From: Williamsia soli
GTDB taxonomy: Bacteria; Actinomycetota; Actinomycetes; Mycobacteriales; Mycobacteriaceae
Length of the DNA: 64,000 nucleotides
Assembly (NCBI RefSeq): GCF_017377795.1
Contig: NZ_JAFRDR010000001.1
Location: forward strand, 558,001 to 622,000
Direction: 5' to 3'
Shown here: one piece after another, positions 1 through 64,000 of the stretch
Numbering within the stretch: position 1 is the first letter of the stretch
Layout: each line of letters begins with the position of its first letter
Notes under the pieces: generated by a model
What the model saw: the letters and a program-made list of their open reading frames with translations, nothing else
Told to the model about the DNA's origin: nothing
Database searches by the model: none
Made by a program: the position numbers and the translations under genes

Positions 1-359
1 CGACCCGAACTGATTCGGTCGCGGACCCGGATGATCCCGACCACCGCGACGGCGAGGATCACCAGCGCTGCGGCGCCGTTGCCGACCATGATGATGGTGA
101 CGGTGTCGTCGATGTCGCTGCGCTTGGTCGCGGGGTGGTCGGCGGCGAGTGAGTCGCTGATCGCGGCGCGGACGGCGACGTGATTGAACGCCTGCCAGAT
201 GGCGGCGATCGCCAGAGCCGCGAGCGCGACCAGCCACACGATCACCGCGGTGTCGACGACGCGGGGTCGCTCATCGGCGACGGGCTCACGCAGTGGGACG
301 ATCCGGATCTCCGGCCGGCCCGGACGCGGGGGCGGGGGTGGCCGTCCGGGTTCGGTCAT
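1..359 (-). CDS. Hypothetical membrane protein, 3' end off the left edge
   Basis: The gene reads leftward from an ATG at 359-357, and 119 codons are visible before the window ends, so the C-terminus is missing. The protein begins with a Pro/Arg-rich cytoplasmic tail (about 30 residues), then a hydrophobic segment (about residues 37-52, rich in Ala, Leu, Ile and Val). A polar stretch of about 35 residues follows, then a second hydrophobic segment (about residues 85-108) ending in basic residues. This looks like a small two-helix inner-membrane protein. I do not recognise a family. It is divergent from dnaK, and the 352-bp gap between them carries the dnaK control region. Frame, codon use and the membrane pattern support a real gene. 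Confidence 0.6.
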   Translation of the reverse strand, partial: MTEPGRPPPPPRPGRPEIRIVPLREPVADERPRVVDTAVIVWLVALAALAIAAIWQAFNHVAVRAAISDSLAADHPATKRSDIDDTVTIIMVGNGAAALVILAVAVVGIIRVRDRISSG

Positions 360-482
360 AGCGCGATGTTACGCCGGGGAGCCCCCGGCACCCCCGATGA
401 TGTGCTGTTTTGGCGATGCCGACCTGGGCTTCCGTTCGCCAGAAGGGCCCATTTCCGGGGGTGGGGGAGCGTCCAATCTCGA

Positions 483-503
483 CTTGAGTGGACTGCACTC
501 AAG
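483..503. promoter_or_regulatory. HAIR operator 1 (HspR binding site), perfect
   Basis: CTTGAGT, seven bases, ACTCAAG: an exact match to the HspR-associated inverted repeat known from Streptomyces and mycobacteria. It lies about 230 bp upstream of the dnaK start and just upstream of the SigH-like promoter. HspR is encoded by the last gene of the operon, so autoregulation is expected. Confidence 0.93.
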
Positions 504-517
504 TTTTTTGAGGAATC

Positions 518-544
518 GGGAACACTTTGCGACCGGGGCCCGTT
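518..544 (+). promoter_or_regulatory. SigH/SigR-type promoter for dnaK
   Basis: GGGAAC at 518-523, an 18-base spacer, then GTT at 542-544. This matches the GGGAAY-N18/19-GTT consensus of the oxidative and heat stress sigma factor SigH (SigR in Streptomyces). In mycobacteria dnaK is known to have a SigH-dependent promoter. It lies between the two HAIR repeats, which fits repression by HspR. Confidence 0.6.
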
Positions 545-559
545 ACACCTCTCGAGAGA

Positions 560-580
560 CCTGAGCGGCCAAGACTCAAG
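560..580. promoter_or_regulatory. HAIR operator 2, degenerate left arm
   Basis: CCTGAGC, seven bases, ACTCAAG. The right arm is perfect and the left arm matches the HAIR consensus at 5 of 7 positions with the correct N7 spacing. Multiple HAIR copies upstream of dnaK are usual in actinobacteria. It overlaps the region expected to be transcribed from the SigH-like promoter. Confidence 0.7.
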
Positions 581-585
581 CCGGT

Positions 586-615
586 TTGACGGAAGGTACC
601 GTCGGTCGGTAGAAG
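586..615 (+). promoter_or_regulatory. Possible housekeeping promoter for dnaK
   Basis: TTGACG at 586-591 and TAGAAG at 610-615 are separated by 18 bases. The -35 is good and the -10 is weak (no final T). It begins only 5 bp after the second HAIR repeat, so it could be a basal HspR-repressed promoter. Low confidence. Confidence 0.3.
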
Positions 616-711
616 TTGAGTCGATCGCGCTGAGGTCTCAGACAGAAACCACAAACGTGAACACACCGTGCCCCCGCCCGTAGCGGCGGCACTGCTTATA
701 GGAGGCAACAA

Positions 712-2553
712 ATGGCTCGTGCTGTTGGAATCGACCTGGGCACCACCAACTCGGTGGTCGCAGTGCTCGAAGGTGGAGAACCCACCGTCATCGCCAACGC
801 CGAGGGCGCCCGCACCACCCCGTCGGTGGTTGCTTTCGCCCGCAACGGCGAGGTTCTGGTCGGACAGCCGGCCAAGAACCAGGCAGTCACCAACGTCGAT
901 CGCACCATCCGTTCCGTCAAGCGCCACATGGGCGAAGAGTGGAACCAGTCGATCGACGACAAGAACTACACCCCGCAGGAGATCAGCGCTCGTACGCTGA
1001 TGAAGCTCAAGCGGGACGCGGAGAGCTACCTCGGTGACGAGGTCGTGGACGCGGTCATCACCGTGCCGGCCTACTTCAACGACGCCCAGCGTCAGGCGAC
1101 CAAGGAAGCCGGTCAGATCGCCGGCCTCAACGTGCTCCGCATCGTCAACGAGCCGACCGCTGCCGCACTGGCATACGGCCTGGACAAAGGCGAGAAGGAA
1201 CAGACCATCCTGGTCTTCGACCTCGGCGGCGGCACGTTCGACGTGTCCCTGCTCGAGATCGGCGACGGCGTCGTCGAGGTCCGCGCGACCTCCGGCGACA
1301 ACCACCTCGGTGGCGACGACTGGGATCAGCGCGTGGTCGACTGGCTCGTCGAGAAGTTCAAGGCTCAGAACGGCATCGATCTGACCAAGGACAAGATGGC
1401 TCTGCAGCGTCTGCGTGAGGCTGCCGAGAAGGCGAAGATCGAATTGTCCTCGGGACAGAGCACCTCGATCAACCTGCCGTACATCACGGTCGACGCGGAC
1501 AAGAACCCGCTCTTCCTCGATGAGCAGCTCACCCGCAGTGAGTTCCAGAAGATCACCAACGATCTGCTCGAGCGCACTCGCGCCCCGTTCCAGGCCGTGG
1601 TCAAGGACGCCGGCATCTCCGTCGGTGACATCGACCATGTCGTGCTGGTCGGTGGCTCGACCCGCATGCCCGCAGTGAGCGAACTGGTCAAGGAACTGAC
1701 CGGTGGACAGGACCCCAACAAGGGTGTGAACCCGGACGAGGTCGTGGCCGTCGGTGCCGCCCTGCAGGCCGGTGTTCTCCGTGGCGAGGTCAAGGACGTT
1801 CTGCTCCTCGACGTCACCCCGCTGTCCCTCGGCATCGAGACCAAGGGCGGCGTGATGCACAAGCTGATCGAGCGCAACACCACGATCCCGACCAAGCGGT
1901 CCGAGACCTACACGACGGCAGAGGACAACCAGCCGTCGGTGCAGATCCAGGTCTATCAGGGCGAGCGTGAGATCGCTTCGCACAACAAGCTGCTCGGATC
2001 GTTCGAGCTGGCCGGGATCGCTCCCGCACCGCAGGGCGTCCCGCAGATCGAGGTGACCTTCGACATCGATGCCAACGGCATCGTGCACGTCACCGCGAAG
2101 GACAAGGGCACCGGCAAGGAGAACACCATCCGGATCCAGGACGGCTCGGGCCTGTCGAAGGACGAGATCGACCGCATGATCAAGGATGCCGAAGCACACG
2201 CCGACGAAGATCGTCAGCGTCGTGAAGAGGCCGAGACCCGCAACCAGGCGGAGTCGCTGGTGAACCAGACCGAGAAGTTCCTCAAGGACTCCGACGACAA
2301 GGTTCCCGCCGAACTCAAGACCAAGGTCGAGGGTTCCATCGAAGGTGTTCGCGAAGCGCTCAAGGGCACCGATCTCGGTGCGGTGAAGTCGGCGGTCGAG
2401 AAGTTGACCACCGAGTCGCAGGAGCTCGGCCAGGCGATCTACGCCAACGCCGGTGCTGAAGAGGGCGCAGCGACGCCCGGTGGAGCCGACGACGTCGTCG
2501 ACGCAGAGGTCGTCGACGAAGGTGCAGACGACAACGCCGAGGACAAGAAGTGA
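712..2553 (+). CDS. dnaK: Hsp70 chaperone DnaK
   Basis: ATP-dependent cytoplasmic Hsp70 that binds unfolded polypeptides and works with DnaJ and GrpE encoded just downstream. At 613 residues it is the usual actinobacterial length. The N-terminus has the phosphate-binding motif GIDLGTTNS, and the ATPase domain has [10 protein letters not shown] near residue 175 and GGSTRMP near residue 318. The substrate-binding domain follows, then an acidic tail ([17 protein letters not shown]). A strong AGGAGG sits at 700-705. The gene is the first of the operon dnaK-grpE-dnaJ-hspR and is controlled by HAIR repeats and a SigH-like promoter. In mycobacteria DnaK also acts as co-repressor with HspR. The long reverse-frame reading across it is a codon-bias shadow. 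Confidence 0.98.
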
Positions 2554-3131
2554 CCGGTCCGGGATCCGAACCGGTCACGGAGACAGACACGGAAGCTGCG
2601 GACGTACCGGAAACGGAAGACGTCTTCGCACAGCCGGATTCGGAAGACACCGTGGACGCTGCCCTCGACGAGGCCGTATCGGACGCGTCCGGTTCGGATC
2701 GGGAGACCGAGCTGATCGCGGACCTGCAACGAGTGCACGCCGAGTACGCCAACTACCGGCGTCGCGCCGAGCGGGACAAGGTCTCGGCACAGCAGTACGG
2801 CAAGGGCGATCTGATCAGGTCGCTGTTGCCGGTGCTGGACGACCTCGACCGGGCCCGCGCGCATGGTGACCTGGAAGCGGGCCCGTTGCGTGCGGTGGCC
2901 GATAAGATCACGGAAACCCTCAGCAGCGCGGGCCTTGCGTCCTTCGGAGCCGAGGGAGACCCGTTCGACCCGGCACTCCACGAAGCCGTGCAGCACGAAG
3001 GTGAGGGATCGCGTCCGGTGATCGGGACCGTGTACCGACAGGGTTTCCGACTCGGTGACCGCGTCCTACGCACCGCCATGGTGGTCGTCGTGGACGGACC
3101 GGACACCCCGGCCGCGGCCACCCAGGAATGA
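2550..3131 (+). CDS. grpE: Nucleotide exchange factor GrpE
   Basis: Releases ADP from DnaK to reset the chaperone cycle. The GTG start overlaps the dnaK stop by four bases (GTGA), so translation is probably coupled. The 193-residue product has an acidic, disordered N-terminus (about 50 residues), then the GrpE coiled coil ([20 protein letters not shown]) and a C-terminal beta wing including the conserved FDPALHEAV and [18 protein letters not shown] segments. This is the expected architecture and length for the family. Confidence 0.96.
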
Positions 3132-3137
3132 GCTCCT

Positions 3138-3164
3138 CGGCCCAGGCGCACCGCGCCTGGGCCG
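3138..3164 (+). promoter_or_regulatory. Strong hairpin between grpE and dnaJ
   Basis: A perfect 12-bp inverted repeat (3138-3149 with 3153-3164) around a 3-base loop begins six bases after the grpE stop. No T-run follows, so it is not a classical intrinsic terminator. It could attenuate dnaJ-hspR expression, act as a processing or stability element, or be a weak terminator of the kind found in high-GC genomes. Confidence 0.55.
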
Positions 3165-3227
3165 GGATCTCTCCACCCACGAACACATATATGGACGAGA
3201 ATGACAAAGAGAAGGAGGTGACGCCTG

Positions 3228-4417
<1,190 letters not shown>

Positions 4418-4421
<4 letters not shown>

Positions 4422-4828
4422 CCTCACCGCGCGATGGCCGGGAATCGGCCGAGCAGACGGCCAGGATGTTCGTGATCTCGGTCGCCGCGGAACTCGCCGG
4501 GATGCATGCACAGACGCTGCGGACCTACGACCGGCTCGGTCTGGTCACCCCGCAGCGTGCGGCAGGAGGAGGCCGCCGCTACTCCTCGCGCGACGTCGAA
4601 TTGTTGCGCGAGGTGCAGCGGCTCTCTCAGGACGAAGGCGTGAACCTCGCGGGGATCAAGCGGGTGATCGAGCTGACGAATCAGGTGGACGCACTGCAGA
4701 GCCGGGTTCGTGAACTCGAGGCAGAACTCGCCAACTCCCGCGGCGGACGGCCGGGCGACCTCGTGCCGATGCCCCGTACCAGCGCTCTCGTGGTGTGGAA
4801 GCCCCGCCGCGATCGTCCGAATCGGTAA
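4418..4828 (+). CDS. hspR: Heat-shock repressor HspR (MerR family)
   Basis: DNA-binding repressor of the dnaK operon that recognises HAIR repeats, two of which lie upstream of dnaK. I chose the ATG at 4418 because it overlaps the dnaJ stop as ATGA; a TTG four codons upstream is less likely. The 136-residue product has a MerR helix-turn-helix starting FVISVAAELAGMHAQTLRTY, the wing residues GRRYSSRDV, a coiled coil (LQSRVRELEAELA), and the basic tail ALVVWKPRR typical of actinobacterial HspR. The known circuit is titration of DnaK away from HspR during heat shock. Confidence 0.96.
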
Positions 4829-4858
4829 CGAGCGACCAGTGCCGGGCGATACGCGGGT

Positions 4859-6043
4859 ATGAGTCAGGTACTCGGGATCTCCGTCACAGACGTGGAGATC
4901 GCTTCGGTCGTGGCCGAATCCGGTACCGGTGACATTCTCGCCCGCAACTTCGTCGAGCTGCCCGGCACCGGTCCGGACGTGGCTTTCGATGCCATTTACC
5001 AGCTGATCGAGTCGGCTCCCATCGAGCCCGCGGCGATCACCATCGCGTGCTCGGACAGCGGTATGCAGCTTGCCATCGCCGACATCATCGCGGCCGGGGT
5101 GGTACCGGATTTCCTGGCGCCGCCCGACCCGACGGAGCCCACGCCCGCGCGAAAGCCGAGCTGGTTTCCGCGGACAACCGTGGTCGGCACTCCGGTCGCC
5201 TTCGCCGAGATCGCTGCCGGGCCGTACGGCTCCCCGCAGTTCGAGTCGCGCGGCGTGGTCGCGGTGGCGGCGCTCGACACCAGCGGCGCGCTCTTCCCCG
5301 GACAGTCCGTGGCACTCGTCGACACCGCCACTCGGACTGTCGTCGGGGCCAGCGCCGTGTCTCCCCTGGGTGACCGTCTGGCGGTGACCGAACCGGATGG
5401 TGCGCAAACGCTCGCCGACGCCATCGGCGTGATCGGAAACCCCACCGGCGGGTTGTTCGGTCTGCTCGTGATCGGACCCGGGGCTCAGATACCCGGTGTC
5501 GCACCATCTTTGGAGTACGCACTACAACTGCCGGTCCAGATCGCCGAGGATCCTCAGTACACCTCGGCACACGGTGCCGCGCTGGTCGCGGCTGCCGCAG
5601 CAGGGGGCAGCCGCGACAACAGTCGTTGGGTGCTGCTCTCCGCGGCCGCCGGCGCTGCTCTCCTGCTCGCGATCGGTGTGATCGTCGCAGTGGTGATGAC
5701 CGGCGGTAACAGCACCCCCGAGACGGCGGTGGACGAGAATCCGGTGTCCGGGATATCTGCGAGTTCGAGCACCAGCACCGCGGTGTCCACGTCGACGGGC
5801 CAATCGCGCATCTCCTCGCCGACAGTGGCGCCCCCGACGACGACCACCACGACCACTGTCGCGCCGCCACCACCTCCGCCGCCGACCAGGACGATCACCC
5901 AGGTGCCGCCGCCGGTGACGGTCACCCAGGCGCCGCCGCCGGTCACGACGACCACGCCACCGACGACCACCACCTCTTCAACCACAACATCGCCGGTTAC
6001 GCCGACAACTACTGATGCGACGACCACGACTACGACGAGCTGA
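4859..6043 (+). CDS. Single-pass membrane protein with long Pro/Thr-rich extracytoplasmic tail
   Basis: The 394-residue protein starts MSQVLGISVTDVEIASVV, resembling the N-terminal domain of uncharacterised mycobacterial proteins that begin with VLGVSM-type sequences (DUF7159 group, by recollection). Residues 1-245 are globular with an Asp/Ala/Gly-rich pattern. One transmembrane helix lies at about residues 259-282. After it, about 100 residues are almost entirely Thr, Pro, Ser and Val, with TTTT and PPPPPP runs. Such tails in this order are often mannosylated and span the cell wall; that is inference here. It starts 30 bp after hspR and could be read through from the heat-shock operon. Function unknown. 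Confidence 0.7.
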   Translation: MSQVLGISVTDVEIASVVAESGTGDILARNFVELPGTGPDVAFDAIYQLIESAPIEPAAITIACSDSGMQLAIADIIAAGVVPDFLAPPDPTEPTPARKPSWFPRTTVVGTPVAFAEIAAGPYGSPQFESRGVVAVAALDTSGALFPGQSVALVDTATRTVVGASAVSPLGDRLAVTEPDGAQTLADAIGVIGNPTGGLFGLLVIGPGAQIPGVAPSLEYALQLPVQIAEDPQYTSAHGAALVAAAAAGGSRDNSRWVLLSAAAGAALLLAIGVIVAVVMTGGNSTPETAVDENPVSGISASSSTSTAVSTSTGQSRISSPTVAPPTTTTTTTVAPPPPPPPTRTITQVPPPVTVTQAPPPVTTTTPPTTTTSSTTTSPVTPTTTDATTTTTTS

Positions 6044-6050
6044 GTCTCGC

Positions 6051-7202
6051 TCAGACCGGGTCGTGCTGCATCTTGCTCGCCGGAAGTCCTGCGATCAGCA
6101 GTCGCCGTCGCGTGTTCGCGATCATCTCCGGAGACCCGGCGAGTAATACCTGATGCTGCGTCCAGTCCCTGCCGTATCCGAGTACGGCGTCGGCGAGTTG
6201 CCCCTGTACTCGCTCCAGCGTGATGCGGCCGGATTCGTCACTGGCAGTGCTCCACCACGGATCGGTGTCGTCTTCGACCACGGTCGTGACCGTCAGCCAC
6301 GGATTGGTGGCGACCATGCGCCACAGCCGGGACAGGTCGTAGAGATCCGCCGGGTATCGCGCTCCGTAGAACAGGTGGACAGCCGGCGCGTCGGCGCGGA
6401 ACGAGAGTTCGATGAGCAGCGCCCGCAGCGGCGCCAGCCCGGTGCCACCGGCGATCATCAGGACGTCACGGTCGGTGTCGACGGTGAGGGTGCCGTGGCT
6501 CTGTGCCAGCTGCCAGACGTCGCCGACCTGGGTCTCGGTGACGATCGAGTTGCTGATGGAACCACCGGGGACCGCGCGTACATGGAACTCGAGCTCGCCG
6601 TCGGGATTCGGCGGGATCGACGGAGAGAAGTGTCGCCAGATCCGCGGCCACTGCGGAATCTGAACCTCGAGGTACTGGCCTGCTGCAAATGTCAGTGGCT
6701 GCGCCGCTTTCAGTCGCACCACGGCCAAATCTCGCGACAGTCGGTACTTTTCGGCCACAACGGCCTGCCAGGTCGCAGGTCCGGGCGCGGAGTGGGCGGC
6801 ACCGCGCATGACGCCGGTGGTGAGCATGAAGGCCTGCGACACGACATTCGCGAAGTCTTCGTCCCAGCGGTCGCCCATCGTCACCGCGATCTCACGCATC
6901 AGAGCGGCGAAGAACTGGTGATAGTTCTCTTCGGTGACGCCGTACTTGCGGTGGTCCCGTCCGAGTTGCCCGAGGAACTCGAGGAGTCGTGGGTGGTTGT
7001 CCCGGTCGGGGACGGTTTCCAGCACGTACTCGATGACCCGGAACAGCATCGCCCGCTGGTGGCCCATGTTTGCCGGGAAGAGCTCACGCAACTCCGGATT
7101 CGTCGCGAAGAGCCGTAGGTAGAAGTTCGAGGTGAACCGATCAGGATCTGCGTTCAGCACATCACGCACCTGCAAGAGCGCGTGACGTGTATGCGTTCCC
7201 AC
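6051..7202 (-). CDS. Two-domain flavohemoglobin (globin plus FAD/NAD(P)H reductase)
   Basis: Residues 1-135 form a globin domain with NFYLRLFATNPELRELFP (B to C-D region) and a proximal-His segment GRDHRKYGV. Residues about 150-383 form a ferredoxin-reductase-type module with RHFSPSIP as FAD site and GGTGLAPLRALL as nucleotide site. Classic flavohemoglobins turn NO into nitrate. The RDHRKYGV segment and divergent FAD motif resemble the mycobacterial type II branch, whose role is less clear. The start is the GTG at 7202 with GGGGAAGG about ten bases upstream; the open frame extends to an ATG at 7370 but the extra 56 residues are not globin-like and would overlap the divergent gene. Expected length 383 residues. 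Confidence 0.85.
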   Translation of the reverse strand: MGTHTRHALLQVRDVLNADPDRFTSNFYLRLFATNPELRELFPANMGHQRAMLFRVIEYVLETVPDRDNHPRLLEFLGQLGRDHRKYGVTEENYHQFFAALMREIAVTMGDRWDEDFANVVSQAFMLTTGVMRGAAHSAPGPATWQAVVAEKYRLSRDLAVVRLKAAQPLTFAAGQYLEVQIPQWPRIWRHFSPSIPPNPDGELEFHVRAVPGGSISNSIVTETQVGDVWQLAQSHGTLTVDTDRDVLMIAGGTGLAPLRALLIELSFRADAPAVHLFYGARYPADLYDLSRLWRMVATNPWLTVTTVVEDDTDPWWSTASDESGRITLERVQGQLADAVLGYGRDWTQHQVLLAGSPEMIANTRRRLLIAGLPASKMQHDPV

Positions 7203-7313
7203 TTCGAGCCCGACCTTCCCCTGTGCGGCCTCGTGCGGCCGGCGCGTTCGCTCTCCCGGACAGTTTATTGCCCAAGGCCTGTATATACGCCCAGGCGACA
7301 GTGGATGGCTGGG

Positions 7314-7325
7314 TACAGTTGTCAG
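7314..7325 (+). promoter_or_regulatory. -10 box of a leaderless promoter
   Basis: TACAGT at 7314-7319 fits TANNNT and ends six bases before the ATG at 7326, so transcription would start at or next to the start codon. Confidence 0.5.
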
Positions 7326-8582
7326 ATGGCAGAGGAGCGTGCCAAGCACCAGGTGCGCCGGGGCGCACACGCCGGGTCGGGTGAGGATGGGTCCGGTGTA
7401 CTGGCACGTGGTTTGCAGACGGACGAGAAGACCATGGGGGCGGGGGAGAAGCAGCGAGTGGGGGAGTCGCTATTGCCGGTGTCCACGGGAGCACTGGCGG
7501 GGGTGATCTCCGGGATCGTCGACACGCACGTGCATCAGTGGGATCCGCTGCGCTCTCCGCGGGAGGCGTCCAAGCGGACGCGGCTCTACCGCGCGGCCCC
7601 GGTGTTCGGCAGAGCAATATTCCGGTATGCGGTGACACAGAAGGATCGCGAACTCGTCCTGGATCCGAAGTTCGTGACCAGGCCGTATCTGCCGAAGCAC
7701 TATCAGCACGACGCCGCGGCGGTGCTGCTGACCGCCGGCGTTCCGGTCGAATCCGTTGTCCACATGCAGGCGGATTGGCGGACGGAAGAACCCATGGCGG
7801 CGGCGGCCGAGACCAGGTGGGTCGCAGGCCTGCCGTTCGGTGTGAACGGGACGCCGGAGTTGGGCGCCATCGTTGCGCGCGGTGATCCCCGGAGCCCGTT
7901 CTTCGCGCAGTTGTTGGACGTGCACCTCGACATCTCCGACCGCGTCACCGGCATCCGTGCCATGGCTGCCCATCATCCGGACCCGAAGGTGCGCAGTTGG
8001 GCCGAGGCTGAAGGACTGCTCGCGGACCCCGACTTCCTCCGCGGCTTCGCCGCGCTGGCCGAGCGAGATCTGGTGTTCGATGCCTGGGTGTACTCGCACC
8101 AGTTACGCGACGTCCGGACGTTGGCGCGCGAGTACCCCGAGACCACGATCGTGCTCAATCACTTCGGCACACCGGTCGGTCTGTTCGGGCCGATGGGGCA
8201 GAGCACCGGTCACACGGCCGCCCAGCGTCATGAGCTGATGCGCGCCTGGCGTGAGGACATCTCGGCAGTTGCCCAGTGCCAGAACGTGGTCGTGAAACTG
8301 TCCGGCCTGGCCTTCCCGCTCCTCGGCTACGGACACCAGCGTTCCGGCAACATCGGCACCCAGCAGACCCTGACCAGCATGACCGGTCCACTCCTCGAAC
8401 ACGTGGTGTCGGTGTTCGGCCCGGACCGCATGATGTTCGGATCGAACTTTCCCGCCGACAAACCGAATGCCACGATGGCCACCATCGTCGGCACGGAGCT
8501 CGACGTGCTCGAACCATATGGAGACGAATTGCTGCGAAAGGTCTTTCGCGACAACGCCCGCAGGGTCTACCGGATCGACTGA
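7326..8582 (+). CDS. Amidohydrolase-2 family metal-dependent hydrolase
   Basis: TIM-barrel hydrolase of the amidohydrolase 2 superfamily (COG3618-like). The metal site HxH appears in VDTHVHQWDP about 64 residues from the start. Later markers include TIVLNHFGTP and the C-terminal MFGSNFPADK and VFRDNARRVYRI typical of the family. Family members open lactones or cleave C-N and C-C bonds in catabolic pathways; the substrate here is unknown. I chose the ATG at 7326 (418 residues) because a TACAGT box lies six bases upstream and the protein would be leaderless. An internal ATG at 7434 is an alternative, since the first 60 residues are low-complexity and Gly/Glu-rich. Convergent with the next gene. 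Confidence 0.82.
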   Translation: MAEERAKHQVRRGAHAGSGEDGSGVLARGLQTDEKTMGAGEKQRVGESLLPVSTGALAGVISGIVDTHVHQWDPLRSPREASKRTRLYRAAPVFGRAIFRYAVTQKDRELVLDPKFVTRPYLPKHYQHDAAAVLLTAGVPVESVVHMQADWRTEEPMAAAAETRWVAGLPFGVNGTPELGAIVARGDPRSPFFAQLLDVHLDISDRVTGIRAMAAHHPDPKVRSWAEAEGLLADPDFLRGFAALAERDLVFDAWVYSHQLRDVRTLAREYPETTIVLNHFGTPVGLFGPMGQSTGHTAAQRHELMRAWREDISAVAQCQNVVVKLSGLAFPLLGYGHQRSGNIGTQQTLTSMTGPLLEHVVSVFGPDRMMFGSNFPADKPNATMATIVGTELDVLEPYGDELLRKVFRDNARRVYRID

Positions 8583-8602
8583 CCGCCGGTGCGCCGCGAT
8601 TG

Positions 8603-10360
8603 CTAGTGCCTGGGCGTCAGATTCGCCAGCCGCACCCGCTGTAGATGCTCGTGCACCAAGGGCACCGCCGAGGCGCCCTCACCGCTCGCCGATGCGACTC
8701 GCTTCATCGATCCGCTCCGCACGTCGCCGACCGCGAAGATCCCCGGCACGGTCGTCTCCAGGAACGCCGGTGGAACGCCGTCCTGCCAGTACTGCTTCGG
8801 CATCGAGCGGCCGGTGACCAGGAAGCCGTGCTCGTCGCGCTTGATCGAGCGAGGTATCCAGTCACACGTCGGGGCGGCACCCAGCAGCAGGAACAGTCCT
8901 GACGCATCGACCCGCTCGGATATCCCGGTCGTGTTGTTGCACAGTTCGAGCCATTCGAGGTGGCCTTCGCCGCCGCCGTCCACCACTTCGGTGTGGCCCT
9001 TCACCGTGATGCACGGGCTCGCCTCGATCTCTCGGATGAGGTAGTCCGACATGGTCTCGGTCAGCGACTCTCGCCGGATCGCGATCGTCACCGACTTGGC
9101 GAACCGCGACAGGTGCATCGCGGCCTGCCCGGCGGAGTTTCCGCCGCCGACCACCACGACATCGCGTCCGGTCATCTCGCGGGCAGCGCTGGTGGCGGCC
9201 CCGTAATAAACGCCCGACCCGACGAGGTCCTCGCATCCGCGGACGCCGAAACGGCGGTAGGCGACGCCGGTGGCGATGACGATGGCGCGGGCGCAGATAC
9301 GGGCGTCGCCGACCCGGACGTGGTGGTGGTCGTACTCGTCGTTGATCTCGATCTCGGTGACGCCCTCACCGGAGAAGAACTGTGCCCCGAAGCGGCTGGC
9401 CTGGATCCGGGCGCGCTGGGCGAGGCGCATGCCGGAGATGCCGCGGGGGAATCCCAGGTAGTTGCGAATCATCGAGCTGGTGCCCGCCTGTCCACCGATG
9501 GCACCCTGCTCGATGACGGTGGTGGTGAGTCCTTCGGAGGCACCGTAGACGGCCGCGGCCAACCCGGCAGGCCCGGCCCCGATCACCAGGAGATCGGCGA
9601 CCGTGCCCTCGGGGATCTTGTCGGGGGTGCCGTAGATGGTGGCCGCGACCTCGCCGACCGTCGGACGGGACAGCGGTGGTTTGCCGAGCCGGCTCAGCAC
9701 CGGCAATTCCGAGTCGCCTTCGACAGACGCCAGGATGTCGCGCCCCACTACGGAATCCGGGTGATGGATCTCCACCGGCATGCCCATCCGGTCGAGGAAA
9801 TCGCGGATCGCCGAGAGCTCAGGTGATGGCCCGTCGGCAACGATCTGCAGGTACGCGACCTCGGGGGCGGCCACCGACCAACCCCAGTCCGACAGGTACT
9901 CGACGATCGCGGTATGGAACTCCTCGTCGCGTTGTCCGCGCGGGATGCCGAGGTAGGTGTCGTAGCGACCCTCTGCGACGCCGGTGCGCAGCTCGTCGAA
10001 GGAATCGCCGAACCGGATCGCAGGTATCAGTGCCACGCGCCGCGCCGAGGGGACGACGAACCGCAGCTTCTGGAGCAGGGCGTCGCCGTGCCAGTCACCG
10101 AGATCACCGAGTTCGATGAGGAACAGGGCGATCGGCACCTTCTTGGCGAGCAGGCTCTTGGTCAGTTCGAGGCATTCGCCGCCGGTCGCGGCGAACTTGA
10201 TGGTGTAGTCGCGGCCGTAGCGGCTGCGGATCTCGTCGATGACGGTGTTGCGGGCGCCCTCGGTCGCCGAGAGGATGATCGCCGGGGTCAGACGCTCGTT
10301 TGCATCCGCGACATAGAGGGCGGCGTCCGCCTGGAGATCGAAGGAAGAGTCAGAAGTCAC
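8603..10360 (-). CDS. Thioredoxin-reductase-like flavoprotein fused to a receiver-like domain
   Basis: This 585-residue protein appears to have three parts. Residues about 24-165 look like a response-regulator receiver fold (AIILSATEGARN at the start, LFLIEL in the strand that would carry the Asp). Residues 168-245 look like a thioredoxin/glutaredoxin-like domain (LPVLSRLGKPPLSRPTVGEVA). Residues 255-585 are thioredoxin-reductase-like, with FAD motif GAGPAG at 261-266, GGQAG at 289-293 and NADPH motif GGGNSAG. The redox CxxC expected after the first Rossmann half is replaced by YYGAATS (about 385-391), so it cannot reduce thioredoxin in the usual way. The GTG start at 10360 is preceded by TAGATT six bases upstream. 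Role unknown; FAD-dependent oxidation or sensing is plausible. Confidence 0.83.
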   Translation of the reverse strand: MTSDSSFDLQADAALYVADANERLTPAIILSATEGARNTVIDEIRSRYGRDYTIKFAATGGECLELTKSLLAKKVPIALFLIELGDLGDWHGDALLQKLRFVVPSARRVALIPAIRFGDSFDELRTGVAEGRYDTYLGIPRGQRDEEFHTAIVEYLSDWGWSVAAPEVAYLQIVADGPSPELSAIRDFLDRMGMPVEIHHPDSVVGRDILASVEGDSELPVLSRLGKPPLSRPTVGEVAATIYGTPDKIPEGTVADLLVIGAGPAGLAAAVYGASEGLTTTVIEQGAIGGQAGTSSMIRNYLGFPRGISGMRLAQRARIQASRFGAQFFSGEGVTEIEINDEYDHHHVRVGDARICARAIVIATGVAYRRFGVRGCEDLVGSGVYYGAATSAAREMTGRDVVVVGGGNSAGQAAMHLSRFAKSVTIAIRRESLTETMSDYLIREIEASPCITVKGHTEVVDGGGEGHLEWLELCNNTTGISERVDASGLFLLLGAAPTCDWIPRSIKRDEHGFLVTGRSMPKQYWQDGVPPAFLETTVPGIFAVGDVRSGSMKRVASASGEGASAVPLVHEHLQRVRLANLTPRH

Positions 10361-10372
10361 CCGTCAAATCTA
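10361..10372 (-). promoter_or_regulatory. -10 box of a leaderless promoter
   Basis: Read leftward, TAGATT (10372-10367) is followed by six bases and the GTG start at 10360. This fits a TANNNT box with a start codon at the 5' end of the transcript. Confidence 0.45.
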
Positions 10373-10483
10373 ATGGCCCGTTCGGGTCAGCGTGAGCGCA
10401 AGTGTTTCCGGCACCGCCCGGCCGCCGGAAGATCGGTCGGGTCCGGGGTATCCGTCGTCCTTCCCGGCGAGAGGTTGGCATCG

Positions 10484-11905
10484 ATGTCGCGCACCATCCG
10501 GTTCAACGCGTTCGACATGAACTGCGTCGCTCACCAGTCCCCGGGGTTGTGGCGCCACCCGGAGGACCGGTCGTGGGACTACAACACCCTCGACTACTGG
10601 GTCGACCTCGCCAAGGCGCTGGAGGTCGGTGGGTTCGACGGTCTGTTCATCGCTGACGTCCTCGGCACCTACGACGTCTTCGCGGGCACGGACGAGGCCG
10701 CGATCCGGCAGGGCGCGCAGATCCCCGTGGCGGATCCGCTGCTGCTGGTGTCGGCGATGGCCCACGCCACCGAACACCTCGGCTTCGGGATCACCGCAGG
10801 CACCGGGTTCGAGCATCCCTACCCGTTCGCCCGCCGGCTCTCGACCCTCGATCATCTGACCCGCGGTCGCATCGGTTGGAACATCGTGACCGGTTATCTG
10901 CCGGCCGCAGCCCGGAACATGGGTGAGGTGGATCAGCTCGAGCACGATGCCCGCTACGACCACGCCGACGAGTACCTGACCGTCCTCTACAAACTCTGGG
11001 AGGGTTCGTGGGAGCGCGACGCCGTGCGCCGCGACAAGGATCATGGAGTCTTCGCCGACCCGGCCAAGGTCCACCACATCGGTCATCGAGGCGAGCACTT
11101 CAGCGTGCCGGGTATCCACCTGTCCGAGCCGTCGCCGCAGGGTTCGCCCGTGATCTACCAGGCCGGGGCGTCGCCGCGCGGGGTGAAGTTCGCGGCCGAG
11201 AATGCCGAGGCGATCTTCGTCGGAGCGCCCACGAAAGACATTCTGCGCAAGCTGGTCACGAATATCCGTGAGCAGTTGGTACGCGCGGGGCGCGGCGCCT
11301 ACGACGCCCGCATCTACACGTTGCTCACGATCATCACGGCCGAGACCGACGAGGCTGCCCGCACCAAGGCGGAGGAGTACCAGCGCTACGCGAGCGCCGA
11401 GGGCGCGCTTGTGTTCATGTCGGGATGGATGGGCATCGACCTGTCGCGCTACGACCTCGATGAACCGATCGGCAACGTCGAGAGCAACGCCATCCAGTCG
11501 GCCGTCGCCGCGTTCCAGCAGGCCTCCGACACCGGCAAGGAGTGGACGATCCGCGACATCGCGGCGTGGGGCGGCATCGGTGGGATGGGACCAGTCCTCG
11601 TGGGATCTGGTGACAGTGTCGCCGAACAACTGCTGGAGTGGGCCGAGGAGACCGACGTCGACGGTTTCAACCTCGCCTACGCCGTGACTCCCGGAACGTT
11701 CACCGATGTCATCGAGCATGTGGTGCCCGCCCTCGAGGCGCGTGGCGCCTACGACCGCGAGTATGTGCCCGGCACGCTTCGGCACAAACTCTTCGGCCAG
11801 GGCGATCTACTGCCCGATCACCATCGAGGTGCGAGTTTCCGGGTGGGCGGGGCGAACTCGACCGTCGATGATTCCCTGAGGCACGGGGCCGGGGTGCAGG
11901 CCTGA
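10484..11905 (+). CDS. FMN-dependent monooxygenase, NtaA/SnaA/DszA family
   Basis: A flavin-dependent monooxygenase of the bacterial luciferase superfamily, using FMNH2 from a separate reductase. The N-terminus RTIRFNAFDMNCVAHQSPGLW and the following W-rich segment, LTRGRIGWNIVT at about residues 125-136, and YQAGASPRG are hallmarks of the NtaA/SoxA/DszA group, which attack nitrilotriacetate, EDTA, dibenzothiophene sulfone and sulfonates. At 473 residues it is full length. The start is the ATG at 10484 with GAGAGG upstream. The SDR gene follows about 100 bp later on the same strand, and the sulfation operon lies next, so a sulfur-scavenging role is possible but unproven. Confidence 0.87.
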   Translation: MSRTIRFNAFDMNCVAHQSPGLWRHPEDRSWDYNTLDYWVDLAKALEVGGFDGLFIADVLGTYDVFAGTDEAAIRQGAQIPVADPLLLVSAMAHATEHLGFGITAGTGFEHPYPFARRLSTLDHLTRGRIGWNIVTGYLPAAARNMGEVDQLEHDARYDHADEYLTVLYKLWEGSWERDAVRRDKDHGVFADPAKVHHIGHRGEHFSVPGIHLSEPSPQGSPVIYQAGASPRGVKFAAENAEAIFVGAPTKDILRKLVTNIREQLVRAGRGAYDARIYTLLTIITAETDEAARTKAEEYQRYASAEGALVFMSGWMGIDLSRYDLDEPIGNVESNAIQSAVAAFQQASDTGKEWTIRDIAAWGGIGGMGPVLVGSGDSVAEQLLEWAEETDVDGFNLAYAVTPGTFTDVIEHVVPALEARGAYDREYVPGTLRHKLFGQGDLLPDHHRGASFRVGGANSTVDDSLRHGAGVQA

Positions 11906-12008
11906 GAAAAATCCGAGAACCACCGGCAGACGATCATGGCGATGACAGATGATCGGACGGAGGCAACCGCCGCATTCTTGGATTACGAGCACCGGAGTAT
12001 CGACGACG

Positions 12009-12767
12009 ATGACGCTTGATCTGTTCGACGTGAGTGGTAAGACCGCCCTGGTCACCGGCGGTACCAGCGGTATCGGGGCGATGATCGCCCACGGGCTTCT
12101 CGAACGCGGTGCCCGCGTGGTCATCGCCGGCCGCAAACCCGACGCACTGGAAGAGGCACGCGCTGCGGGTCTGACCGCGCTGCAGGCGAACCTCTCCACG
12201 CCCGAAGGCTGTCGTGAACTGGCAGAACAGGTCGCGGCAGAGGTGGACGGTCTGGACATCCTCGTGAACAACGCAGGCGCGACCTGGGGTGCGCCGCTGG
12301 ACGAGTTCCCCGACGCGGCCTGGGACCGAGTGCTCAAGCTCAACGTGCAGGCACCGTTCACCTTGACCCAAGCGCTACTCCCACAGCTGAGTCGTGCTGC
12401 GACGGCAGAGAATCCGTCGCGGGTGATCAACATCGGCAGCATCGACGGGATCCGGGTGCCCCGTACGGCGTCTTATTCCTATTCGTCGAGCAAGGCGGCC
12501 ATCCACCAACTGACCCGGCACCTCGCCCGCGACCTCGGCCCTCGCAACGTCACCGTCAATGCCATCGCACCGGGACCGTTCGAGTCCAAGATGATGGCCC
12601 CGATCCTGGCCGAGCTGCGGGACGAGGTGGAAGCAGCATCACCGCTCGGCCGCATCGGCAGGCCCGACGACGTGGTCGGCGCCGTGGTGTATTTGTCCAG
12701 TCGAGCAGGTAGCTACCTCACCGGTGCGGTGATCCCGGTCGACGGGGGCATAGCCACCACCCTTTGA
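12009..12767 (+). CDS. Short-chain dehydrogenase/reductase (RhlG-like)
   Basis: NAD(P)-dependent classical SDR of 252 residues. The cofactor motif TGGTSGIG is near residue 15, NNAG near residue 86, and the catalytic residues are Ser in NIGSIDG and Tyr/Lys in SYSYSSSKAA. The C-terminal VIPVDGGIATTL is standard. I prefer the ATG at 12009, where homology to the family begins; an upstream ATG at 11949 adds 20 non-family residues. Substrate unknown. It is on the same strand as the DszA-type monooxygenase and converges on the sulfatase with only 17 bp between stops. Confidence 0.88.
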   Translation: MTLDLFDVSGKTALVTGGTSGIGAMIAHGLLERGARVVIAGRKPDALEEARAAGLTALQANLSTPEGCRELAEQVAAEVDGLDILVNNAGATWGAPLDEFPDAAWDRVLKLNVQAPFTLTQALLPQLSRAATAENPSRVINIGSIDGIRVPRTASYSYSSSKAAIHQLTRHLARDLGPRNVTVNAIAPGPFESKMMAPILAELRDEVEAASPLGRIGRPDDVVGAVVYLSSRAGSYLTGAVIPVDGGIATTL

Positions 12768-12784
12768 CCGGGCGGGCGTGATCG

Positions 12785-14191
12785 TCACCCGGTGGCGCGG
12801 GTCTCCGCGGTCTTGAGCTGACGATCGCGACCCTTGGGCGAGCGGGGCACGGCTTCCTTGTCGCCGAGGGTGGCCTTGTACCGATGCATGAACTCGGCGG
12901 CGATGGCACTGCCCTCGGCGTCACTGGTCACCGTGTCTCCCAGCTTCTCCTGCCATTCGTGTAGCCGGTTCTCGAGCTCGTTCTGCACCTCGGCGTACGC
13001 GGGGTCACCGGCGAGGTTGTTCACCTCACCCGGATCCGAGCGCAGGTCGTAGAGTTCTTTGGCACTGCGTGGACCCAGGTGTGAGCCACCGAGCGCCCGG
13101 CCCGAAGGACTGTCAGCGATGTCGAGAGGTAGCTCCAGGGCGCTCCGGGACGCGAAGTTCTCGATGAAGCTGTAGTCGACCGTACGAATCGCGCGGATCG
13201 GGTCGTAGCTGTCGTGATAGTTCTTCTGCGTGAAGACCGCATCGCGGACCACGGTCTCCCGGTCGGCGCCGGAGAGGACGCCGGCATGGGAGACACCCTC
13301 GACCTCGTCTGGGACGTCGACCCCGAGGAGGTCGAGCAACGTCGGGACGAGGTCGACGCCGCTGAAGAGTCCTTCGTAGCGCACCGGTGCGATCGACCGC
13401 GAGCGTGGCGGGCGCACTATGAATGAGATGCCCGTGCCACGGTCGTACAACGTCGATTTCGCGCCGGGGAAGGCCTCGCCGTGATCGGTGAAGAAGACCA
13501 CCCAGGTGTTCTCTGCGAACCCGGACGCGTCGAGCGCTTCGAGGAGGCGCCCGGTCGCGATGTCGGCGACCTCGATGCTGCCGTGGAACGCCGCGAGGTC
13601 GCCGCGGACCTCTGCGGTGTCGGGTAGGTAGTCGGGGACGTCGAAGCCGTTGGGGTCGGGCACGGGGTAGCGGTCGGGTGAGTACGGCCGATGCACCTCG
13701 AAGAAACCCGTGTTCAGCAAGAACGGCGTGTGGTCGCCCGAGTCGCGGGTTTGCGCTGTGGCCTTGAGCCATTCCTCCGCGCGGTCCACTACGTAGTCGC
13801 AGTCGGAATCGGTGACGTCGTAGTCGTCGTACCCGAGCCGTCCGGGCACCGCGGATTCGTGCTGCATGCCGAAGAGTGCACTTGTCCAGCCGTTGGCGCC
13901 CAGGATCTGAGGCAGCGTTCGGACACCTTCGCGGTACTCCCAACCGTGATGCGCGAGCCCGACGACACCGTTGCTGTGTGGATAGCGGCCGGTCAGCAAC
14001 GAGCCGCGAGACGGTGAGCAGAGCGGTGCGGTCGCATGCGCCGCGGTGAGGAGGACACCCTCCGCCGCGAGTCGCTCGAGATTGGGGCAGTGGGCCCCGG
14101 ACGCCCCGTAAAGCTCCAGATGGCGGCCCAGATCGTGCCAATGGACCAAGAGAACGTTCTCTTTACCTGCGGAGGCTTCATCGCCTGTCAT
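12785..14191 (-). CDS. Sulfatase (formylglycine type)
   Basis: Arylsulfatase-family hydrolase that removes sulfate from an ester or N-sulfate. The formylglycine signature C-S-P-S-R is in LCSPSRGSLLTGRYP, where Cys is converted to formylglycine. A second metal motif, FFTDHGEAF, and the DRGTGI segment are present. The first metal motif is WHDLGRH with a single Asp instead of the usual DD pair, as in the heparan-N-sulfatase-like branch. The start is the ATG at 14191 with AAGGG about nine bases upstream (468 residues); no signal peptide is seen, so it probably acts in the cytoplasm. It lies 127 bp downstream of cysNC on the same strand, so its natural substrate may be the product of the sulfotransferase operon. 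Confidence 0.88.
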   Translation of the reverse strand: MTGDEASAGKENVLLVHWHDLGRHLELYGASGAHCPNLERLAAEGVLLTAAHATAPLCSPSRGSLLTGRYPHSNGVVGLAHHGWEYREGVRTLPQILGANGWTSALFGMQHESAVPGRLGYDDYDVTDSDCDYVVDRAEEWLKATAQTRDSGDHTPFLLNTGFFEVHRPYSPDRYPVPDPNGFDVPDYLPDTAEVRGDLAAFHGSIEVADIATGRLLEALDASGFAENTWVVFFTDHGEAFPGAKSTLYDRGTGISFIVRPPRSRSIAPVRYEGLFSGVDLVPTLLDLLGVDVPDEVEGVSHAGVLSGADRETVVRDAVFTQKNYHDSYDPIRAIRTVDYSFIENFASRSALELPLDIADSPSGRALGGSHLGPRSAKELYDLRSDPGEVNNLAGDPAYAEVQNELENRLHEWQEKLGDTVTSDAEGSAIAAEFMHRYKATLGDKEAVPRSPKGRDRQLKTAETRATG

Positions 14192-14318
14192 ACACGTCAA
14201 CCCTTCGGCCGTGAACCCGGCCTCCTGCACGCTGCCGCTGCTTGGCCGCGTTTCTCCTCGAGGCTATCTCTCGTATGTTTCGTGGTCGATTTGCGATCGC
14301 GATGATCGAAAGTAGCTT

Positions 14319-16247
14319 TCACGCACGGGTGGTCGGTGCCCTGGTTTCCAACACCGCCAAGATCTGCGTCACCAGTGCGTCGAGATCTGCACCGGTGGTG
14401 TCCACCACGAGGTCGGGATTCTCGGGCACCTCGTAGGGCGCATCGATGCCGGTGAGGCCCTTGAGTTCGCCCGCGCGGGCCCGCTTGTAGAGGCCCTTCG
14501 GGTCGCGGCGTTCGCATTCGGCGAGTGGGGTCGCGACGTGGATCTCGATGAAGGGCAGTCCGGCCGCGTCGTTGAGTGTTCGCGCGATCTCGCGGTCTGA
14601 TTCCAGCGGTGACACCAGAGACGCGATCGCGACCACACCCGCGTCGGCGAACAGCCGGGTCAGGTGCCCCACACGGCGGATGTTCTCGGCGCGATCTCCA
14701 GGGGAGAAGCCCAGATCGTCGGACAGTCCGTGGCGGACGTTGTCGCCGTCGAGCAGGTAGGCAACTCTGCCGGATTCGACGAGCGCGCGTTCGAGGCCGA
14801 CCGCGAGGGTGGACTTGCCAGAGGCGGGCAGGCCGGTGAGCCACACCGTCGCACCGCGCTGCCCGACAGTTGTCCAGCGATGGCCACGATCGAGCGACGA
14901 CGGATGCCACTTGACGTCGTTACGCGTGCGCTCACCTGGCTTGACCTCTCGGGCCTCCAAGATCGTGCCGGCACCCACGGTGTCGTTCGAGTTCTCGTCG
15001 ATCAGGATGAACGCGCCTGCGTCCTGGTTCCCGGCGTATCGGTCGGCGACCACCACCGAGCTGGTGCGCAGGGTGACGGTCCCGATGTCGTTCAGCGACA
15101 ACTCGATCGGGTTCTGGTCGATCTCCAGGGTCTCGGGATCGAGCCGGCTGTGCAGCTCCTGGACCGTGGCGCGGACCGTGCGGGTGGTGTGCTTGAGTGC
15201 CAACCGGTCCCCCGCGCGCAGTGGACTGTCCGCGAACCAGCAGAGATTGACCACGAGTTCCCTTGCGAGGACCGGCAGTTCGGTGGCGTCGGCGGACACG
15301 AGCACATCCCCGCGGCCGACATCGATGTCGTCGGCGAGTTCGACGGACACCGACAGCGGTGCCACCGCGATGTCGCGGGTGTCGTCGAGGGTGTCCAGGG
15401 CGGTCACCGTGCTCTGCGTGCCCGCGGGCAGGACAGCGACGCGATCACCGACGGACAGTGTTCCGGCAGACAGTCGTCCGGTGTACCGCCGACGCTCCTC
15501 TGCGCTCGGACGCGAAACCCATTGGATGGGCAGACGCAGCTCGTCGACAGCGGCGTGCGGAGCCTTGAGGTCGATGTCCTCGAGGTGACCGAGCAGGGTC
15601 GGGCCGTCATACCACGGCGTCCGCGTCGAACGGTGCACGACGTTGTCGCCGTCGCGGGCTGCCACCGGGACCACGGTGAGGTCGGATACCCCGAGTCGGT
15701 GTGCCAGAGCGTGCAATTCGGATTCGAGCTCCCGGAAGCGCGCCTCGTCGTAGTCGACGAGATCGATCTTGTTCACCGCGGCGACGAGGTGCGGAACCCC
15801 GAGCAGGGAGGCGATTCGAGCATGCCTGCGGGTCTGGCGCAACACTCCGGCTCGCGCGTCCACGAGCAGGACGGCGACGTGGGCGTTGGATGCGCCGGTG
15901 AACATGTTGCGGGTGTAGCGCTCATGGCCCGGGGTGTCGGCGAGGATGTAGTTGCGCGACGGGGTGGAGAAGAAACGATAGGCGACATCGATCGTGATGC
16001 CCTGTTCCCGCTCGGCCCGCAAACCATCGGACAGTGCTGCGAGATCGACGCCGCCACCGACGTCGGTCACCGACTCGAGATGGTCGAGCGGCAGGCTGTC
16101 GGTGTCCAGGAGGAGCCGCCCGATCAGGGTGCTCTTGCCGTCGTCGACAGATCCGGCGGTGGCCAGCCGCAGTAGCTGGCGCGGGGGATGGTCGGTGAGA
16201 TCTGCTGTGATCTCGGGTGTTTCACTCAGCTCGGTTGTCTCGCTCAT
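14319..16247 (-). CDS. cysNC: Bifunctional sulfate adenylyltransferase GTPase subunit / APS kinase
   Basis: Makes PAPS, the activated sulfate donor. Residues about 25-445 are CysN, with P-loop GSVDDGKST, the GTPase motif DTPGHERYTRN and NKID. CysN drives adenylylation of sulfate together with CysD. Residues about 460-642 are CysC (APS kinase), with P-loop GLPASGKST, LLDGDNVRHGLS and KGLYKRARAGELKG. The fused form is normal in mycobacteria and relatives. The start ATG overlaps the cysD stop by one base (TGATG). PAPS produced here probably feeds the sulfotransferase two genes upstream. Confidence 0.96.
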   Translation of the reverse strand: MSETTELSETPEITADLTDHPPRQLLRLATAGSVDDGKSTLIGRLLLDTDSLPLDHLESVTDVGGGVDLAALSDGLRAEREQGITIDVAYRFFSTPSRNYILADTPGHERYTRNMFTGASNAHVAVLLVDARAGVLRQTRRHARIASLLGVPHLVAAVNKIDLVDYDEARFRELESELHALAHRLGVSDLTVVPVAARDGDNVVHRSTRTPWYDGPTLLGHLEDIDLKAPHAAVDELRLPIQWVSRPSAEERRRYTGRLSAGTLSVGDRVAVLPAGTQSTVTALDTLDDTRDIAVAPLSVSVELADDIDVGRGDVLVSADATELPVLARELVVNLCWFADSPLRAGDRLALKHTTRTVRATVQELHSRLDPETLEIDQNPIELSLNDIGTVTLRTSSVVVADRYAGNQDAGAFILIDENSNDTVGAGTILEAREVKPGERTRNDVKWHPSSLDRGHRWTTVGQRGATVWLTGLPASGKSTLAVGLERALVESGRVAYLLDGDNVRHGLSDDLGFSPGDRAENIRRVGHLTRLFADAGVVAIASLVSPLESDREIARTLNDAAGLPFIEIHVATPLAECERRDPKGLYKRARAGELKGLTGIDAPYEVPENPDLVVDTTGADLDALVTQILAVLETRAPTTRA

Positions 16248-17179
16248 CAGAAGTATCCCTCACGTTTGCGGTCTTCCATGGCTGCCTCGGAGGTACGGTC
16301 ATCGGCCCGGGTCTCGCCGCGCTCGGACACCACCGCCGCGGAGATCTCGTCGATGACCTGACTGATCTCGGTCGCGGTGGATCGGACGGCACCGGTGATG
16401 GTGAGATCACCGACGGTGCGGTACCGGACCCACTCGGTCTTCGCTGCCTCGTGCTCGGCGGGCTGGGTGAACTCGGATGTCGCCAACAGGATCCCGTCGC
16501 GTTCGAACACCTCACGCTCGTGTGCGAAGTAGATCGACGGCAGGTCGAGTTCCTCGAGTTCGATGTATCGCCAGATGTCGAGTTCGGTCCAGTTGCTCAG
16601 GGGGAACACCCGCACCTGCTCACCGCGGCGGATGCGGCCGTTGTACAGCGACCACGGCTCGGGTCGCTGGGCTCGCGGATCCCACTGGCCGAACTCGTCG
16701 CGAAAGCTCAGGACCCGTTCCTTGGCGCGGGCGCGTTCTTCGTCGCGGCGGGCGCCGCCGAAGGCCGCATCGAAACGTCCGGCGTCGAGCGCGTCGAGAA
16801 GTGTTCTGGTCTGCAAGCGATTCCGGGAACCGCTGGACCCGCCGATCTCAGTACTCCGACCGCTGTCGATCGCTTCTTGCACCGATCCGACGATCAACCT
16901 GTGGCCGCCTTCGGCGAGCCTGCGGTCTCGGAACTCGATGACCTCTGGGAAGTTGTGGCCGGTGTCGACGTGGAGGATGGGGAACGGTACGGGACTCGGC
17001 CGAAAGGCTTTCTCCGCCAGTCGGAGCAAGACGATGGAGTCCTTGCCGGCCGAAAACAACAGGACGGGTCTCTCGAGTTCGGCGACCACCTCGCGGATGA
17101 TGTGCACGGATTCGGCTTCGAGTGCGCGTAGTTCCTCGACCCTGCTGATGTGGGCGGGAAGAGTCTCGGTTGTGCTCAC
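16247..17179 (-). CDS. cysD: Sulfate adenylyltransferase subunit 2
   Basis: Catalytic ATP-sulfurylase subunit forming adenylyl-sulfate with CysN. The PP-loop [20 protein letters not shown] lies at about residues 38-57, and [16 protein letters not shown] and the C-terminal EDRKREGYF are family landmarks. I chose the GTG at 17179 because it overlaps the stop of the sulfotransferase gene (GTGA); the longer frame to 17227 would run into that gene. The product is 310 residues, the expected size. Confidence 0.95.
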
Positions 17180-18009
17180 AGCGGCAGACCTCTCGTTGCG
17201 GCGTCGTGGCGATAGCGCTCCGCCCACTCGTTCGAGCGGGCGTCGCCCTGCTTTTCCAGATCAGGCGGCGGGGCCGCGGCCGGGTCCAGACCGAGAGCCT
17301 CCAGAATGGTTGCCACCACCTTGGTGGTGTCGGCGGTCAGCTCCTCGTAGCCGACCTCGAACGGGGTGATGTCGTTGTCGGCGAACCATGCCCGCCATCC
17401 GGCCTCTTGATTCCGCAATTCGGTCACCAGATGGGCGATCCCGTCGGCGTTGTACTGCGCGAGCGCATCGCGCTCTGGGTCGGCCTTGCCCCGCCACACC
17501 CGCGTTTGTACCGCACGCCAAAAGGACACGGCCTGATCGACGACGTTCTCCCGGGAGACCTTGATCAGCAGCACATCGCCGAGTACGTCGTCGATGGCCG
17601 AACGCAGGTCGGACCCGGAACGCTCGGGTAGTCCGGCAGCCCAGCCGACGAGCAGCGGGGTCTGGTTCCACATGAGTTTGCCGCCCCAGACACCGTTGTC
17701 GCTGCGTCCGGCCTGCAATATCCGCTCCCGCCACTCCTGTGAGGTCTCCACGGCGGGGGTGCCCGGATCCAAGGGATCAAGGAGCGCGAGCACCTCCGGA
17801 TCGGTCACCTCCGCGAACCATTCGCGTGGCTGGGGAGCGGCACTCGTGGTCGGCAGGTACTGGAAGAACTCCTCCGGGTTACCGGCGATACCGGTGGCGC
17901 GGAGAGACTCGACGAGGAGCGTGCTGCCGCTGCGCTGAGACGCCAGCACGAGGTACGAGCCCCCCGGACCACTTTCGTGAGGGGTCGAGTTGTCGGGACG
18001 GGATGCCAT
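17176..18009 (-). CDS. stf0: Stf0-family sulfotransferase (trehalose 2-sulfotransferase)
   Basis: Transfers sulfate from PAPS to a sugar, trehalose in the characterised mycobacterial enzyme, where this starts sulfolipid synthesis. The PAPS 5'-phosphosulfate loop is seen in [18 protein letters not shown] (about residues 19-36). [19 protein letters not shown] and [20 protein letters not shown] match the Stf0 fold, and YEEL precedes the C-terminal helix. Length 277 residues is typical. It heads the operon with cysD and cysNC, so sulfate activation and transfer are co-expressed. Whether trehalose is the acceptor in this organism is inference. Confidence 0.9.
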
Positions 18010-18073
18010 GAACGTGACCTTAGCGGCCCCGAAAAGTCCGCGAACTCGATGAATCGGCCTGATCCAGATTATT

Positions 18074-18118
18074 GACCGACCGGCGATCCTGGGCTAGGAA
18101 TCAGGTGTCCGGTCGGTC
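18074..18118 (-). terminator. Hairpin downstream of the DUF7144-like gene
   Basis: A perfect 10-bp inverted repeat (GACCGACCGG with CCGGTCGGTC) encloses 25 bases that hold a smaller imperfect hairpin. It begins 16 bases after the stop of the leftward gene at 18134. There is no T-run, so termination is plausible but not certain. Confidence 0.4.
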
Positions 18119-18133
18119 GTCGCGGTCCGCAGA

Positions 18134-18541
18134 TCAGTCGTTCTGCCAGGTCGCCACGGCCCAGATCACGATGAGATCCAGCGCGATGATGACGATGGAC
18201 CACAGCGGGTACTGGGGCAGCCAGAGGAAATTGATGACGATCGAGATGCCGGCCAGCACGATTGCGGTGGCCCGTGCCCACACGGCTCCGGTCATCAACC
18301 CTGCGGCGATCAGTACGCCGAGGATGCCCAGGATCAGATGAATCCAGCCCCACGCGGTCAAGTCGAACTCGTAGGTGTATTTCGGACCGACCACGAACAG
18401 GTCATCGTTCGCGATTGCGGCAATTCCTTGGAAAATCGCCAGAAACGAGCCGACGAGCAGAAGAATCGCGGCGGCGAAAGTCGTACCCCCGGCAATGCCT
18501 TGCTTGACCGGATGCCGCTCGATGTCAGATGAAGTACTCAC
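18134..18541 (-). CDS. Four-helix membrane protein, DUF7144-like
   Basis: 135 residues with four predicted transmembrane segments (about 19-42, 63-83, 85-106, 110-130) and short loops rich in Trp. The pattern AWGWIHLILGILGVLIAAGL and the closing ALDLIVIWAVATWQND match the small actinobacterial membrane family I know as DUF7144, which has no assigned function. The GTG start at 18541 has GAAAGG upstream. It is divergent from the SHOCT protein gene across a 199-bp gap. Confidence 0.75.
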   Translation of the reverse strand: MSTSSDIERHPVKQGIAGGTTFAAAILLLVGSFLAIFQGIAAIANDDLFVVGPKYTYEFDLTAWGWIHLILGILGVLIAAGLMTGAVWARATAIVLAGISIVINFLWLPQYPLWSIVIIALDLIVIWAVATWQND

Positions 18542-18740
18542 AGCTGGGCCTTTCTCGATGAGACATTGTTTGCATCGAGTGTCAGTGGGGGAGTCGGTTA
18601 TGTCCTCACCCGTCTCGGATGAACCCTCCTCGCCTGCTGTGATTCATCCGGGAAGGGTGAAGAAAAACCATCCTCACGTGCGATGATCGACGTCGTCACC
18701 GATGTACGGGGGCAGCTTCGAAGCAAGGAGTGGTCAGAAA

Positions 18741-19124
18741 ATGTGGGATTCTTTCTGGGATTTCATCTGGTACACGCTGGTGATCTTCGCGTTCATCGCG
18801 TATTTGATGATTCTTTTCAATGTGCTCGCGGATCTCTTCCGTGATCACAAGACCTCGGGTTTCGTCAAGGCGGTCTGGATCATCTTCCTGATCCTGGTGC
18901 CCTACATCACGGTGTTCGTCTACTTGATCGCGCGTGGGCGCGGAATGGCGGAGCGGGCGCAGGCCTCGCAGGAAGCGGCCCGCCAGCAGGCCGACGCCTA
19001 CATCAAGCAGGCTGCCGGAACGACGTCGCCGTCGGATCAGATCCACTCGGCGAAGGCGCTGCTCGACAACGGCACCATCACGCAGGAAGAGTTCGACAAG
19101 CTCAAGGCCAAAGCGTTGGCCTAG
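18741..19124 (+). CDS. SHOCT-domain membrane protein
   Basis: 127 residues. Two transmembrane segments (about 6-30 and 45-66) are followed by a charged Ala/Gln-rich helix. The C-terminal SHOCT domain, IHSAKALLDNGTITQEEFDK, is a short motif thought to mediate oligomerisation. I chose the ATG at 18741, which has AAGGAG ten bases upstream; an earlier ATG at 18702 lacks a good site. A strong terminator follows at 19156. Confidence 0.85.
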   Translation: MWDSFWDFIWYTLVIFAFIAYLMILFNVLADLFRDHKTSGFVKAVWIIFLILVPYITVFVYLIARGRGMAERAQASQEAARQQADAYIKQAAGTTSPSDQIHSAKALLDNGTITQEEFDKLKAKALA

Positions 19125-19155
19125 TCGCCGATCGCCGATCGCACGACACCTCGGG

Positions 19156-19193
19156 CGTCGACCGCACCGTTCGCCGGTGCGGTCGACGTTTGT
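19156..19193 (+). terminator. Intrinsic terminator after the SHOCT gene
   Basis: A perfect 14-bp stem (19156-19169 with 19175-19188) around a 5-base loop is followed by TTTGT. It lies 31 bases after the stop codon at 19124. Confidence 0.75.
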
Positions 19194-19392
19194 CGTGTGT
19201 GCCGACCCGCTGACTGCGCGGTCACCCTCCGTAGTGATCGGCGCCACGATTGTTCCCTCACGCCGCGGGGTAATTCCCTGTGGTCCGCTCACGAACGTCA
19301 TGCGCGTGTGCTCTTGCGGTCACCGTGAACACCAGGCGCTGCGAGTTCGCCGGTGGTGACCGACCGAGGTACGCATAGAACCAGGTGGTGAC

Positions 19393-20466
19393 ATGCACGT
19401 ACTTGTTCTCGGGGCCACCGGCTACATCGGCTCCCGACTGATTCCTGCTCTCCTCGATGCAGGCCACGAGGTGGTGGCCGCATCCCGTAACGTCGCGTCG
19501 CTCGAGCGCTTCGGCTGGGCCGACGACGTCAAGACGATCGAGTTCAATGCTTCCGATCCCGAGTCGGTCCGGGCCGGTTTCGCCGCAGCGGGGGATGTTG
19601 ACGTCGTCTACTACCTCGTCCATGGCATCGGTGAGAAGAACTTTCGCGACATCGATCGCCGCGCCGCCGAGAATGTCGCCGCCGGCGCTCGCGGTCGCAA
19701 CGTCGGCCGCATCGTCTACCTCGGCGGATTCGTGCCGGATGACGCGGAACTGTCCGAACACCTCGAAAGCCGCGCCGAGGTCGGCAAGGCTCTCGGCCTC
19801 GATGGCGGAGCTGATCTCGTGTGGCTGAAGGCTGCCGTCGTGATCGGCGCCGGGTCGACATCGTTCGAGATGGTCCGGTACATCTCGGACCGCCTCGCCG
19901 TGATCCCGCTGCCCACCTGGGTGGACAACCCGATGGACCCGATCTCAGTCCGCGATGCCATCTACTACCTGGCCGCTGCGGCAACCGACCAGGTCCCACC
20001 GGGCAGCTACGACATCACCAGCGCGGACACCGCGTCGTACAGTGCACTCCTGTTCGCCTACCTGCGCGCGATCAAGGCACCCCGCGTCGGTGTCGTGATG
20101 CCGTCGGTGGACGTCCGCCTCGCCGGGTTCGTCGGTGGTTTGCTCGTACCGGTACCCACCGGGCTGGCGTCCGATCTGGTGCGGTCGCTGGACTACCCGA
20201 TGAGCGCGTCCGAGCATACGATTCGTGACCATGTACCCGATCCCCCGGGAGGACTGTTGACCGTCCGGCAAGCCGTGGAGCTCTCGGTGGCCAGCGGTCT
20301 TCCCCGACCGGTGGACGAACTCCCCGATATCCACCATCTCGCGGACACCGATCCCTCGTGGGCGGGCGGCGATCTGATGCGCGTCAAGCGCGAGGTGCGC
20401 GATCGGACCGTCCAGGCGGTCGGTGCGGTGACGGGGTTGATCAACGCGGTGCGGGGGGCGACGTGA
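19393..20466 (+). CDS. NAD(P)-binding protein, NmrA/atypical SDR family
   Basis: 357 residues. The N-terminus MHVLVLGATGYIGSRL is an extended Rossmann cofactor motif (GxxGxxG), followed by AASRNVASLERFGWADDVK, typical of NmrA-like and atypical extended SDR proteins. VYYLVHGIGEKNFRDIDRRA matches the subgroup related to mycobacterial Rv2216/YwnB-like sugar-epimerase-fold proteins. The catalytic YxxxK is not evident, so it may be a binding or regulatory protein instead of an enzyme. The stop overlaps the next start (GTGA), so the two are co-translated. Confidence 0.78.
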   Translation: MHVLVLGATGYIGSRLIPALLDAGHEVVAASRNVASLERFGWADDVKTIEFNASDPESVRAGFAAAGDVDVVYYLVHGIGEKNFRDIDRRAAENVAAGARGRNVGRIVYLGGFVPDDAELSEHLESRAEVGKALGLDGGADLVWLKAAVVIGAGSTSFEMVRYISDRLAVIPLPTWVDNPMDPISVRDAIYYLAAAATDQVPPGSYDITSADTASYSALLFAYLRAIKAPRVGVVMPSVDVRLAGFVGGLLVPVPTGLASDLVRSLDYPMSASEHTIRDHVPDPPGGLLTVRQAVELSVASGLPRPVDELPDIHHLADTDPSWAGGDLMRVKREVRDRTVQAVGAVTGLINAVRGAT

Positions 20467-21167
20467 TCACTGTTCCCGAGAAATTCCAATTCCTGCTGGA
20501 CACCGTCGTCGACGATTCGGATGAACCGGTCGAGTCCAGGGCCTCGGTCCTGCGTCGACGGATCGTCGTGGCGGTGGTGCTGGTCGCCGGCAGTGTGACG
20601 CTGGGGTTGTCGCTGTCCATCGAACCCGGAGAGTCCTCGTTCTACCCGATGACCTTTGCGCTCGCCGCAATATGGCTGGTGGGCGCCTTCGCGTCGGGTC
20701 CGTTACGCATCGGGTGCTTCCCGCCGCCGCGTGGGGGGCATCTGCAGGCGGCCGGGATCGGCATCGCAGTCGGTGCGGCACTGGGTGCGGTCTTCGTGGT
20801 GGGCGGTCTGATCACCAGGGAGATCCCGCCGCTACGGGACCTGATCGCCGACGTGCTCGACCACGCCGACACCGGCGGGCTGGCGTTGGTGCTGGCGACG
20901 GCAATCGTCAACGGCGTCGCCGAAGAGCTGTTCTTCCGCGGCGCGGTCTACTCGGCCTTCAAAGGCCATGCACCAGTGATCTTCTCGACCCTGATCTACG
21001 TGATCGCGACGCTGGCCAGCGGCAACGCGATGCTGGGATTTTCGGCCATCTTGCTCGGCGTGGTGTGCGCGCTCGAACGCCGGGCCACTGCCGGAGTGCT
21101 CGCTCCGGCATTCACCCATATCGCGTGGACCATTGTCATGGTCCTCGTGCTCCCGCTGCTCTTCTAG
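20463..21167 (+). CDS. CPBP-family intramembrane metalloprotease/glutamic protease
   Basis: A polytopic membrane protein of 234 residues with about six hydrophobic segments. The CPBP (Abi) motif EELFFRG, with paired Glu, is near residue 153, and a second motif, FTHIAWT, is near residue 219. Members of this family cleave substrates within the membrane or process prenylated or peptide substrates. The GTG start overlaps the upstream stop by four bases, which fixes the start. Substrate unknown. Confidence 0.85.
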   Translation: MITVPEKFQFLLDTVVDDSDEPVESRASVLRRRIVVAVVLVAGSVTLGLSLSIEPGESSFYPMTFALAAIWLVGAFASGPLRIGCFPPPRGGHLQAAGIGIAVGAALGAVFVVGGLITREIPPLRDLIADVLDHADTGGLALVLATAIVNGVAEELFFRGAVYSAFKGHAPVIFSTLIYVIATLASGNAMLGFSAILLGVVCALERRATAGVLAPAFTHIAWTIVMVLVLPLLF

Positions 21168-21205
21168 GGAACCGCAGCGCAAACAAACTTGGAGGTAGAA
21201 CCCGC

Positions 21206-21634
21206 ATGGCTGGTGTGAACGTATCGGTGACAAGCGATCTGGAACCCGGGAAGGCGTGGCAGATGGCGTCTGATCTGAGTCGGTTCGACGAATGGATGAC
21301 CATCTTCGCCGGCTGGAAGAGTCCGGTGCCGGACACCATCGCCGAGGGCACCAAGGTGTCGTCCCTGATCAAGGTCAAGGGTTTTCGAAACACCATTCAC
21401 TGGGAGGTCACGCGCTACGACGAACCGAGACTGCTCGAGTTGTCGGGTAGCGGCCGTGGCGGCGTGAAGATCGCGATCGCGCTGAAGGTGACTCCGCAGG
21501 GCGATGGCTCGATCTTCGACCTCGATGCGACCTTGAGTGGCAGCGTCCTGAACGGGCCGATCGGAGACCTGGTCGCCCGGGTGATCGACTCCGATGTCCG
21601 CACATCGGTGGCAAATCTGGTTGCCCTGCGCTGA
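21206..21634 (+). CDS. SRPBCC-family protein
   Basis: 142 residues with a START/Bet v 1-like helix-grip fold: an N-terminal strand (VNVSVTSDLEPGKAWQMASD), DLSRFDEWMTIFAGW, the central IHWEVTRYDEPRLLELSG, and a long C-terminal helix (IGDLVARVIDSDVRTSVANL). The family binds small hydrophobic ligands or forms toxin-like modules. The start ATG at 21206 has GGAGG at 21191-21195. It lies 38 bp after the CPBP gene and is probably in the same transcript. Confidence 0.85.
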   Translation: MAGVNVSVTSDLEPGKAWQMASDLSRFDEWMTIFAGWKSPVPDTIAEGTKVSSLIKVKGFRNTIHWEVTRYDEPRLLELSGSGRGGVKIAIALKVTPQGDGSIFDLDATLSGSVLNGPIGDLVARVIDSDVRTSVANLVALR

Positions 21635-21671
21635 GAGGGCCGGAACCGGCGCGGGCCGCTTTCAGGTCCGA

Positions 21672-21698
21672 GGTTTCACCGACCCCATCTCTGGGGAT
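21672..21698 (+). promoter_or_regulatory. SigB/SigF-like promoter
   Basis: GTTT at 21673-21676, a 16-base spacer, then GGGGAT at 21693-21698. This is close to the general-stress consensus GTTT-N15/17-GGGTAT. It lies about 64 bp upstream of a GlsB/YeaQ-type stress membrane protein, the type of gene such promoters serve. Confidence 0.4.
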
Positions 21699-21761
21699 TC
21701 CAAGTGGGCAGCGTGATCACGCATCCGTGACCAGCGAGCACCACCAACGTAAGGAAGCACT

Positions 21762-22067
21762 GTGAGTACCACTGCTCAAGCGGTCGAGGTTTTGGCCGAA
21801 CGTTCCACCACCACGACCGCGGTCGGTTGGGTTGGCTACATCATCATCGGCGGTCTCGCCGGCTGGATCGCCAGCAAGTTCATGGGTACCGACAAGCAGA
21901 TGGGTATCCTGCTCAACATCGTCGTCGGTGTGATCGGTGCCTTCCTGGGTGGATTCATCCTCAGCTTCTTCTTCGACACCGCGAGTGGTGGCTGGTGGTT
22001 CACCTTCTTCACCGCTCTACTCGGCGCGTGCATCCTGCTGTTCATCGTGAAGCGGCTCAGACGCTGA
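21762..22067 (+). CDS. GlsB/YeaQ/YmgE-family stress membrane protein
   Basis: 101 residues with three transmembrane helices. The signature GYIIIGGLAGWIASKFMG is followed by GILLNIVVGVIGAFLGGFIL, then a hydrophobic C-terminal helix ending in KRLRR. This is the transglycosylase-associated/YeaQ family; it is widely stress-induced but has no firm biochemical function. The GTG start at 21762 has AAGGAA just upstream. A strong hairpin follows the gene. Confidence 0.92.
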   Translation: MSTTAQAVEVLAERSTTTTAVGWVGYIIIGGLAGWIASKFMGTDKQMGILLNIVVGVIGAFLGGFILSFFFDTASGGWWFTFFTALLGACILLFIVKRLRR

Positions 22068-22101
22068 CGCGGTAGTGCATTCACGCACCAACTGATACAG
22101 G

Positions 22102-22134
22102 AACCGGCGCGGGCTCATGGAGCCTGCGCCGGTT
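22102..22134 (+). terminator. Terminator hairpin after the GlsB-like gene
   Basis: A 15-bp stem with one G-T wobble (22102-22116 with 22120-22134) and a three-base loop lies 35 bases after the stop at 22067. No T-run follows. Its right end is 22 bp before the next gene. Confidence 0.55.
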
Positions 22135-22156
22135 GTCGCGTTCTACAGGAAGTCCG

Positions 22157-23503
22157 ATGAGCGAAAACATCGATGTCGCAAGCGGTTGGATCCCGGAGGC
22201 GACGACACCGAGACCGTCGCGGTGGCACAGGCCGCAACTGCCGGTCGACGATCCGTTTCACCGCCCGCCTGCAGGCTTCGAGACCCTACCCGCCGGCACG
22301 CTGTTGCGGAGTCGTGAGGTGGAGATCGCTCTGCTCGGTCTGGTACCGCAGAAAGTCCGCGCCTGGCAATTGCTGTACTGCACAGCGGATCTGAACGGGA
22401 CGCCCGAGGCGTCTGTCACCACGGTGCTGTTGCCTGCAGACACCGATGAAGACGGGGATCCGGCGCAGGAGCGACCGCTGCTGGCCTATCAGTGCGCCAT
22501 CGATGCGATCTCATCCCGGAGCTTCCCGTCGTACGCGTTGCAACGCGGATCGACGTCCCTCGGCAACGTCGCACCGTTCGAGCTCCTGATCATCGCCAAC
22601 GCGGTGTCTCGGGGCTGGGCGGTGACGATCGCCGATCACGAGGGACTCGGTGGCTACTTCGGCGCCCCGCGTGAGCCCGGGTACCGAGTCCTTGATGGGA
22701 TCAGGGCCGCGACCGACTTTGCACCCCTGCGTCTTTCGCCGTCGACTCCCGTGGGAGTATGGGGTTACTCCGGTGGCGGCATGGCGTCGTCGTGGGTCGC
22801 CGAGATGGCGCCGGAGTACGCTCCGGAACTCAACATCGTCGGAGCGGTTCTCGGTGCGCCGGTCGGTGATCCGGGTCAGACGTACATTCGCCTCAACGAC
22901 ACGTTCTTCGCAGGTCTGCCTGCGTTGGTGGTCGCAGGCCTTCGTCACCTGTACCCCGGGTTGGGGCGGGTGATCGACGCGCACGTCAACGACGAGGGCA
23001 GGACGCGCCTCGACGAGATCGAGTCGATGTCCACCGCGTGGGCGATCGCCCGATTCGCCGGCGACGATTTCGACAACTACACCGACATCCCGCTGGCCGA
23101 CGTGCTCGCCTCGCCCGAGGTTCTCGACTTGTTCGATGACATCCGGCTGGGTTCCCGGAAGCCCGAGTGCCCGCTGCTCGTACTGCAGCCGGTTCACGAT
23201 CAAATCATCGCCGTCGAGGACGTCGATGGACAGGTGGAGCGCTACAACGAATTCGGGGCCAACGTGACGTACATCCGCGACCGTGTCAGCGAACACCTGT
23301 CGTTGATGATTCTCTCGACGCCCACGGTGCTCGAATGGCTGACCGCCCGGTTCGACGGCGCGCCCGAGCCTGTCGGGTCGACCCGCACCGTGTGGTCGAC
23401 CGCGCTCTCGTCGACGTCTTTGCGCGGATTACTGGGAAGCGGCCGTGGATTTCTGGGAATGGGCAAGGCTGCGCTGTTCACCGCGATCGGCGGCGCGTTG
23501 TGA
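22157..23503 (+). CDS. Secretory-lipase-family alpha/beta hydrolase
   Basis: 448 residues resembling the LIP family (CAL-A-like) of lipases. The nucleophile elbow is GVWGYSGGGMASSW (near residue 204), with Ser as nucleophile. Candidate Asp is in LVLQPVHDQIIAVEDVD and His in RDRVSEHLSLM. No signal peptide is seen: the N-terminus MSENIDVASGWIPEATTP is polar, so it may be cytoplasmic or wrongly named for its family. The ATG at 22157 has AGGAAG upstream and removes eight residues from a longer frame. It abuts the convergent SRPBCC gene (TGATCA junction). Confidence 0.82.
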   Translation: MSENIDVASGWIPEATTPRPSRWHRPQLPVDDPFHRPPAGFETLPAGTLLRSREVEIALLGLVPQKVRAWQLLYCTADLNGTPEASVTTVLLPADTDEDGDPAQERPLLAYQCAIDAISSRSFPSYALQRGSTSLGNVAPFELLIIANAVSRGWAVTIADHEGLGGYFGAPREPGYRVLDGIRAATDFAPLRLSPSTPVGVWGYSGGGMASSWVAEMAPEYAPELNIVGAVLGAPVGDPGQTYIRLNDTFFAGLPALVVAGLRHLYPGLGRVIDAHVNDEGRTRLDEIESMSTAWAIARFAGDDFDNYTDIPLADVLASPEVLDLFDDIRLGSRKPECPLLVLQPVHDQIIAVEDVDGQVERYNEFGANVTYIRDRVSEHLSLMILSTPTVLEWLTARFDGAPEPVGSTRTVWSTALSSTSLRGLLGSGRGFLGMGKAALFTAIGGAL

Positions 23504-23932
23504 TCAGCCGATGACCTGGTCGCGCAGACCCTTCGTCGCCATCTCGAGGACGGTTTTCTGACCTCTCTTGACGAGTAGGCCCGGCACCGGGATCTTGAGG
23601 TCGATGGTCATCTCGAACTCGACATGGGTGCCGGTGTCCGTTTCGGTGAGGCGGTATTCGGCGCGCTGCATCTTCTGCTGCGAGCTCTCGAGCATCTCCC
23701 ACACCACGGAGTTGTCGGCCCAGGTGTACTCGACGACCTGATCGTCGGTGATGCCCATCAGCTGGACACTCATGCGTGCCTGCCTGGGCCTGCCATCCTC
23801 GTGACGGTCGATCACGGCGGCGCTCTTGTGAATGGACGACCAGGACGGCATGCCCTCGATGTCCGCGATGGCGTCTAGCACCGCGGCTGGTGGCGCTTCG
23901 ATGTCGATACTCTTGCTTCCGCTAACTGCCAT
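23504..23932 (-). CDS. SRPBCC-family protein (polyketide-cyclase-like)
   Basis: 142 residues: strand KSIDIEAPPAAVLDAIADIEGMPSW, then the central DDQVVEYTWADNSVVWEM and TETDTGTHVEFEMTIDL, then a long C-terminal helix. This is a ligand-binding SRPBCC fold common in mycobacteria. The ATG at 23932 is preceded by TACCTT six bases upstream, a leaderless layout; the longer open frame to 24013 is not family-like. Confidence 0.87.
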   Translation of the reverse strand: MAVSGSKSIDIEAPPAAVLDAIADIEGMPSWSSIHKSAAVIDRHEDGRPRQARMSVQLMGITDDQVVEYTWADNSVVWEMLESSQQKMQRAEYRLTETDTGTHVEFEMTIDLKIPVPGLLVKRGQKTVLEMATKGLRDQVIG

Positions 23933-23944
23933 GGTGTGAAGGTA
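23933..23944 (-). promoter_or_regulatory. -10 box of a leaderless promoter
   Basis: Read leftward, TACCTT (23944-23939) is followed by six bases and the ATG at 23932. Confidence 0.5.
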
Positions 23945-24019
23945 ACCCAACTGCCGTGATCGCCAAACGAAATCGTGGATCGTGTGTTTCTGCTGCGCAC
24001 GATCGGGGAACATGTGACC

Positions 24020-25981
24020 ATGACCGGACCTGTGGCCCGCCCGCGCGCAGGTGCTGTGGCCGTGATTGTCACCGCACTGCTCCTGGCGGCGTCGTGTTCG
24101 TCGTCCTCCGACGAGGCCGCGTCACCTGAGCGGGTGTGCGCTCTGCCCGAGTCGCCCAGTGCAGCGGTCGCCGCGCCGTCCGAGCCGGACGGTGCGACGG
24201 AAGACATCTCGACCAATCCTGAGGTGGCGACGGGGTACCGGCCGAACATGACCGTGGTGCACACGACGTCTTTCGCCGCGGCCACCGCGAACCCGCTGGC
24301 CACCCAGGCAGCCTGTGAGGTCTTGGCGGGCGATGGCGACGCCGCAGACGCTCTGGTGGCTGCCCAGATGGTCCTCGGCCTCGTCGAGCCGCAGAGTTCG
24401 GGCATCGGCGGCGGCGCATTCGCGCTGTACTACGACGCAGCCGACAAGTCGGTGCAGGCCTACGACGGCCGCGAGGTGGCACCGGCGGCAGCCACCGAGA
24501 ACTACTTGCGCTGGGTCGACGACACCAATCGCACCGAGCCGGTGCCCAGCGCGCGCGAGAGCGGCCGATCGATCGGGGTACCCGGGGTGCTGCGACTTCT
24601 CGAAGATGTCCAGTCCGAGCACGGGACCAACGCCTGGCGCAGTCTGTTCGAACCTGCGACGAGCCTGGCCGACAGCGGATTCGCGATCAGTCCGAGGATG
24701 GCAGCAGCCATCGATGACTCCAGTGCCGAGCTCGCGGTCGATCCTGCCGCCAAGTCGTATTTCTTGCTGCCGGATGGGTCGGGCAAGCCGGCGGGGGAGG
24801 TCCTCACAAACCCTGCGTACTCGAAGACGTTGGGTGCCATCGCGTCCGAAGGAGCCGACGCGTTCTATTCCGGTGACATCGCCGAGGCCATCGTGGCGAA
24901 GGCGGCATCCACGGCCAACGGGATGACCCCGTCGGCAATGACGGTCACCGATCTGCAGCACTACGAGTCGAAGGTGCGTGAGCCGATCTGCGTCCCATAC
25001 CGCGACGTGCGGGTCTGCGGGATGCCGAACCCGTCGTCGGGCGGGCTCGCCGTGGCGTCGACACTGGGGATCCTCTCGAACTTCCAGATGGACCAATACC
25101 GGCCGACCGCACCTGATCTCAACGGCGGGAAGCCGTCGGTGATGGGGGTGCACCTGATCTCCGAGGCCGAGCGGCTGGCCTACGCAGACCGCGACAAGTA
25201 CATCGCCGATTCCGACTTCGTGCCTCTGCCCGGGGGGAGTCCTGCTGCCCTCCTGGATCCCGCCTACCTGAAGGGTCGGGCGGCACTCATCAATCCTGAC
25301 CGCTCTATGGGTACGGCGACGGCGGGTCAATTCGATGCTGCCGCACCCGTCGGCTGGTACGCCGGTGTCGAGCACGGGACCAGCCACATCTCCGTCGTCG
25401 ACAAGGAAGGCAACGCCGCGTCCATGACCACCACGGTGGAGTCCGCGTTCGGCTCCTTCCACATGGTCGACGGCTTCCTGCTGAACAACCAGCTCACCGA
25501 CTTCTCCGTCGAGCCGACCGATCCGCAAGGTCTGCCGCTGGTCAACCGGGTGGAGCCGAACAAGCGGCCGCGCAGTTCTATGGCACCGACGCTGGTCTTC
25601 GGTGGACCTGCTGCCGGCGGTGAGTACGGCGACCTCGAGATGGTCGTCGGGTCACCCGGGGGCTCGGTGATCATCCAGTTCGTGGTGAAAACACTGATCG
25701 GACTGACTGATTGGGGTATGGATCCCCAGCAGGCGGTGTCGATGGTCGACTTCGGCGCGGCCAATACGCCGAGCACCAACGTCGGCGGCGAGCACCCCAA
25801 CATCGACACCGAGAACAACGGGAACAACGACCCCCTGGTGCAGGGATTGCGCGCCAAGGGTCATGAGGTCGACCTCGACGACCAATCCAGTGGGCTGAGC
25901 GCTCTGTTGCGTACCGAGCAAGGTTGGTCCGGCGGCGCAGATCCGCGCCGCGAAGGGGTAGTTCTCGGGGATTCTCGTTGA
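24020..25981 (+). CDS. ggt: Gamma-glutamyltransferase lipoprotein
   Basis: Cleaves or transfers the gamma-glutamyl group of glutathione-like compounds outside the cell. The N-terminus is a lipoprotein signal: a hydrophobic run (AVAVIVTALLLAAS) then a lipobox Cys (LAASC) and a Ser/Asp linker. The self-processing site is the Thr at about residue 454 in EHGTSHISVVDKEGN, which becomes the N-terminus and nucleophile of a 200-residue small subunit. NPSSGG and GSPGGSVI are further family motifs. The ATG at 24020 places the signal peptide correctly; a GTG two codons upstream is an alternative. Full length at 653 residues. Confidence 0.94.
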   Translation: MTGPVARPRAGAVAVIVTALLLAASCSSSSDEAASPERVCALPESPSAAVAAPSEPDGATEDISTNPEVATGYRPNMTVVHTTSFAAATANPLATQAACEVLAGDGDAADALVAAQMVLGLVEPQSSGIGGGAFALYYDAADKSVQAYDGREVAPAAATENYLRWVDDTNRTEPVPSARESGRSIGVPGVLRLLEDVQSEHGTNAWRSLFEPATSLADSGFAISPRMAAAIDDSSAELAVDPAAKSYFLLPDGSGKPAGEVLTNPAYSKTLGAIASEGADAFYSGDIAEAIVAKAASTANGMTPSAMTVTDLQHYESKVREPICVPYRDVRVCGMPNPSSGGLAVASTLGILSNFQMDQYRPTAPDLNGGKPSVMGVHLISEAERLAYADRDKYIADSDFVPLPGGSPAALLDPAYLKGRAALINPDRSMGTATAGQFDAAAPVGWYAGVEHGTSHISVVDKEGNAASMTTTVESAFGSFHMVDGFLLNNQLTDFSVEPTDPQGLPLVNRVEPNKRPRSSMAPTLVFGGPAAGGEYGDLEMVVGSPGGSVIIQFVVKTLIGLTDWGMDPQQAVSMVDFGAANTPSTNVGGEHPNIDTENNGNNDPLVQGLRAKGHEVDLDDQSSGLSALLRTEQGWSGGADPRREGVVLGDSR

Positions 25982-26084
25982 CCGTGCCGAAACTCGCGCC
26001 GACCGTGCCGAAACAGCCACCGACCGTGCCGAAACAGTTACCGACCGTGCCGAACCGGCCGTTGACCGTGCCCTTGTGACCGTC
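25980..26084. repeat. 21-bp tandem repeat, four to five units
   Basis: GACCGTGCCGAAAC plus seven variable bases is repeated at exactly 21-bp spacing: units begin at 25980, 26001, 26022 and 26043, with a fifth degenerate unit at 26064. The first unit overlaps the ggt stop codon. The array fills the 119-bp gap between the convergent ggt and acyl-CoA ligase genes, and its 21-bp period keeps any reading frame open. Confidence 0.9.
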
Positions 26085-26100
26085 GATATCCCATGAGCCG

Positions 26101-27588
26101 TCAAGGAGTCGACGGCCAGATGAGGTCGGTGACCTGTTGCCGATGCGGCTTGCCCTGTTCGGTGGTCGGGATGTGGTCGACGATCACGATCGACCAAGGA
26201 TGCCGCTTGGCGAGCTCGTCTCCTGAGCGGGTCGCGTCGGCGGTGAGCACCACTGCCGCACCGAAACCACCCTTGGGATCGGGGACCGCCACCGCGTAGG
26301 CGACTTCGGGATTCGAGCAGAGATCCTGCTGCACGTCGAGCGGAAACATCGAGTGCCCGTCGATGAATCGTTCGTCAGCGGCACGACCGCGGATGTGCAG
26401 GTATCCATCGGTATCGAGGAACCCGGCGTCGCCGGTGGTGAACGAGCCGTCGTCGTGGAATCCCGAGGACTCCGGCGCGACGGAATATCCCTGCGCCATC
26501 GCACGGGTGCGGATGTTGATCAGTCCGGTCTCGCCTGCGGACAGGATGTTTCCGGCGGAGTCAGTGATCCGAACCTGCACAGTAGGGATCGGTCTACCAG
26601 CCGAGCTCAGGAGTTCAGGATGCTCCAGGCTGTAGTCGGGGCCGGCAAGAGCGCTGACCACTCCGAATTCGCTTGCACCGTAGGGGTGCACGAGAAGGGG
26701 GCGTCCGGCGCGGGTCAGCAGCCTCCGACGCAGTGCGGGCGAGGCGTCGGCGCCGATATGGCTTATCGCGAGAAGGGACGACAGGTCGAACTCCGTCATC
26801 TCGATGCCGTCGAGCAGTTCGACGAGGAGCGGTTCGACGAGCGCGACATGGGTGACGCGCTGGTCGGCGATGGTGGTGGCGATCGAGACCGGTTCGAACG
26901 TTCTGCGGAGGATGAGTTGGCCGCCGCCGATCAGAACAGTGTCGACAAGGGTCTGAGCGATGTACGGGAGCGGAGTGCAGATCAATTGCCTACGGCCGGG
27001 GGTCGGTCCGAGATCGACGAGCCGGTCGTACGCGGCAACACTACGAACGCTGGCCTTCGACACGCCCGTGGTGCCGCCTGTCGCGACCAGGACGCACGGC
27101 TCGTCGGGGCCGAGATCGACGCGCAGCGGTGTCGTGGGTGCCGAGCCCACAGCGGTCAGTAGGTCGGGTACACCCTCGATCGGTCCGACCCCCAGCACCA
27201 CCGAAACGGACCCGGAAGGGAACGCGGCTGCGGTGTCCGGGAAGACGATCGCGGCGTCCGCGCCGATCCGGGACAGGAAAACCGAGAGTCGCTGCGGTGT
27301 CCCGGCGTCCGGGCACAGAACCGTGACACACCCCAACCGGGTGGCGGCATACCGAATTGCGATCGCTTCGATCGCAATGGGGGCGAGGACGGCAACGGTG
27401 TCGCCGCGGCCGAGCCCGTGCGCCGCAAGGACGTGGGTGAGGCGCGTCGTCAGATCGAAGAACTCGGAAGCGGTGAAACTCCTGTTCTCGTCGCTGATCA
27501 CGTCCTCATCGGGACGCGACGACAGCGAATCCATCACCTTGTCGGCGTGCGTGATGCCGGTACGCGTGGAGTGTGGTGAGGACGTCAT
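26101..27588 (-). CDS. Acyl-CoA/AMP ligase (ANL superfamily)
   Basis: Activates a carboxylic acid as acyl-AMP and then as thioester. The 495-residue protein has the ATP loop ATGGTTGVSK, the motif YGASE near residue 306, GDAGFLDTDGYLHIRGR and the C-terminal lysine motif TTEQGKPHRQ. The N-terminal domain is somewhat short compared with long-chain FadD proteins. Substrate unknown. The start ATG at 27588 has AAGGAG six bases upstream. It is divergent from the aldo/keto reductase and converges on ggt across the tandem repeat. Confidence 0.85.
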   Translation of the reverse strand: MTSSPHSTRTGITHADKVMDSLSSRPDEDVISDENRSFTASEFFDLTTRLTHVLAAHGLGRGDTVAVLAPIAIEAIAIRYAATRLGCVTVLCPDAGTPQRLSVFLSRIGADAAIVFPDTAAAFPSGSVSVVLGVGPIEGVPDLLTAVGSAPTTPLRVDLGPDEPCVLVATGGTTGVSKASVRSVAAYDRLVDLGPTPGRRQLICTPLPYIAQTLVDTVLIGGGQLILRRTFEPVSIATTIADQRVTHVALVEPLLVELLDGIEMTEFDLSSLLAISHIGADASPALRRRLLTRAGRPLLVHPYGASEFGVVSALAGPDYSLEHPELLSSAGRPIPTVQVRITDSAGNILSAGETGLINIRTRAMAQGYSVAPESSGFHDDGSFTTGDAGFLDTDGYLHIRGRAADERFIDGHSMFPLDVQQDLCSNPEVAYAVAVPDPKGGFGAAVVLTADATRSGDELAKRHPWSIVIVDHIPTTEQGKPHRQQVTDLIWPSTP

Positions 27589-27669
27589 GGCGGCTCCTTG
27601 TCCTGACTGGAAGTCCTGGTCCATTGTGCGCGGCGGCAGGACGACGGAGGAATCAATAGTGTGGGGGCC

Positions 27670-28626
27670 ATGACTCGAATCGGCGACTCGACCCTGGACG
27701 TCTATCCACTCAACCTCGGCGGCAATACGTTCGGCTGGACCAGCGACGCCGACACCTCGTTCGCGGTGCTCGACGACTTCGTCGCGGCCGGCGGCAATTT
27801 CATCGACACCTCCGACAGCTACATGGCGTCGATTCCGGGCAATACGGGCGGGGAGTCCGAAACCATCCTCGGGCAATGGTTCAGCAAGGCGGGTAGACGC
27901 GAGGACGTCGTACTCGCCACCAAGGTCAGCAGGCATCCCGAGTTTCTCGGCCTGGCGCCGGACAACATCGCCCGCGCAGCAGAGGCCTCCCTGCGACGGC
28001 TGCAGACCGACCGCATCGACCTGTACTACGCGCACTACGACGATCCGGACGTCCCCCTCGGTGAGACGCTCGGTGCGTTCGACGCCCTGGTCAAGGCCGG
28101 GAAGGTGCGTTACCTCGGCATCTCGAACTACTCGCCGGAACGGATTGCAGAATGGATGGCAATCGCCGAGGCCAACGGCTTCGCGAAGCCTGTTGCGCTG
28201 CAGCCCCACTACAGCTTGGTCGCCCGTGAGCCGTTCGAGGCGCAATTGCGTCCGCTCGCCGAGAAACACAGCCTCGGAGTGATGCCGTACTGGGCGCTGG
28301 CGAGTGGTTTCCTGACCGGTAAGTACCGCACCCAGGAGGACGTCGACGCCGCCGCCCGCAGCAAGATCGTCGACCGATACTTCAGCACCGAAGGACTCGC
28401 GGTGGTCGACGTCCTCGCCGACATCGCCGAGGCGCATGAGGTTGCCATCGCCACGGTGGCCATCGCCTGGACCCGACAACAGCCGACCATTGTCGCCCCG
28501 ATCGTCAGTGCGCGTATCCCGGATCAGCTCGGCGCGCTGCTGGCATCGGTGGATCTGACGCTTTCCGCCACCGAGCTCGAGCGACTGGACACGGTCTCGG
28601 CCGAAGTCACGGCCGTCGGCGGATGA
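27670..28626 (+). CDS. Aldo/keto reductase
   Basis: NADPH-dependent (beta/alpha)8 oxidoreductase. The catalytic Asp/Tyr are in NFIDTSDSYM near residue 42-51, Lys in VLATKVSRH near 80, and His in DLYYAHYDDPD near 117. The C-terminal GLAVVDVLADIAEAH and QQPTIVAPIVSAR match the family. I chose the ATG at 27670; a GTG at 27661, with GGAGG ten bases upstream, would add three residues. A TAGTGT box lies seven bases before the ATG. It overlaps the cupin gene by four bases (ATGA). Confidence 0.9.
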   Translation: MTRIGDSTLDVYPLNLGGNTFGWTSDADTSFAVLDDFVAAGGNFIDTSDSYMASIPGNTGGESETILGQWFSKAGRREDVVLATKVSRHPEFLGLAPDNIARAAEASLRRLQTDRIDLYYAHYDDPDVPLGETLGAFDALVKAGKVRYLGISNYSPERIAEWMAIAEANGFAKPVALQPHYSLVAREPFEAQLRPLAEKHSLGVMPYWALASGFLTGKYRTQEDVDAAARSKIVDRYFSTEGLAVVDVLADIAEAHEVAIATVAIAWTRQQPTIVAPIVSARIPDQLGALLASVDLTLSATELERLDTVSAEVTAVGG

Positions 28627-29039
28627 AACACGTGGTCACCGGTATCGCCGACGACGGGTCGTCGTTCCTGGAGTCCGTCACGGTCCACGACGGCCCGATC
28701 GTGGAGTCAGGATCTGTCGGCGTCTACGAACACTCGTCCGTGCCCGACCTGACGCGACCGGCCTCGGGCATCCTGCTCGACCTCGCCCCGGAGCCGGGCA
28801 CGGTGACGTGGCGACTCATCGAGTTCTGGCCGGGCCGAGACATTCCGTTCCATCACACCGACTCCGTCGACATCAGCGTTGTCGTCGACGGAACTGTCGA
28901 TTTCGCGGTCGACTCCGAGACCATCGGACTGGACGTCGGTGACGTCGTGGTCGTCAACGGCGCCGGCCACAGCTGGAAGACCGAGGTCGGCTGCCGCCTT
29001 CTCGTAGGAATGGTCGGCGGTAGAACAGCGGCCGAGTAG
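28623..29039 (+). CDS. Cupin-domain protein
   Basis: 138 residues with one cupin barrel: PFHHTDSVDISVVVDGTVDF carries the first motif (HH and later acidic residue), and GLDVGDVVVVNGAGHSW the second, with His. The metal-binding His pattern suggests a small enzyme or binding protein. The ATG overlaps the stop of the aldo/keto reductase gene (ATGA), so the two are co-translated. It converges on the GntR regulator with eight bases between them. Confidence 0.83.
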   Translation: MKHVVTGIADDGSSFLESVTVHDGPIVESGSVGVYEHSSVPDLTRPASGILLDLAPEPGTVTWRLIEFWPGRDIPFHHTDSVDISVVVDGTVDFAVDSETIGLDVGDVVVVNGAGHSWKTEVGCRLLVGMVGGRTAAE

Positions 29040-29047
29040 GCGCAGCC

Positions 29048-29851
29048 CTAGATCCGCGAGCGCCGGATCGACTGGATGGCCTGCCGGGACATGGCGGCAG
29101 AGGCGTTGACCACCCGATCGCCGTAGCGGTCGAGAACCAGCGCCTGGGTCGCGGCCAGGTGGGCGCGCGCGAGCCGCTCCGCTTCTTCTGCCCGACCCGC
29201 TGAGATCTCGTCGACCAGTCTGCGATGCGCGCGGACGGCTTCCTCGGCCTCGATCTCGGACGGATATTCGCCGTGCCGGGTGCGGGCTTCGGCCCACGCC
29301 TCTTCCTGCGCCGACCAGAGGGCGACATAGCTGCCAACCGCGTACCGGATGGTCGCGTTCGGGGTGAACGAGACGACGAGGTCGTGGAAATCGCGGGCAC
29401 TGTGGGTGAACTCGACGCCGTTGCCGACGAAACCGACCGAGGCATCGATGGCGGCTGTCAACGCCGGTACGACGACGTCGGCGCGGTCTTCGCGCCGGGC
29501 GCACTCGGCCGCGCACGTCGGTTCCAGCATTTGGAGCCCCGCGGCCAGATCTCGGAGCGTCACGCGGGCGGCTTGTAGGGACAATCCCAGGTGATATGCC
29601 GCCGAGGTCTCGTCCGGCCGGTGTACGTCCGCGCCGCCGACGTTCCCCCGTCGGACCGTGACCAGACCTTCGGTCTCCAGGATCCGCAAGGCCTCACGGA
29701 TCGAGGGATAGCTGACACCGAAGTCCTTGACCAGCTGTTCCTGGGTGGGCAAGCGATAGTCTTCGACGTCGAGGATGGCGTCGCGGATCTCCGCGGCAAC
29801 CGTTTCGGCGATCCGGCGCTGGGGAACCCGACCGTTCCTGATCGTCGTCAC
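29048..29851 (-). CDS. GntR/FadR-family transcriptional regulator
   Basis: 267 residues. The N-terminal winged helix (about residues 12-80) contains LPTQEQLVKDFGVSYPSIRE and ALRILETEGLVTVRRGNVGG. The C-terminal FCD domain (about 95-230) has SARDFHDLVVSF and AHRRLVDEISAGRAEEAERL, with several His/Asp residues that bind metal or an organic acid in this family. It is divergent from the acyl-CoA dehydrogenase operon and is the only regulator in the 28-kb catabolic cluster. The 101-bp gap between them carries operator A, so it is the first candidate for the regulon repressor. Its operator would be unusual for FadR proteins, which typically bind GT-N-AC sequences. Confidence 0.9.
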   Translation of the reverse strand: MTTIRNGRVPQRRIAETVAAEIRDAILDVEDYRLPTQEQLVKDFGVSYPSIREALRILETEGLVTVRRGNVGGADVHRPDETSAAYHLGLSLQAARVTLRDLAAGLQMLEPTCAAECARREDRADVVVPALTAAIDASVGFVGNGVEFTHSARDFHDLVVSFTPNATIRYAVGSYVALWSAQEEAWAEARTRHGEYPSEIEAEEAVRAHRRLVDEISAGRAEEAERLARAHLAATQALVLDRYGDRVVNASAAMSRQAIQSIRRSRI

Positions 29852-29909
29852 CTGGACCGCATTTCGTTCATTTCGAGGAGTCTAATCTAATCGGCAACGC
29901 CCGACCATT

Positions 29910-29945
29910 CAAGTATTCCAATCCTATCAATGATTGAAGTAATGT
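29910..29945 (+). promoter_or_regulatory. Operator A and promoter of the acyl-CoA dehydrogenase operon
   Basis: The palindrome CAATCCT-N4-ATGATTG lies at 29919-29936, preceded by CAAGTATTC and followed directly by AAG and the box TAATGT (29940-29945). The -35-like TTCCAA lies 18 bases before the -10. TAATGT ends seven bases before the ATG at 29953, so the mRNA is probably leaderless. The palindrome sits between -35 and -10, the position expected for a repressor. Confidence 0.75.
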
Positions 29946-29952
29946 GGTTTGC

Positions 29953-31104
29953 ATGGACTTCACGATGGGGGAGGCGGCGACCCGACTGCGCGAGGAATTG
30001 CGGGGGTTGCTATGGGAGCAGGTCCCCGCAGACTTCCGCGGCGCGTTTACCGATGACCCGGCCGATCTCGAGACCGCGCAGGAGTTCTGCCGATTCCTGG
30101 CTGAGCGCGGGTTGCTGTGTCTGGCCTGGCCCGAGCGGTTCGGCGGACGCGACGCGTCGGTGTGGGAGCAGACCGTGGTTCGCGAAGAGATGTGGGCGCA
30201 TCACGAGCCGCGGGGCGCCCAGTACATGGGGGTGAACTGGGTGGGGCCGACCATCATGCGGCACGGAACCCCCGAACAGCAGCGCGAACACTTGCCGCCC
30301 ATCTCGCGGGGCGACGTCATCTGGTGTCAGGGCTTCTCCGAACCGGGGTCGGGCTCCGACCTCGCCTCTCTTCGCACGGCGGCTCGGCGCAGCGGTGACG
30401 GATGGCGCATCTCGGGTCAGAAGATCTGGACCTCCTACGCGACGATGGCGCAGTGGTGCTTCTTGCTGGCTCGGACATCCACGGGCGAACGTAAACAACA
30501 GGGCCTCACCGTGTTCCTGGTTCCGATGTCGGACCCCGCGATCGAGGTGCGCCCCATCCGCGCGATGTTGGGACCTCACCATCTCAATGAGGTGTTCTTC
30601 AACGACCTCGAGGTCACGCAGGCGCATGTCCTGGGCACCGTCGGCGAGGGGTGGAAGGTGGTCCAGGAGGTGCTCGCCTTCGAGCGCGTGGGCATCGCCC
30701 GGTACGCCCGGTGTGAACGTCTCCTGCAACAAGCCCCGACCGTCCTCGGCGACGAGTGGGAGAACGTGCCTGCCGAGTTACACGGACGTTGGAGCCGGAT
30801 GCTGGTCCATTGCCGACGCGCCCGGTTGCTCGCCTACCGGGTGGTGGCGATGCAGAGCGAGGGTCGGGTGCAGCCCGCCGACGCCGCCGTCTACCGCATA
30901 GCTGTGACCACCCTCGACCAGGACAGTGCCGAGGTTCTCACCGAGATCGCTGCGCATGCAACCTCATCAGACGACGACACCGAACGCTTTCGACGTGACG
31001 TCCGAGATCACTGGAGCTACTCCCAGGCCGCCACCGTGGCCTCGGGCAGCATCGAGATGCAACGGATCTTGTTGGCGCGAACCCTCCTGCCGGCGGCGTC
31101 ATGA
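29953..31104 (+). CDS. Acyl-CoA dehydrogenase, large-type subunit
   Basis: FAD-dependent desaturation of an acyl-CoA. 383 residues with the signature WCQGFSEPGSGSDLASL (about residue 120-136) and the C-terminal SGSIEMQRILLARTLLP. It lacks the RxQFG motif that the neighbouring shorter dehydrogenase has. Large/small complementary pairs of this kind form alpha2-beta2 enzymes in steroid side-chain degradation. The ATG at 29953 is leaderless behind TAATGT; an upstream GTG at 29944 lies inside the -10. It overlaps the next gene by four bases. Confidence 0.9.
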   Translation: MDFTMGEAATRLREELRGLLWEQVPADFRGAFTDDPADLETAQEFCRFLAERGLLCLAWPERFGGRDASVWEQTVVREEMWAHHEPRGAQYMGVNWVGPTIMRHGTPEQQREHLPPISRGDVIWCQGFSEPGSGSDLASLRTAARRSGDGWRISGQKIWTSYATMAQWCFLLARTSTGERKQQGLTVFLVPMSDPAIEVRPIRAMLGPHHLNEVFFNDLEVTQAHVLGTVGEGWKVVQEVLAFERVGIARYARCERLLQQAPTVLGDEWENVPAELHGRWSRMLVHCRRARLLAYRVVAMQSEGRVQPADAAVYRIAVTTLDQDSAEVLTEIAAHATSSDDDTERFRRDVRDHWSYSQAATVASGSIEMQRILLARTLLPAAS

Positions 31105-32048
31105 ACATCGAGTTGAGTGCAGAGGCATCCGAGTACGGCGCGGCGGCGCTGCGGGCATTCGAGTCCGCGGGCGGCGACGCACTGGTCGAATCCGCCGAAC
31201 GCGACCCCTGCGGACGCGACAGACTGGTCGCCCCGGTCTTCGAAGGGCTCGGCGCCTGGGATCTGGAGCCCCGCAAGAACAGCGACGAGCTGGAAGCTGC
31301 AGCGGCACTATGTCGCAGTGCCGGTCACTGGGCCGTGCCCTATCCGGTCGCCGAACGTCTTTCCCGGCCTACCGATCTCGACGTCGACGGTCTCCTGGTG
31401 ATTGCAGATAGCAACCCGGCGGCAGCCGTGTCCGATCTGGATCTGCGGTGGGCGGCAGTCACCCTTGCCGGTCAGCGCGCTGTGGCGACAGTGCGCTCGA
31501 CGAGCGAGTCGCCGCGCACAACCGCGTTCGTCGCACCCCTGGAACTCGAGTCACTCGACGCCGGTGGCGCCGCCGACGTCGCCCTCGGGCTGGTGCTGCC
31601 GTGTTGGACGCTGCTCGGAATGCTCGACCGTGCACTGGCCCTCACCCGCACCCACGTCCTGCTGCGGGAACAGTTCGGCCGTCCCCTCGCGCAGCTGCAG
31701 GGCGTGCAGTTCCAGCTCACCGATGCCGAGGTCGAACGCAGCGGCGTCGAAGTGCTCGCGAAGTATGCGTTGTGGAGTGTCGAGGCGGGACACGACGAAG
31801 CCGTCGACGACGCGCTCGCGCTACGGTTGGCGGCGATCGAGGCCGCGGACGTGGTCTTCCGCGTCGCCCACCAATTGCACGGAGCGACAGGATTTTGCGA
31901 CGAGACCACCCTGTCGTGGCTTTCCCGGTACAGCCTTCCGTTGCGCCGGTTGCCGTTCGGTTTGTCGGCGACCAATGCGGCGCTGACCGCGCGCTTGGGG
32001 CGACGCGGGCTGACCGGATTGTTCACCGACGAGGTGGTGGCCCCGTGA
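31101..32048 (+). CDS. Acyl-CoA dehydrogenase, small-type subunit
   Basis: 315 residues, shorter than a normal acyl-CoA dehydrogenase. It retains LLREQFGRPLAQLQGVQFQL (RxQFG, about residue 190) and HQLHGATGFCDETTLSWLSR, which contribute to FAD binding across the dimer interface. It lacks the WCQGFSEPG segment seen in its partner. The ATGA overlap with the upstream dehydrogenase suggests a fixed ratio. I infer an alpha2-beta2 heteromer. Confidence 0.86.
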   Translation: MNIELSAEASEYGAAALRAFESAGGDALVESAERDPCGRDRLVAPVFEGLGAWDLEPRKNSDELEAAAALCRSAGHWAVPYPVAERLSRPTDLDVDGLLVIADSNPAAAVSDLDLRWAAVTLAGQRAVATVRSTSESPRTTAFVAPLELESLDAGGAADVALGLVLPCWTLLGMLDRALALTRTHVLLREQFGRPLAQLQGVQFQLTDAEVERSGVEVLAKYALWSVEAGHDEAVDDALALRLAAIEAADVVFRVAHQLHGATGFCDETTLSWLSRYSLPLRRLPFGLSATNAALTARLGRRGLTGLFTDEVVAP

Positions 32049-32827
32049 CGTACGACTTGCCACCCGAGCTGATCGTCGAGTCCGACGGGCCCATTCGTAC
32101 CGTGGTGATCAACCGACCCGGCGACCTCAACGCCGTCAACAAGGACCTGCACTGGGCGCTCGCCAACGTCTGGCGCCAACTCGCCGCCGACCGGGATGCA
32201 GCCGTGGTCGTTCTCACCGGTGCCGGCCGGGCCTTCAGCGCAGGTGGTGACCTGAACTGGATCACCTCGTTCCTCGACGACCCCGTCGCGCGGGACGAGA
32301 GCGTACGTGAGGGCGCGGAGATCATCGACGAGATGTTGCGGTTCCCGTTGCCGGTGATCGCTGCGGTCAACGGTCCGGCGGTCGGATTGGGCTGCAGTAT
32401 GGCGGTGCTGTGCGACGTGGTGTTGATGTCGGAGAAGGCGCATTTCGCCGATCCGCATGTGGCCGTGGGACTCGTCGCCGGTGACGGCGGAGCGGCCTTC
32501 TGGCCGCTGCTGACACCCATTCTCAGGTCGCGCGAATACCTGTACACCGGTGACAAGATTCCGGCGGCGGTGGCCGTCGAGATCGGGCTTGCCACCCGCA
32601 CCACCGCCCCTGACGAGCTGTTGCCGACCGCCCACGCCCTGGCCGGACGGTTCGCCGCGCAACCGTCCGAGGCGCTGCGGAGCACCAAACGCATTGTCAA
32701 CATGCATCTCTCGCAAGCGTTGTCGGGCCCCCTGCAAGCCGGGTTCGCCGCAGAGGTCGCCACCATGCAATCGGACGAGCACCGGGACAAGCTGCTGGCG
32801 CTGGGTGGCACGGCGGCCCGTCGATGA
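32045..32827 (+). CDS. Enoyl-CoA hydratase/isomerase (crotonase family)
   Basis: 260 residues. INRPGDLNAVNKDLH and the oxyanion-hole segment GRAFSAGGDLNWI (near residue 70) are clear, as is NGPAVGLGCSMAVLCDVVL. The catalytic Glu position appears as DPHVAVGLVAGDGG, so one of the two usual Glu residues is replaced; the enzyme may be an isomerase or another crotonase activity. The GTG start at 32045 overlaps the upstream stop (GTGA) and the gene overlaps the next dehydrogenase by four bases. Confidence 0.88.
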   Translation: MTYDLPPELIVESDGPIRTVVINRPGDLNAVNKDLHWALANVWRQLAADRDAAVVVLTGAGRAFSAGGDLNWITSFLDDPVARDESVREGAEIIDEMLRFPLPVIAAVNGPAVGLGCSMAVLCDVVLMSEKAHFADPHVAVGLVAGDGGAAFWPLLTPILRSREYLYTGDKIPAAVAVEIGLATRTTAPDELLPTAHALAGRFAAQPSEALRSTKRIVNMHLSQALSGPLQAGFAAEVATMQSDEHRDKLLALGGTAARR

Positions 32828-34014
32828 CGGCGCCGGACCGCCAGGACTTCCGTACCGAGGTCCGCGACTGGTGCGCGGCGCACGTACCCACCACCTGGCG
32901 GAGCGAGCAGACCGGCGTCAGTGATGAGACGTTTGTGGCGTTTCAGAAGGCGTGGTTCGCCGAACTCCACGCGGCCGGTTACGCCGTACCGCATTGGCCC
33001 GCGGAGTGGGGCGGGGGTATGTCGGTCGCCGATCAAGTTGTGCTGTACCAGGAATTGGCAGCCCACGACGCACCCCGCCTGGTCCTGCCGTTCGTGTCGA
33101 TCCACCACGCGGCGTCCACCCTGTTCGCTGCCGGCACCGACGAGCAGCGCCGCCGCCATCTGCCGGCGATCTGCGACGGCGAGATCTGGTGCCAGGGGTT
33201 CTCCGAGCCCGGTGCCGGCTCCGACATGGCAGCGCTCTCCACCACGGCCCGCAAGGTCGGTGACTCCTACGTGGTGAATGGTCAAAAGCTGTGGGCCAGT
33301 GGGGCAGCACATGCCGACTGGTGTCTGCTGCTCGCCCGCACAGACCCGGACGCCCCCAAGCGCCGCGGCATCTCGTACTTCCTGTTGGACATGCGTACCC
33401 CCGGCGTGGAGGTCCGGCCGATCCGGCAGGCCACCGGCGAATCCCACTTCTGCGAGATCTTCCTCAGCGATGTGGTGATCCCGGCCGAGAACCTGGTGGG
33501 ACCGGAGAACGAAGGGTGGCGGGTCGCGCAGGAAACGCTCGGCGCCGAACGCGGGATGACCATGCTCGAGCTGGCGGAACGTCTGGGCCACGCGGGGTTT
33601 CCCTGGCTGGTCGACCTCTGTGGACGAGCCGGGGCTGACGGAACACGGCCGCTCGACGACGCGGTGGTCGCAGATCGACTTGCCTGCCTGGAGACCGAGC
33701 TCACCGGACTGCGTGCGCTGTGTGCAGCGTTCGTCGCCGACGACAATCCGGGCCCGGCCGATGCCTCGATCGTGAAGCTGTATTACAGCGAACTCCTCCA
33801 GCGCATGACCGACTTCGGCGCGGACGTGGCAGGCCTCGGCGGTCAAACCGCGCTGCGCAAGCCGATGTCGAGCGGATGGGAGTCGGGAAGCTGGGTGCTC
33901 GACTTCATCGGATCCTGGGAATGGACGATCCCCGGCGGGACCAGCGAGATCCAACGCACCATCATCGGGGAGCGAGGCCTCGGCCTTCCCCGCGAACCCC
34001 AGGCGGCGAAATGA
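32824..34014 (+). CDS. Acyl-CoA dehydrogenase, large-type subunit (second pair)
   Basis: 396 residues with WCQGFSEPGAGSDMAAL (about residue 122-138), ANGQKLW-type VVNGQKLWASGAAHADW, and the C-terminal IPGGTSEIQRTIIGERGLGLP. Like the first large subunit it has no RxQFG motif. It sits directly before a smaller dehydrogenase gene with an ATGA overlap, repeating the large-small arrangement of 29953-32048. Confidence 0.9.
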   Translation: MTAPDRQDFRTEVRDWCAAHVPTTWRSEQTGVSDETFVAFQKAWFAELHAAGYAVPHWPAEWGGGMSVADQVVLYQELAAHDAPRLVLPFVSIHHAASTLFAAGTDEQRRRHLPAICDGEIWCQGFSEPGAGSDMAALSTTARKVGDSYVVNGQKLWASGAAHADWCLLLARTDPDAPKRRGISYFLLDMRTPGVEVRPIRQATGESHFCEIFLSDVVIPAENLVGPENEGWRVAQETLGAERGMTMLELAERLGHAGFPWLVDLCGRAGADGTRPLDDAVVADRLACLETELTGLRALCAAFVADDNPGPADASIVKLYYSELLQRMTDFGADVAGLGGQTALRKPMSSGWESGSWVLDFIGSWEWTIPGGTSEIQRTIIGERGLGLPREPQAAK

Positions 34015-35087
34015 CAACGGCACAGTTCGAATTCGCCGAACTCCACGATGAGCTCGCCGCGGTCGCCCGTGAACTGCTCGGCTCCGCGCCGCGGGAGGTT
34101 GACGTCGATTGGAGCCTGATCATCCGATCCGGCTGGACCGGACTCGAGGTACCCGAGTCGCTCGGGGGCGCCGGCGCGACGTTCGCCGAGGTCGCGGTGA
34201 TCCTGCGAGAGATCGGACGGGCGGCGGCGCGCGGACCCTATCCCGCCGTCACCGGGATCGCCGGCGGCGCACTCGGACTGCTCGAACCGACCGCCCGCCG
34301 CGACGACCTACTCGCTGCCACCGCATCCGGGGACCGGGCCCCGGTGCTGGCGATGGCCGGTGAAGGCCTGTTCTCGAACAGCTTTCGGCTGACCGAATCA
34401 ACCCGCGGTCTGAAACTGAGTGGAGCCACAGACTTCGTGCTCGACGCTCCCCTGGCTGATCGGCTGCTCATTCCCGCGGTCGGCCGAGACGGAGCTGCCG
34501 TCATCGTCGATGTGGGTGCGCATTCGCCCGGCCTGCGCGTCGAAGAGCAACCGGTGGTCGACGAGACCCGATCTCTCGGCAGCGTGGCCGTCGACGACGT
34601 ACTGGTACCGCCCGATTCGATCATGGGATTCAATCCGGACTCCGAGCACTCGTTGGCGCGCCTGTACCACCGGGCCGCCGTCGTTGTCGCTCTGGACAGT
34701 CTCGGACTGAGCGAAGCGATGCTGGACGCCACGGTCGCCTATGTCGGGGTGCGCGAGCAATTCGGGCGCAAGATCGGATCGTTCCAGGCGGTCAAGCACG
34801 CCTGCGCCGACATGCTCGTCCAGATCACGATCGCCCGGACACTTGTCGCGGCGGCTGTGGCGGCACTCGCCGATCCCGACGCCGAGGCCGGTGCCGCGGC
34901 CGCCATGGCGAAGTCGTTCACCACTGCCATGGCCGTCGACGTTGCGGGCAAAGCGATGCAACTCCACGGTGGCATGGGCTACACGTGGGAAAGTGGCATT
35001 CACGTCCACCTCAAGCGGGCCACCCTCAACCGCTCACTCTTCGGTTCGCCTGCAGTACATCGTAAGACGATCGCAACGAGGTACTGA
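34011..35087 (+). CDS. Acyl-CoA dehydrogenase, small-type subunit (second pair)
   Basis: 358 residues. REQFGRKIGSFQAVKHACAD (about residue 246) and QLHGGMGYTWESGIHVHLKR near the C-terminus are present; the N-terminal WCQGFSEPG-type segment is absent. The ATG at 34011 overlaps the upstream stop (ATGA); the longer frame upstream overlaps the partner gene and is not real. It converges on the ligase gene at 35093 with five bases between. Confidence 0.88.
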   Translation: MTTAQFEFAELHDELAAVARELLGSAPREVDVDWSLIIRSGWTGLEVPESLGGAGATFAEVAVILREIGRAAARGPYPAVTGIAGGALGLLEPTARRDDLLAATASGDRAPVLAMAGEGLFSNSFRLTESTRGLKLSGATDFVLDAPLADRLLIPAVGRDGAAVIVDVGAHSPGLRVEEQPVVDETRSLGSVAVDDVLVPPDSIMGFNPDSEHSLARLYHRAAVVVALDSLGLSEAMLDATVAYVGVREQFGRKIGSFQAVKHACADMLVQITIARTLVAAAVAALADPDAEAGAAAAMAKSFTTAMAVDVAGKAMQLHGGMGYTWESGIHVHLKRATLNRSLFGSPAVHRKTIATRY

Positions 35088-35092
35088 GCGAG

Positions 35093-36799
35093 TCAGGCCA
35101 ATCTGGTGGCGGCCAGGGCCTTGATGTCGCTGGTCCTGATCTTCGCGCTGCCGGTCAGGGTGATCTCTTCTTCGTCGAAGAAGACCACCTCGCGCGGGAC
35201 CTTGTAGCTGGCGAGCTTCTGTTTGACGAAGGCGCGGATGCCGTCGGCGTCGAGATTCGCATCGGCGTGAGGCACGATGCAGGCGACCACGATCTCGCCC
35301 AGGGTTTCGTGTGGAAGGCCGACCGTGCGAGTCACTTTGACGCCCGGATGGGAGACGAGGACCTCGTCGACCTCAAGTGGTGAGACGTTGGCGCCTCCGG
35401 TCTTGATGATGTCGGTGAGGCGGCCTTCCCAGAAGAGCCGGCCCGCATCGTCGAGGTATCCACCGTCGCCGGTGGGGAAGAATCCCTCGTCGTCGACGGT
35501 CTCGCTCAGCGGGGTGCCGAGGTAGCCGAGCATCAGGGTGGGGCCTTTGACGCAGATCTCACCGCGCTCGCCCAAGGGGAGGGTGTCGCCGGTCAACGTG
35601 TCGACAATCTTGAATGTGACGCCGGGAAGGGGTGTGCCACTGCTGCCGCCGGCTTCTTCCTCGGTGGTGTTGGCGGGGAAAATCGATGAGATGGTGAAGG
35701 TCTCGGTGTTCCCGTACGCGTATCCGGGTTCGATCCAGTTCGCGGTGACGGACGGGTGGCGGGCCACCGGGGTGCGGTGGTCCACGAACCGCAGACTGCT
35801 CAGGTCTGCATTGCCCCAGTTGGGAGTGGATTCGAACTGGGCCCACTGATGCGGCCAGGCGAACGGGAAGTTGACCTTCTCGGTTTCGATGAGGTCGAGT
35901 GCCTCGACCGGGTCGAAGGTCTTCTGTAACACCAGGGAACCGCCGCTGGAGAGTGTATTGCCCAGCGCCATCGCGAAGTTGCCCGACCAGAAGAACCCGT
36001 TGGCGCTCCAGCAGCGGATGTTGTCATCGGGTCCGAAATGGTAGAGCTGCCGGAACCGCCACAGCTGGATGGCAACTCCGCGATGTGCGCTGAGAATGCC
36101 CTTCGGTCTGCTGGTGGATCCGGAGGAGAAGAAGAGCACGGCGGTGTCGCTGGGCTTGGTCGTCGCCGCAGTTGCCTCGATCAGCTCCCGCGGTTCGGCG
36201 TCGCCGCGGGCAAGGAACGTTTCCCAGGTCTCGATTGCGCTCGGCCCGTTCTCCCCATCGCCGACCATCGCTAGGTGGCGCAGGAACGGATAGTTGCGGG
36301 AGCGTAGCCCGCCGGGGGAGACCGACGCGAGCTGTGGTTCGAGCTCGGTCAGGACGGTGGCCACGTCGGTTTTCAGGATCTGGCGGTCGAACAGCAGCAC
36401 CGAGATCTCGGATACCCCGATGAGGTGATCGAGTTCGACCGGTGTGGAAAAGGTGCTCAGGGTGACCGCGACCCCTCCGGCCAGTGACGTCCCGAATACT
36501 GCCGAGATCCATTCGGGGCGATTGGTCATCAGCACGCCCACCCGGCCGTCCTTACCGATTCCGGCCGCCCGGAGTGCCTGCGCGACCTCGACCGCCCGCT
36601 CCCACAGTTCGGCGTACGTCCAGCGGACGACACCGTCCTCGGTATGGAAGACCAGGGCTTCGCGCTCGCCGTAGAGCGCCGTCACCTCACGGAGAAAGCC
36701 GGGCATCGTCAATGTCCCGAGCCCGGACTCTTCGTCGAGCGGTGGACCCGAGACGATCGACAGCGGTCGCAGTGATGAATCAACGGTGGGGGTGCTCAT
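35093..36799 (-). CDS. Acyl-CoA synthetase (AMP-binding)
   Basis: 568 residues. ATP loop FFSSGSTSRPKG (about residue 215), YGNTETFTISS, GDGGYLDDAGRLFWEGRLTD (about 460), and the C-terminal lysine motif LTGSAKIRTSDI. This activates a carboxylic acid as CoA thioester in the catabolic cluster. The ATG at 36799 has GAGAGG eight bases upstream. It is transcribed with the MaoC and AcuI-like genes from operator B (36 bp from MaoC; the divergent ACAD operon ends convergent to it). Confidence 0.9.
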   Translation of the reverse strand: MSTPTVDSSLRPLSIVSGPPLDEESGLGTLTMPGFLREVTALYGEREALVFHTEDGVVRWTYAELWERAVEVAQALRAAGIGKDGRVGVLMTNRPEWISAVFGTSLAGGVAVTLSTFSTPVELDHLIGVSEISVLLFDRQILKTDVATVLTELEPQLASVSPGGLRSRNYPFLRHLAMVGDGENGPSAIETWETFLARGDAEPRELIEATAATTKPSDTAVLFFSSGSTSRPKGILSAHRGVAIQLWRFRQLYHFGPDDNIRCWSANGFFWSGNFAMALGNTLSSGGSLVLQKTFDPVEALDLIETEKVNFPFAWPHQWAQFESTPNWGNADLSSLRFVDHRTPVARHPSVTANWIEPGYAYGNTETFTISSIFPANTTEEEAGGSSGTPLPGVTFKIVDTLTGDTLPLGERGEICVKGPTLMLGYLGTPLSETVDDEGFFPTGDGGYLDDAGRLFWEGRLTDIIKTGGANVSPLEVDEVLVSHPGVKVTRTVGLPHETLGEIVVACIVPHADANLDADGIRAFVKQKLASYKVPREVVFFDEEEITLTGSAKIRTSDIKALAATRLA

Positions 36800-36835
36800 G
36801 ACTCGACCTCTCGGGTGCCGCACGATGGGTGGTGG

Positions 36836-38032
36836 TTAGACGGGCAGTTCGACCTCGGCGGTGCATGTCACCAGAGTGGTGCCGTCCTGACTGGTGAGTT
36901 TCAGCTTGATCTGGACGAGCGGTACGCCCCACTCGGAGTCGGCCTGCTTGTCGACGACCTCGGCGTCGAAATACGTGACGTCGCCTTCGAATGCGGGGCC
37001 GCGGAAGTCGGCCTTGGTGTGCCGGACCATGCCCTCGTGGCCCGCCCAGTTCGCGAGGTAGTCGGTGCACCAGGCGCCCATGGTCGCGCCGTAACCGTAG
37101 GCCCGGGCCATGCCCACCTCACCGGCCTTGTCGGCGTCGATGTGCCCGCGTGACGGCCCGACATACAGACCGTCGCGCAGGCGGGGGTCGATCATGGCGC
37201 CTTCCTCGTCGAAACCGAAACCCTCACTCCAGCCGGGATCCTGGTAGACCCAGGGGTCGTCGACGCCTTCGGGGGCGACCCATTCGAACGTGCCCCAGAT
37301 GTTGAACAGGAACGCGCGGTACTCGGTGGTGAAGCTTGCGATGGTGTGGGGTCCGATGACGCGGCGATGCAGGGTGTCGCCGATCTTCACGTCGCCGAAA
37401 CGCGGCGAGATCCCTAGCCGGTTCGACAGCAGCCACGCGTGACGTAGCTTGTCGACCTCGGCGAGTTCATCGGCGGTCCACCGCTTGGTGGCGCCGATCT
37501 GGTCGTCGTACATGCCGCGCTTGTTCGCCTCTGCGGAGAGGTACCGGATGGCGGTCGAGCGCTCTCGGGCGACGAGGGCTCCGTGCTGATTCTTGTGCGT
37601 CGTGTCGCCGCGCGAGAACATCGTGGGTCCGGCGAACTTGGTGTCCGCGACCTTGTAGTCGTGAAAGCGGCGCTCCTGGAACAGTTTGTCGCCCGGGCGG
37701 ACAGGGGTGCCGTAGAACCACCACTCCTCGCCGCCGAAGATCAAGTGACTGTTCGGGATGTGTCCCACACACGCCGGTGCCGCGCCGTGTCCGTAATCCA
37801 GGGCCACTGCGATGGACTGCGGGGCGATGAGGCCGCCGAACTTGGACTCTCGGGCGAACCTCTCGTCCCAGTGCATGGGGTTCGGGTTGTCCATGGCCAT
37901 CGCCCAGCGCCGGATGTCGGAGGTGCTGCACGGATCCCATAGTTGCCCGCCGCCGATCGGTTTGCCCACTCGATGATCGACATCGGAGAGGTCGAGTTCG
38001 ACGGTGTCCGGTTCGGTTGCATGTGTCGTCAT
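36836..38032 (-). CDS. MaoC-like double-hotdog hydratase
   Basis: 398 residues with two hotdog halves. The first half has the MaoC active-site segment DNPNPMHWDERFARESKFGG (about residues 48-67) and GGLIAPQS. The second half has RVIGPHTIASFTTEYRAFLF, and DFRGPAFEGDVTYFDAEVV follows. Family members hydrate trans-2-enoyl-CoA to (3R)-hydroxyacyl-CoA or act as dehydratases. In context it would supply hydroxyacyl-CoA for the MFE2-like SDR encoded at 50919. Twelve bases separate it from the AcuI-like gene. Confidence 0.87.
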   Translation of the reverse strand: MTTHATEPDTVELDLSDVDHRVGKPIGGGQLWDPCSTSDIRRWAMAMDNPNPMHWDERFARESKFGGLIAPQSIAVALDYGHGAAPACVGHIPNSHLIFGGEEWWFYGTPVRPGDKLFQERRFHDYKVADTKFAGPTMFSRGDTTHKNQHGALVARERSTAIRYLSAEANKRGMYDDQIGATKRWTADELAEVDKLRHAWLLSNRLGISPRFGDVKIGDTLHRRVIGPHTIASFTTEYRAFLFNIWGTFEWVAPEGVDDPWVYQDPGWSEGFGFDEEGAMIDPRLRDGLYVGPSRGHIDADKAGEVGMARAYGYGATMGAWCTDYLANWAGHEGMVRHTKADFRGPAFEGDVTYFDAEVVDKQADSEWGVPLVQIKLKLTSQDGTTLVTCTAEVELPV

Positions 38033-38044
38033 GTGTTCTCCCGC

Positions 38045-39028
38045 TTATCTGTTGACGTCGATGACGATGCGACCGCGCACCGTGCCTTCGATGAGCCTGG
38101 TGGCGGCATCGATGGACTCTGCCAGCGGGATCTCCTCGGCGATGGCCTCGATCGCACTCGGGTCGAGGTCTCGGGCGAGCCGCTCCCATGCTTTCTGGCG
38201 CTTGTCGAGCGGAGCCATCACGCTGTCGATGCCGAGCAGGGTGACCCCACGCAGGATGAAGGGGGCGACGGTTGCGGGGAAGTCCATTCCCTGGGCGAGA
38301 CCGCAGGCCGCGACCGCGCCGCCGTACTTCGTCTGGGCGCAGGCGTTGGCCAGGGTATGACTGCCGACAGAATCGACGACGCCTGCCCAGCGCTCCTTCT
38401 GCATCGCCTTGCCCTTCTCTGCGAGTTCGGCGCGATCGACCACAGAACTCGCACCGAGCTGCTCGAGATAGTCTGACTCCGAGGTTTTTCCGGTGGACGC
38501 AGCGACCGTGAAGCCGGCCTTCGTCAGCAATGCGATGGCGACGCTGCCGACCCCGCCGGTTGCGCCGGTCACCAGGATCTCACCCTGGTCGGGTTGGATT
38601 CCGAAGTTCAGGAGGGCGTCGACGCAAAGGCCGGCGGTGTATCCGGCGGTGCCGATCGCCATGGCCTGGCGGGTGGTGAATTCCGGGGGCAGGGGAACGA
38701 GCCAGTCGCCCTTGAGTCGCGACTGTTGAGCAAAACCACCCCAATGGCTTTCGCCGACACCCCAGCCGTTGAGGACCACGCGATCACCTTCGGACCAGCC
38801 GGCGTGGGCGCTGCGGGTGATGGTGCCGGCGAGGTCGATGCCGGGAACCATCGGAAACTTCCGGACCACGGGGGAGGTCCCCGTGATGGCAAGTGCGTCC
38901 TTGTAGTTGAGCGAGGAGTAGTCGACGGTGATGTCGACCTCGCCCTCGGGTAAATCGGCCTCGTCGAGGCTTGCGAGCGCAACCGATTGGCCCGCTTCGC
39001 CTTTCTCGATGACAACAGCAGAGAACAT
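38045..39028 (-). CDS. acuI: AcuI/YhdH-family acrylyl-CoA reductase-like oxidoreductase
   Basis: Medium-chain dehydrogenase family of about 327 residues. The start SAVVIEKGEAGQSVALASLDE, DYSSLNYKDALAITG, the NADPH motif GATGGVGSVAIALL (about 156) and the C-terminal GRIVIDVNR match YhdH/AcuI proteins, which reduce acrylyl-CoA to propionyl-CoA. That would handle a C3 end product of ring degradation. I chose the ATG at 39028; an ATG at 39040 lies directly against the ribosome binding site (AAAGGA, 39041-39046). First gene after operator B. Confidence 0.88.
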   Translation of the reverse strand: MFSAVVIEKGEAGQSVALASLDEADLPEGEVDITVDYSSLNYKDALAITGTSPVVRKFPMVPGIDLAGTITRSAHAGWSEGDRVVLNGWGVGESHWGGFAQQSRLKGDWLVPLPPEFTTRQAMAIGTAGYTAGLCVDALLNFGIQPDQGEILVTGATGGVGSVAIALLTKAGFTVAASTGKTSESDYLEQLGASSVVDRAELAEKGKAMQKERWAGVVDSVGSHTLANACAQTKYGGAVAACGLAQGMDFPATVAPFILRGVTLLGIDSVMAPLDKRQKAWERLARDLDPSAIEAIAEEIPLAESIDAATRLIEGTVRGRIVIDVNR

Positions 39029-39080
39029 CGTGAGAGTCATTCCTTTCTGGGCCCGAAACGCCGATCACGCAATGGGGCTG

Positions 39081-39116
39081 ACATTACTTCAATCCTCACA
39101 AGGATTGCAATACTTG
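39081..39116 (-). promoter_or_regulatory. Operator B and promoter of the acuI-maoC-ligase operon
   Basis: Read leftward, CAAGTATTG, the perfect palindrome CAATCCT-N4-AGGATTG (39092-39109), then AAG and TAATGT (39086-39081). This is the same arrangement as operator A: 30 of 36 positions are identical and the spacing is the same. The -35-like TTGCAA is 18 bases from TAATGT. It lies between the stop of the SDR gene and acuI. Confidence 0.8.
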
Positions 39117-39878
39117 CTAGCGTGCGGTCCACCCGCCATCTACGACGATGGTCTGGCCGGTGGTGTAGCTCCCGGCATCGCCCGCCAGCCACAGCACGGC
39201 GCCCACGATGTCTTGTGCCGAACCCTCTTTGGGTAGGGGTGTGTTGCGCCGGAGGTATTCGGCAGCCTTGCTGCTCTCGTAGAGGGGGCCGGTGATCTCG
39301 CTCCGAAAGAATCCGGGTGCCACGGTGTTCACTCGGATCGAGTGCCGCGCCCACTGGACCGCGAGCTCGGCGGTGAGCCCCGACAGGCCGGCCTTGCTCG
39401 CCGCGTACGACGCCTGGGGGATGCCAGGGATTCCGACCCGACCGCTGATGGACGAGATGTTCACTATCGACCCGCGCCCGGCGTCCACCATGTGTGGAAA
39501 TGCGCCTTGTGCGAGCAGAAATGGCGCGATCAGGTTGAGACCCACGGTCTGCGTGATGGCGCCGAGCGATTCGGTCTCGGCCCTCTCCTCCGTGAACATG
39601 CTGCCTGCGGTGTTGATGAGGATCTCTGGGGGGCCGAGGGCGTCGACGACCGCGGGTATCACCGAACCGACCTGTTCGAGATCGGACAGATCACGGGCGA
39701 TGGCCACTCCGTCGATACGCTCGGCGACAGCGGCGAGTGTGTCGGCGCGGCGAGCGACCACTGCGACCCGCGCGCCCACCGACGCCAGTGCTTCCGCAAT
39801 CGCCACTCCGAGACCCGACGAGGCGCCGGTGACCACGGCGACCCGGCCTTCGAGGTCGAACATGTGCGTACCGGTCAT
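39117..39878 (-). CDS. Short-chain dehydrogenase/reductase
   Basis: 253 residues: cofactor motif GASSGLG near residue 20, NTAG near 94, Ser in NISSISG, and Tyr/Lys in QASYAASKAGL. VDGGWTAR closes the protein. It overlaps the ligase gene upstream (ATGA), so it is in that operon. The likely role is oxidation of a hydroxyl or hydroxyacyl-CoA intermediate. Confidence 0.88.
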   Translation of the reverse strand: MTGTHMFDLEGRVAVVTGASSGLGVAIAEALASVGARVAVVARRADTLAAVAERIDGVAIARDLSDLEQVGSVIPAVVDALGPPEILINTAGSMFTEERAETESLGAITQTVGLNLIAPFLLAQGAFPHMVDAGRGSIVNISSISGRVGIPGIPQASYAASKAGLSGLTAELAVQWARHSIRVNTVAPGFFRSEITGPLYESSKAAEYLRRNTPLPKEGSAQDIVGAVLWLAGDAGSYTTGQTIVVDGGWTAR

Positions 39879-41416
39879 CTGGTGCCCCGCAGTGTCATGG
39901 TCGGGCTCCGCTCAGCTTCGCCTGGCGAGGACCGGTTACGCTGGGCATCAACGTATTCGGCGAGACCGGGTCGCTGTACCTTGCCCATCGCGTTGACGGG
40001 CAGTTCCGGCACCTGTGACCAGATCTCTGGGACTTTGTAGGGAGACAACTCGCGACGACACAGGTCTTCGAGGGCCGCCATGTCGAGCGGAACGGGGCTC
40101 TCGAGTGCCACCGCAACCCGTTGACCCAGCCGGTCGTCGGCGACGGGATACACCGCCGCGCGGGTCACATCGGGGTGTGCGGCGAGGACCCGTTCGACCT
40201 CGAGTGGGTAGACGTTGGCACCGCCTCGGATGATGACGAGCTTCTTGCGGTCCAGGACGGTGAGCCACCCGTCGGGGTCGACTGTCCCGACGTCGCCGGT
40301 GGCGAACGGGCCTGAGTCCCCTTGCCGGACAGTGCCGTTCTCCCAGTAGCCGAGCAGAGGTCGCCATGCGTCGGCCCATGGTCCGCCGGTGGCTCCGGTC
40401 AGCCCCAGTTCGCCCAGTTCGCCGGCCGGCAGCCGCTTGCCGTCGTCGTCGTAGGCCGCGACGTCGTACTGCGGCTGGACGCGGCCGCTGCTGCCTGCCC
40501 GCCAGTCCTGTCCCGGCGGATCGATCGACACGACGGTCGGGGCCTCGGTGAGTCCATAGGTCGACCTCGGGACCAGGCCGTGCGCTCGCGCGAACTCGTC
40601 GCGCAGCGCATCGGAGGTGTCGGCGCCGCCGCTCCACACCTCACGCAGGGACGACAAGTCGACGTTGCTGCGCCGGGCGAGGTCGTAGAGCTGCGCGGGC
40701 GCCCCGTTCCACACGGTGACCTTGCGGGTCGAGATCCACTCGGCGACGCCGTCGACATCGCGTCGATTCATGATCACGCTGCAGCCGCCGACCTGTGCGG
40801 TGAGCAGCGTGGACAGGACCATGAGGTTGAGGATGGTCAGCGGAAAGCTGTCGCCCTTGCGCAGGTCCGGACCCCAGCCGCGGGTGGCGCCGAGCACCGC
40901 ACCCGGGAGCAGCAGGTTGCGCTGACTATGCACGACCGCCTTTGGCGTCCCCGATGTCCCACTGGTGAAAGCGATTCCGGCCGGTGCGTCGATGTCGATG
41001 TCGACAAGTGGCGCCGACTCGTCGCGGGCCAGGAGGTCTGCCCAGCGTTCAGGATCCACCGCGCTCGCGGAGTCGATCTGACACTTGGGCCCTGCGAGAA
41101 CCACTTTCGGATCGCACAGCTCACGTACCTGCTCCTGTTCGCCGGCGGCCAGCGCTTCGCCGATCCCGGCCCAGATCGCCCCGATCCGCTGGGTGCCGTG
41201 AAAAGCCGCAACGATGCCGAGATCGTTGGGCAGGCAGGCCGCCACCCGATCGCCGGGCCGGACACCGAGCGACCACAGGGCGCCCGCAGCGCGTCGGGCC
41301 TGATCATCGAGCTCTGCATAAGACCAGATCCCGGATACGGCCTCGATGGCCGGGGCGTCCGGGCGCTCTGCGAGGGCGGTGTCGAGGATTTTGTCGATCG
41401 TCCGCATTGTGGTCAC
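39875..41416 (-). CDS. AMP-dependent acyl-CoA synthetase
   Basis: 513 residues. ATP loop FTSGTSGTPKAVV (about 168-180), YGLTEAPTVVS, GDVGTVDPDGWLTVLDRKKL (about 395), and the lysine motif LPVNAMGKVQRPG. It starts at GTG 41416 (an ATG three codons on is possible) and is divergent from the CaiB gene across operator D. It forms a two-gene operon with the SDR downstream. Confidence 0.9.
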   Translation of the reverse strand: MTTMRTIDKILDTALAERPDAPAIEAVSGIWSYAELDDQARRAAGALWSLGVRPGDRVAACLPNDLGIVAAFHGTQRIGAIWAGIGEALAAGEQEQVRELCDPKVVLAGPKCQIDSASAVDPERWADLLARDESAPLVDIDIDAPAGIAFTSGTSGTPKAVVHSQRNLLLPGAVLGATRGWGPDLRKGDSFPLTILNLMVLSTLLTAQVGGCSVIMNRRDVDGVAEWISTRKVTVWNGAPAQLYDLARRSNVDLSSLREVWSGGADTSDALRDEFARAHGLVPRSTYGLTEAPTVVSIDPPGQDWRAGSSGRVQPQYDVAAYDDDGKRLPAGELGELGLTGATGGPWADAWRPLLGYWENGTVRQGDSGPFATGDVGTVDPDGWLTVLDRKKLVIIRGGANVYPLEVERVLAAHPDVTRAAVYPVADDRLGQRVAVALESPVPLDMAALEDLCRRELSPYKVPEIWSQVPELPVNAMGKVQRPGLAEYVDAQRNRSSPGEAERSPTMTLRGTR

Positions 41417-41431
41417 CCGTTACTAATACCA

Positions 41432-41461
41432 CTATCCTTGTAAACATTGACCTGATAGCGT
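41432..41461 (+). promoter_or_regulatory. Operator D and leaderless promoter of the caiB-type operon
   Basis: CTATCCT-N4-AACATTG at 41432-41449 matches the regulon palindrome at the left arm (6 of 7) and weakly at the right arm (5 of 7). The box TAGCGT (41456-41461) is followed by six bases and the ATG at 41468. The 51-bp gap serves both the CaiB gene and the divergent ligase gene. Confidence 0.6.
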
Positions 41462-41467
41462 GAAATT

Positions 41468-42622
41468 ATGAAGCACACGGGCCCACTCGCGGGGTTGCGC
41501 GTCGTGGACCTCACGGCCATGGTGATGGGTCCGTACTGCACCCAGATCATGGCCGACATGGGGGCCGAGGTCATCAAGGTCGAACCGCCGGCCGGTGACA
41601 ACACCCGGTACATCTCCGTCGGGCCCGAACCGGGCATGAGCGGCGTGTTCGCCAACGTCAACCGCGGCAAACGCAGTGTGGTGCTGGACCTGCGGACCGA
41701 AGAAGGTGCGTCCGTGCTTCGCGAACTCATCGCGCAGAGCGATGTTTTCATCCACTCCATGCGCGCGACGGCGGTCGCGGCACTGGGATTTGCGTACGAC
41801 GACGTCGCCGCCATCAATCCGTCGATCATCTACACGAACTGTTACGGCTACGGCCGAGGCGGACCGGATTCCGGGCTCACCGCCTACGACGACACCATCC
41901 AGGCCGAGTGCGGACTGCCGTATGTGCAGCAGCAATTGACCGGCGAGACCGGATACGTGGGCACCATCATCGCCGACAAGGTCGCCGGGATGACGGCGCT
42001 GTACGCCACCACCATGGCCCTCTACCACCGAGAACGCACCGGGGAAGGGCAGGAGGTCGAGGTCGCGATGTTCGAGACCATGGCCGCCTTCATGTTGGTC
42101 GAGCATGCGGGAGGCGCGATGTTCGACCCGCCGCTCGCGCCTGCCGGATATCCGCGCGCTGTGGCACCGAATCGAAAGCCGTACCGCACCAAAGACGGCC
42201 ACATCTCGGCCTTGGTCTACAACGACAAACAGTGGGCGGAGTTCATCGACGCGGTGAACCCAGCGTGGGCGGGTGAGCACTACGCCACTCTGGAGCAACG
42301 GGCGCGTCAGATCGACATGGTCTACGGGCTGCTGGCCGAGACGTTTGCCGAACGGACGACGCAGGAATGGCTCGATCTGTTTCGCTCGCGGGACATTCCG
42401 GCCGCGCCAGTGCGCACACTGGACGAACTCTTCGACAATCCGCACCTCGAGGCGGTCGGATTCTTCGAGGAGGTCGATTCGCCCAACGGCCCGGTGAGAT
42501 TCCCCGGACCGCCGACGTGGTTCTCCCGAACGCCGGGACGTGTGGCGGGACCGGCGCCGCGCTTGGGCGCCCACAACGATGATGTCCGCGACGAGTTGGA
42601 CGAGAGCTGGAGAAGCACATGA
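41468..42622 (+). CDS. CaiB/BaiF-family (class III) CoA-transferase
   Basis: 384 residues. VVDLTAMVMGPYCTQIMADM and GAEVIKVEPP at the N-terminus, NRGKRSVVLDL, and IIADKVAGM (about residue 170-178), whose Asp is the expected covalent carboxylate. LYHRERTGEGQEVEVAM follows. It moves CoA between carboxylic acids, an ATP-free activation step. First gene of a rightward operon with the CitE-like lyase; the ATG is probably leaderless. Confidence 0.92.
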   Translation: MKHTGPLAGLRVVDLTAMVMGPYCTQIMADMGAEVIKVEPPAGDNTRYISVGPEPGMSGVFANVNRGKRSVVLDLRTEEGASVLRELIAQSDVFIHSMRATAVAALGFAYDDVAAINPSIIYTNCYGYGRGGPDSGLTAYDDTIQAECGLPYVQQQLTGETGYVGTIIADKVAGMTALYATTMALYHRERTGEGQEVEVAMFETMAAFMLVEHAGGAMFDPPLAPAGYPRAVAPNRKPYRTKDGHISALVYNDKQWAEFIDAVNPAWAGEHYATLEQRARQIDMVYGLLAETFAERTTQEWLDLFRSRDIPAAPVRTLDELFDNPHLEAVGFFEEVDSPNGPVRFPGPPTWFSRTPGRVAGPAPRLGAHNDDVRDELDESWRST

Positions 42623-43506
42623 GCCACAGCCTGTTCACTGCGCGATCGTGGCTGTTCGCGCCGGGCGACAGCGTCAAGAAGATGGAGAAGGCAACCGCAG
42701 GTCCCGCGGACGTCGTCATCTTCGATCTCGAAGACGCCGTGACCGAGGACGAGAAACCCGCGGCTCGTACTCTCATCGCAGATTTTCTCCGCGGGCGGTC
42801 GGAGGGGGACCGAACACGGCTGTGGGTGCGGGTGAACCCGCTCGACGGACCGCACACGCTGGCTGATCTCGCTGCGATCATCCCGGCGAAACCGGGCGGC
42901 ATCATGTTGCCGAAGTCGCGCGGTCGCCAGGACGTCGAACTGCTCGACCACTATCTGTTGGCATTGGAGGTGGCGGCCGGCATCGAGCCGGGCGTGACCA
43001 AGGTGATCGTGCTGGTGACAGAGACCGCCGAGGCCATGTTCACCACGGGCACCTATCGCGGTGCGCCGCGGGTGGTCGCCTTGACCTGGGGTGCGGAAGA
43101 CCTGGCCGACGCGGTGGGCGCCAGTGAGAACCGAAACGACGATGGCGGTTACGGATTCACGTACGAACTCGCGCGGAGCATGTGCTTGCTGGGGGCCGCG
43201 ACCGCCGGGGTGATCGCCGTCGAGACCATCGCAGGAGACTTCAAGGATCTCGACGGACTACGCGCGCGGGCCGAGAAGGTCCGCCGCGACGGGTACCGGG
43301 GAATGTTGGCCATCCACCCCGCCCAGGTAGACATCATCAACGAGGCGTTCACCCCGTCGATCGACGAACTCGATGCCGCACAGGAGATCGTCGATCTGTT
43401 TGCGGCCAATCCGGGGGTCGGGGCCATCGGCCATCGCGGCGCGATGCTCGATCGGCCGCATCTAGCCCGGGCGAAGGCGTTGCTCAGCGCCGGTGGCCGG
43501 GCATGA
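42619..43506 (+). CDS. CoA-ester lyase (HpcH/CitE family)
   Basis: 295 residues. RSWLFAPGDSVKKMEKA, the metal-binding DVVIFDLEDAV and LWVRVNPLDG near the N-terminus, IVLVTETAEAMF, and AIHPAQVDIINEAF near the C-terminus match CitE-like lyases. These cleave citramalyl-, malyl- or hydroxymethylglutaryl-like CoA esters by retro-aldol reaction. ATGA overlap with the CaiB gene and with the following gene. Confidence 0.92.
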   Translation: MSHSLFTARSWLFAPGDSVKKMEKATAGPADVVIFDLEDAVTEDEKPAARTLIADFLRGRSEGDRTRLWVRVNPLDGPHTLADLAAIIPAKPGGIMLPKSRGRQDVELLDHYLLALEVAAGIEPGVTKVIVLVTETAEAMFTTGTYRGAPRVVALTWGAEDLADAVGASENRNDDGGYGFTYELARSMCLLGAATAGVIAVETIAGDFKDLDGLRARAEKVRRDGYRGMLAIHPAQVDIINEAFTPSIDELDAAQEIVDLFAANPGVGAIGHRGAMLDRPHLARAKALLSAGGRA

Positions 43507-44774
43507 CAGTGGTGGCGGACGTTGCCGGACTTGATCTGGCCCAGTTCTTGTCACCCGGCGACCGCATCGTCGTCGGGCAGGCGTGCGGCGAGCCCACCAC
43601 CCTGATCGAGGCATTGATCGAACAGGGCGGCGGCGTCGGCGGGTTGTCGGCATTCATCGCCACCAGTTTCTCCGGACTGTTCACCCCGAACTCGGCGAGG
43701 AGCTTCAAGTTGTCGAGCATGGGTGCGATGGGAGCGCTACGCTCCATGACCAAAGCTCATGAACTGCAGATCATCCCGTGCCATGTCAGCCAGGTCGGAC
43801 CGATGATCGCCGCGGGTGCACTCGGCTGCGACGTCGCACTGATACAGGTCAGCCCCGCTGATGCCGACGGCAACCATAGTCTGGGACTGATCAGCGACTA
43901 CGTCCAGGCCGCGGTCGCCAGGGCCAGGGTGGTCGTGGCCGAGATCAACGACCAGGTTCCGTTCACTCGCGGTGAACTGCTGCACCGCAGCAAGATCGAC
44001 TACGCGGTGCACGTCTCTCGGCCGCCGGTGGAGGTGAGATCGGCATCGATCGGTGACACCGACCTCGCCATGGCCGAGCACGCCGCCACCTACATCGGTG
44101 ACGGTTCGGTCATCCAGATGGGGATCGGAGCGGTCCCCGAGGCCATGCTGCGGTTGCTGCGTGACCGCACCGACCTCGGTGTTCACTCGGGAATGCTGGG
44201 AGACGGTCTCGTCGACCTGATCGAAGCCGGCGCGGTCACCAACGCGCGCAAGCGTATCGATCGCGGCGTGACGATCACGGGGGCGCTGATCGGCACCCGC
44301 CGGCTCTATGAGTACGCTCACCAGAATCCGGAGATCCGGATGTGCACCACGGATTACACCCATAACGCGGCCGTCATGGCCCAGCTCGACAAGCTGGTGA
44401 CCATCAACTCCGCTCTGGAGGTCGACCTCACCGGCCAGGTCAATGCGGAGCAAAGTGGCTCGTCTTATCTGGGTGGGACCGGCGGCCAACTGGATTTCGT
44501 CCGGGCAGGATCCCGTTCCCCCGGCGGGCACGCCATCATCGCGCTGCCTGCCACCGCCAAAGGCGGCACGGTCAGCCGGATCACGACCGCGTTGTCGGGT
44601 CCGGTCACCACTCCGCGAAGCGATGTCGACATCATCGTCACCGAATTCGGCGCAGCGGAACTACGTGGACAGTCGCTCGGTGAGCGCACCAGACGGCTGA
44701 TCGCCATCGCGCATCCGGACTTCCAGGAAGATCTGGCCCGCGATGCGCACACGATTCAGCAGAGGGGCTTCTAG
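43503..44774 (+). CDS. Acetyl-CoA hydrolase/CoA-transferase family protein
   Basis: 423 residues, resembling 4-hydroxybutyrate- and succinate-type CoA transferases. The catalytic Glu is expected in NSALEVDLTGQVNAEQSG (about residue 300); GSVIQMGIGAVPEAM, GMLGDGLVDLIEAGAVTN and TEFGAAELRGQS are family motifs. The ATG at 43503 overlaps the upstream stop (ATGA). Together with CaiB this gives two ways to load CoA in one operon. Confidence 0.9.
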   Translation: MTVVADVAGLDLAQFLSPGDRIVVGQACGEPTTLIEALIEQGGGVGGLSAFIATSFSGLFTPNSARSFKLSSMGAMGALRSMTKAHELQIIPCHVSQVGPMIAAGALGCDVALIQVSPADADGNHSLGLISDYVQAAVARARVVVAEINDQVPFTRGELLHRSKIDYAVHVSRPPVEVRSASIGDTDLAMAEHAATYIGDGSVIQMGIGAVPEAMLRLLRDRTDLGVHSGMLGDGLVDLIEAGAVTNARKRIDRGVTITGALIGTRRLYEYAHQNPEIRMCTTDYTHNAAVMAQLDKLVTINSALEVDLTGQVNAEQSGSSYLGGTGGQLDFVRAGSRSPGGHAIIALPATAKGGTVSRITTALSGPVTTPRSDVDIIVTEFGAAELRGQSLGERTRRLIAIAHPDFQEDLARDAHTIQQRGF

Positions 44775-45539
44775 ATGGGTGATGCCGTGCTGTTCGATGC
44801 TCGCGACGACGGCATAGCCGTCATCACCCTGAACCGTCCCGAGACGCGGAACTGCTTGTCCTCGGACGTGCGCGACGGTTTGCGTGACGCCTGGTACAGA
44901 TTCGAGGCCGACTCGTCGCTGCGCGTCGGGATCCTGACCGGCGCCGGCGACACATTCTGTGCGGGCGGCGATCTCAAAGAGATGGTCCGGACCGGCATGC
45001 AGGTTCCGCCCCGGGACATGTTCCCACTGCCCTACGACACCGTCGAACTCTCCAAGCCCACCATCGCGGCGGTCAACGGCGCAGCCTTCGCGGGAGGCTG
45101 GATGATCGCTCAGGCCTGTGATCTCTGCGTCGCGAGTACCGGTGCGAAGTTCGCGGTCACCGAGGTCAAGGTGGGCCGCAGCTCGCCCTGGGCCTCGCCG
45201 CTGATACACATGATCCCGCAACGGATAATGATGGAGATCCTGCTGACCGGTAAGCCGATCACCGCGGAGCGGGCCTACGAGATCGGTCTGGTCAATCGAC
45301 TTGCTGAGCCGGAAACTCTGCTGGACAGGGCAATCGGCCTGGCGAAGGAGATCCTCGTCGGCGCACCGCTGTCGGTGAAAGCAGCACGCGAGACCGTCAT
45401 GTTGGCGACAGAGATGGGCCGGTCAGCCGCGTTGCACGCTGCCCGCGCGGCATCGGAGCGCTGTTACACCAGCAACGACGCGCAAGAAGGCCCACGGGCG
45501 TTCGCTGAAAAGCGCACTCCCGAATGGACCAACACCTGA
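44775..45539 (+). CDS. Enoyl-CoA hydratase/isomerase
   Basis: 254 residues: NRPETRNCLSSDVRDGL, the oxyanion-hole segment FCAGGDLKEM, and NGAAFAGGWMIAQACDLCVAS. The expected catalytic Glu region reads FAVTEVKVGRSSPWASP, so at least one usual acid is altered. Its ATG directly follows the upstream TAG. A 13-bp terminator stem starts within its stop codon. Confidence 0.88.
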   Translation: MGDAVLFDARDDGIAVITLNRPETRNCLSSDVRDGLRDAWYRFEADSSLRVGILTGAGDTFCAGGDLKEMVRTGMQVPPRDMFPLPYDTVELSKPTIAAVNGAAFAGGWMIAQACDLCVASTGAKFAVTEVKVGRSSPWASPLIHMIPQRIMMEILLTGKPITAERAYEIGLVNRLAEPETLLDRAIGLAKEILVGAPLSVKAARETVMLATEMGRSAALHAARAASERCYTSNDAQEGPRAFAEKRTPEWTNT

Positions 45540-45572
45540 CCGCCGACCGTGCCACAACGACGGTCGGCGGTC
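45538..45572. terminator. Bidirectional terminator between convergent operons
   Basis: A perfect 13-bp stem (45538-45550 with 45560-45572) around a 9-base loop lies between the stop of the hydratase gene and the stop of the leftward CMD gene. No T-run on either side, but stem strength and position support termination of both operons. Confidence 0.65.
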
Positions 45573-45574
45573 GG

Positions 45575-46165
45575 CTAACGACGTTGTGGGGCGGGGAGGA
45601 AGGGCACGAGCGCTTCCTCGGGTTGCACGCCGAAGCTGCGTAGTGCCATGGCGAGCATCGAGTAGCAGCCGACGGTGAACACGACGTCCATCAGCTTCTG
45701 CTCATCGAACTCACCGGCAAGGACGGCCCAGGCCTGGTCGCCGATGGCGCCGTCGTGGAGCAGATCGTCCACCGACTGCAGCAATGCGCGGTCGATTGCG
45801 GACCACCCTGGTGCTGCGGGACCGACGGCGACCGCGGCGATCTCGTCGGCGCTCACTCCGGCACGATCGGCGAGGACCACATGCTGGGCCCACTCGTAGT
45901 CGGATCGTTTGATTCGAGCGACCCGCAGGACCAGCAACTCACGCTGACGCACCGAGAGCGCCGACTCCGAGAGCAGATGCTTGTTGAAGGTGAGGAACGC
46001 CATCGACAGACCCGGGTAGCGAGCGAGGGTGCCGAGCAGGTTGTCGCCCGCCTGCCGACCCTCTTCCGGGCCGGCGCTCGCGACCGCCGATCGGAACCCG
46101 TCGACGAACGTGGTCATCTGCGGCGACCAATCCGCCCGCAGCGCAGGCGATATCCGAGCGGTCAC
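45575..46165 (-). CDS. Carboxymuconolactone decarboxylase-family protein
   Basis: 196 residues, all-helical AhpD/CMD-like fold: LSVRQRELLVLRVARIKRSDYEWAQHVVLADRAG (in two adjoining parts) is the core helix pair with Glu and His. The AhpD CxxC is absent, so a peroxidase role is unlikely. FDEQKLMDVVFTVGCYSML closes the fold. The GTG at 46165 overlaps the SDR stop (GTGA). Last gene of the long leftward operon. Confidence 0.85.
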   Translation of the reverse strand: MTARISPALRADWSPQMTTFVDGFRSAVASAGPEEGRQAGDNLLGTLARYPGLSMAFLTFNKHLLSESALSVRQRELLVLRVARIKRSDYEWAQHVVLADRAGVSADEIAAVAVGPAAPGWSAIDRALLQSVDDLLHDGAIGDQAWAVLAGEFDEQKLMDVVFTVGCYSMLAMALRSFGVQPEEALVPFLPAPQRR

Positions 46166-46905
46166 GTGTTCCGTCCGCCGTTGACGCCGATGATCTGACC
46201 GGTGATGTAACCGGCCTCCTCGCTGATGAGGAACGCGCACGTCGCTGCAACGTCTTCGGGCTGTCCGATCCGGCCGACCGGTGTCTTGGCGACCTGGGCA
46301 TCGACATCGACCATTCCCGAGTCGACGGTGGCGCGGAGCATCGGGGTGTCGATGAATCCGGGAGGAACGGTGTTGACTGTGATCCCACGCCTGCCGAATT
46401 CGAGCGCCAATACCTTGGTCAGTCCCACCACACCGGACTTCGCCGTCACGTAGCCGGCGAGCCCGGCGGAGCCGCTGTGCACACTCGACGACGAGATGTT
46501 CACGATGCGACCCCAGCCCTCCTCGAGCATCTCGGGGATGACGGCCTGGCAACAGTGAAATGTGCTCGAGAGGTTCAACGCCAGCACGCGATCCCAGGTC
46601 TCCCCGGTGATGTCGAGGAAGGGGCCGGCGAGGGTTCCGCCTGCACTGTTCACCAACACCGTGGGTCGCCCCAGGCGCGCTTTGACCTCGCCGACAGCGG
46701 TATCGATGCGGCTGCGGTCGGTGACATCGACTGACAGACCGATCGCCTTGCCGCCGGCGTCTTCGATGGAGGCGGCGGCCGATTCGGCGGCCGCGCCGTT
46801 GATGTCGAAAATCGCAACGAGGTCGCCGTCTGCCGCGAGTCGCCGACTGATGGCTTCCCCGATCCCGGATGCGCCACCGGTGACTATTGCCGTATGACCA
46901 CTCAT
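46162..46905 (-). CDS. Short-chain dehydrogenase/reductase
   Basis: 247 residues: GGASGIG near residue 10, NSAGG near 89, NISSSSVHSG with Ser, GYVTAKSG with Tyr/Lys, and the C-terminal VNGGRNT. FabG-like length and motifs; acts on a hydroxy or oxo intermediate. ATGA overlap with the dioxygenase gene upstream. Confidence 0.9.
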   Translation of the reverse strand: MSGHTAIVTGGASGIGEAISRRLAADGDLVAIFDINGAAAESAAASIEDAGGKAIGLSVDVTDRSRIDTAVGEVKARLGRPTVLVNSAGGTLAGPFLDITGETWDRVLALNLSSTFHCCQAVIPEMLEEGWGRIVNISSSSVHSGSAGLAGYVTAKSGVVGLTKVLALEFGRRGITVNTVPPGFIDTPMLRATVDSGMVDVDAQVAKTPVGRIGQPEDVAATCAFLISEEAGYITGQIIGVNGGRNT

Positions 46906-47735
46906 TTGATCTTTTCCTGACCCGCAACGGTGGACCGGTGCATGGTGCGCGGTTTACTACGATCGAAGTCACGCACGCGGTGGACCAGGCCGGTGTTGTC
47001 CCACAGCACCGTGTCGCCTTCGGTCCAGCTGTGCCGGCACACGAGCTCCGGTGCCGTGATCCGTTCTTGCAGCTGCCGCAACAGGGCGCGACCTTCGTCG
47101 ATATCCATCCCGACGATGTGAGAAGCGGTGGCTCCCAACACCAGTGAACGCCGACCCGAATCGTGTTCCCATACCAGGGGATGTTCGCGAACCGAGCGAG
47201 AGGCCCACTCGGTCACCTGCTCCGGTGACGGATCGGGGTAGGTGAGCCGCTGGATGGCCTCGAAGGTATGCACCACCCGAAGATCGGCGAACCGTACCTT
47301 TTCGTCGTCGCTCAGTGCATCGTAGGCCGCGTAGGTGCTCGCGAACTCGGTCTCACCACCCTCCGCAGACGTAACCCGGGCGGTGAGCATCGACGTCTTC
47401 GGGGCGATCTCGTCGAGCAGTCCGTCGATGTGCCAGAAGCAGTTGCTGGCAAAGTATTCCGCATTCGGATTGCTAGGGTCGAAACTGATCTCCATCACCT
47501 CGGCGGTCGCCGGTGGTAGATGGGAGAAATTGATCAGTGTGCCCAGTTTCCTGCAGAACTCGACGAGGGTCTCATCGTCGGCATCGAGTTCGGGAAACAG
47601 CAGCACCGAATGGGTTTCGAGTGCCTCTGCCACCGCGTCCGCGAGGTCGGCGTCGTTCCGCAACCGGTCGGCATCGATGTCCAGCAGTTTCGCCCCGACG
47701 GTGTCGGTGAGCCGTTCGACGGCAAGTGCGCTCAT
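46902..47735 (-). CDS. TauD/TfdA-family Fe(II)/2-oxoglutarate dioxygenase
   Basis: 277 residues. The iron ligands HxD appear in FWHIDG (about residue 101-106), the distal His in GLVHRVRDFDRS or MHRST, and the 2-oxoglutarate Arg in KPRTMHRSTVAG. Family members hydroxylate sulfonates, aryloxyacids or carnitine precursors; in this cluster a hydroxylation of a carboxylic intermediate is plausible. It lies 17 bp downstream of the aldehyde dehydrogenase. Confidence 0.86.
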   Translation of the reverse strand: MSALAVERLTDTVGAKLLDIDADRLRNDADLADAVAEALETHSVLLFPELDADDETLVEFCRKLGTLINFSHLPPATAEVMEISFDPSNPNAEYFASNCFWHIDGLLDEIAPKTSMLTARVTSAEGGETEFASTYAAYDALSDDEKVRFADLRVVHTFEAIQRLTYPDPSPEQVTEWASRSVREHPLVWEHDSGRRSLVLGATASHIVGMDIDEGRALLRQLQERITAPELVCRHSWTEGDTVLWDNTGLVHRVRDFDRSKPRTMHRSTVAGQEKIK

Positions 47736-47752
47736 GGTCGTCCTCCTCTCCC

Positions 47753-49183
47753 TCAGACCTCATCCGGTGCATAGCCGAGGATGCCCTTGATCTCCAGGTA
47801 GTCCTCGAAACCGAATGCTCCCCACTCGCGGCCGTTGCCGCTCTTCTTGTATCCGCCGAACGGTGCACCGAAGTCGAATCCACCATTGATGGCAACGGAT
47901 CCCGAGCGGATCCGCCGGGCGACCGACCGGGCGAGTTCGAGGTCGGCACCTGCGACAGCGCCCGCGAGACCGTACTCGGTGTCGTTGGCGATCTCGATGG
48001 CGTGGTCGACACTGTCGTAGCCGAGGATTGTCAGCACGGGTCCGAAGATCTCCTCGCGGGCAATGGCCATGTCGTTCTTGACGTCGGCGAACACCGTCGG
48101 CTGGACGAAAAAGCCCTTGTCGATACCCGGTGGACGACCGGGACCGCCCGCGGCCAGGGTTGCGCCGTCCGCGATGCCCTGGGCGATCAGCTCCTGGATC
48201 TTGTCGAACTGGGATTTCGAGACCACCGGACCGATGGCGAAGTCGCCGTTCGGATCTCCGACGGTCACCGACGCCGCAGCTTCCTTCGCAACCCCGATCG
48301 CCTCCTCCATGCGTTCGCCCGGAACCAACATGCGCGATGGTGCGCTGCAGGTCTGTCCGGAGTTCAGCATCATCGTGACAACGCCCTTGCCGACGTTCTC
48401 GGCGAAGTCCTTGTCGTCGAGGACGATGTTGGGGCCCTTGCCGCCGAGTTCCTGGGTGACCCGCTTGACCCCGGACGCCGCGTTGGTCGCGATGTCGATG
48501 CCGGCACGCGTCGAGCCGGTGAACGAGATCATGTCCACGTCAGGATGGCTCGACAGAGGCACGCCGACACCGGGACCGTCGCCCTGCACGAGGTTGAACA
48601 CACCGGCGGGAACGCCTGCGGCCTCGAGGATCTCGGCGAAGATCTGGCCGGTGAAGGGGGAGCGCTCCGACGGTTTGAGGACCATCGTGCAGCCGGTCGC
48701 CAGCGCTGGGAACACCTTGACGGCGATCTGGTTCAGCGGCCAGTTCCACGGGGTGATCAGGCCGCAGACGCCGATCGGCTCTTTGACGATCAGCGAACTG
48801 CCTTGCTGCTCCTCGAAGGTATAGGTCTTGAGCGCCTCGATGGCCGTCGCGAGATGTCCGGCGCCCAGATTGATCTGGAAACCGTTCGCCAATTCCTTCG
48901 GGGCGCCCATCTCCTCGGTCAATGCCGCGCCGAGATCGCTCGCACGGTTCTGGTATTCCGCGGCGATGCTCTCGAGGAGCGCCACGCGGTCGGCGACGGG
49001 AGTCGTCGACCACGTCGCGAAGGTGCGGCGCGCCGCCGCTACAGCCTTGTCGACATCGGCCGATGATCCGACGGCCACGGTGCCGGCGAGCTCTTCGGTT
49101 GCCGGGTTGATGACATCCAGGGTCGCGGGTTTGGCCGGATCGACCCATCGGCCGTCGATGAAGAGCTTCGTGTATTCACGCAT
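47753..49183 (-). CDS. NAD(P)-dependent aldehyde dehydrogenase
   Basis: 476 residues: N-terminal YTKLFIDGRWVDPAK, PWNWPLNQIAVKVFPAL, SFTGSTRAG, ELGGKGPNIV with the catalytic Glu, and SGQTCSAPSRML with the catalytic Cys. EIFGPVLTILGYD is the cofactor-side motif. It probably oxidises the aldehyde made by the neighbouring ThDP enzyme or from lactone opening. The ATG at 49183 has AGGA seven bases upstream. Confidence 0.94.
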   Translation of the reverse strand: MREYTKLFIDGRWVDPAKPATLDVINPATEELAGTVAVGSSADVDKAVAAARRTFATWSTTPVADRVALLESIAAEYQNRASDLGAALTEEMGAPKELANGFQINLGAGHLATAIEALKTYTFEEQQGSSLIVKEPIGVCGLITPWNWPLNQIAVKVFPALATGCTMVLKPSERSPFTGQIFAEILEAAGVPAGVFNLVQGDGPGVGVPLSSHPDVDMISFTGSTRAGIDIATNAASGVKRVTQELGGKGPNIVLDDKDFAENVGKGVVTMMLNSGQTCSAPSRMLVPGERMEEAIGVAKEAAASVTVGDPNGDFAIGPVVSKSQFDKIQELIAQGIADGATLAAGGPGRPPGIDKGFFVQPTVFADVKNDMAIAREEIFGPVLTILGYDSVDHAIEIANDTEYGLAGAVAGADLELARSVARRIRSGSVAINGGFDFGAPFGGYKKSGNGREWGAFGFEDYLEIKGILGYAPDEV

Positions 49184-49222
49184 GAGCAGTCCTAACTCTC
49201 TGTTGTGCAACGGGACGAGGCG

Positions 49223-50929
49223 TCACTGCTGGCCCTCGGCGTACCAGGTCCGGAACTCGTCGTAGCTCGGCATCTCTTCGGAGTTGGCCTTCGGGTCGAC
49301 GGCGACGTGGATGACACCCGGTTTGCCACTGGCATAGGCGCGTTTGATGGCCGGCGCGATGTCCTCGTCGCGGTCGACGTATTCGCCGTAACAACCGAAG
49401 CCCTCGGCGACCTTGTCGAGGCGGGTGTCGCTACTCCAGTGGACGCCGGTCTCGAGTGACCCCTGGCCGTAGGTGCGCTTGTAGACACCGACCTCCAAGC
49501 CCCAGGCGTAGTCGACGGCGACAACGCAGACCAGCGGGAGATTCAGGCGCGCAGCCGTCTCGAGTTCGGCGATGTGGAACTGGAACGACGAATCGCCGGT
49601 GATCAGCATCATCGGGCGTTTGCCGCCGTCGGCGACACCGGCGCCGACCGCGTACGGCAGGCCGGTACCGAGGTGGCCGAAGTTCTGATTCCACAGGACG
49701 TCATGGGGTTTGGCCTGCGAGTACGTCCAGCCGAAAATGGTGGTGGCGCCGCCGTCGCGGACCATGATGCCGTCGGACGGGAAGTCCTTGGTGGCCTCGA
49801 CGATGAGCCGGGCCGGATGCACGGGCGACATGCCGGACGGTGCCGTTTCGGCGAGTTCGGCCAGTTGCGCGGCGTCCTCTTTGATCCAGGCGGCCAGTTC
49901 AGGCGACGCCGTGCGTGGCGAGTCCTTCAGCGCGTCGACCAGCTGCGGGACGATCGCCCGCAGATCACCCACCAGGGGCACATCGATCGACCTGTTGACG
50001 CCGATGGCCGCCGGGTCCTGCTCGATGTAGATCCAGCTGCGATTGGCCTCGTTCGCCACCCAATGCCTGCCGCGCCCGAAGTGCACCGGTTCGCCGAGTT
50101 CGGTGCCGATCGCAAGGCAGAGGTCGGATGTGACGACCGCGTCGACCGCGGCCGTCGAGAAACCGTAAGGGAAGGTGCGGTCTTCGAGACCTTCGATGAA
50201 CGACGTGCCACCGGAGGTCTGGATGACCGGGCAGGCGAGCAGATCGGCGAGTTCCTTCACCGAGGCTCCCGCACGCGTGGTGTGGACCCCGTGACCGACC
50301 AGGAGGATCGGTTGCTTCGCCGCACCGATCAGGCGAACGGCCTCATCGATCTGAGCCTGGCCCGCGGTCTGCCCGACCAGACGGTATGCCTTCGGAGGCA
50401 GGGCCGGCGGCACGTCGAGTTCTTCCTGGATGACGTGGGACGGGTATTCGATGTACACCGGGCCGGGAGTTCCCGAGAGCGCCTTCCGCAGTCCCTCACG
50501 GATGATCTCGTCGGTCTGGTCGGCATATTCGATGCTGGCGCTGTACTTCACAGACGCCTCGACCAAGGCCGACTGCTGCACGAACTGGATACGGCCACGG
50601 CGGACGCGCTGTTCGGTGATGCGGGCACGTTGTCCACCGAGGAAGATGACCGGAGAGTTCTCGACCTTGGCGCACATGATGGCGCCGGCCAGGTTGGCGA
50701 TACCGGGACCGAGGGTGCCGATACACACCGCGGCCTTACCGGTCATGCGTGACACCGCCTCGGCCATGAAGCCCGCGGACTCCTCGTGGTGGGGCGCAAC
50801 GACATTCCAACCGCGCTCTTCGGCGAGGTGGAAGAGGTGGACGAAGTTGGGATCGGGAATTCCGAAGATGGTGTTGATGCCTTCGGCCTCGAAGAGGTCG
50901 AGGATGCGTTCGTAGACTTTAACCGACAT
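49223..50929 (-). CDS. Thiamine-diphosphate-dependent enzyme (acetolactate-synthase/HACL-like)
   Basis: 568 residues with the three-domain ThDP fold. The catalytic Glu is in APHHEESAGFMAEA (about residue 50). The ThDP/Mg motif starts GDSSFQFHIAELETAARL and ends VAVDYAWG, where the usual NN is VD, a variation. LGPGIANLAGAI and the central Rossmann domain are present. Options are 2-oxoacid decarboxylation to an aldehyde, or 2-hydroxyacyl-CoA lyase chemistry; the adjacent aldehyde dehydrogenase fits either. It overlaps the SDR gene upstream by 11 bases. Confidence 0.85.
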   Translation of the reverse strand: MSVKVYERILDLFEAEGINTIFGIPDPNFVHLFHLAEERGWNVVAPHHEESAGFMAEAVSRMTGKAAVCIGTLGPGIANLAGAIMCAKVENSPVIFLGGQRARITEQRVRRGRIQFVQQSALVEASVKYSASIEYADQTDEIIREGLRKALSGTPGPVYIEYPSHVIQEELDVPPALPPKAYRLVGQTAGQAQIDEAVRLIGAAKQPILLVGHGVHTTRAGASVKELADLLACPVIQTSGGTSFIEGLEDRTFPYGFSTAAVDAVVTSDLCLAIGTELGEPVHFGRGRHWVANEANRSWIYIEQDPAAIGVNRSIDVPLVGDLRAIVPQLVDALKDSPRTASPELAAWIKEDAAQLAELAETAPSGMSPVHPARLIVEATKDFPSDGIMVRDGGATTIFGWTYSQAKPHDVLWNQNFGHLGTGLPYAVGAGVADGGKRPMMLITGDSSFQFHIAELETAARLNLPLVCVVAVDYAWGLEVGVYKRTYGQGSLETGVHWSSDTRLDKVAEGFGCYGEYVDRDEDIAPAIKRAYASGKPGVIHVAVDPKANSEEMPSYDEFRTWYAEGQQ

Positions 50930-51860
50930 GTGCGCTGCCCTCCATGGCTATCGCGAAGCTCTTGGTGATGTGGTCGACGTGGGCCGACGGGACGACCGGC
51001 AGGATCCACGGGTCGCTGGTGTCGCGGATGGCGGCCATCTGCTCGCCGACCTCGTCGATGGTCCAGGACGGCCGGTAGACGCCGGGTGTCTCGGCGATGA
51101 AGGCCCGCGCCACCCTGCCGGCGATGGCCACCAGCATTTCCCCTGTGATCGAACAGCTCTCGTGTGCGAGCCACCCGACCGCAGGGGCGGTCAACTCAGG
51201 TCCCATCGGTGGGTACGCGGAGGTGTCGAGCCCCTCCGCGAGTCTGGTCAGGGCCGCGGGAACGATGACGTTCGACGTCACCCCGAACTCCTGGCCCTCG
51301 AGTGCCGCGACGTTGGACAAGCCGATGATCCCGGCTTTGGACGCGCCGTAGTTGGCGACGTTCTTGTTCCCGTAGATCCCGCCGATCGACGAGGTGAGCA
51401 CGATACGTCCGTATCCGGCAGCGCACATCAGCGGAAACGCGGGTCGGACAACATGAAACGCGCCCCGCAGGTGGACATCGAGCACGGCGTCGAAGTCCTC
51501 ATACGTCATCTCGGCCAGGGAGGCGTATCTGTTGTTGCCCGCGTTGTGGATGAGGATGTCGATCCGGCCGAAGTGCTCGATGGCGGTGTCGATGATCGCT
51601 TGGCCGCCCTCCGGGGTGGCCACAGATGCGGTGCTGGCCACGGCCTCGCCGCCGGCGGAACGGATCTCGGCGACAACCTCGTCGGCCGGACCGGAATCGA
51701 CGCTCTCCCCACTGATCGCGGCTCCGGGATCGTTGACGACGACCTTGGCGCCCTTCGACGCGAGCAGCAGGGCGTAGGCGCGACCCAGACCCCTGCCTGC
51801 GCCGGTGATCACGGCAACCCGGCCGTCGAACCTGAGCCCGGGTTCTTGGTGACCGATCAC
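50919..51860 (-). CDS. SDR, hydroxyacyl-CoA-dehydrogenase-like (MFE2-type)
   Basis: 313 residues. LRFDGRVAVITGAGRGLGRA with KVVVNDPGA matches the N-terminal dehydrogenase of peroxisomal multifunctional enzyme 2 and the mycobacterial (3R)-hydroxyacyl-CoA dehydrogenases. Ser is in TSSIGGIYG and Tyr/Lys in ANYGASKAGI. The extra C-terminal 70 residues also fit that group. GTG at 51860 overlaps the monooxygenase stop (GTGA). The substrate would be a (3R)-hydroxyacyl-CoA made by MaoC. Confidence 0.88.
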   Translation of the reverse strand: MIGHQEPGLRFDGRVAVITGAGRGLGRAYALLLASKGAKVVVNDPGAAISGESVDSGPADEVVAEIRSAGGEAVASTASVATPEGGQAIIDTAIEHFGRIDILIHNAGNNRYASLAEMTYEDFDAVLDVHLRGAFHVVRPAFPLMCAAGYGRIVLTSSIGGIYGNKNVANYGASKAGIIGLSNVAALEGQEFGVTSNVIVPAALTRLAEGLDTSAYPPMGPELTAPAVGWLAHESCSITGEMLVAIAGRVARAFIAETPGVYRPSWTIDEVGEQMAAIRDTSDPWILPVVPSAHVDHITKSFAIAMEGSAHVG

Positions 51861-53692
51861 TTCTCGAGTACCAACCCTTCGAGCTCGCCGGTATCGCGCC
51901 AAGCCTGCAGCAACTCGGTGAGCTCGTAGAACCCGCCCCAGAAGGGATCGCCGAGGAACGACCGCCCGTTCGGCTCTCCCTCGCTGTTGTAGTAACCGGG
52001 TGTGCACTCGGAGGTGAAGGTGCTGTTGTCGACCGAGTTCGCCCGGATCGTCGCGACCCATTCGTCTTCGGCCTCTGCGGTCGGCTCGACGTACGTGACC
52101 CCGCGGTCCTGGGCGGTCTTGATGATGTAGGCGATGTGGTCGGCCTGTTGCTCGAACATCAGAGTCGTCGATGCGGTGACGCCGCCTTGGACGAACCCGG
52201 TGGCGAAGTGGTTCGGGAACCCGTGCGCCATCACGCCGTGCAGCGTGCGGAACCCTTTGCCCCAGTGGTCGTACAGAGATGTCCCCTCGCGACCGGCGAA
52301 CGGCTTGATGTCGAACTGTCGGTCAAGGGCTGTGGTGATCTCGAAGCCACTGGCGAAGACGATGCAGTCGAACTCGTGCTCGACACCGTCGACGATGATG
52401 CCCTTCTCGGTGATGCGTTCCACGCCCTTGGTCTCGGACACGTCGACAAGGGTGACGTTGGGCCGGTTGAAGGTCGGCAGATACTCGTCGTTGAAGACTG
52501 GTCGTTTGCACATGTTGCGGTAGTACGGCTTCAACAGCTCCGCGGTCGCAGGATCGTCGACGATCTGCTCGACGCGTTGCCGCAGGCGCTCCATCGCCCG
52601 GTAGTCCTCGATCTCTTTGAGTTCCATGAACTTCGCTGGATCGGCCAGGGCTGCCCAGCCCGAGAAATTTTCAGTTGCGTTGAGTTTCGCGGCCATGTTG
52701 CGCGAGACCTCGGTCCAGCCGTCACAGATGAGGTCGGGCTCGCCGGGGGAGTAGAACGAGAAGGCCGCGTTGTGGAAGTTGCGCTGCCGCGCCGCCCGCC
52801 ACCCCGGCTCCAGGCTCGCCACCCACTCGGGGTCGGTCGGATAGTTGGCCCGCTCGAAGATGTAGGACGGGGTGCGCTGGAAGACGGTGAGGTGTTTTGC
52901 ACCTTTGGCCAGGTGCGGGATGGCCTGGATGCCACTCGATCCCGTGCCGATGACCGCGATCGTCTTGTCGGCGATCTTGTCCAGTCCACCATGCAGGTCG
53001 CCGCCGGTGTAGTCGTAGTCCCACCGTGCGGTGTGGAAGGTGTGTCCCTTGAAGTCCCTGATGCCCGGGATGCCGGGGAGTTTCGGTCGGTTGTAGGGAC
53101 CCTGGCACAGGATCACGTGCCGCGCACGGATTTCGTCTCCCCGGTTTGTACTGATCTGCCAGCGGTTGATGTCGCCATCCCATTCCAGGGAGCGGATCAG
53201 GGTGTGGAAGATCGCGTTGTCGTAGAGCCCGAAGTGCTTGCCGATGCGCTGGGCGTGTTCGAAGCATTCGTCGCCCTTGGAGAACTTCTCCTTCGGGATG
53301 TAACCGGTCTCCTCGAGTAGTGGGAGATAACAGTAGGCGTCGGAGTCGATCTGGATGCCGGGGTAGCGATTCCAGTACCAGACACCGCCGAAGTCGCCAC
53401 CCAGTTCGATGATCTTGACGTCCGTGACCCCCGCCTGCTGCAGGCGATGCGCGGCGATCAGACCGCAGAACCCGCCGCCGAGGATCACCACCTCGATGTC
53501 GTCGGTGATCGGCTGCCGTGGCGCCACCGGTGTGTGGGGATCGCCTTCGTAGAACTCCGAGAAGTCGTCCTCGGCCTCGAGGTATTGCTGCTGCCCGTCG
53601 GGCCGGATGCGCTTGTCGCGTTCGTGGAGGTACTTCTCACGAAGGGCGGGGATGTCGACCTCGGGAGTCTGCGTAGGTGCGCAGGGCTGCAT
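51857..53692 (-). CDS. Baeyer-Villiger monooxygenase (flavin-containing)
   Basis: 611 residues. FAD motif GGGFCG at about 72-77, NADPH motif GTGSSG at about 249-254, and between them the Baeyer-Villiger fingerprint FKGHTFHTARWD at about 214-225. The N-terminal extension of about 60 residues with TPVAPRQP is like large-ring monooxygenases such as cyclopentadecanone and steroid monooxygenases. It inserts oxygen into a ketone, giving a lactone or ester. It lies 46 bp downstream of the Rieske oxygenase and is coupled to the SDR. Confidence 0.94.
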   Translation of the reverse strand: MQPCAPTQTPEVDIPALREKYLHERDKRIRPDGQQQYLEAEDDFSEFYEGDPHTPVAPRQPITDDIEVVILGGGFCGLIAAHRLQQAGVTDVKIIELGGDFGGVWYWNRYPGIQIDSDAYCYLPLLEETGYIPKEKFSKGDECFEHAQRIGKHFGLYDNAIFHTLIRSLEWDGDINRWQISTNRGDEIRARHVILCQGPYNRPKLPGIPGIRDFKGHTFHTARWDYDYTGGDLHGGLDKIADKTIAVIGTGSSGIQAIPHLAKGAKHLTVFQRTPSYIFERANYPTDPEWVASLEPGWRAARQRNFHNAAFSFYSPGEPDLICDGWTEVSRNMAAKLNATENFSGWAALADPAKFMELKEIEDYRAMERLRQRVEQIVDDPATAELLKPYYRNMCKRPVFNDEYLPTFNRPNVTLVDVSETKGVERITEKGIIVDGVEHEFDCIVFASGFEITTALDRQFDIKPFAGREGTSLYDHWGKGFRTLHGVMAHGFPNHFATGFVQGGVTASTTLMFEQQADHIAYIIKTAQDRGVTYVEPTAEAEDEWVATIRANSVDNSTFTSECTPGYYNSEGEPNGRSFLGDPFWGGFYELTELLQAWRDTGELEGLVLEK

Positions 53693-53738
53693 GGTGATTC
53701 CTTGACTCGGGGGTTCGGGCAGGTGGGGAGGTGGATGG

Positions 53739-55133
53739 TCAGTCGAGATCGGTGGGCGCGCCGGTGCCCATGTACATCGCCAGGTTGTGGTGCAGGTTGA
53801 CGATGCTGCGTTCGCGATAGGGGTTGGGTTTGGGGCCGGTGAAACCGCGCGCCTTCATGCCCTTTTGCACCGCGGCCATGTTGGAGAAGTCTTGTGGCAG
53901 CACGGTCCGCCATCCGGGATCGTCCTCGGGTGTGTATTCCCACTTCGTCTCTGGCTCTTCGCCTTCGGGGAACAGTTCGTACACGGCGGCCTCGAAGATG
54001 CACTTGTCCGGATCGTCCCCGTACGGGCGGGCGCTGTAGCAGAGCATGTTGTTCAGCGCGTGCCCGATCTGGAAATTGGGGAAGATCTGCCACGCGGTGC
54101 CGCTTTTGGCGATCACCTCGGGATCGACTTCCGGCCAGACCACTCCGCGGTTGGCGTCGTCCTTCTTGGCCGAGGCGAGCCAGTGCCGCAGCACTTCGCC
54201 CGGCGGGGTTCCCTCGGGGAGTTCGTCGGTCAACCTCTCGGCCGCGTCGACGAGGGTCCGGGTGGTATTGGTGTTGGCGTTCTCCCAGGTGAAGTTCTGC
54301 AACTCGATGGTCGACAGGCGTGCGTCAGGTCCGTCAGCGATACGGAGCTTGGCCTGGTTCTCCTCCATGCCCTTCGGGGCGTCGTAGCCGATGTTGCTGT
54401 GCCGGCCCTGGTACCTCGACCAGCCCAGGAACGTGCCGAACTTCCGGAACTCGGGGTGGGTGTAGGGCACATGGTAGGTCTCCATGAACGCCTCGAGTGC
54501 CACCTTCCAGTTGCAGTCGAACACAAGCCATTTCCGCCAGCGGTACCGCATGTTCTGCAGCCCGAACGGGTCGAGGAGGGTGGCCGCCGGTTCGAGATAC
54601 TGTCGCAGCGGTTCGGCGTCGGGATCCATGTTGATCCACACCCAGCCGCCCCAGGTGTCCACCTGGACGGGCGTGAGTCTGGTCCGCTTGTCGGTCAACC
54701 CCGTTGGCCAGTCCTCTTTCTCGGCGGCCCAGGTGTTGTTGCCCTCGAGGTCGTAGGTCCACCCGTGGAAGCCGCAGACAAAGGCGCGGCAGCTGCCGCG
54801 TGCTTCGTGCTCGCCCGGTGCCCTGTCGACCAGCCGGCGCCCTCGGTGTGAGCAGACGTTGTGGTAGGCGCGCAGACTTGCGGTGCCGTCGGCGCTGTCA
54901 GGCCCGGTACGAGTGATGATGATCGAGTCGTCCATGATCTCGTACGTGAGGTAGTCGCCGACCTTCGGGATCTCCTCGATCCGGCCGACCTGCTGCCACA
55001 CCTTCGACCAGAGCAGATCGGCCTCTGCCCGTGCGTATTCCGGCGACAGGTAGGCGTCGACGCCGATGGTGAGCGGGGTCGTCGCCGGTGTCTCGGCGGC
55101 TGTTGTCTGGGCGTTCTCGACAGTGTCGGTCAT
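53739..55133 (-). CDS. Rieske non-heme iron oxygenase, alpha subunit
   Basis: 464 residues. The [2Fe-2S] ligands are Cys94/His96 (NVCSHRG) and Cys120/His123 (VCGFHGW); 23 residues lie between the two pairs, a few more than usual. The mononuclear iron site is in EAFMETYHVPYTHPEF (about residues 213-228) with two His. The C-terminus is like the phenylpropionate/terpene oxygenase branch. No beta subunit, ferredoxin or reductase gene is in this window, so electrons must come from elsewhere. It would hydroxylate the substrate first in the pathway. Confidence 0.92.
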   Translation of the reverse strand: MTDTVENAQTTAAETPATTPLTIGVDAYLSPEYARAEADLLWSKVWQQVGRIEEIPKVGDYLTYEIMDDSIIITRTGPDSADGTASLRAYHNVCSHRGRRLVDRAPGEHEARGSCRAFVCGFHGWTYDLEGNNTWAAEKEDWPTGLTDKRTRLTPVQVDTWGGWVWINMDPDAEPLRQYLEPAATLLDPFGLQNMRYRWRKWLVFDCNWKVALEAFMETYHVPYTHPEFRKFGTFLGWSRYQGRHSNIGYDAPKGMEENQAKLRIADGPDARLSTIELQNFTWENANTNTTRTLVDAAERLTDELPEGTPPGEVLRHWLASAKKDDANRGVVWPEVDPEVIAKSGTAWQIFPNFQIGHALNNMLCYSARPYGDDPDKCIFEAAVYELFPEGEEPETKWEYTPEDDPGWRTVLPQDFSNMAAVQKGMKARGFTGPKPNPYRERSIVNLHHNLAMYMGTGAPTDLD

Positions 55134-55158
55134 GACCTTCTCCCGTTGAAAATTGTTG

Positions 55159-56007
55159 TTACGACCGCGTCATGGCTGCGCGGAACGACTCGTCTTTGAG
55201 GAAGAGCGACGTGTGATCGGCACCCATGTGGGTCCACTTGAGGTTGAGGCCGCCGTCGACCAGCATGGTTTGTCCGGTGATGTAGGTCGACAGGTCCGAC
55301 AGCAGGAAGAGGATGGCCCCGGCCTGTTCCTCCGGGTTTCCGCGGCGACCCATGGCGATGGCTCGCTGGTCGCGATCGGGGTCGTCGTCGACGTACATGA
55401 GCGAGGCCGGGGTCGCGGTCACGCCTGGTGCGATGGCGTTCACCCGGATGCCATCGGTGGCCAATTCGACTGCCATCGTGCGGGTTGCGGCAACCAGTGC
55501 CGCTTTCGCGGTGCCGTATCCGATGTGGAACGGGGCCGTGTTCATCCCGCTGATGGACGAGATCGAGACGATGGAACCCGGTTTGTGCTGGGATTTGAGT
55601 TCGGCGGCTACGGCCTGACTCATGAAGAACATCGTCTCGAGGTTCTGGGTGAACAGATCTCGCCAGTCGGATCGGGTGACGCGGGTGGCGGGCATCCAGG
55701 TCGCCGGCCCCGCGCCGCCGGTGACGTTGACCAGACCGTGCAGTTCTCCCTCGGTCCGCCGGACCTCGTGGAGCACGGCCGCGATGCCGTCGTCGGTGGC
55801 GGCATCGGCGGCCACCGGTATCACCGAAAGGCCCTCGGCAGCCAATGGTTCGATGTGTTTGTTCAGGTTCTCTTCCGAGCGGCTGACCGCGATCACGGTG
55901 GCGCCGGCCTGGGCCACCAGGCGGGTCACCGACGTTCCGATGCCACCGCCTGCTGCTCCCGAGACGACAACGACCTTGCCGTCGAGCCCGATGAAATCCT
56001 GCGCCAC
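55159..56007 (-). CDS. Short-chain dehydrogenase/reductase
   Basis: 282 residues. GAAGGGIG is the cofactor motif (one Gly more than the standard), NVTGG replaces NNAG, Ser lies in SISSISGMN and Tyr/Lys in IGYGTAKAAL. VDGGLNLKW is near the C-terminus. A good candidate to oxidise the alcohol from the Rieske oxygenase to the ketone used by the Baeyer-Villiger enzyme. GTG at 56007 lies two bases after the SMP-30 gene's stop. Confidence 0.88.
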   Translation of the reverse strand: MAQDFIGLDGKVVVVSGAAGGGIGTSVTRLVAQAGATVIAVSRSEENLNKHIEPLAAEGLSVIPVAADAATDDGIAAVLHEVRRTEGELHGLVNVTGGAGPATWMPATRVTRSDWRDLFTQNLETMFFMSQAVAAELKSQHKPGSIVSISSISGMNTAPFHIGYGTAKAALVAATRTMAVELATDGIRVNAIAPGVTATPASLMYVDDDPDRDQRAIAMGRRGNPEEQAGAILFLLSDLSTYITGQTMLVDGGLNLKWTHMGADHTSLFLKDESFRAAMTRS

Positions 56008-56009
56008 GA

Positions 56010-57602
56010 TCAGCTCCCCGCCCGCAGCGCCAGGACACTGCCTTCCGCATCGCCCGAGATGTACAGCGTCCCCTCGGCGTCGGCGGCGATTCCGGCGTAG
56101 GGCCCCTGGGGTCCGGAGAACGGCGCGAGGCCCACGAGCGGCTTGGGTTCGACACCCGGGGGTGCGCCGACGGGGAGGTTCTGTGCCAGGGTCTGCCTGG
56201 CCTTCGACTCGAGGTCGAACGCGACTAGAGTCTTGGCGTCGACGTCGACGATATAGAGCGTGCTGCCGACAACGACGATGCCCTGGGGGCGTTCCAGGCC
56301 GTCGACCAGGGTGTCGACGCCCGAACCGGTCACCGAGACGATGCGTCCCGCGCCGGCTTCGGAGACGAGCAGGGTGCCGTCGGCGGTGAACGCGACGCCG
56401 GTCGGGTCGGCCAGTCCGCCTGCGAGCTCGGTCGCGTTACCGGATTCGACGGAGTACACCTTGCCGGTGCCCAGGTCGGCGACCGCAATCGCGCCGGTGG
56501 CCGAGACCGCGACGCCGTAGAGCTGGTCGAGTCCCTCGACCAGCACTTCGCTCTCGCTGCTCGCCGGGTGGTACCGCGACACCGTGCCGTTGCCGGTCAC
56601 GATGAACTCGCCGTCGCCGGTGGCGGTGAGGCCTCGGATGTAGCCCGGGTAGCCGGGACTGAAAAGCATGCCCAACGTGTGCAATTCACCGCCGCGCGGT
56701 TTCGCGAGCAGGAAGGTGCCGTCGGCGATGTAGAGGGTGCCGTCTCTTCCGACGGTGATGTCGAGGGGCCAGGTCAATCCGTCGGGCAGGGCGGTGCGGG
56801 TCTCGCCGCCACCGAGGATCTCGGTGATCTGACCGGTGAAGCTGGAGACGAAGAGCCGGTCGCCCACGAATGTGAGGTTGTCGAGCCCGGGGCTCAGACT
56901 CGCGAGCACCGTCTGATCACCGTTGCGCGGATTGATCCGCAGCACCTGCCCCGAGGCGACCTGGGTTGAGACGATGAAGCCCTCGGAGTCGAACTTCACG
57001 GCGTCAGGTACCCCGAGATCGCCTGCGACACGCTCGGGTTCGCCTCCTTCGGGGTCGATGCGCCAGATGTCGTTGGTTCCGAGAAGGGGGTAGTAGAGCT
57101 TGCCGTCGGGTCCGACCTCCATGCCGTTGGGCATCGGGAGTTCGTCCAGTAACACCCGCGGCGCGCCGCCCACCGGATCGATCTCCATCAGCCGTCCGCC
57201 GACGCGACACTCGTTCACGAAGAGCCTGCCCTGATGGATGGTGATGCCGTTGGCGCCGGGGAGGTCGTCGCGGACCAGGCGAGTCCCGCCGTCGGGACTG
57301 CGCACGCTGACCCGGCCGTCGTAGTACTCGGTGATGTACATGTCGCCCGACGGTGCGAAGGCGACGTCGTCAGGGGCGACGATGTCACCGCCCTTGGCGC
57401 TGATCGTCTCCAGCTGCCCGGTGTCGAGGTCGAGTGCGCTGATCTGACTGCCTGCCACCTGAGCGACGTAGATGCGACCGTCCGGGCCGGTCCGGATGCC
57501 GTTCGCGCCGAACAGCCGGCTCGGTGCGGTGACCCGCTCGAGGTTCCACCCTTCGGCGAGGGTGATCGATGTCGAGCCGGTGTAGCGGGCCGCCTGCGTC
57601 AC
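56010..57602 (-). CDS. SMP-30/gluconolactonase-like beta-propeller protein
   Basis: 530 residues of repeated blades of the form GPDGxxYVA, for example GIRTGPDGRIYVAQVAG, MEVGPDGKLYYPLLG, TVGRDGTLYIADG. This is the SMP-30/NHL-type propeller seen in lactonases. It is about twice as long as a single SMP-30 lactonase (near 300 residues), so it may be a double-blade or scaffold form. A Ca-binding lactone hydrolase that opens the Baeyer-Villiger product is a good inference. First gene of the ten-gene leftward operon; GTG start with GGAGG eight bases upstream. Confidence 0.82.
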   Translation of the reverse strand: MTQAARYTGSTSITLAEGWNLERVTAPSRLFGANGIRTGPDGRIYVAQVAGSQISALDLDTGQLETISAKGGDIVAPDDVAFAPSGDMYITEYYDGRVSVRSPDGGTRLVRDDLPGANGITIHQGRLFVNECRVGGRLMEIDPVGGAPRVLLDELPMPNGMEVGPDGKLYYPLLGTNDIWRIDPEGGEPERVAGDLGVPDAVKFDSEGFIVSTQVASGQVLRINPRNGDQTVLASLSPGLDNLTFVGDRLFVSSFTGQITEILGGGETRTALPDGLTWPLDITVGRDGTLYIADGTFLLAKPRGGELHTLGMLFSPGYPGYIRGLTATGDGEFIVTGNGTVSRYHPASSESEVLVEGLDQLYGVAVSATGAIAVADLGTGKVYSVESGNATELAGGLADPTGVAFTADGTLLVSEAGAGRIVSVTGSGVDTLVDGLERPQGIVVVGSTLYIVDVDAKTLVAFDLESKARQTLAQNLPVGAPPGVEPKPLVGLAPFSGPQGPYAGIAADAEGTLYISGDAEGSVLALRAGS

Positions 57603-57629
57603 GGTGGGCCTCCATTCGTCGAAGAAGCT

Positions 57630-57670
57630 GCACTACTTCAATCATTGCTATCCTTGTTAGGATTGGAGTG
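57630..57670 (-). promoter_or_regulatory. Operator C and promoter of the ten-gene leftward operon
   Basis: The core palindrome is CTATCCT-N4-AGGATTG (57648-57665, one mismatch). Read leftward it continues into GCAATGATTGAAG and a box TAGTGC (57635-57630), nearly the same as the CAATGATTGAAGTAATG of operator A. The gene starts at 57602, 28 bases beyond the box. TAGTGC is weaker than TAATGT in A and B. Confidence 0.7.
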
Positions 57671-57797
57671 TAGCGCTCGAATGTGATCAACATCAATGTT
57701 TTGATTGAAGAATTGCGTTCTCGCAGCCCGTCGCTGTGGAGGCTGCCGAACGGTCGGGCCCGGCGGTATGGGCACGGTCGGCGGAATGGGGCGGGCA

Positions 57798-57839
57798 CAA
57801 AGAAACCAGCGGCGACCGGCTTGTGCCGGTCGCCGCTGG
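57798..57839 (-). terminator. Intrinsic terminator of the alcohol dehydrogenase gene
   Basis: A perfect 15-bp stem (57806-57820 with 57825-57839), loop of four bases, followed on the leftward strand by TTTCTTTG. It begins 36 bases after the stop of the gene at 57876, and blocks reading into the operator C region. Confidence 0.85.
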
Positions 57840-57875
57840 TGGCGTTCGAAGATCGCGCCGAGTCGGCGCGGTCGA

Positions 57876-59003
57876 TCAGTAGTCGTCGTCTCCGTAGATC
57901 ACGACACCGCGGAGGTTCTTGCCTGCGGCCATGTCGCGGTAGCCCTGGTTGATGTCTTCGAGCTTGTAGGTGGTGGTCACCAGTTCATCGAGCTTGAGCG
58001 CCCCGCTGCGGTAGAGGTTCAGGAGCTTCGGGATCTGGGTGCGAGGTCCGACACCACCGAAGATCGCGCCCTGGACCCGCTTCTGCAGCAGCGTCAGCTC
58101 GAAGAGGTTGAGGTGCGCATCGACCTGGTCGTACGGTCCCATCGCGGTCACGATGACCTGGCCGCCCTTGCCGGCCAACGACAGACCCTGCTGTACGTAC
58201 TCGCCCTTGACCACGCCCATCGTCAGGATGACGGTGTTGGCCATGGCGCCCCAGGTGAGATCGGGTAGCTCGGCTGCCGCCTCTTCGATCGTCGCGTAGG
58301 TGTGGGTTGCTCCGAAGTCGAGCGCCTTCTTCCTCTTGTCCTCGACGGGGTCGATCGCGATGACGTGGCGTGCGCCGGCGTGGGCCGCACCCTGGACCGA
58401 GTTGATCCCGACGCCGCCGATCCCCGCGATCACGACTGTGTCGCCGGGACGGGTGTTGCCGATGTCGACCGCGGAACCCCAACCCGTGGAGACGCCGCAG
58501 CCGAGCAGGGCCGCCTTGTCCAGGGGGATGTCCTTCTCGATCTTGACGACAGACGCCTGATGCACCGTGACGTACGGCGCGAAGGTGCCGAGCAGGCACA
58601 TCTGGACGACGGGCGCACCATCCTTCGTGACACGGAACGTGCCATCCGAGATCGCCTGTCCGGTGAGTAGGCCCGCACCGAGATCGCAGATGTTCTGCAG
58701 GCCCTTGGCGCAGGACGGGCAGGTGCCGCAGGCGGGGATGAAGGCGAGCACGACGTGGTCGCCCTCTTCGAGGCCCGAGACGCCGGGTCCGACCTTGGTG
58801 ATGACGCCCGCGCCCTCGTGTCCGCCGAGCACCGGAAGGATCGGGATCGGGCTCGACCCGTCGACGACATGCGCGTCCGAGTGGCAGAGGCCAGAGGCGG
58901 CCAGCTTGACCTGCACCTCTCCGGCGACCGGGTCGCCGAGGTCGATCTCGTCGATCTTCCAGTCGGTGTTCAGCTCGGTCAGGATTGCAGCCTTTGTTTT
59001 CAT
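57876..59003 (-). CDS. NDMA-dependent (nicotinoprotein) alcohol dehydrogenase
   Basis: 375 residues, the usual length for the NDMA-dependent actinobacterial family of zinc medium-chain dehydrogenases, which hold NAD tightly and use a separate electron acceptor. Zinc ligands are in GLCHSDAHVVDG (Cys/His) and the structural zinc in PACGTCPSCAKGLQNICDLG; GIGGVGINSVQ is the cofactor motif. The start is ATG 59003. It is not in the operator C operon and is probably regulated separately (see direct repeats at 59059-59087). Substrates in this family are primary alcohols and aldehydes. Confidence 0.93.
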   Translation of the reverse strand: MKTKAAILTELNTDWKIDEIDLGDPVAGEVQVKLAASGLCHSDAHVVDGSSPIPILPVLGGHEGAGVITKVGPGVSGLEEGDHVVLAFIPACGTCPSCAKGLQNICDLGAGLLTGQAISDGTFRVTKDGAPVVQMCLLGTFAPYVTVHQASVVKIEKDIPLDKAALLGCGVSTGWGSAVDIGNTRPGDTVVIAGIGGVGINSVQGAAHAGARHVIAIDPVEDKRKKALDFGATHTYATIEEAAAELPDLTWGAMANTVILTMGVVKGEYVQQGLSLAGKGGQVIVTAMGPYDQVDAHLNLFELTLLQKRVQGAIFGGVGPRTQIPKLLNLYRSGALKLDELVTTTYKLEDINQGYRDMAAGKNLRGVVIYGDDDY

Positions 59004-59337
59004 CGCGGTCGACTCTCTGCTCGCGGCCGTGGCTGTGATGCAGCACCCGACCATGCAACTACTGTGACTCATGCCACTGTACTCATGTGTCAAGCTGCGA
59101 GGCCGACATTCACCGAAGACTGAGAACGCGCTGACTCAGACCCTCAGCCGAGGTTGCTGAGAGCACCATGAAACATCTTGTTAGTCCCGGCGTGACCATC
59201 CAGAAATAATCCGCCCCTGTAATTGATGTCAGGCCGAACGCAGCACATCGAAGTGCCGAGTGCCTCCGTGGACGCTGCTGAAATGCCAAGTCCTGCACTG
59301 CCTTTGATCGTGCACCCACACCGCACCAGGAGTCCTG
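59004..59337. other. Intergenic region between divergent genes
   Basis: 334 bp without a gene. It holds the promoter/operator of the alcohol dehydrogenase (direct repeats listed separately) on the left side and about 240 bp of A/T-richer leader upstream of the Nit1C-type genes, ending in CAGGAG (59328-59332) before the ATG at 59338. I did not find a convincing GlnR box or riboswitch. Confidence 0.6.
59059..59087 (-). promoter_or_regulatory. Tandem direct-repeat operator of the alcohol dehydrogenase
   Basis: CTACTGTGACTCATG (59059-59073) is followed at once by CCACTGTACTCATG (59074-59087), two copies of a 14-15 base unit. A perfect -35 TTGACA on the leftward strand (59093-59088) borders the right copy, but the expected -10 is not clear. 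Direct repeats this close suggest cooperative binding by an activator or repressor. Confidence 0.5.
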
Positions 59338-59862
59338 ATGTCTGAGATCGACCAAGCCATTGCCGAGAATATCAAGAAGTCCCTCGCCGAGATCCCACAC
59401 CCGTCGCTACCCAAGGGCAGCAACATCTACGGCAGCACCAAGCTGTTCCCCGACTACAAGGCCGAGGACGGCGAAACCTACTTCACCCTGGTCCACGGGA
59501 TCGCTCACGAATCGTCGGTGAGCTTCGTCGCGGTCTTGCAGGCCACCCGCGCCCTGCGTAAAGGCTTCGAGTCGGCTCTGTACTTCTACGGACCGGGCGC
59601 AATCAACTGCCTGGCCACCCGCGGCTTCCCGACCACCGGAGACTCGGGCTTCCCGGGCGAGCAGAACATCAACGACTCGCTCGCCACGTTCATCGGCGAA
59701 GGCGGCACCGTTTACTGCTGCCGCTTCGGCCTGGCCCTGCACGGCGGCCGCGAAGAAGACCTGATCGAAGGCGTCATCCCCGCTCACCCGCTCGATGTGC
59801 AGGACGCACTCATCCATTACGCCCGCAAGGGCGCCATCGTCAACTCCACCTACATGGTCTGA
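59338..59862 (+). CDS. MSMEG_0572/Sll0783-family protein (Nit1C cluster)
   Basis: 174 residues. The family is named from a nitrogen-starvation-response protein and is found next to nitrilases in Nit1C clusters. Landmarks are IPHPSLPKGSNIYG near the N-terminus, ETYFTLVHGIAHESSVSFV, and LALHGGREEDLIEGVIPAHP near the C-terminus. CAGGAG lies just upstream. In other bacteria the full cluster is linked to growth on cyanide. It is followed ten bases later by the nitrilase. Confidence 0.9.
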   Translation: MSEIDQAIAENIKKSLAEIPHPSLPKGSNIYGSTKLFPDYKAEDGETYFTLVHGIAHESSVSFVAVLQATRALRKGFESALYFYGPGAINCLATRGFPTTGDSGFPGEQNINDSLATFIGEGGTVYCCRFGLALHGGREEDLIEGVIPAHPLDVQDALIHYARKGAIVNSTYMV

Positions 59863-59872
59863 GGACTCCGAC

Positions 59873-60772
59873 ATGACAACTCTTGCAGCGGTTTCGGCCA
59901 ATTTCACCCGAGACCTCGACCAGAACTACGCACTCATCGAGTCGCTCGTCGACGAAGCCCGGGAACGCGGGGTCGACTTCTTGGCCCTACCCGAGGCCGC
60001 CATCGGTGGCTACCTCTCCTCACTCGGCAATCACGGTGACACCGTCAAGACCACCGAGCGGTCACTGCCCCCGGCGATCTCTACCGACGGCCCAGAGCTC
60101 AGACGGGTGCAGAGTATCGTCGGCGACATCGTCACCGCCATTGGCTTCTGCGAACTCGCCGAGGACGGCGAGACCCGTTACAACGCAGCAGCATTGCTCG
60201 ACGGCAGCCAGATCTACGGGACATACCGGAAGGTGCACCAGCCGCTCGGTGAGCACATGTCGTACTCAGCCGGATCGGCCTACCCGGTCTTCGAGACGCC
60301 GGTGGGACGCATCGGTCTGCAGATCTGCTACGACAAGGCTTTTCCCGAGGCTGCGCGACTGATGGCGCTCGACGGCGCCGAGATCATCGCGAGCCTGTCG
60401 GCATGGCCGGCTGCTCGCACCGCGACCGCCGAGAATCTGCAGGAGGACCGCTGGACCTACCGTTTCAACCAGTTCGACATCGCACGTGCTCTCGACAACC
60501 AGGTGTTCTGGGTGGCTGCCAACCAGTCCGGCACGTTCGGATCGTTGAAATACGTTGGTAACGCCAAGGTTGTCGATCCGGGAGGCAACATCCTGGCCAC
60601 CACGCTGCTCGGCAGCGGCATGGCGGTCGCCGAGGTGGACATCGCCGCCAAGTTCTCCGAGATGCGCGGCGGCATGTTCCACCTGCGTGATCGTCGGCCC
60701 GACGTGTACGGCAAAGTCACCGAACTCGACGAAGCAGGCACTGCCACCTGGCGGGGGCTGGCTCATGCCTGA
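59873..60772 (+). CDS. Nitrilase (Nit1C type)
   Basis: Carbon-nitrogen hydrolase of 299 residues. The catalytic triad is visible: Glu41 in LALPEAAIGG, Lys120 in GTYRKVHQPLG, and Cys152 in GLQICYDKAFPE. RFNQFDIARALDNQVFWVAANQ (in part) and GTFGSLKYVG are further family motifs. It converts a nitrile to acid and ammonia, or acts on cyanide in Nit1C systems. The ATG at 59873 has GAGGA upstream; it overlaps the next gene by eight bases. Confidence 0.92.
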   Translation: MTTLAAVSANFTRDLDQNYALIESLVDEARERGVDFLALPEAAIGGYLSSLGNHGDTVKTTERSLPPAISTDGPELRRVQSIVGDIVTAIGFCELAEDGETRYNAAALLDGSQIYGTYRKVHQPLGEHMSYSAGSAYPVFETPVGRIGLQICYDKAFPEAARLMALDGAEIIASLSAWPAARTATAENLQEDRWTYRFNQFDIARALDNQVFWVAANQSGTFGSLKYVGNAKVVDPGGNILATTLLGSGMAVAEVDIAAKFSEMRGGMFHLRDRRPDVYGKVTELDEAGTATWRGLAHA

Positions 60773-62066
60773 GCACGCACACGTCCCCGTCGCGATCATC
60801 GGTGGCGGGCAGGCCGGTCTCTCGGTCAGCTGGTATCTCGGCCGCCAGGGCATCGAGCACCTCGTCATCGAGGCCGAGACGCCCGTCCACGCCTGGGCCG
60901 ACACCCGCTGGGACAACTTCACGCTCGTCACCCCGAACTGGCACTGCCGTCTCCCCGGATACAGCTACGCCGGCGACGATCCCGACGGTTTCATGAAGCG
61001 TGACGAAGTGGTTGCCTGGCTCGAGGGTTGGCTCGACACCTTCGAACCGCCTCTGCGGGAGCACACCCGCGTCACCAGGCTGCGTCAGGGCGCCGGGGGC
61101 GGCTTCGAGTTGACCCTGCAGTCGGGTGGCAACGAAGAGATCCTCACCGCCGACGACGTGGTGATCGCGACCGGCGGGTACCCGCTGCCAGTGATCCCGA
61201 CCTTTGCGCGCACTCTCGATCCGGCTGTGACACAAATACATTCCGAGGAGTACAAGAACGCAGACCAGCTGCCGGACGGCGCTGTGATGGTCGTCGGTAC
61301 CGGACAATCCGGCGCACAGATCGCCGAGGACCTCCATCTCGCCGGTCGCACGGTCCACCTGGCGATGGGCAAGGCTCCGCGGGTCGGGCGCTTCTACCGT
61401 GGCCGCGACTGTATGACGTGGCTCGCCGACATGGGGCTCTATGACGTCGGGGTGCAGGAGTATCCCGGTGGCCAGGCCGCGAGGGAGAAGACGAACCACT
61501 ATGTGACCGGCCGTGATGGTGGTCGCGACATCGATCTGCGCGAGTTCGCGACGCAGGGCATGCACCTCTACGGTCTGCTCGAGGACGGCCGCGACAGCCG
61601 TCTCGAGTTCGCCCCGACGCTGCGTGAGTCACTCGACTCGGCGGATGCAACGTACAACTCGATCTGCGGTGACATCGATCGTCACATCGAGCGGGAAGGT
61701 ATCGATGCACCGCCGGCCACCCGCTATGAGCCGGTGTGGGAGCCCACCGAGGAGCCGACCTCGCTGGACCTGGCGGCGGCCGGGGTCACCAGTATCGTCT
61801 GGGCAATCGGTTATCGACCCGACTACCGGTGGATCGAGGCAAGTGTCTTCGACGGCGGCGGGCGTCCCATGCAGACCAGGGGAGTCACCTCGGTGCCGGG
61901 CCTGGCGTTCATCGGGCTGCCGTGGATGTACACCTGGGGTTCGGGTCGCTTCCACGGGATCGACCGAGACGCAGCACATATCGCTGCATCGATCATCGAT
62001 CGGGTGGCTCCGGGTTCGGCCGACCGCGAGCCGACCGATGGCGCCACACTCGCGACCACTCCCTGA
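60765..62066 (+). CDS. MSMEG_0569-family flavin-dependent oxidoreductase
   Basis: 433 residues. FAD motif GGGQAGLSVSWYL near residue 12 and NADPH-type motif GTGQSGAQIAEDL near residue 177. WDNFTLVTPNWHCRLPGYSY and the C-terminal GLPWMYTWGSGRFHGI are marks of the Nit1C flavoprotein (MSMEG_0569 group). The ATG at 60765 overlaps the nitrilase stop. Canonical Nit1C clusters also have a radical SAM protein, a GNAT, an AIR-synthase-like protein and a small protein; none is present here. Confidence 0.9.
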   Translation: MPEHAHVPVAIIGGGQAGLSVSWYLGRQGIEHLVIEAETPVHAWADTRWDNFTLVTPNWHCRLPGYSYAGDDPDGFMKRDEVVAWLEGWLDTFEPPLREHTRVTRLRQGAGGGFELTLQSGGNEEILTADDVVIATGGYPLPVIPTFARTLDPAVTQIHSEEYKNADQLPDGAVMVVGTGQSGAQIAEDLHLAGRTVHLAMGKAPRVGRFYRGRDCMTWLADMGLYDVGVQEYPGGQAAREKTNHYVTGRDGGRDIDLREFATQGMHLYGLLEDGRDSRLEFAPTLRESLDSADATYNSICGDIDRHIEREGIDAPPATRYEPVWEPTEEPTSLDLAAAGVTSIVWAIGYRPDYRWIEASVFDGGGRPMQTRGVTSVPGLAFIGLPWMYTWGSGRFHGIDRDAAHIAASIIDRVAPGSADREPTDGATLATTP

Positions 62067-62078
62067 CCGTGGCCGAAC

Positions 62079-62310
62079 AGTCCCTCGTGCGCGTGGTGCA
62101 CTCGCTTTCGGCGTTCCTGACGAGCATCTCGGATGTGTGGTCGAAGCGGTCGTGGACGTCGCAGGTGTCGCGGTCGATGCTCTCTCGCTCCGCGACTTCG
62201 CTGCGCAACGACTGGATGCACTGCGCGTACCCAGACACATCCGGCTGCAGGACGAGCCGGTGCGCTCCGACGCCGGGAAGGTCCGACGACCTCGTAACCT
62301 TGCTGTATGA
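62079..62310 (+). pseudogene. Broken acyl-CoA ligase, C-terminal fragment only
   Basis: The frame ending at TGA 62308-62310 encodes about 77 residues that match the end of an AMP-binding ligase: ALAFGVPDEHLGCVVEAVV, LRDFAAQRLDALRVPRHI and the lysine motif SDAGKVRRP. There is no start codon in frame after the stop of the preceding gene, and the first 430 or so residues of a ligase are missing. The stop overlaps the next gene as ATGA, a junction typical of an intact operon. I read it as the remnant of a ligase gene cut when the Nit1C-type genes joined this locus. Confidence 0.8.
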
Positions 62311-63230
62311 CCATGAAGGTACGCATCGGGGTCGGGTTGATACCGACCGACGGGCCACAGCAGGGGGCCGGTCTCGCAGAGCTGGTCGACGACCTCGAGT
62401 CACTCGGCATCGATTCGGTGTGGCTCTCCGATCAGGTGTCATCGCCGGATCACGCCGACCCGCTGATCGGTCTCGCATACGCGGCGGGCCGGACCGAGAA
62501 ACTCAAGTTGGGCACCGGCGTCCTGGTGTTGCCGGGGCGCAATCCCGCGCTGGTCGCAGCGCAACTCGCCGGACTGGCCGCGCTGGCACCTGGCCGGGTG
62601 TTGCCCGCGTTCGGGGTTCAGCCCGCGACGCGCGGGGACCGCACGATGTACCCGGCGCCGGCGGGGCGGCGAGGTGAGCTGTTCGAAGAGGCGATCAGAG
62701 TGGTCAGGGCGCTGCTGACCGAACCTGTTGTCACCCATCACGGCGAGTTCTTCCACCTACAGGAGGCCTCGGTCGGACCTTTACCCACGAAGCCTCTCGA
62801 CCTGTGGCTCGGGGGCAGACTGCCGGTGAGCATGGACCGGATCGGGCGTCTGGGGGACGGCTGGCTCGGTAGCTTCATCACCCCCGCCGAAGCTCAGCGG
62901 TGCCGCGAGCAGATCGAGGTGGCCGCCGCCGAGGCGGGGCGCGAGGTCGAGGCCGATCACTACGGCACCAACATCATCGTCGCGCCGGACGGCACGGACG
63001 AGGCGGTCATCGACGCCCTCGTGGACAGAGCGGCCGGCAGACGCGAGGACCTCATCGACCCGAACGTGCTCATCTGTCGCGGATGGGAGCAGGCCCGCAC
63101 CCAGGTTCGCGCCTTCGTCGATGTCGGGCTCACCAAGTTCGTGGTGCGCCCGATTGCGCCGGTATCTTCTCGTCTCGAGTTTCTCGAACAATTCGCCCAG
63201 GAATTGCTTCCGCTGGAAGATCGTCGATGA
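62307..63230 (+). CDS. LLM-class F420-dependent oxidoreductase
   Basis: 307 residues of the bacterial-luciferase-like family that uses F420 in this order. VRIGVGLIPTDGPQQGAGL at the start, DSVWLSDQVSSPDHADPL, KLGTGVLVLPGRNPALVAAQ and DLWLGGRLPVSMDRIGRLGDG are typical. The ATG overlaps the stop of the ligase remnant (ATGA); translation now probably depends on another signal. Substrate unknown. Confidence 0.86.
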   Translation: MTMKVRIGVGLIPTDGPQQGAGLAELVDDLESLGIDSVWLSDQVSSPDHADPLIGLAYAAGRTEKLKLGTGVLVLPGRNPALVAAQLAGLAALAPGRVLPAFGVQPATRGDRTMYPAPAGRRGELFEEAIRVVRALLTEPVVTHHGEFFHLQEASVGPLPTKPLDLWLGGRLPVSMDRIGRLGDGWLGSFITPAEAQRCREQIEVAAAEAGREVEADHYGTNIIVAPDGTDEAVIDALVDRAAGRREDLIDPNVLICRGWEQARTQVRAFVDVGLTKFVVRPIAPVSSRLEFLEQFAQELLPLEDRR

Positions 63231-63253
63231 TGCGAATTGATTCGCATTAGACT
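63230..63253 (+). promoter_or_regulatory. 18-bp palindrome and -10 upstream of the homoserine-dehydrogenase-like gene
   Basis: ATGCGAAT-TG-ATTCGCAT at 63230-63247 is a perfect 8-2-8 palindrome, followed by TAGACT (63248-63253), a TANNNT box. The palindrome lies directly upstream of the -10, so it is a good repressor site. The protein that binds it is unknown. It begins in the last base of the previous stop codon. Confidence 0.6.
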
Positions 63254-63303
63254 TCGAGCTGTATCGAGATTTGACGTCGGCGCACGCGAGAGGCTGCGAC
63301 ACA

Positions 63304-64000
63304 ATGCTGGTGCTACCCGTTGTGGTTCTCGGCTATGGGGCGGTTGCGCGCGCCTATATCGGTCAGATCATTTCTCATCGCGCTGAATATCGTTCCCGAT
63401 TCGGCGTCGATATGACGGTGGCCGCGGTGCGTACTCATCGTGCGCAGACGGAGATCGGCGGTGACACGATCCAGCCGCGGGCGGAGTGGAGCGCACCGAC
63501 TGCACTGGACGAGCTGATCGCCAGGGTCGACGCACGGGTTGTGGTGCAGGCGGTGCCGTCGGACGATGCCGGTGCGGCAGAAGCGGTCGCGGATGGTGTC
63601 TGTGCCGTCCGGAGCGGCGCGCACCTCGTGACGGCCACCAAGACGACGCTGCTGCACGGCTGGCGTGCCCTGGATGCGGCGTCTCAGGAGACCGGGTGCG
63701 CGGTGAAACTCTCCGGGGCCACCGGCGCGATGCTGCCCGCCGCCGATGTGGCGCGGTCACTGAGCAACGGTATCCACGTGACGTCGGTGAGCGGATGTGT
63801 CAACGGAACGGCCACTTTCGTCCTCGATCGATTGTCAGACGGCGACTCTCTGGGCGATGCGGTGGATGCGGCCCGGCGCGCCGGGATCGCCGAAGGTGAC
63901 CCCTCCGCCGATCTCTCGGGACGGGACGTGGCGACGAAGATCCAGATTCTGACCGGCCTGCTCTGGTCGCGGGATCCGGGTGCTGCCGAGACGATTCTCG
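63304..64000 (+). CDS. Homoserine-dehydrogenase-like protein, cut by the right edge
   Basis: 232 codons are visible with no stop. The N-terminus VLGYGAVARAYIGQI is a Rossmann cofactor motif, and LVTATKTTLLHGW, VKLSGATGAMLPAADV and GCVNGTATFVLD followed by AEGDPSADLSGRDVATKI match the catalytic region of homoserine dehydrogenase. GAGAGG lies ten bases before the ATG at 63304. The rest, including any ACT domain, is outside the window. Sequence differs from housekeeping Hom at several points (GCVNGT instead of GIxNGT), so it may be a second copy in a special pathway. Confidence 0.85.
   Translation, partial: MLVLPVVVLGYGAVARAYIGQIISHRAEYRSRFGVDMTVAAVRTHRAQTEIGGDTIQPRAEWSAPTALDELIARVDARVVVQAVPSDDAGAAEAVADGVCAVRSGAHLVTATKTTLLHGWRALDAASQETGCAVKLSGATGAMLPAADVARSLSNGIHVTSVSGCVNGTATFVLDRLSDGDSLGDAVDAARRAGIAEGDPSADLSGRDVATKIQILTGLLWSRDPGAAETIL

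Follow-up and report, generated by a model that had tools for sequence, protein, structure and literature searches.

A conserved candidate operator palindrome and its probable GntR/FCD regulator at a catabolic gene cluster of Williamsia soli

Introduction

Transcription regulators of the FadR (FCD) subfamily of GntR proteins, among them NanR, PdhR, CGL2915/LldR and FadR itself, respond to a small-molecule effector that is often a carboxylate. The common operator of this subfamily, according to PMC4494728, consists of TKGT and ACMA boxes 2-3 nt apart, with arginine-guanine contacts made from positions 28 (Arg35 of FadR) and 38 (Arg45) of the helix-turn-helix; an aspartate at position 28 is described there as a probable contact to cytosine. 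In the same text a single operator lies in a divergon with the regulator gene, and BioR and NanR are named as members whose operators, TTATMKATAA and TGGTATAW direct repeats, fall outside the consensus (PMC4494728). Here we describe a protein encoded by Williamsia soli that shares the winged helix-turn-helix and the FCD domain with these regulators, as well as the divergon arrangement, but that matches the solved members of the subfamily only weakly in sequence (best E 2.6e-7) and whose proposed site, an 18-bp palindrome, is unlike the sites of BioR and NanR. We found no description of this site, or of the combinations of genes that it accompanies, in the open-licence literature, which is weak evidence of novelty.

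Results

The window that we analysed is a stretch of 64,000 nt of W. soli (contig NZ_JAFRDR010000001.1, positions 558,001-622,000, forward strand), and all coordinates below are positions in it unless stated otherwise. At up to three mismatches it holds exactly four copies of the palindrome: putative operator A at 29919-29936, between the GntR gene and operon A (one mismatch), B at 39090-39107 (no mismatch), D at 41432-41449, between two divergent units (three mismatches), and C at 57648-57665 (one mismatch). An earlier sequence-only reading had placed A, C and D at these positions and B two bases away, at 39092-39109; it had also called B a perfect palindrome and A and B alike at about 30 of 36 positions, and both statements hold, with 30/36 identical. 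Its four sites stand, and its four transcription units become five, since D sits between two of them. By strand and spacing, these units comprise about 24 structural genes, to which the GntR gene beside A is added.

When a degenerate pattern was fitted to the four sites, it matched these four places and no other. Shuffled windows contain a mean of 1.34 matches at up to three mismatches, so that site D is not claimable from its mismatch count alone. A matrix built from 84 deduplicated sites, in which A, B and C were included and D was left out, ranks the four as the best places in the window (B 31.5, C 30.0, A 24.9, D 18.6), followed by places scoring 8.4 (overlapping C) and 1.2; the best score anywhere in 150 Markov-simulated windows was 16.6, against 18.6 for D. 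The D 18-mer is moreover identical at the same promoter in one Gordonia genome (G151) and two Williamsia relatives, and this promoter carries more symmetric versions in another Gordonia (G304), a Nocardia (G173) and two Actinomadura loci (L105, L106) and a weaker one in Actinomadura locus L108.

The palindrome is neither common elsewhere in the genome nor absent from related clusters, two of the three outcomes that the sequence-only reading had named as counting against a shared regulon. Across the 6.07-Mb genome, places with at most one mismatch are A, B and C only, those with exactly two number five and are scattered, and at up to three mismatches there are 93 per strand compared with 44 for a reversed control. 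We note that one weak palindrome outside the window (L131:4977-4994, at G000:C11:93976; score 15.4, CAATCATTGTTAACATTG) lies just before a short open reading frame that matches part of the AMP-binding family only and may be what is left of another regulated acyl-CoA ligase.

Among 401 genomes of the family the exact palindrome occurs in 20, and its reversed control in none. Sixteen of the 20 have it at an orthologous position, before ACAD1, the SGL operon or AcuI, and it is often flanked on its other side by the GntR gene. We rejected the exact matches in G064, G257, G310 and G344 as chance: they have no cluster gene near them and no GntR orthologue, and their centres (AGAA, CCGG, GTAC and ATAT) lie outside NRYN, although the G257 contig stops 150 bases after the match. 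Palindromes at orthologous promoters are found in Williamsia, Gordonia, Rhodococcus, Nocardia, Aldersonia, Amycolatopsis and Actinomadura, a conservation that rules out a chance repeat or a recent duplication of a promoter.

When genome contigs were scanned with the GntR protein, 48 named loci were retrieved, among them several strains of a single species, with the closest matches in Williamsia limnetica and Williamsia sp. 1135 (97%). These loci contain 5, 33 and 18 sites at zero, one and two mismatches, whereas the reversed pattern gives 0, 0 and 0 and 40 palindromes with permuted arms give means of 0, 0 and 0.2. At least one site with up to two mismatches is present at 29 of the 48. Of the 19 that have none, 14 are Nocardia loci whose examined stretch does not include ACAD1, and five are more distant loci (L108, L110, L112, L115 and L118), whose best matrix scores range from 11.5 to 21.5. 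A matrix scan of 13 of these 14 gave places scoring 9.4-23.8 in three Nocardia loci and no place of at least 9 around the GntR gene in ten; the regulator is thus not always accompanied by a good site at its own gene. Williamsia faeni (G119; L036 and L037) has the GntR gene twice (86% and 83%), with a palindrome next to each copy, and the second copy adjoins its own MaoC/SDR/BVMO/Rieske set. Further palindromes precede the TauD homologues of Rhodococcus-type genomes and of W. faeni (L139:6001, L140:6001 and L130:11788), and in some genomes the TauD/SDR part can form a unit of the regulon by itself.

The 84 sites share the 18-bp consensus C[AT]ATCCT-NRYN-AGGAT[AT]G. Sites were admitted to training at up to two mismatches from the consensus, after four chance-match loci (L028, L029, L035 and L040) had been left out, so the conservation of the arms is partly a product of selection, which is not the case for the NRYN centre and the flanks. 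A TTG directly before the palindrome together with TANNNT 2-4 bp after it accompanies 64 of the 84 sites but none of 4183 control positions, most of them coding, at distances of 60-600 bases from the sites. Where this geometry holds, the palindrome occupies the spacer together with the final three bases of a TTGCWA-like -35 hexamer. At A the -35 is TTCCAA (29916-29921) and the -10 TAATGT (29940-29945); at B, on the minus strand, they are TTGCAA (39105-39110) and TAATGT (39081-39086). The proposal that the palindrome sits between -35 and -10 needs correcting at A and B, where the 3' half of the -35 is covered along with the spacer, and at C, which like D lacks the standard geometry. At C a second conserved stretch, CAATGATTGAAGTAGTG, alike in A, follows the palindrome on the minus strand, and the likely -10, TAGTGC, is 12 bases downstream rather than 3. 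At D, -10-like hexamers occur at equal offset on both sides (TGATAG at 41453-41458 towards CaiB, TATTAG at 41423-41428 towards the ligase), so two overlapping divergent promoters could share a single operator. In 19 of 20 listed ACAD1 promoters (the exception is L112) the distance from the -10 to the start codon is 6-7 nt, and in the window it is 7 nt, which suggests a leaderless ACAD1 message starting at 29953.

Pfam assignments, with checked starts for operon A, give the following picture of the genes. Operon A (29953-35087, plus strand) encodes an acyl-CoA dehydrogenase (29953-31104), a second (31101-32048), an enoyl-CoA hydratase (32045-32827) and a third and fourth acyl-CoA dehydrogenase (32824-34014 and 34011-35087). 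Operon B (35093-39040, minus strand) encodes the acrylyl-CoA reductase AcuI (38045-39040; NCBIfam 527 bits against a cut-off of 440), a MaoC/FAS1-type dehydratase (36836-38032) and an acyl-CoA ligase (35093-36799, with a longer frame to 36823). To the left of D (39117-41416, minus strand) lie an acyl-CoA ligase (39875-41416, with an ATG at 41407) and an SDR (39117-39878), and to its right (41468-45539, plus strand; Pfam and NCBIfam) a CaiB-type CoA-transferase (41468-42622), an HpcH/HpaI (CitE-like) lyase (42619-43506), a further CoA-transferase (43503-44774) and an enoyl-CoA hydratase (44775-45539). Operon C (45575-57602, minus strand) comprises an SMP-30/gluconolactonase-like protein (56010-57602), an SDR (55159-56007), a Rieske oxygenase (53739-55133), a type I Baeyer-Villiger monooxygenase (BVMO; 51857-53692), a second SDR (50919-51836, start approximate), a ThDP enzyme (49223-50929), an aldehyde dehydrogenase (47753-49210), a TauD protein (46902-47735), a third SDR (46162-46905) and a CMD protein (45575-46165). 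Elsewhere in the window, at 12785-18009, a sulfatase, an elongation-factor-like GTPase fused to APS kinase, a PAPS reductase-type protein and an Stf0 sulphotransferase are encoded together.

Type I BVMOs carry the fingerprint FxGxxxHxxxW(P/D) alongside two GxGxx(G/A) motifs, and the operon C enzyme has FKGHTFHTARWD at residue 214, GGGFCG at 72 and GTGSSG at 249. Its best PDB match is 5mq6 (E 4e-120), which we take to be PockeMO; the surroundings of the Williamsia gene are catabolic. Its best NCBIfam match is the pentalenolactone D synthase PtlE type, at 654 bits and below the cut-off of 1100. Cyclohexane-1,2-dione hydrolase appears among the PDB matches of the ThDP enzyme (E 1e-32), where it ranks below acetolactate synthases, oxalyl-CoA decarboxylases and hydroxyacyl-CoA lyases. 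That hydrolase has an asparagine where the ThDP enzyme has a glutamate, in HHEESA, and this residue would speak against the same activity here. Our best guess for the substrate is a bulky cyclic ketone with branched degradation products.

The protein encoded at 29048-29851 (minus strand) has an N-terminal GntR winged helix-turn-helix (PF00392, 46.8 bits, cut-off 27) and a C-terminal FCD domain (PF07729, 43.3 bits, cut-off 24.3) that is all-helical in the AlphaFold model (pLDDT 87.5). The best Foldseek matches of the model are NanR, 6az6 and CGL2915, with query TM-scores of 0.32-0.62 among the 50 matches listed. Helix-turn-helix positions 28 and 38 correspond to residues 38 and 48 in our own alignment. 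In place of arginine, the 38 orthologues compared have aspartate (30) or glutamate (8) at residue 38 and tyrosine (all 38) at residue 48, whereas phmmer alignments show arginine at both positions in NanR, CGL2915, PdhR (5kvr) and the Rv0494 chimera; 9jpj has it at the first position alone. At locus L129, where no place scores 9 or more, two paralogues (47% and 40%) have leucine at 48, and one of them has aspartate at 38.

An orthologue of this protein, at a threshold of at least 60% identity and with one partial orthologue included, is present in 43 of the 401 genomes. The degenerate pattern CWATCMTNRYNAKGATWG, composed after the sites had been seen, occurs in 38 of the 43 genomes with an orthologue and in 3 of the 358 others (G033, G181 and G390, which we counted as misses), and its reversed control in none of the 401. 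ACAD1 (at least 70%; 72 genomes) served to separate the regulator from the cluster: the pattern is found in 38 of 41 ACAD1 genomes with the GntR protein and in 0 of 31 without it, and the three exceptions carry variants (G096, 25.5; G380, 23.2; G031, 29.0 and 29.2). GntR also occurs without the pattern in G109 and G384, in neither of which ACAD1 has a match; G109 has a place scoring 23.8 and G384 none of at least 9 in 17 kb by matrix scan. All 31 genomes without GntR belong to one genus (g29), within which the comparison is 3/3 against 0/31, and in the 17 of them that were inspected a CaiB gene precedes ACAD1 on its strand, with a best score of 5.5 in the region; in this different gene order the promoter in question is missing, which weakens the ACAD1 test. 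As the genomes are related, the counts are not independent and Fisher values are not true probabilities. In six Nocardia-type genomes the palindrome is still at ACAD1 though the GntR gene is elsewhere. We note that one GntR orthologue (G345:C1:1618014-1618799) has an internal TAG and that its adjacent palindrome is intact.

Three plasmids, all outside the training set, extend the comparison. Rhodococcus plasmid pUSK13 (GntR 68%) has places scoring 27.3 and 27.2 before a ligase and the SGL unit. The M. branderi plasmid pJCM12687 (GntR 48%) and plasmid pBSY17_1 of Sphingobium sp. RAC03 encode homologous enzymes and gave no place above 2.5 in matrix scans; the latter has an IclR gene nearby and no GntR match. 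Homologues of the ThDP enzyme (71%), Rieske oxygenase, BVMO, aldehyde dehydrogenase, SGL and SDR are found together on pBSY17_1 (L135), and different regulators seem to serve this enzyme core in different phyla, the Sphingobium plasmid being the alphaproteobacterial case.

Discussion

We regard the regulon, which is conserved across genera, as real, and we propose, with a probability of roughly 85%, that the GntR/FCD protein has the palindrome as its operator and would keep polymerase off operons A, B and C and both arms of D until released by a pathway intermediate. A dimer of the protein would bind C[AT]ATCCT-NRYN-AGGAT[AT]G, which at A and B lies across the spacer and the 3' half of the -35 and at C and D inside the promoter region, and would probably also repress its own gene through site A. 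An intermediate, most likely a carboxylate or an acyl-CoA, may bind the FCD domain and release the dimer, and ring hydroxylation by the Rieske oxygenase, Baeyer-Villiger oxidation, lactone opening and the ThDP and aldehyde dehydrogenase steps would then be switched on jointly with CoA activation and beta-oxidation-like degradation.

Two accounts would place another protein at the palindrome. The sequence-only reading took the GntR protein as its first candidate and allowed for an outside TetR-type regulator, and a TetR gene does stand beside the ACAD1 site in Nocardia loci L026, L031, L166 and L167, with homologues in 12 of the 20 exact-site genomes. However, no TetR homologue is found at E 1e-10 in G076, G259, G326 or G345, all of which have the site at the homologous locus, and the Williamsia homologue lies on another contig (C4, L119) with an ACAD-APH-ECH set and no place of at least 9. 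A weak place (14.2) in W. faeni (G119, L121) is 3.7 kb from the TetR gene. We thus consider a TetR-type binder very improbable, and this dissociation, together with the co-occurrence described above, favours the GntR protein, which on comparative grounds is very probably the regulator of the palindrome. It is equally hard to credit that the palindrome is the extended promoter of a special sigma factor. The fixed distances to TTG and TANNNT in 64 of 84 sites are what a promoter element would show, but the element is symmetric, 20 of the 84 sites lack this geometry, and genomes that have the same enzymes but no GntR orthologue lack the element.

The mode of regulation is a separate matter. The GntR protein might bind the palindrome and activate, or both activate and repress: our case for repression is read from geometry, and at site C, where 12 bases separate the palindrome from the -10, other modes could be accommodated. 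In the listed ACAD1 orthologues as at A and B, however, the overlap of the palindrome with the -35 and the spacer suggests repression and is a better fit to steric blocking, and we consider a role in activation unlikely, though less so than either account in which the GntR protein does not bind.

An objection raised in the sequence-only reading was that the GntR family usually binds GT-N-AC sites. The 84-site matrix indeed contains no TKGT or ACMA boxes, which places the operator outside the consensus of the FadR subfamily. The replacement of two guanine-reading arginines by aspartate or glutamate and by tyrosine offers a plausible answer: the changed contact residues may account for the missing GT/AC core. 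We would go further only tentatively, and at slightly less than even odds, in proposing that a branch of FCD-type GntR proteins with such a recoded reading (Asp/Glu and Tyr for Arg; ATCCT-N4-AGGAT) controls a pathway, so far undescribed, for bulky alicyclic (terpenoid- or steroid-like) ketones, whose enzyme core is common even to Sphingobium, with another regulator there.

Lastly, these findings turn an unannotated 29-kb cluster into a defined regulon with a candidate operator, regulator and promoter layout, and the palindrome provides a handle with which genomes can be searched for the same pathway elsewhere. For the family, the GntR protein would be a natural case of FadR-type DNA specificity changing while the fold is kept, for which the leucine-bearing paralogues, at a locus without the palindrome, are available for comparison.
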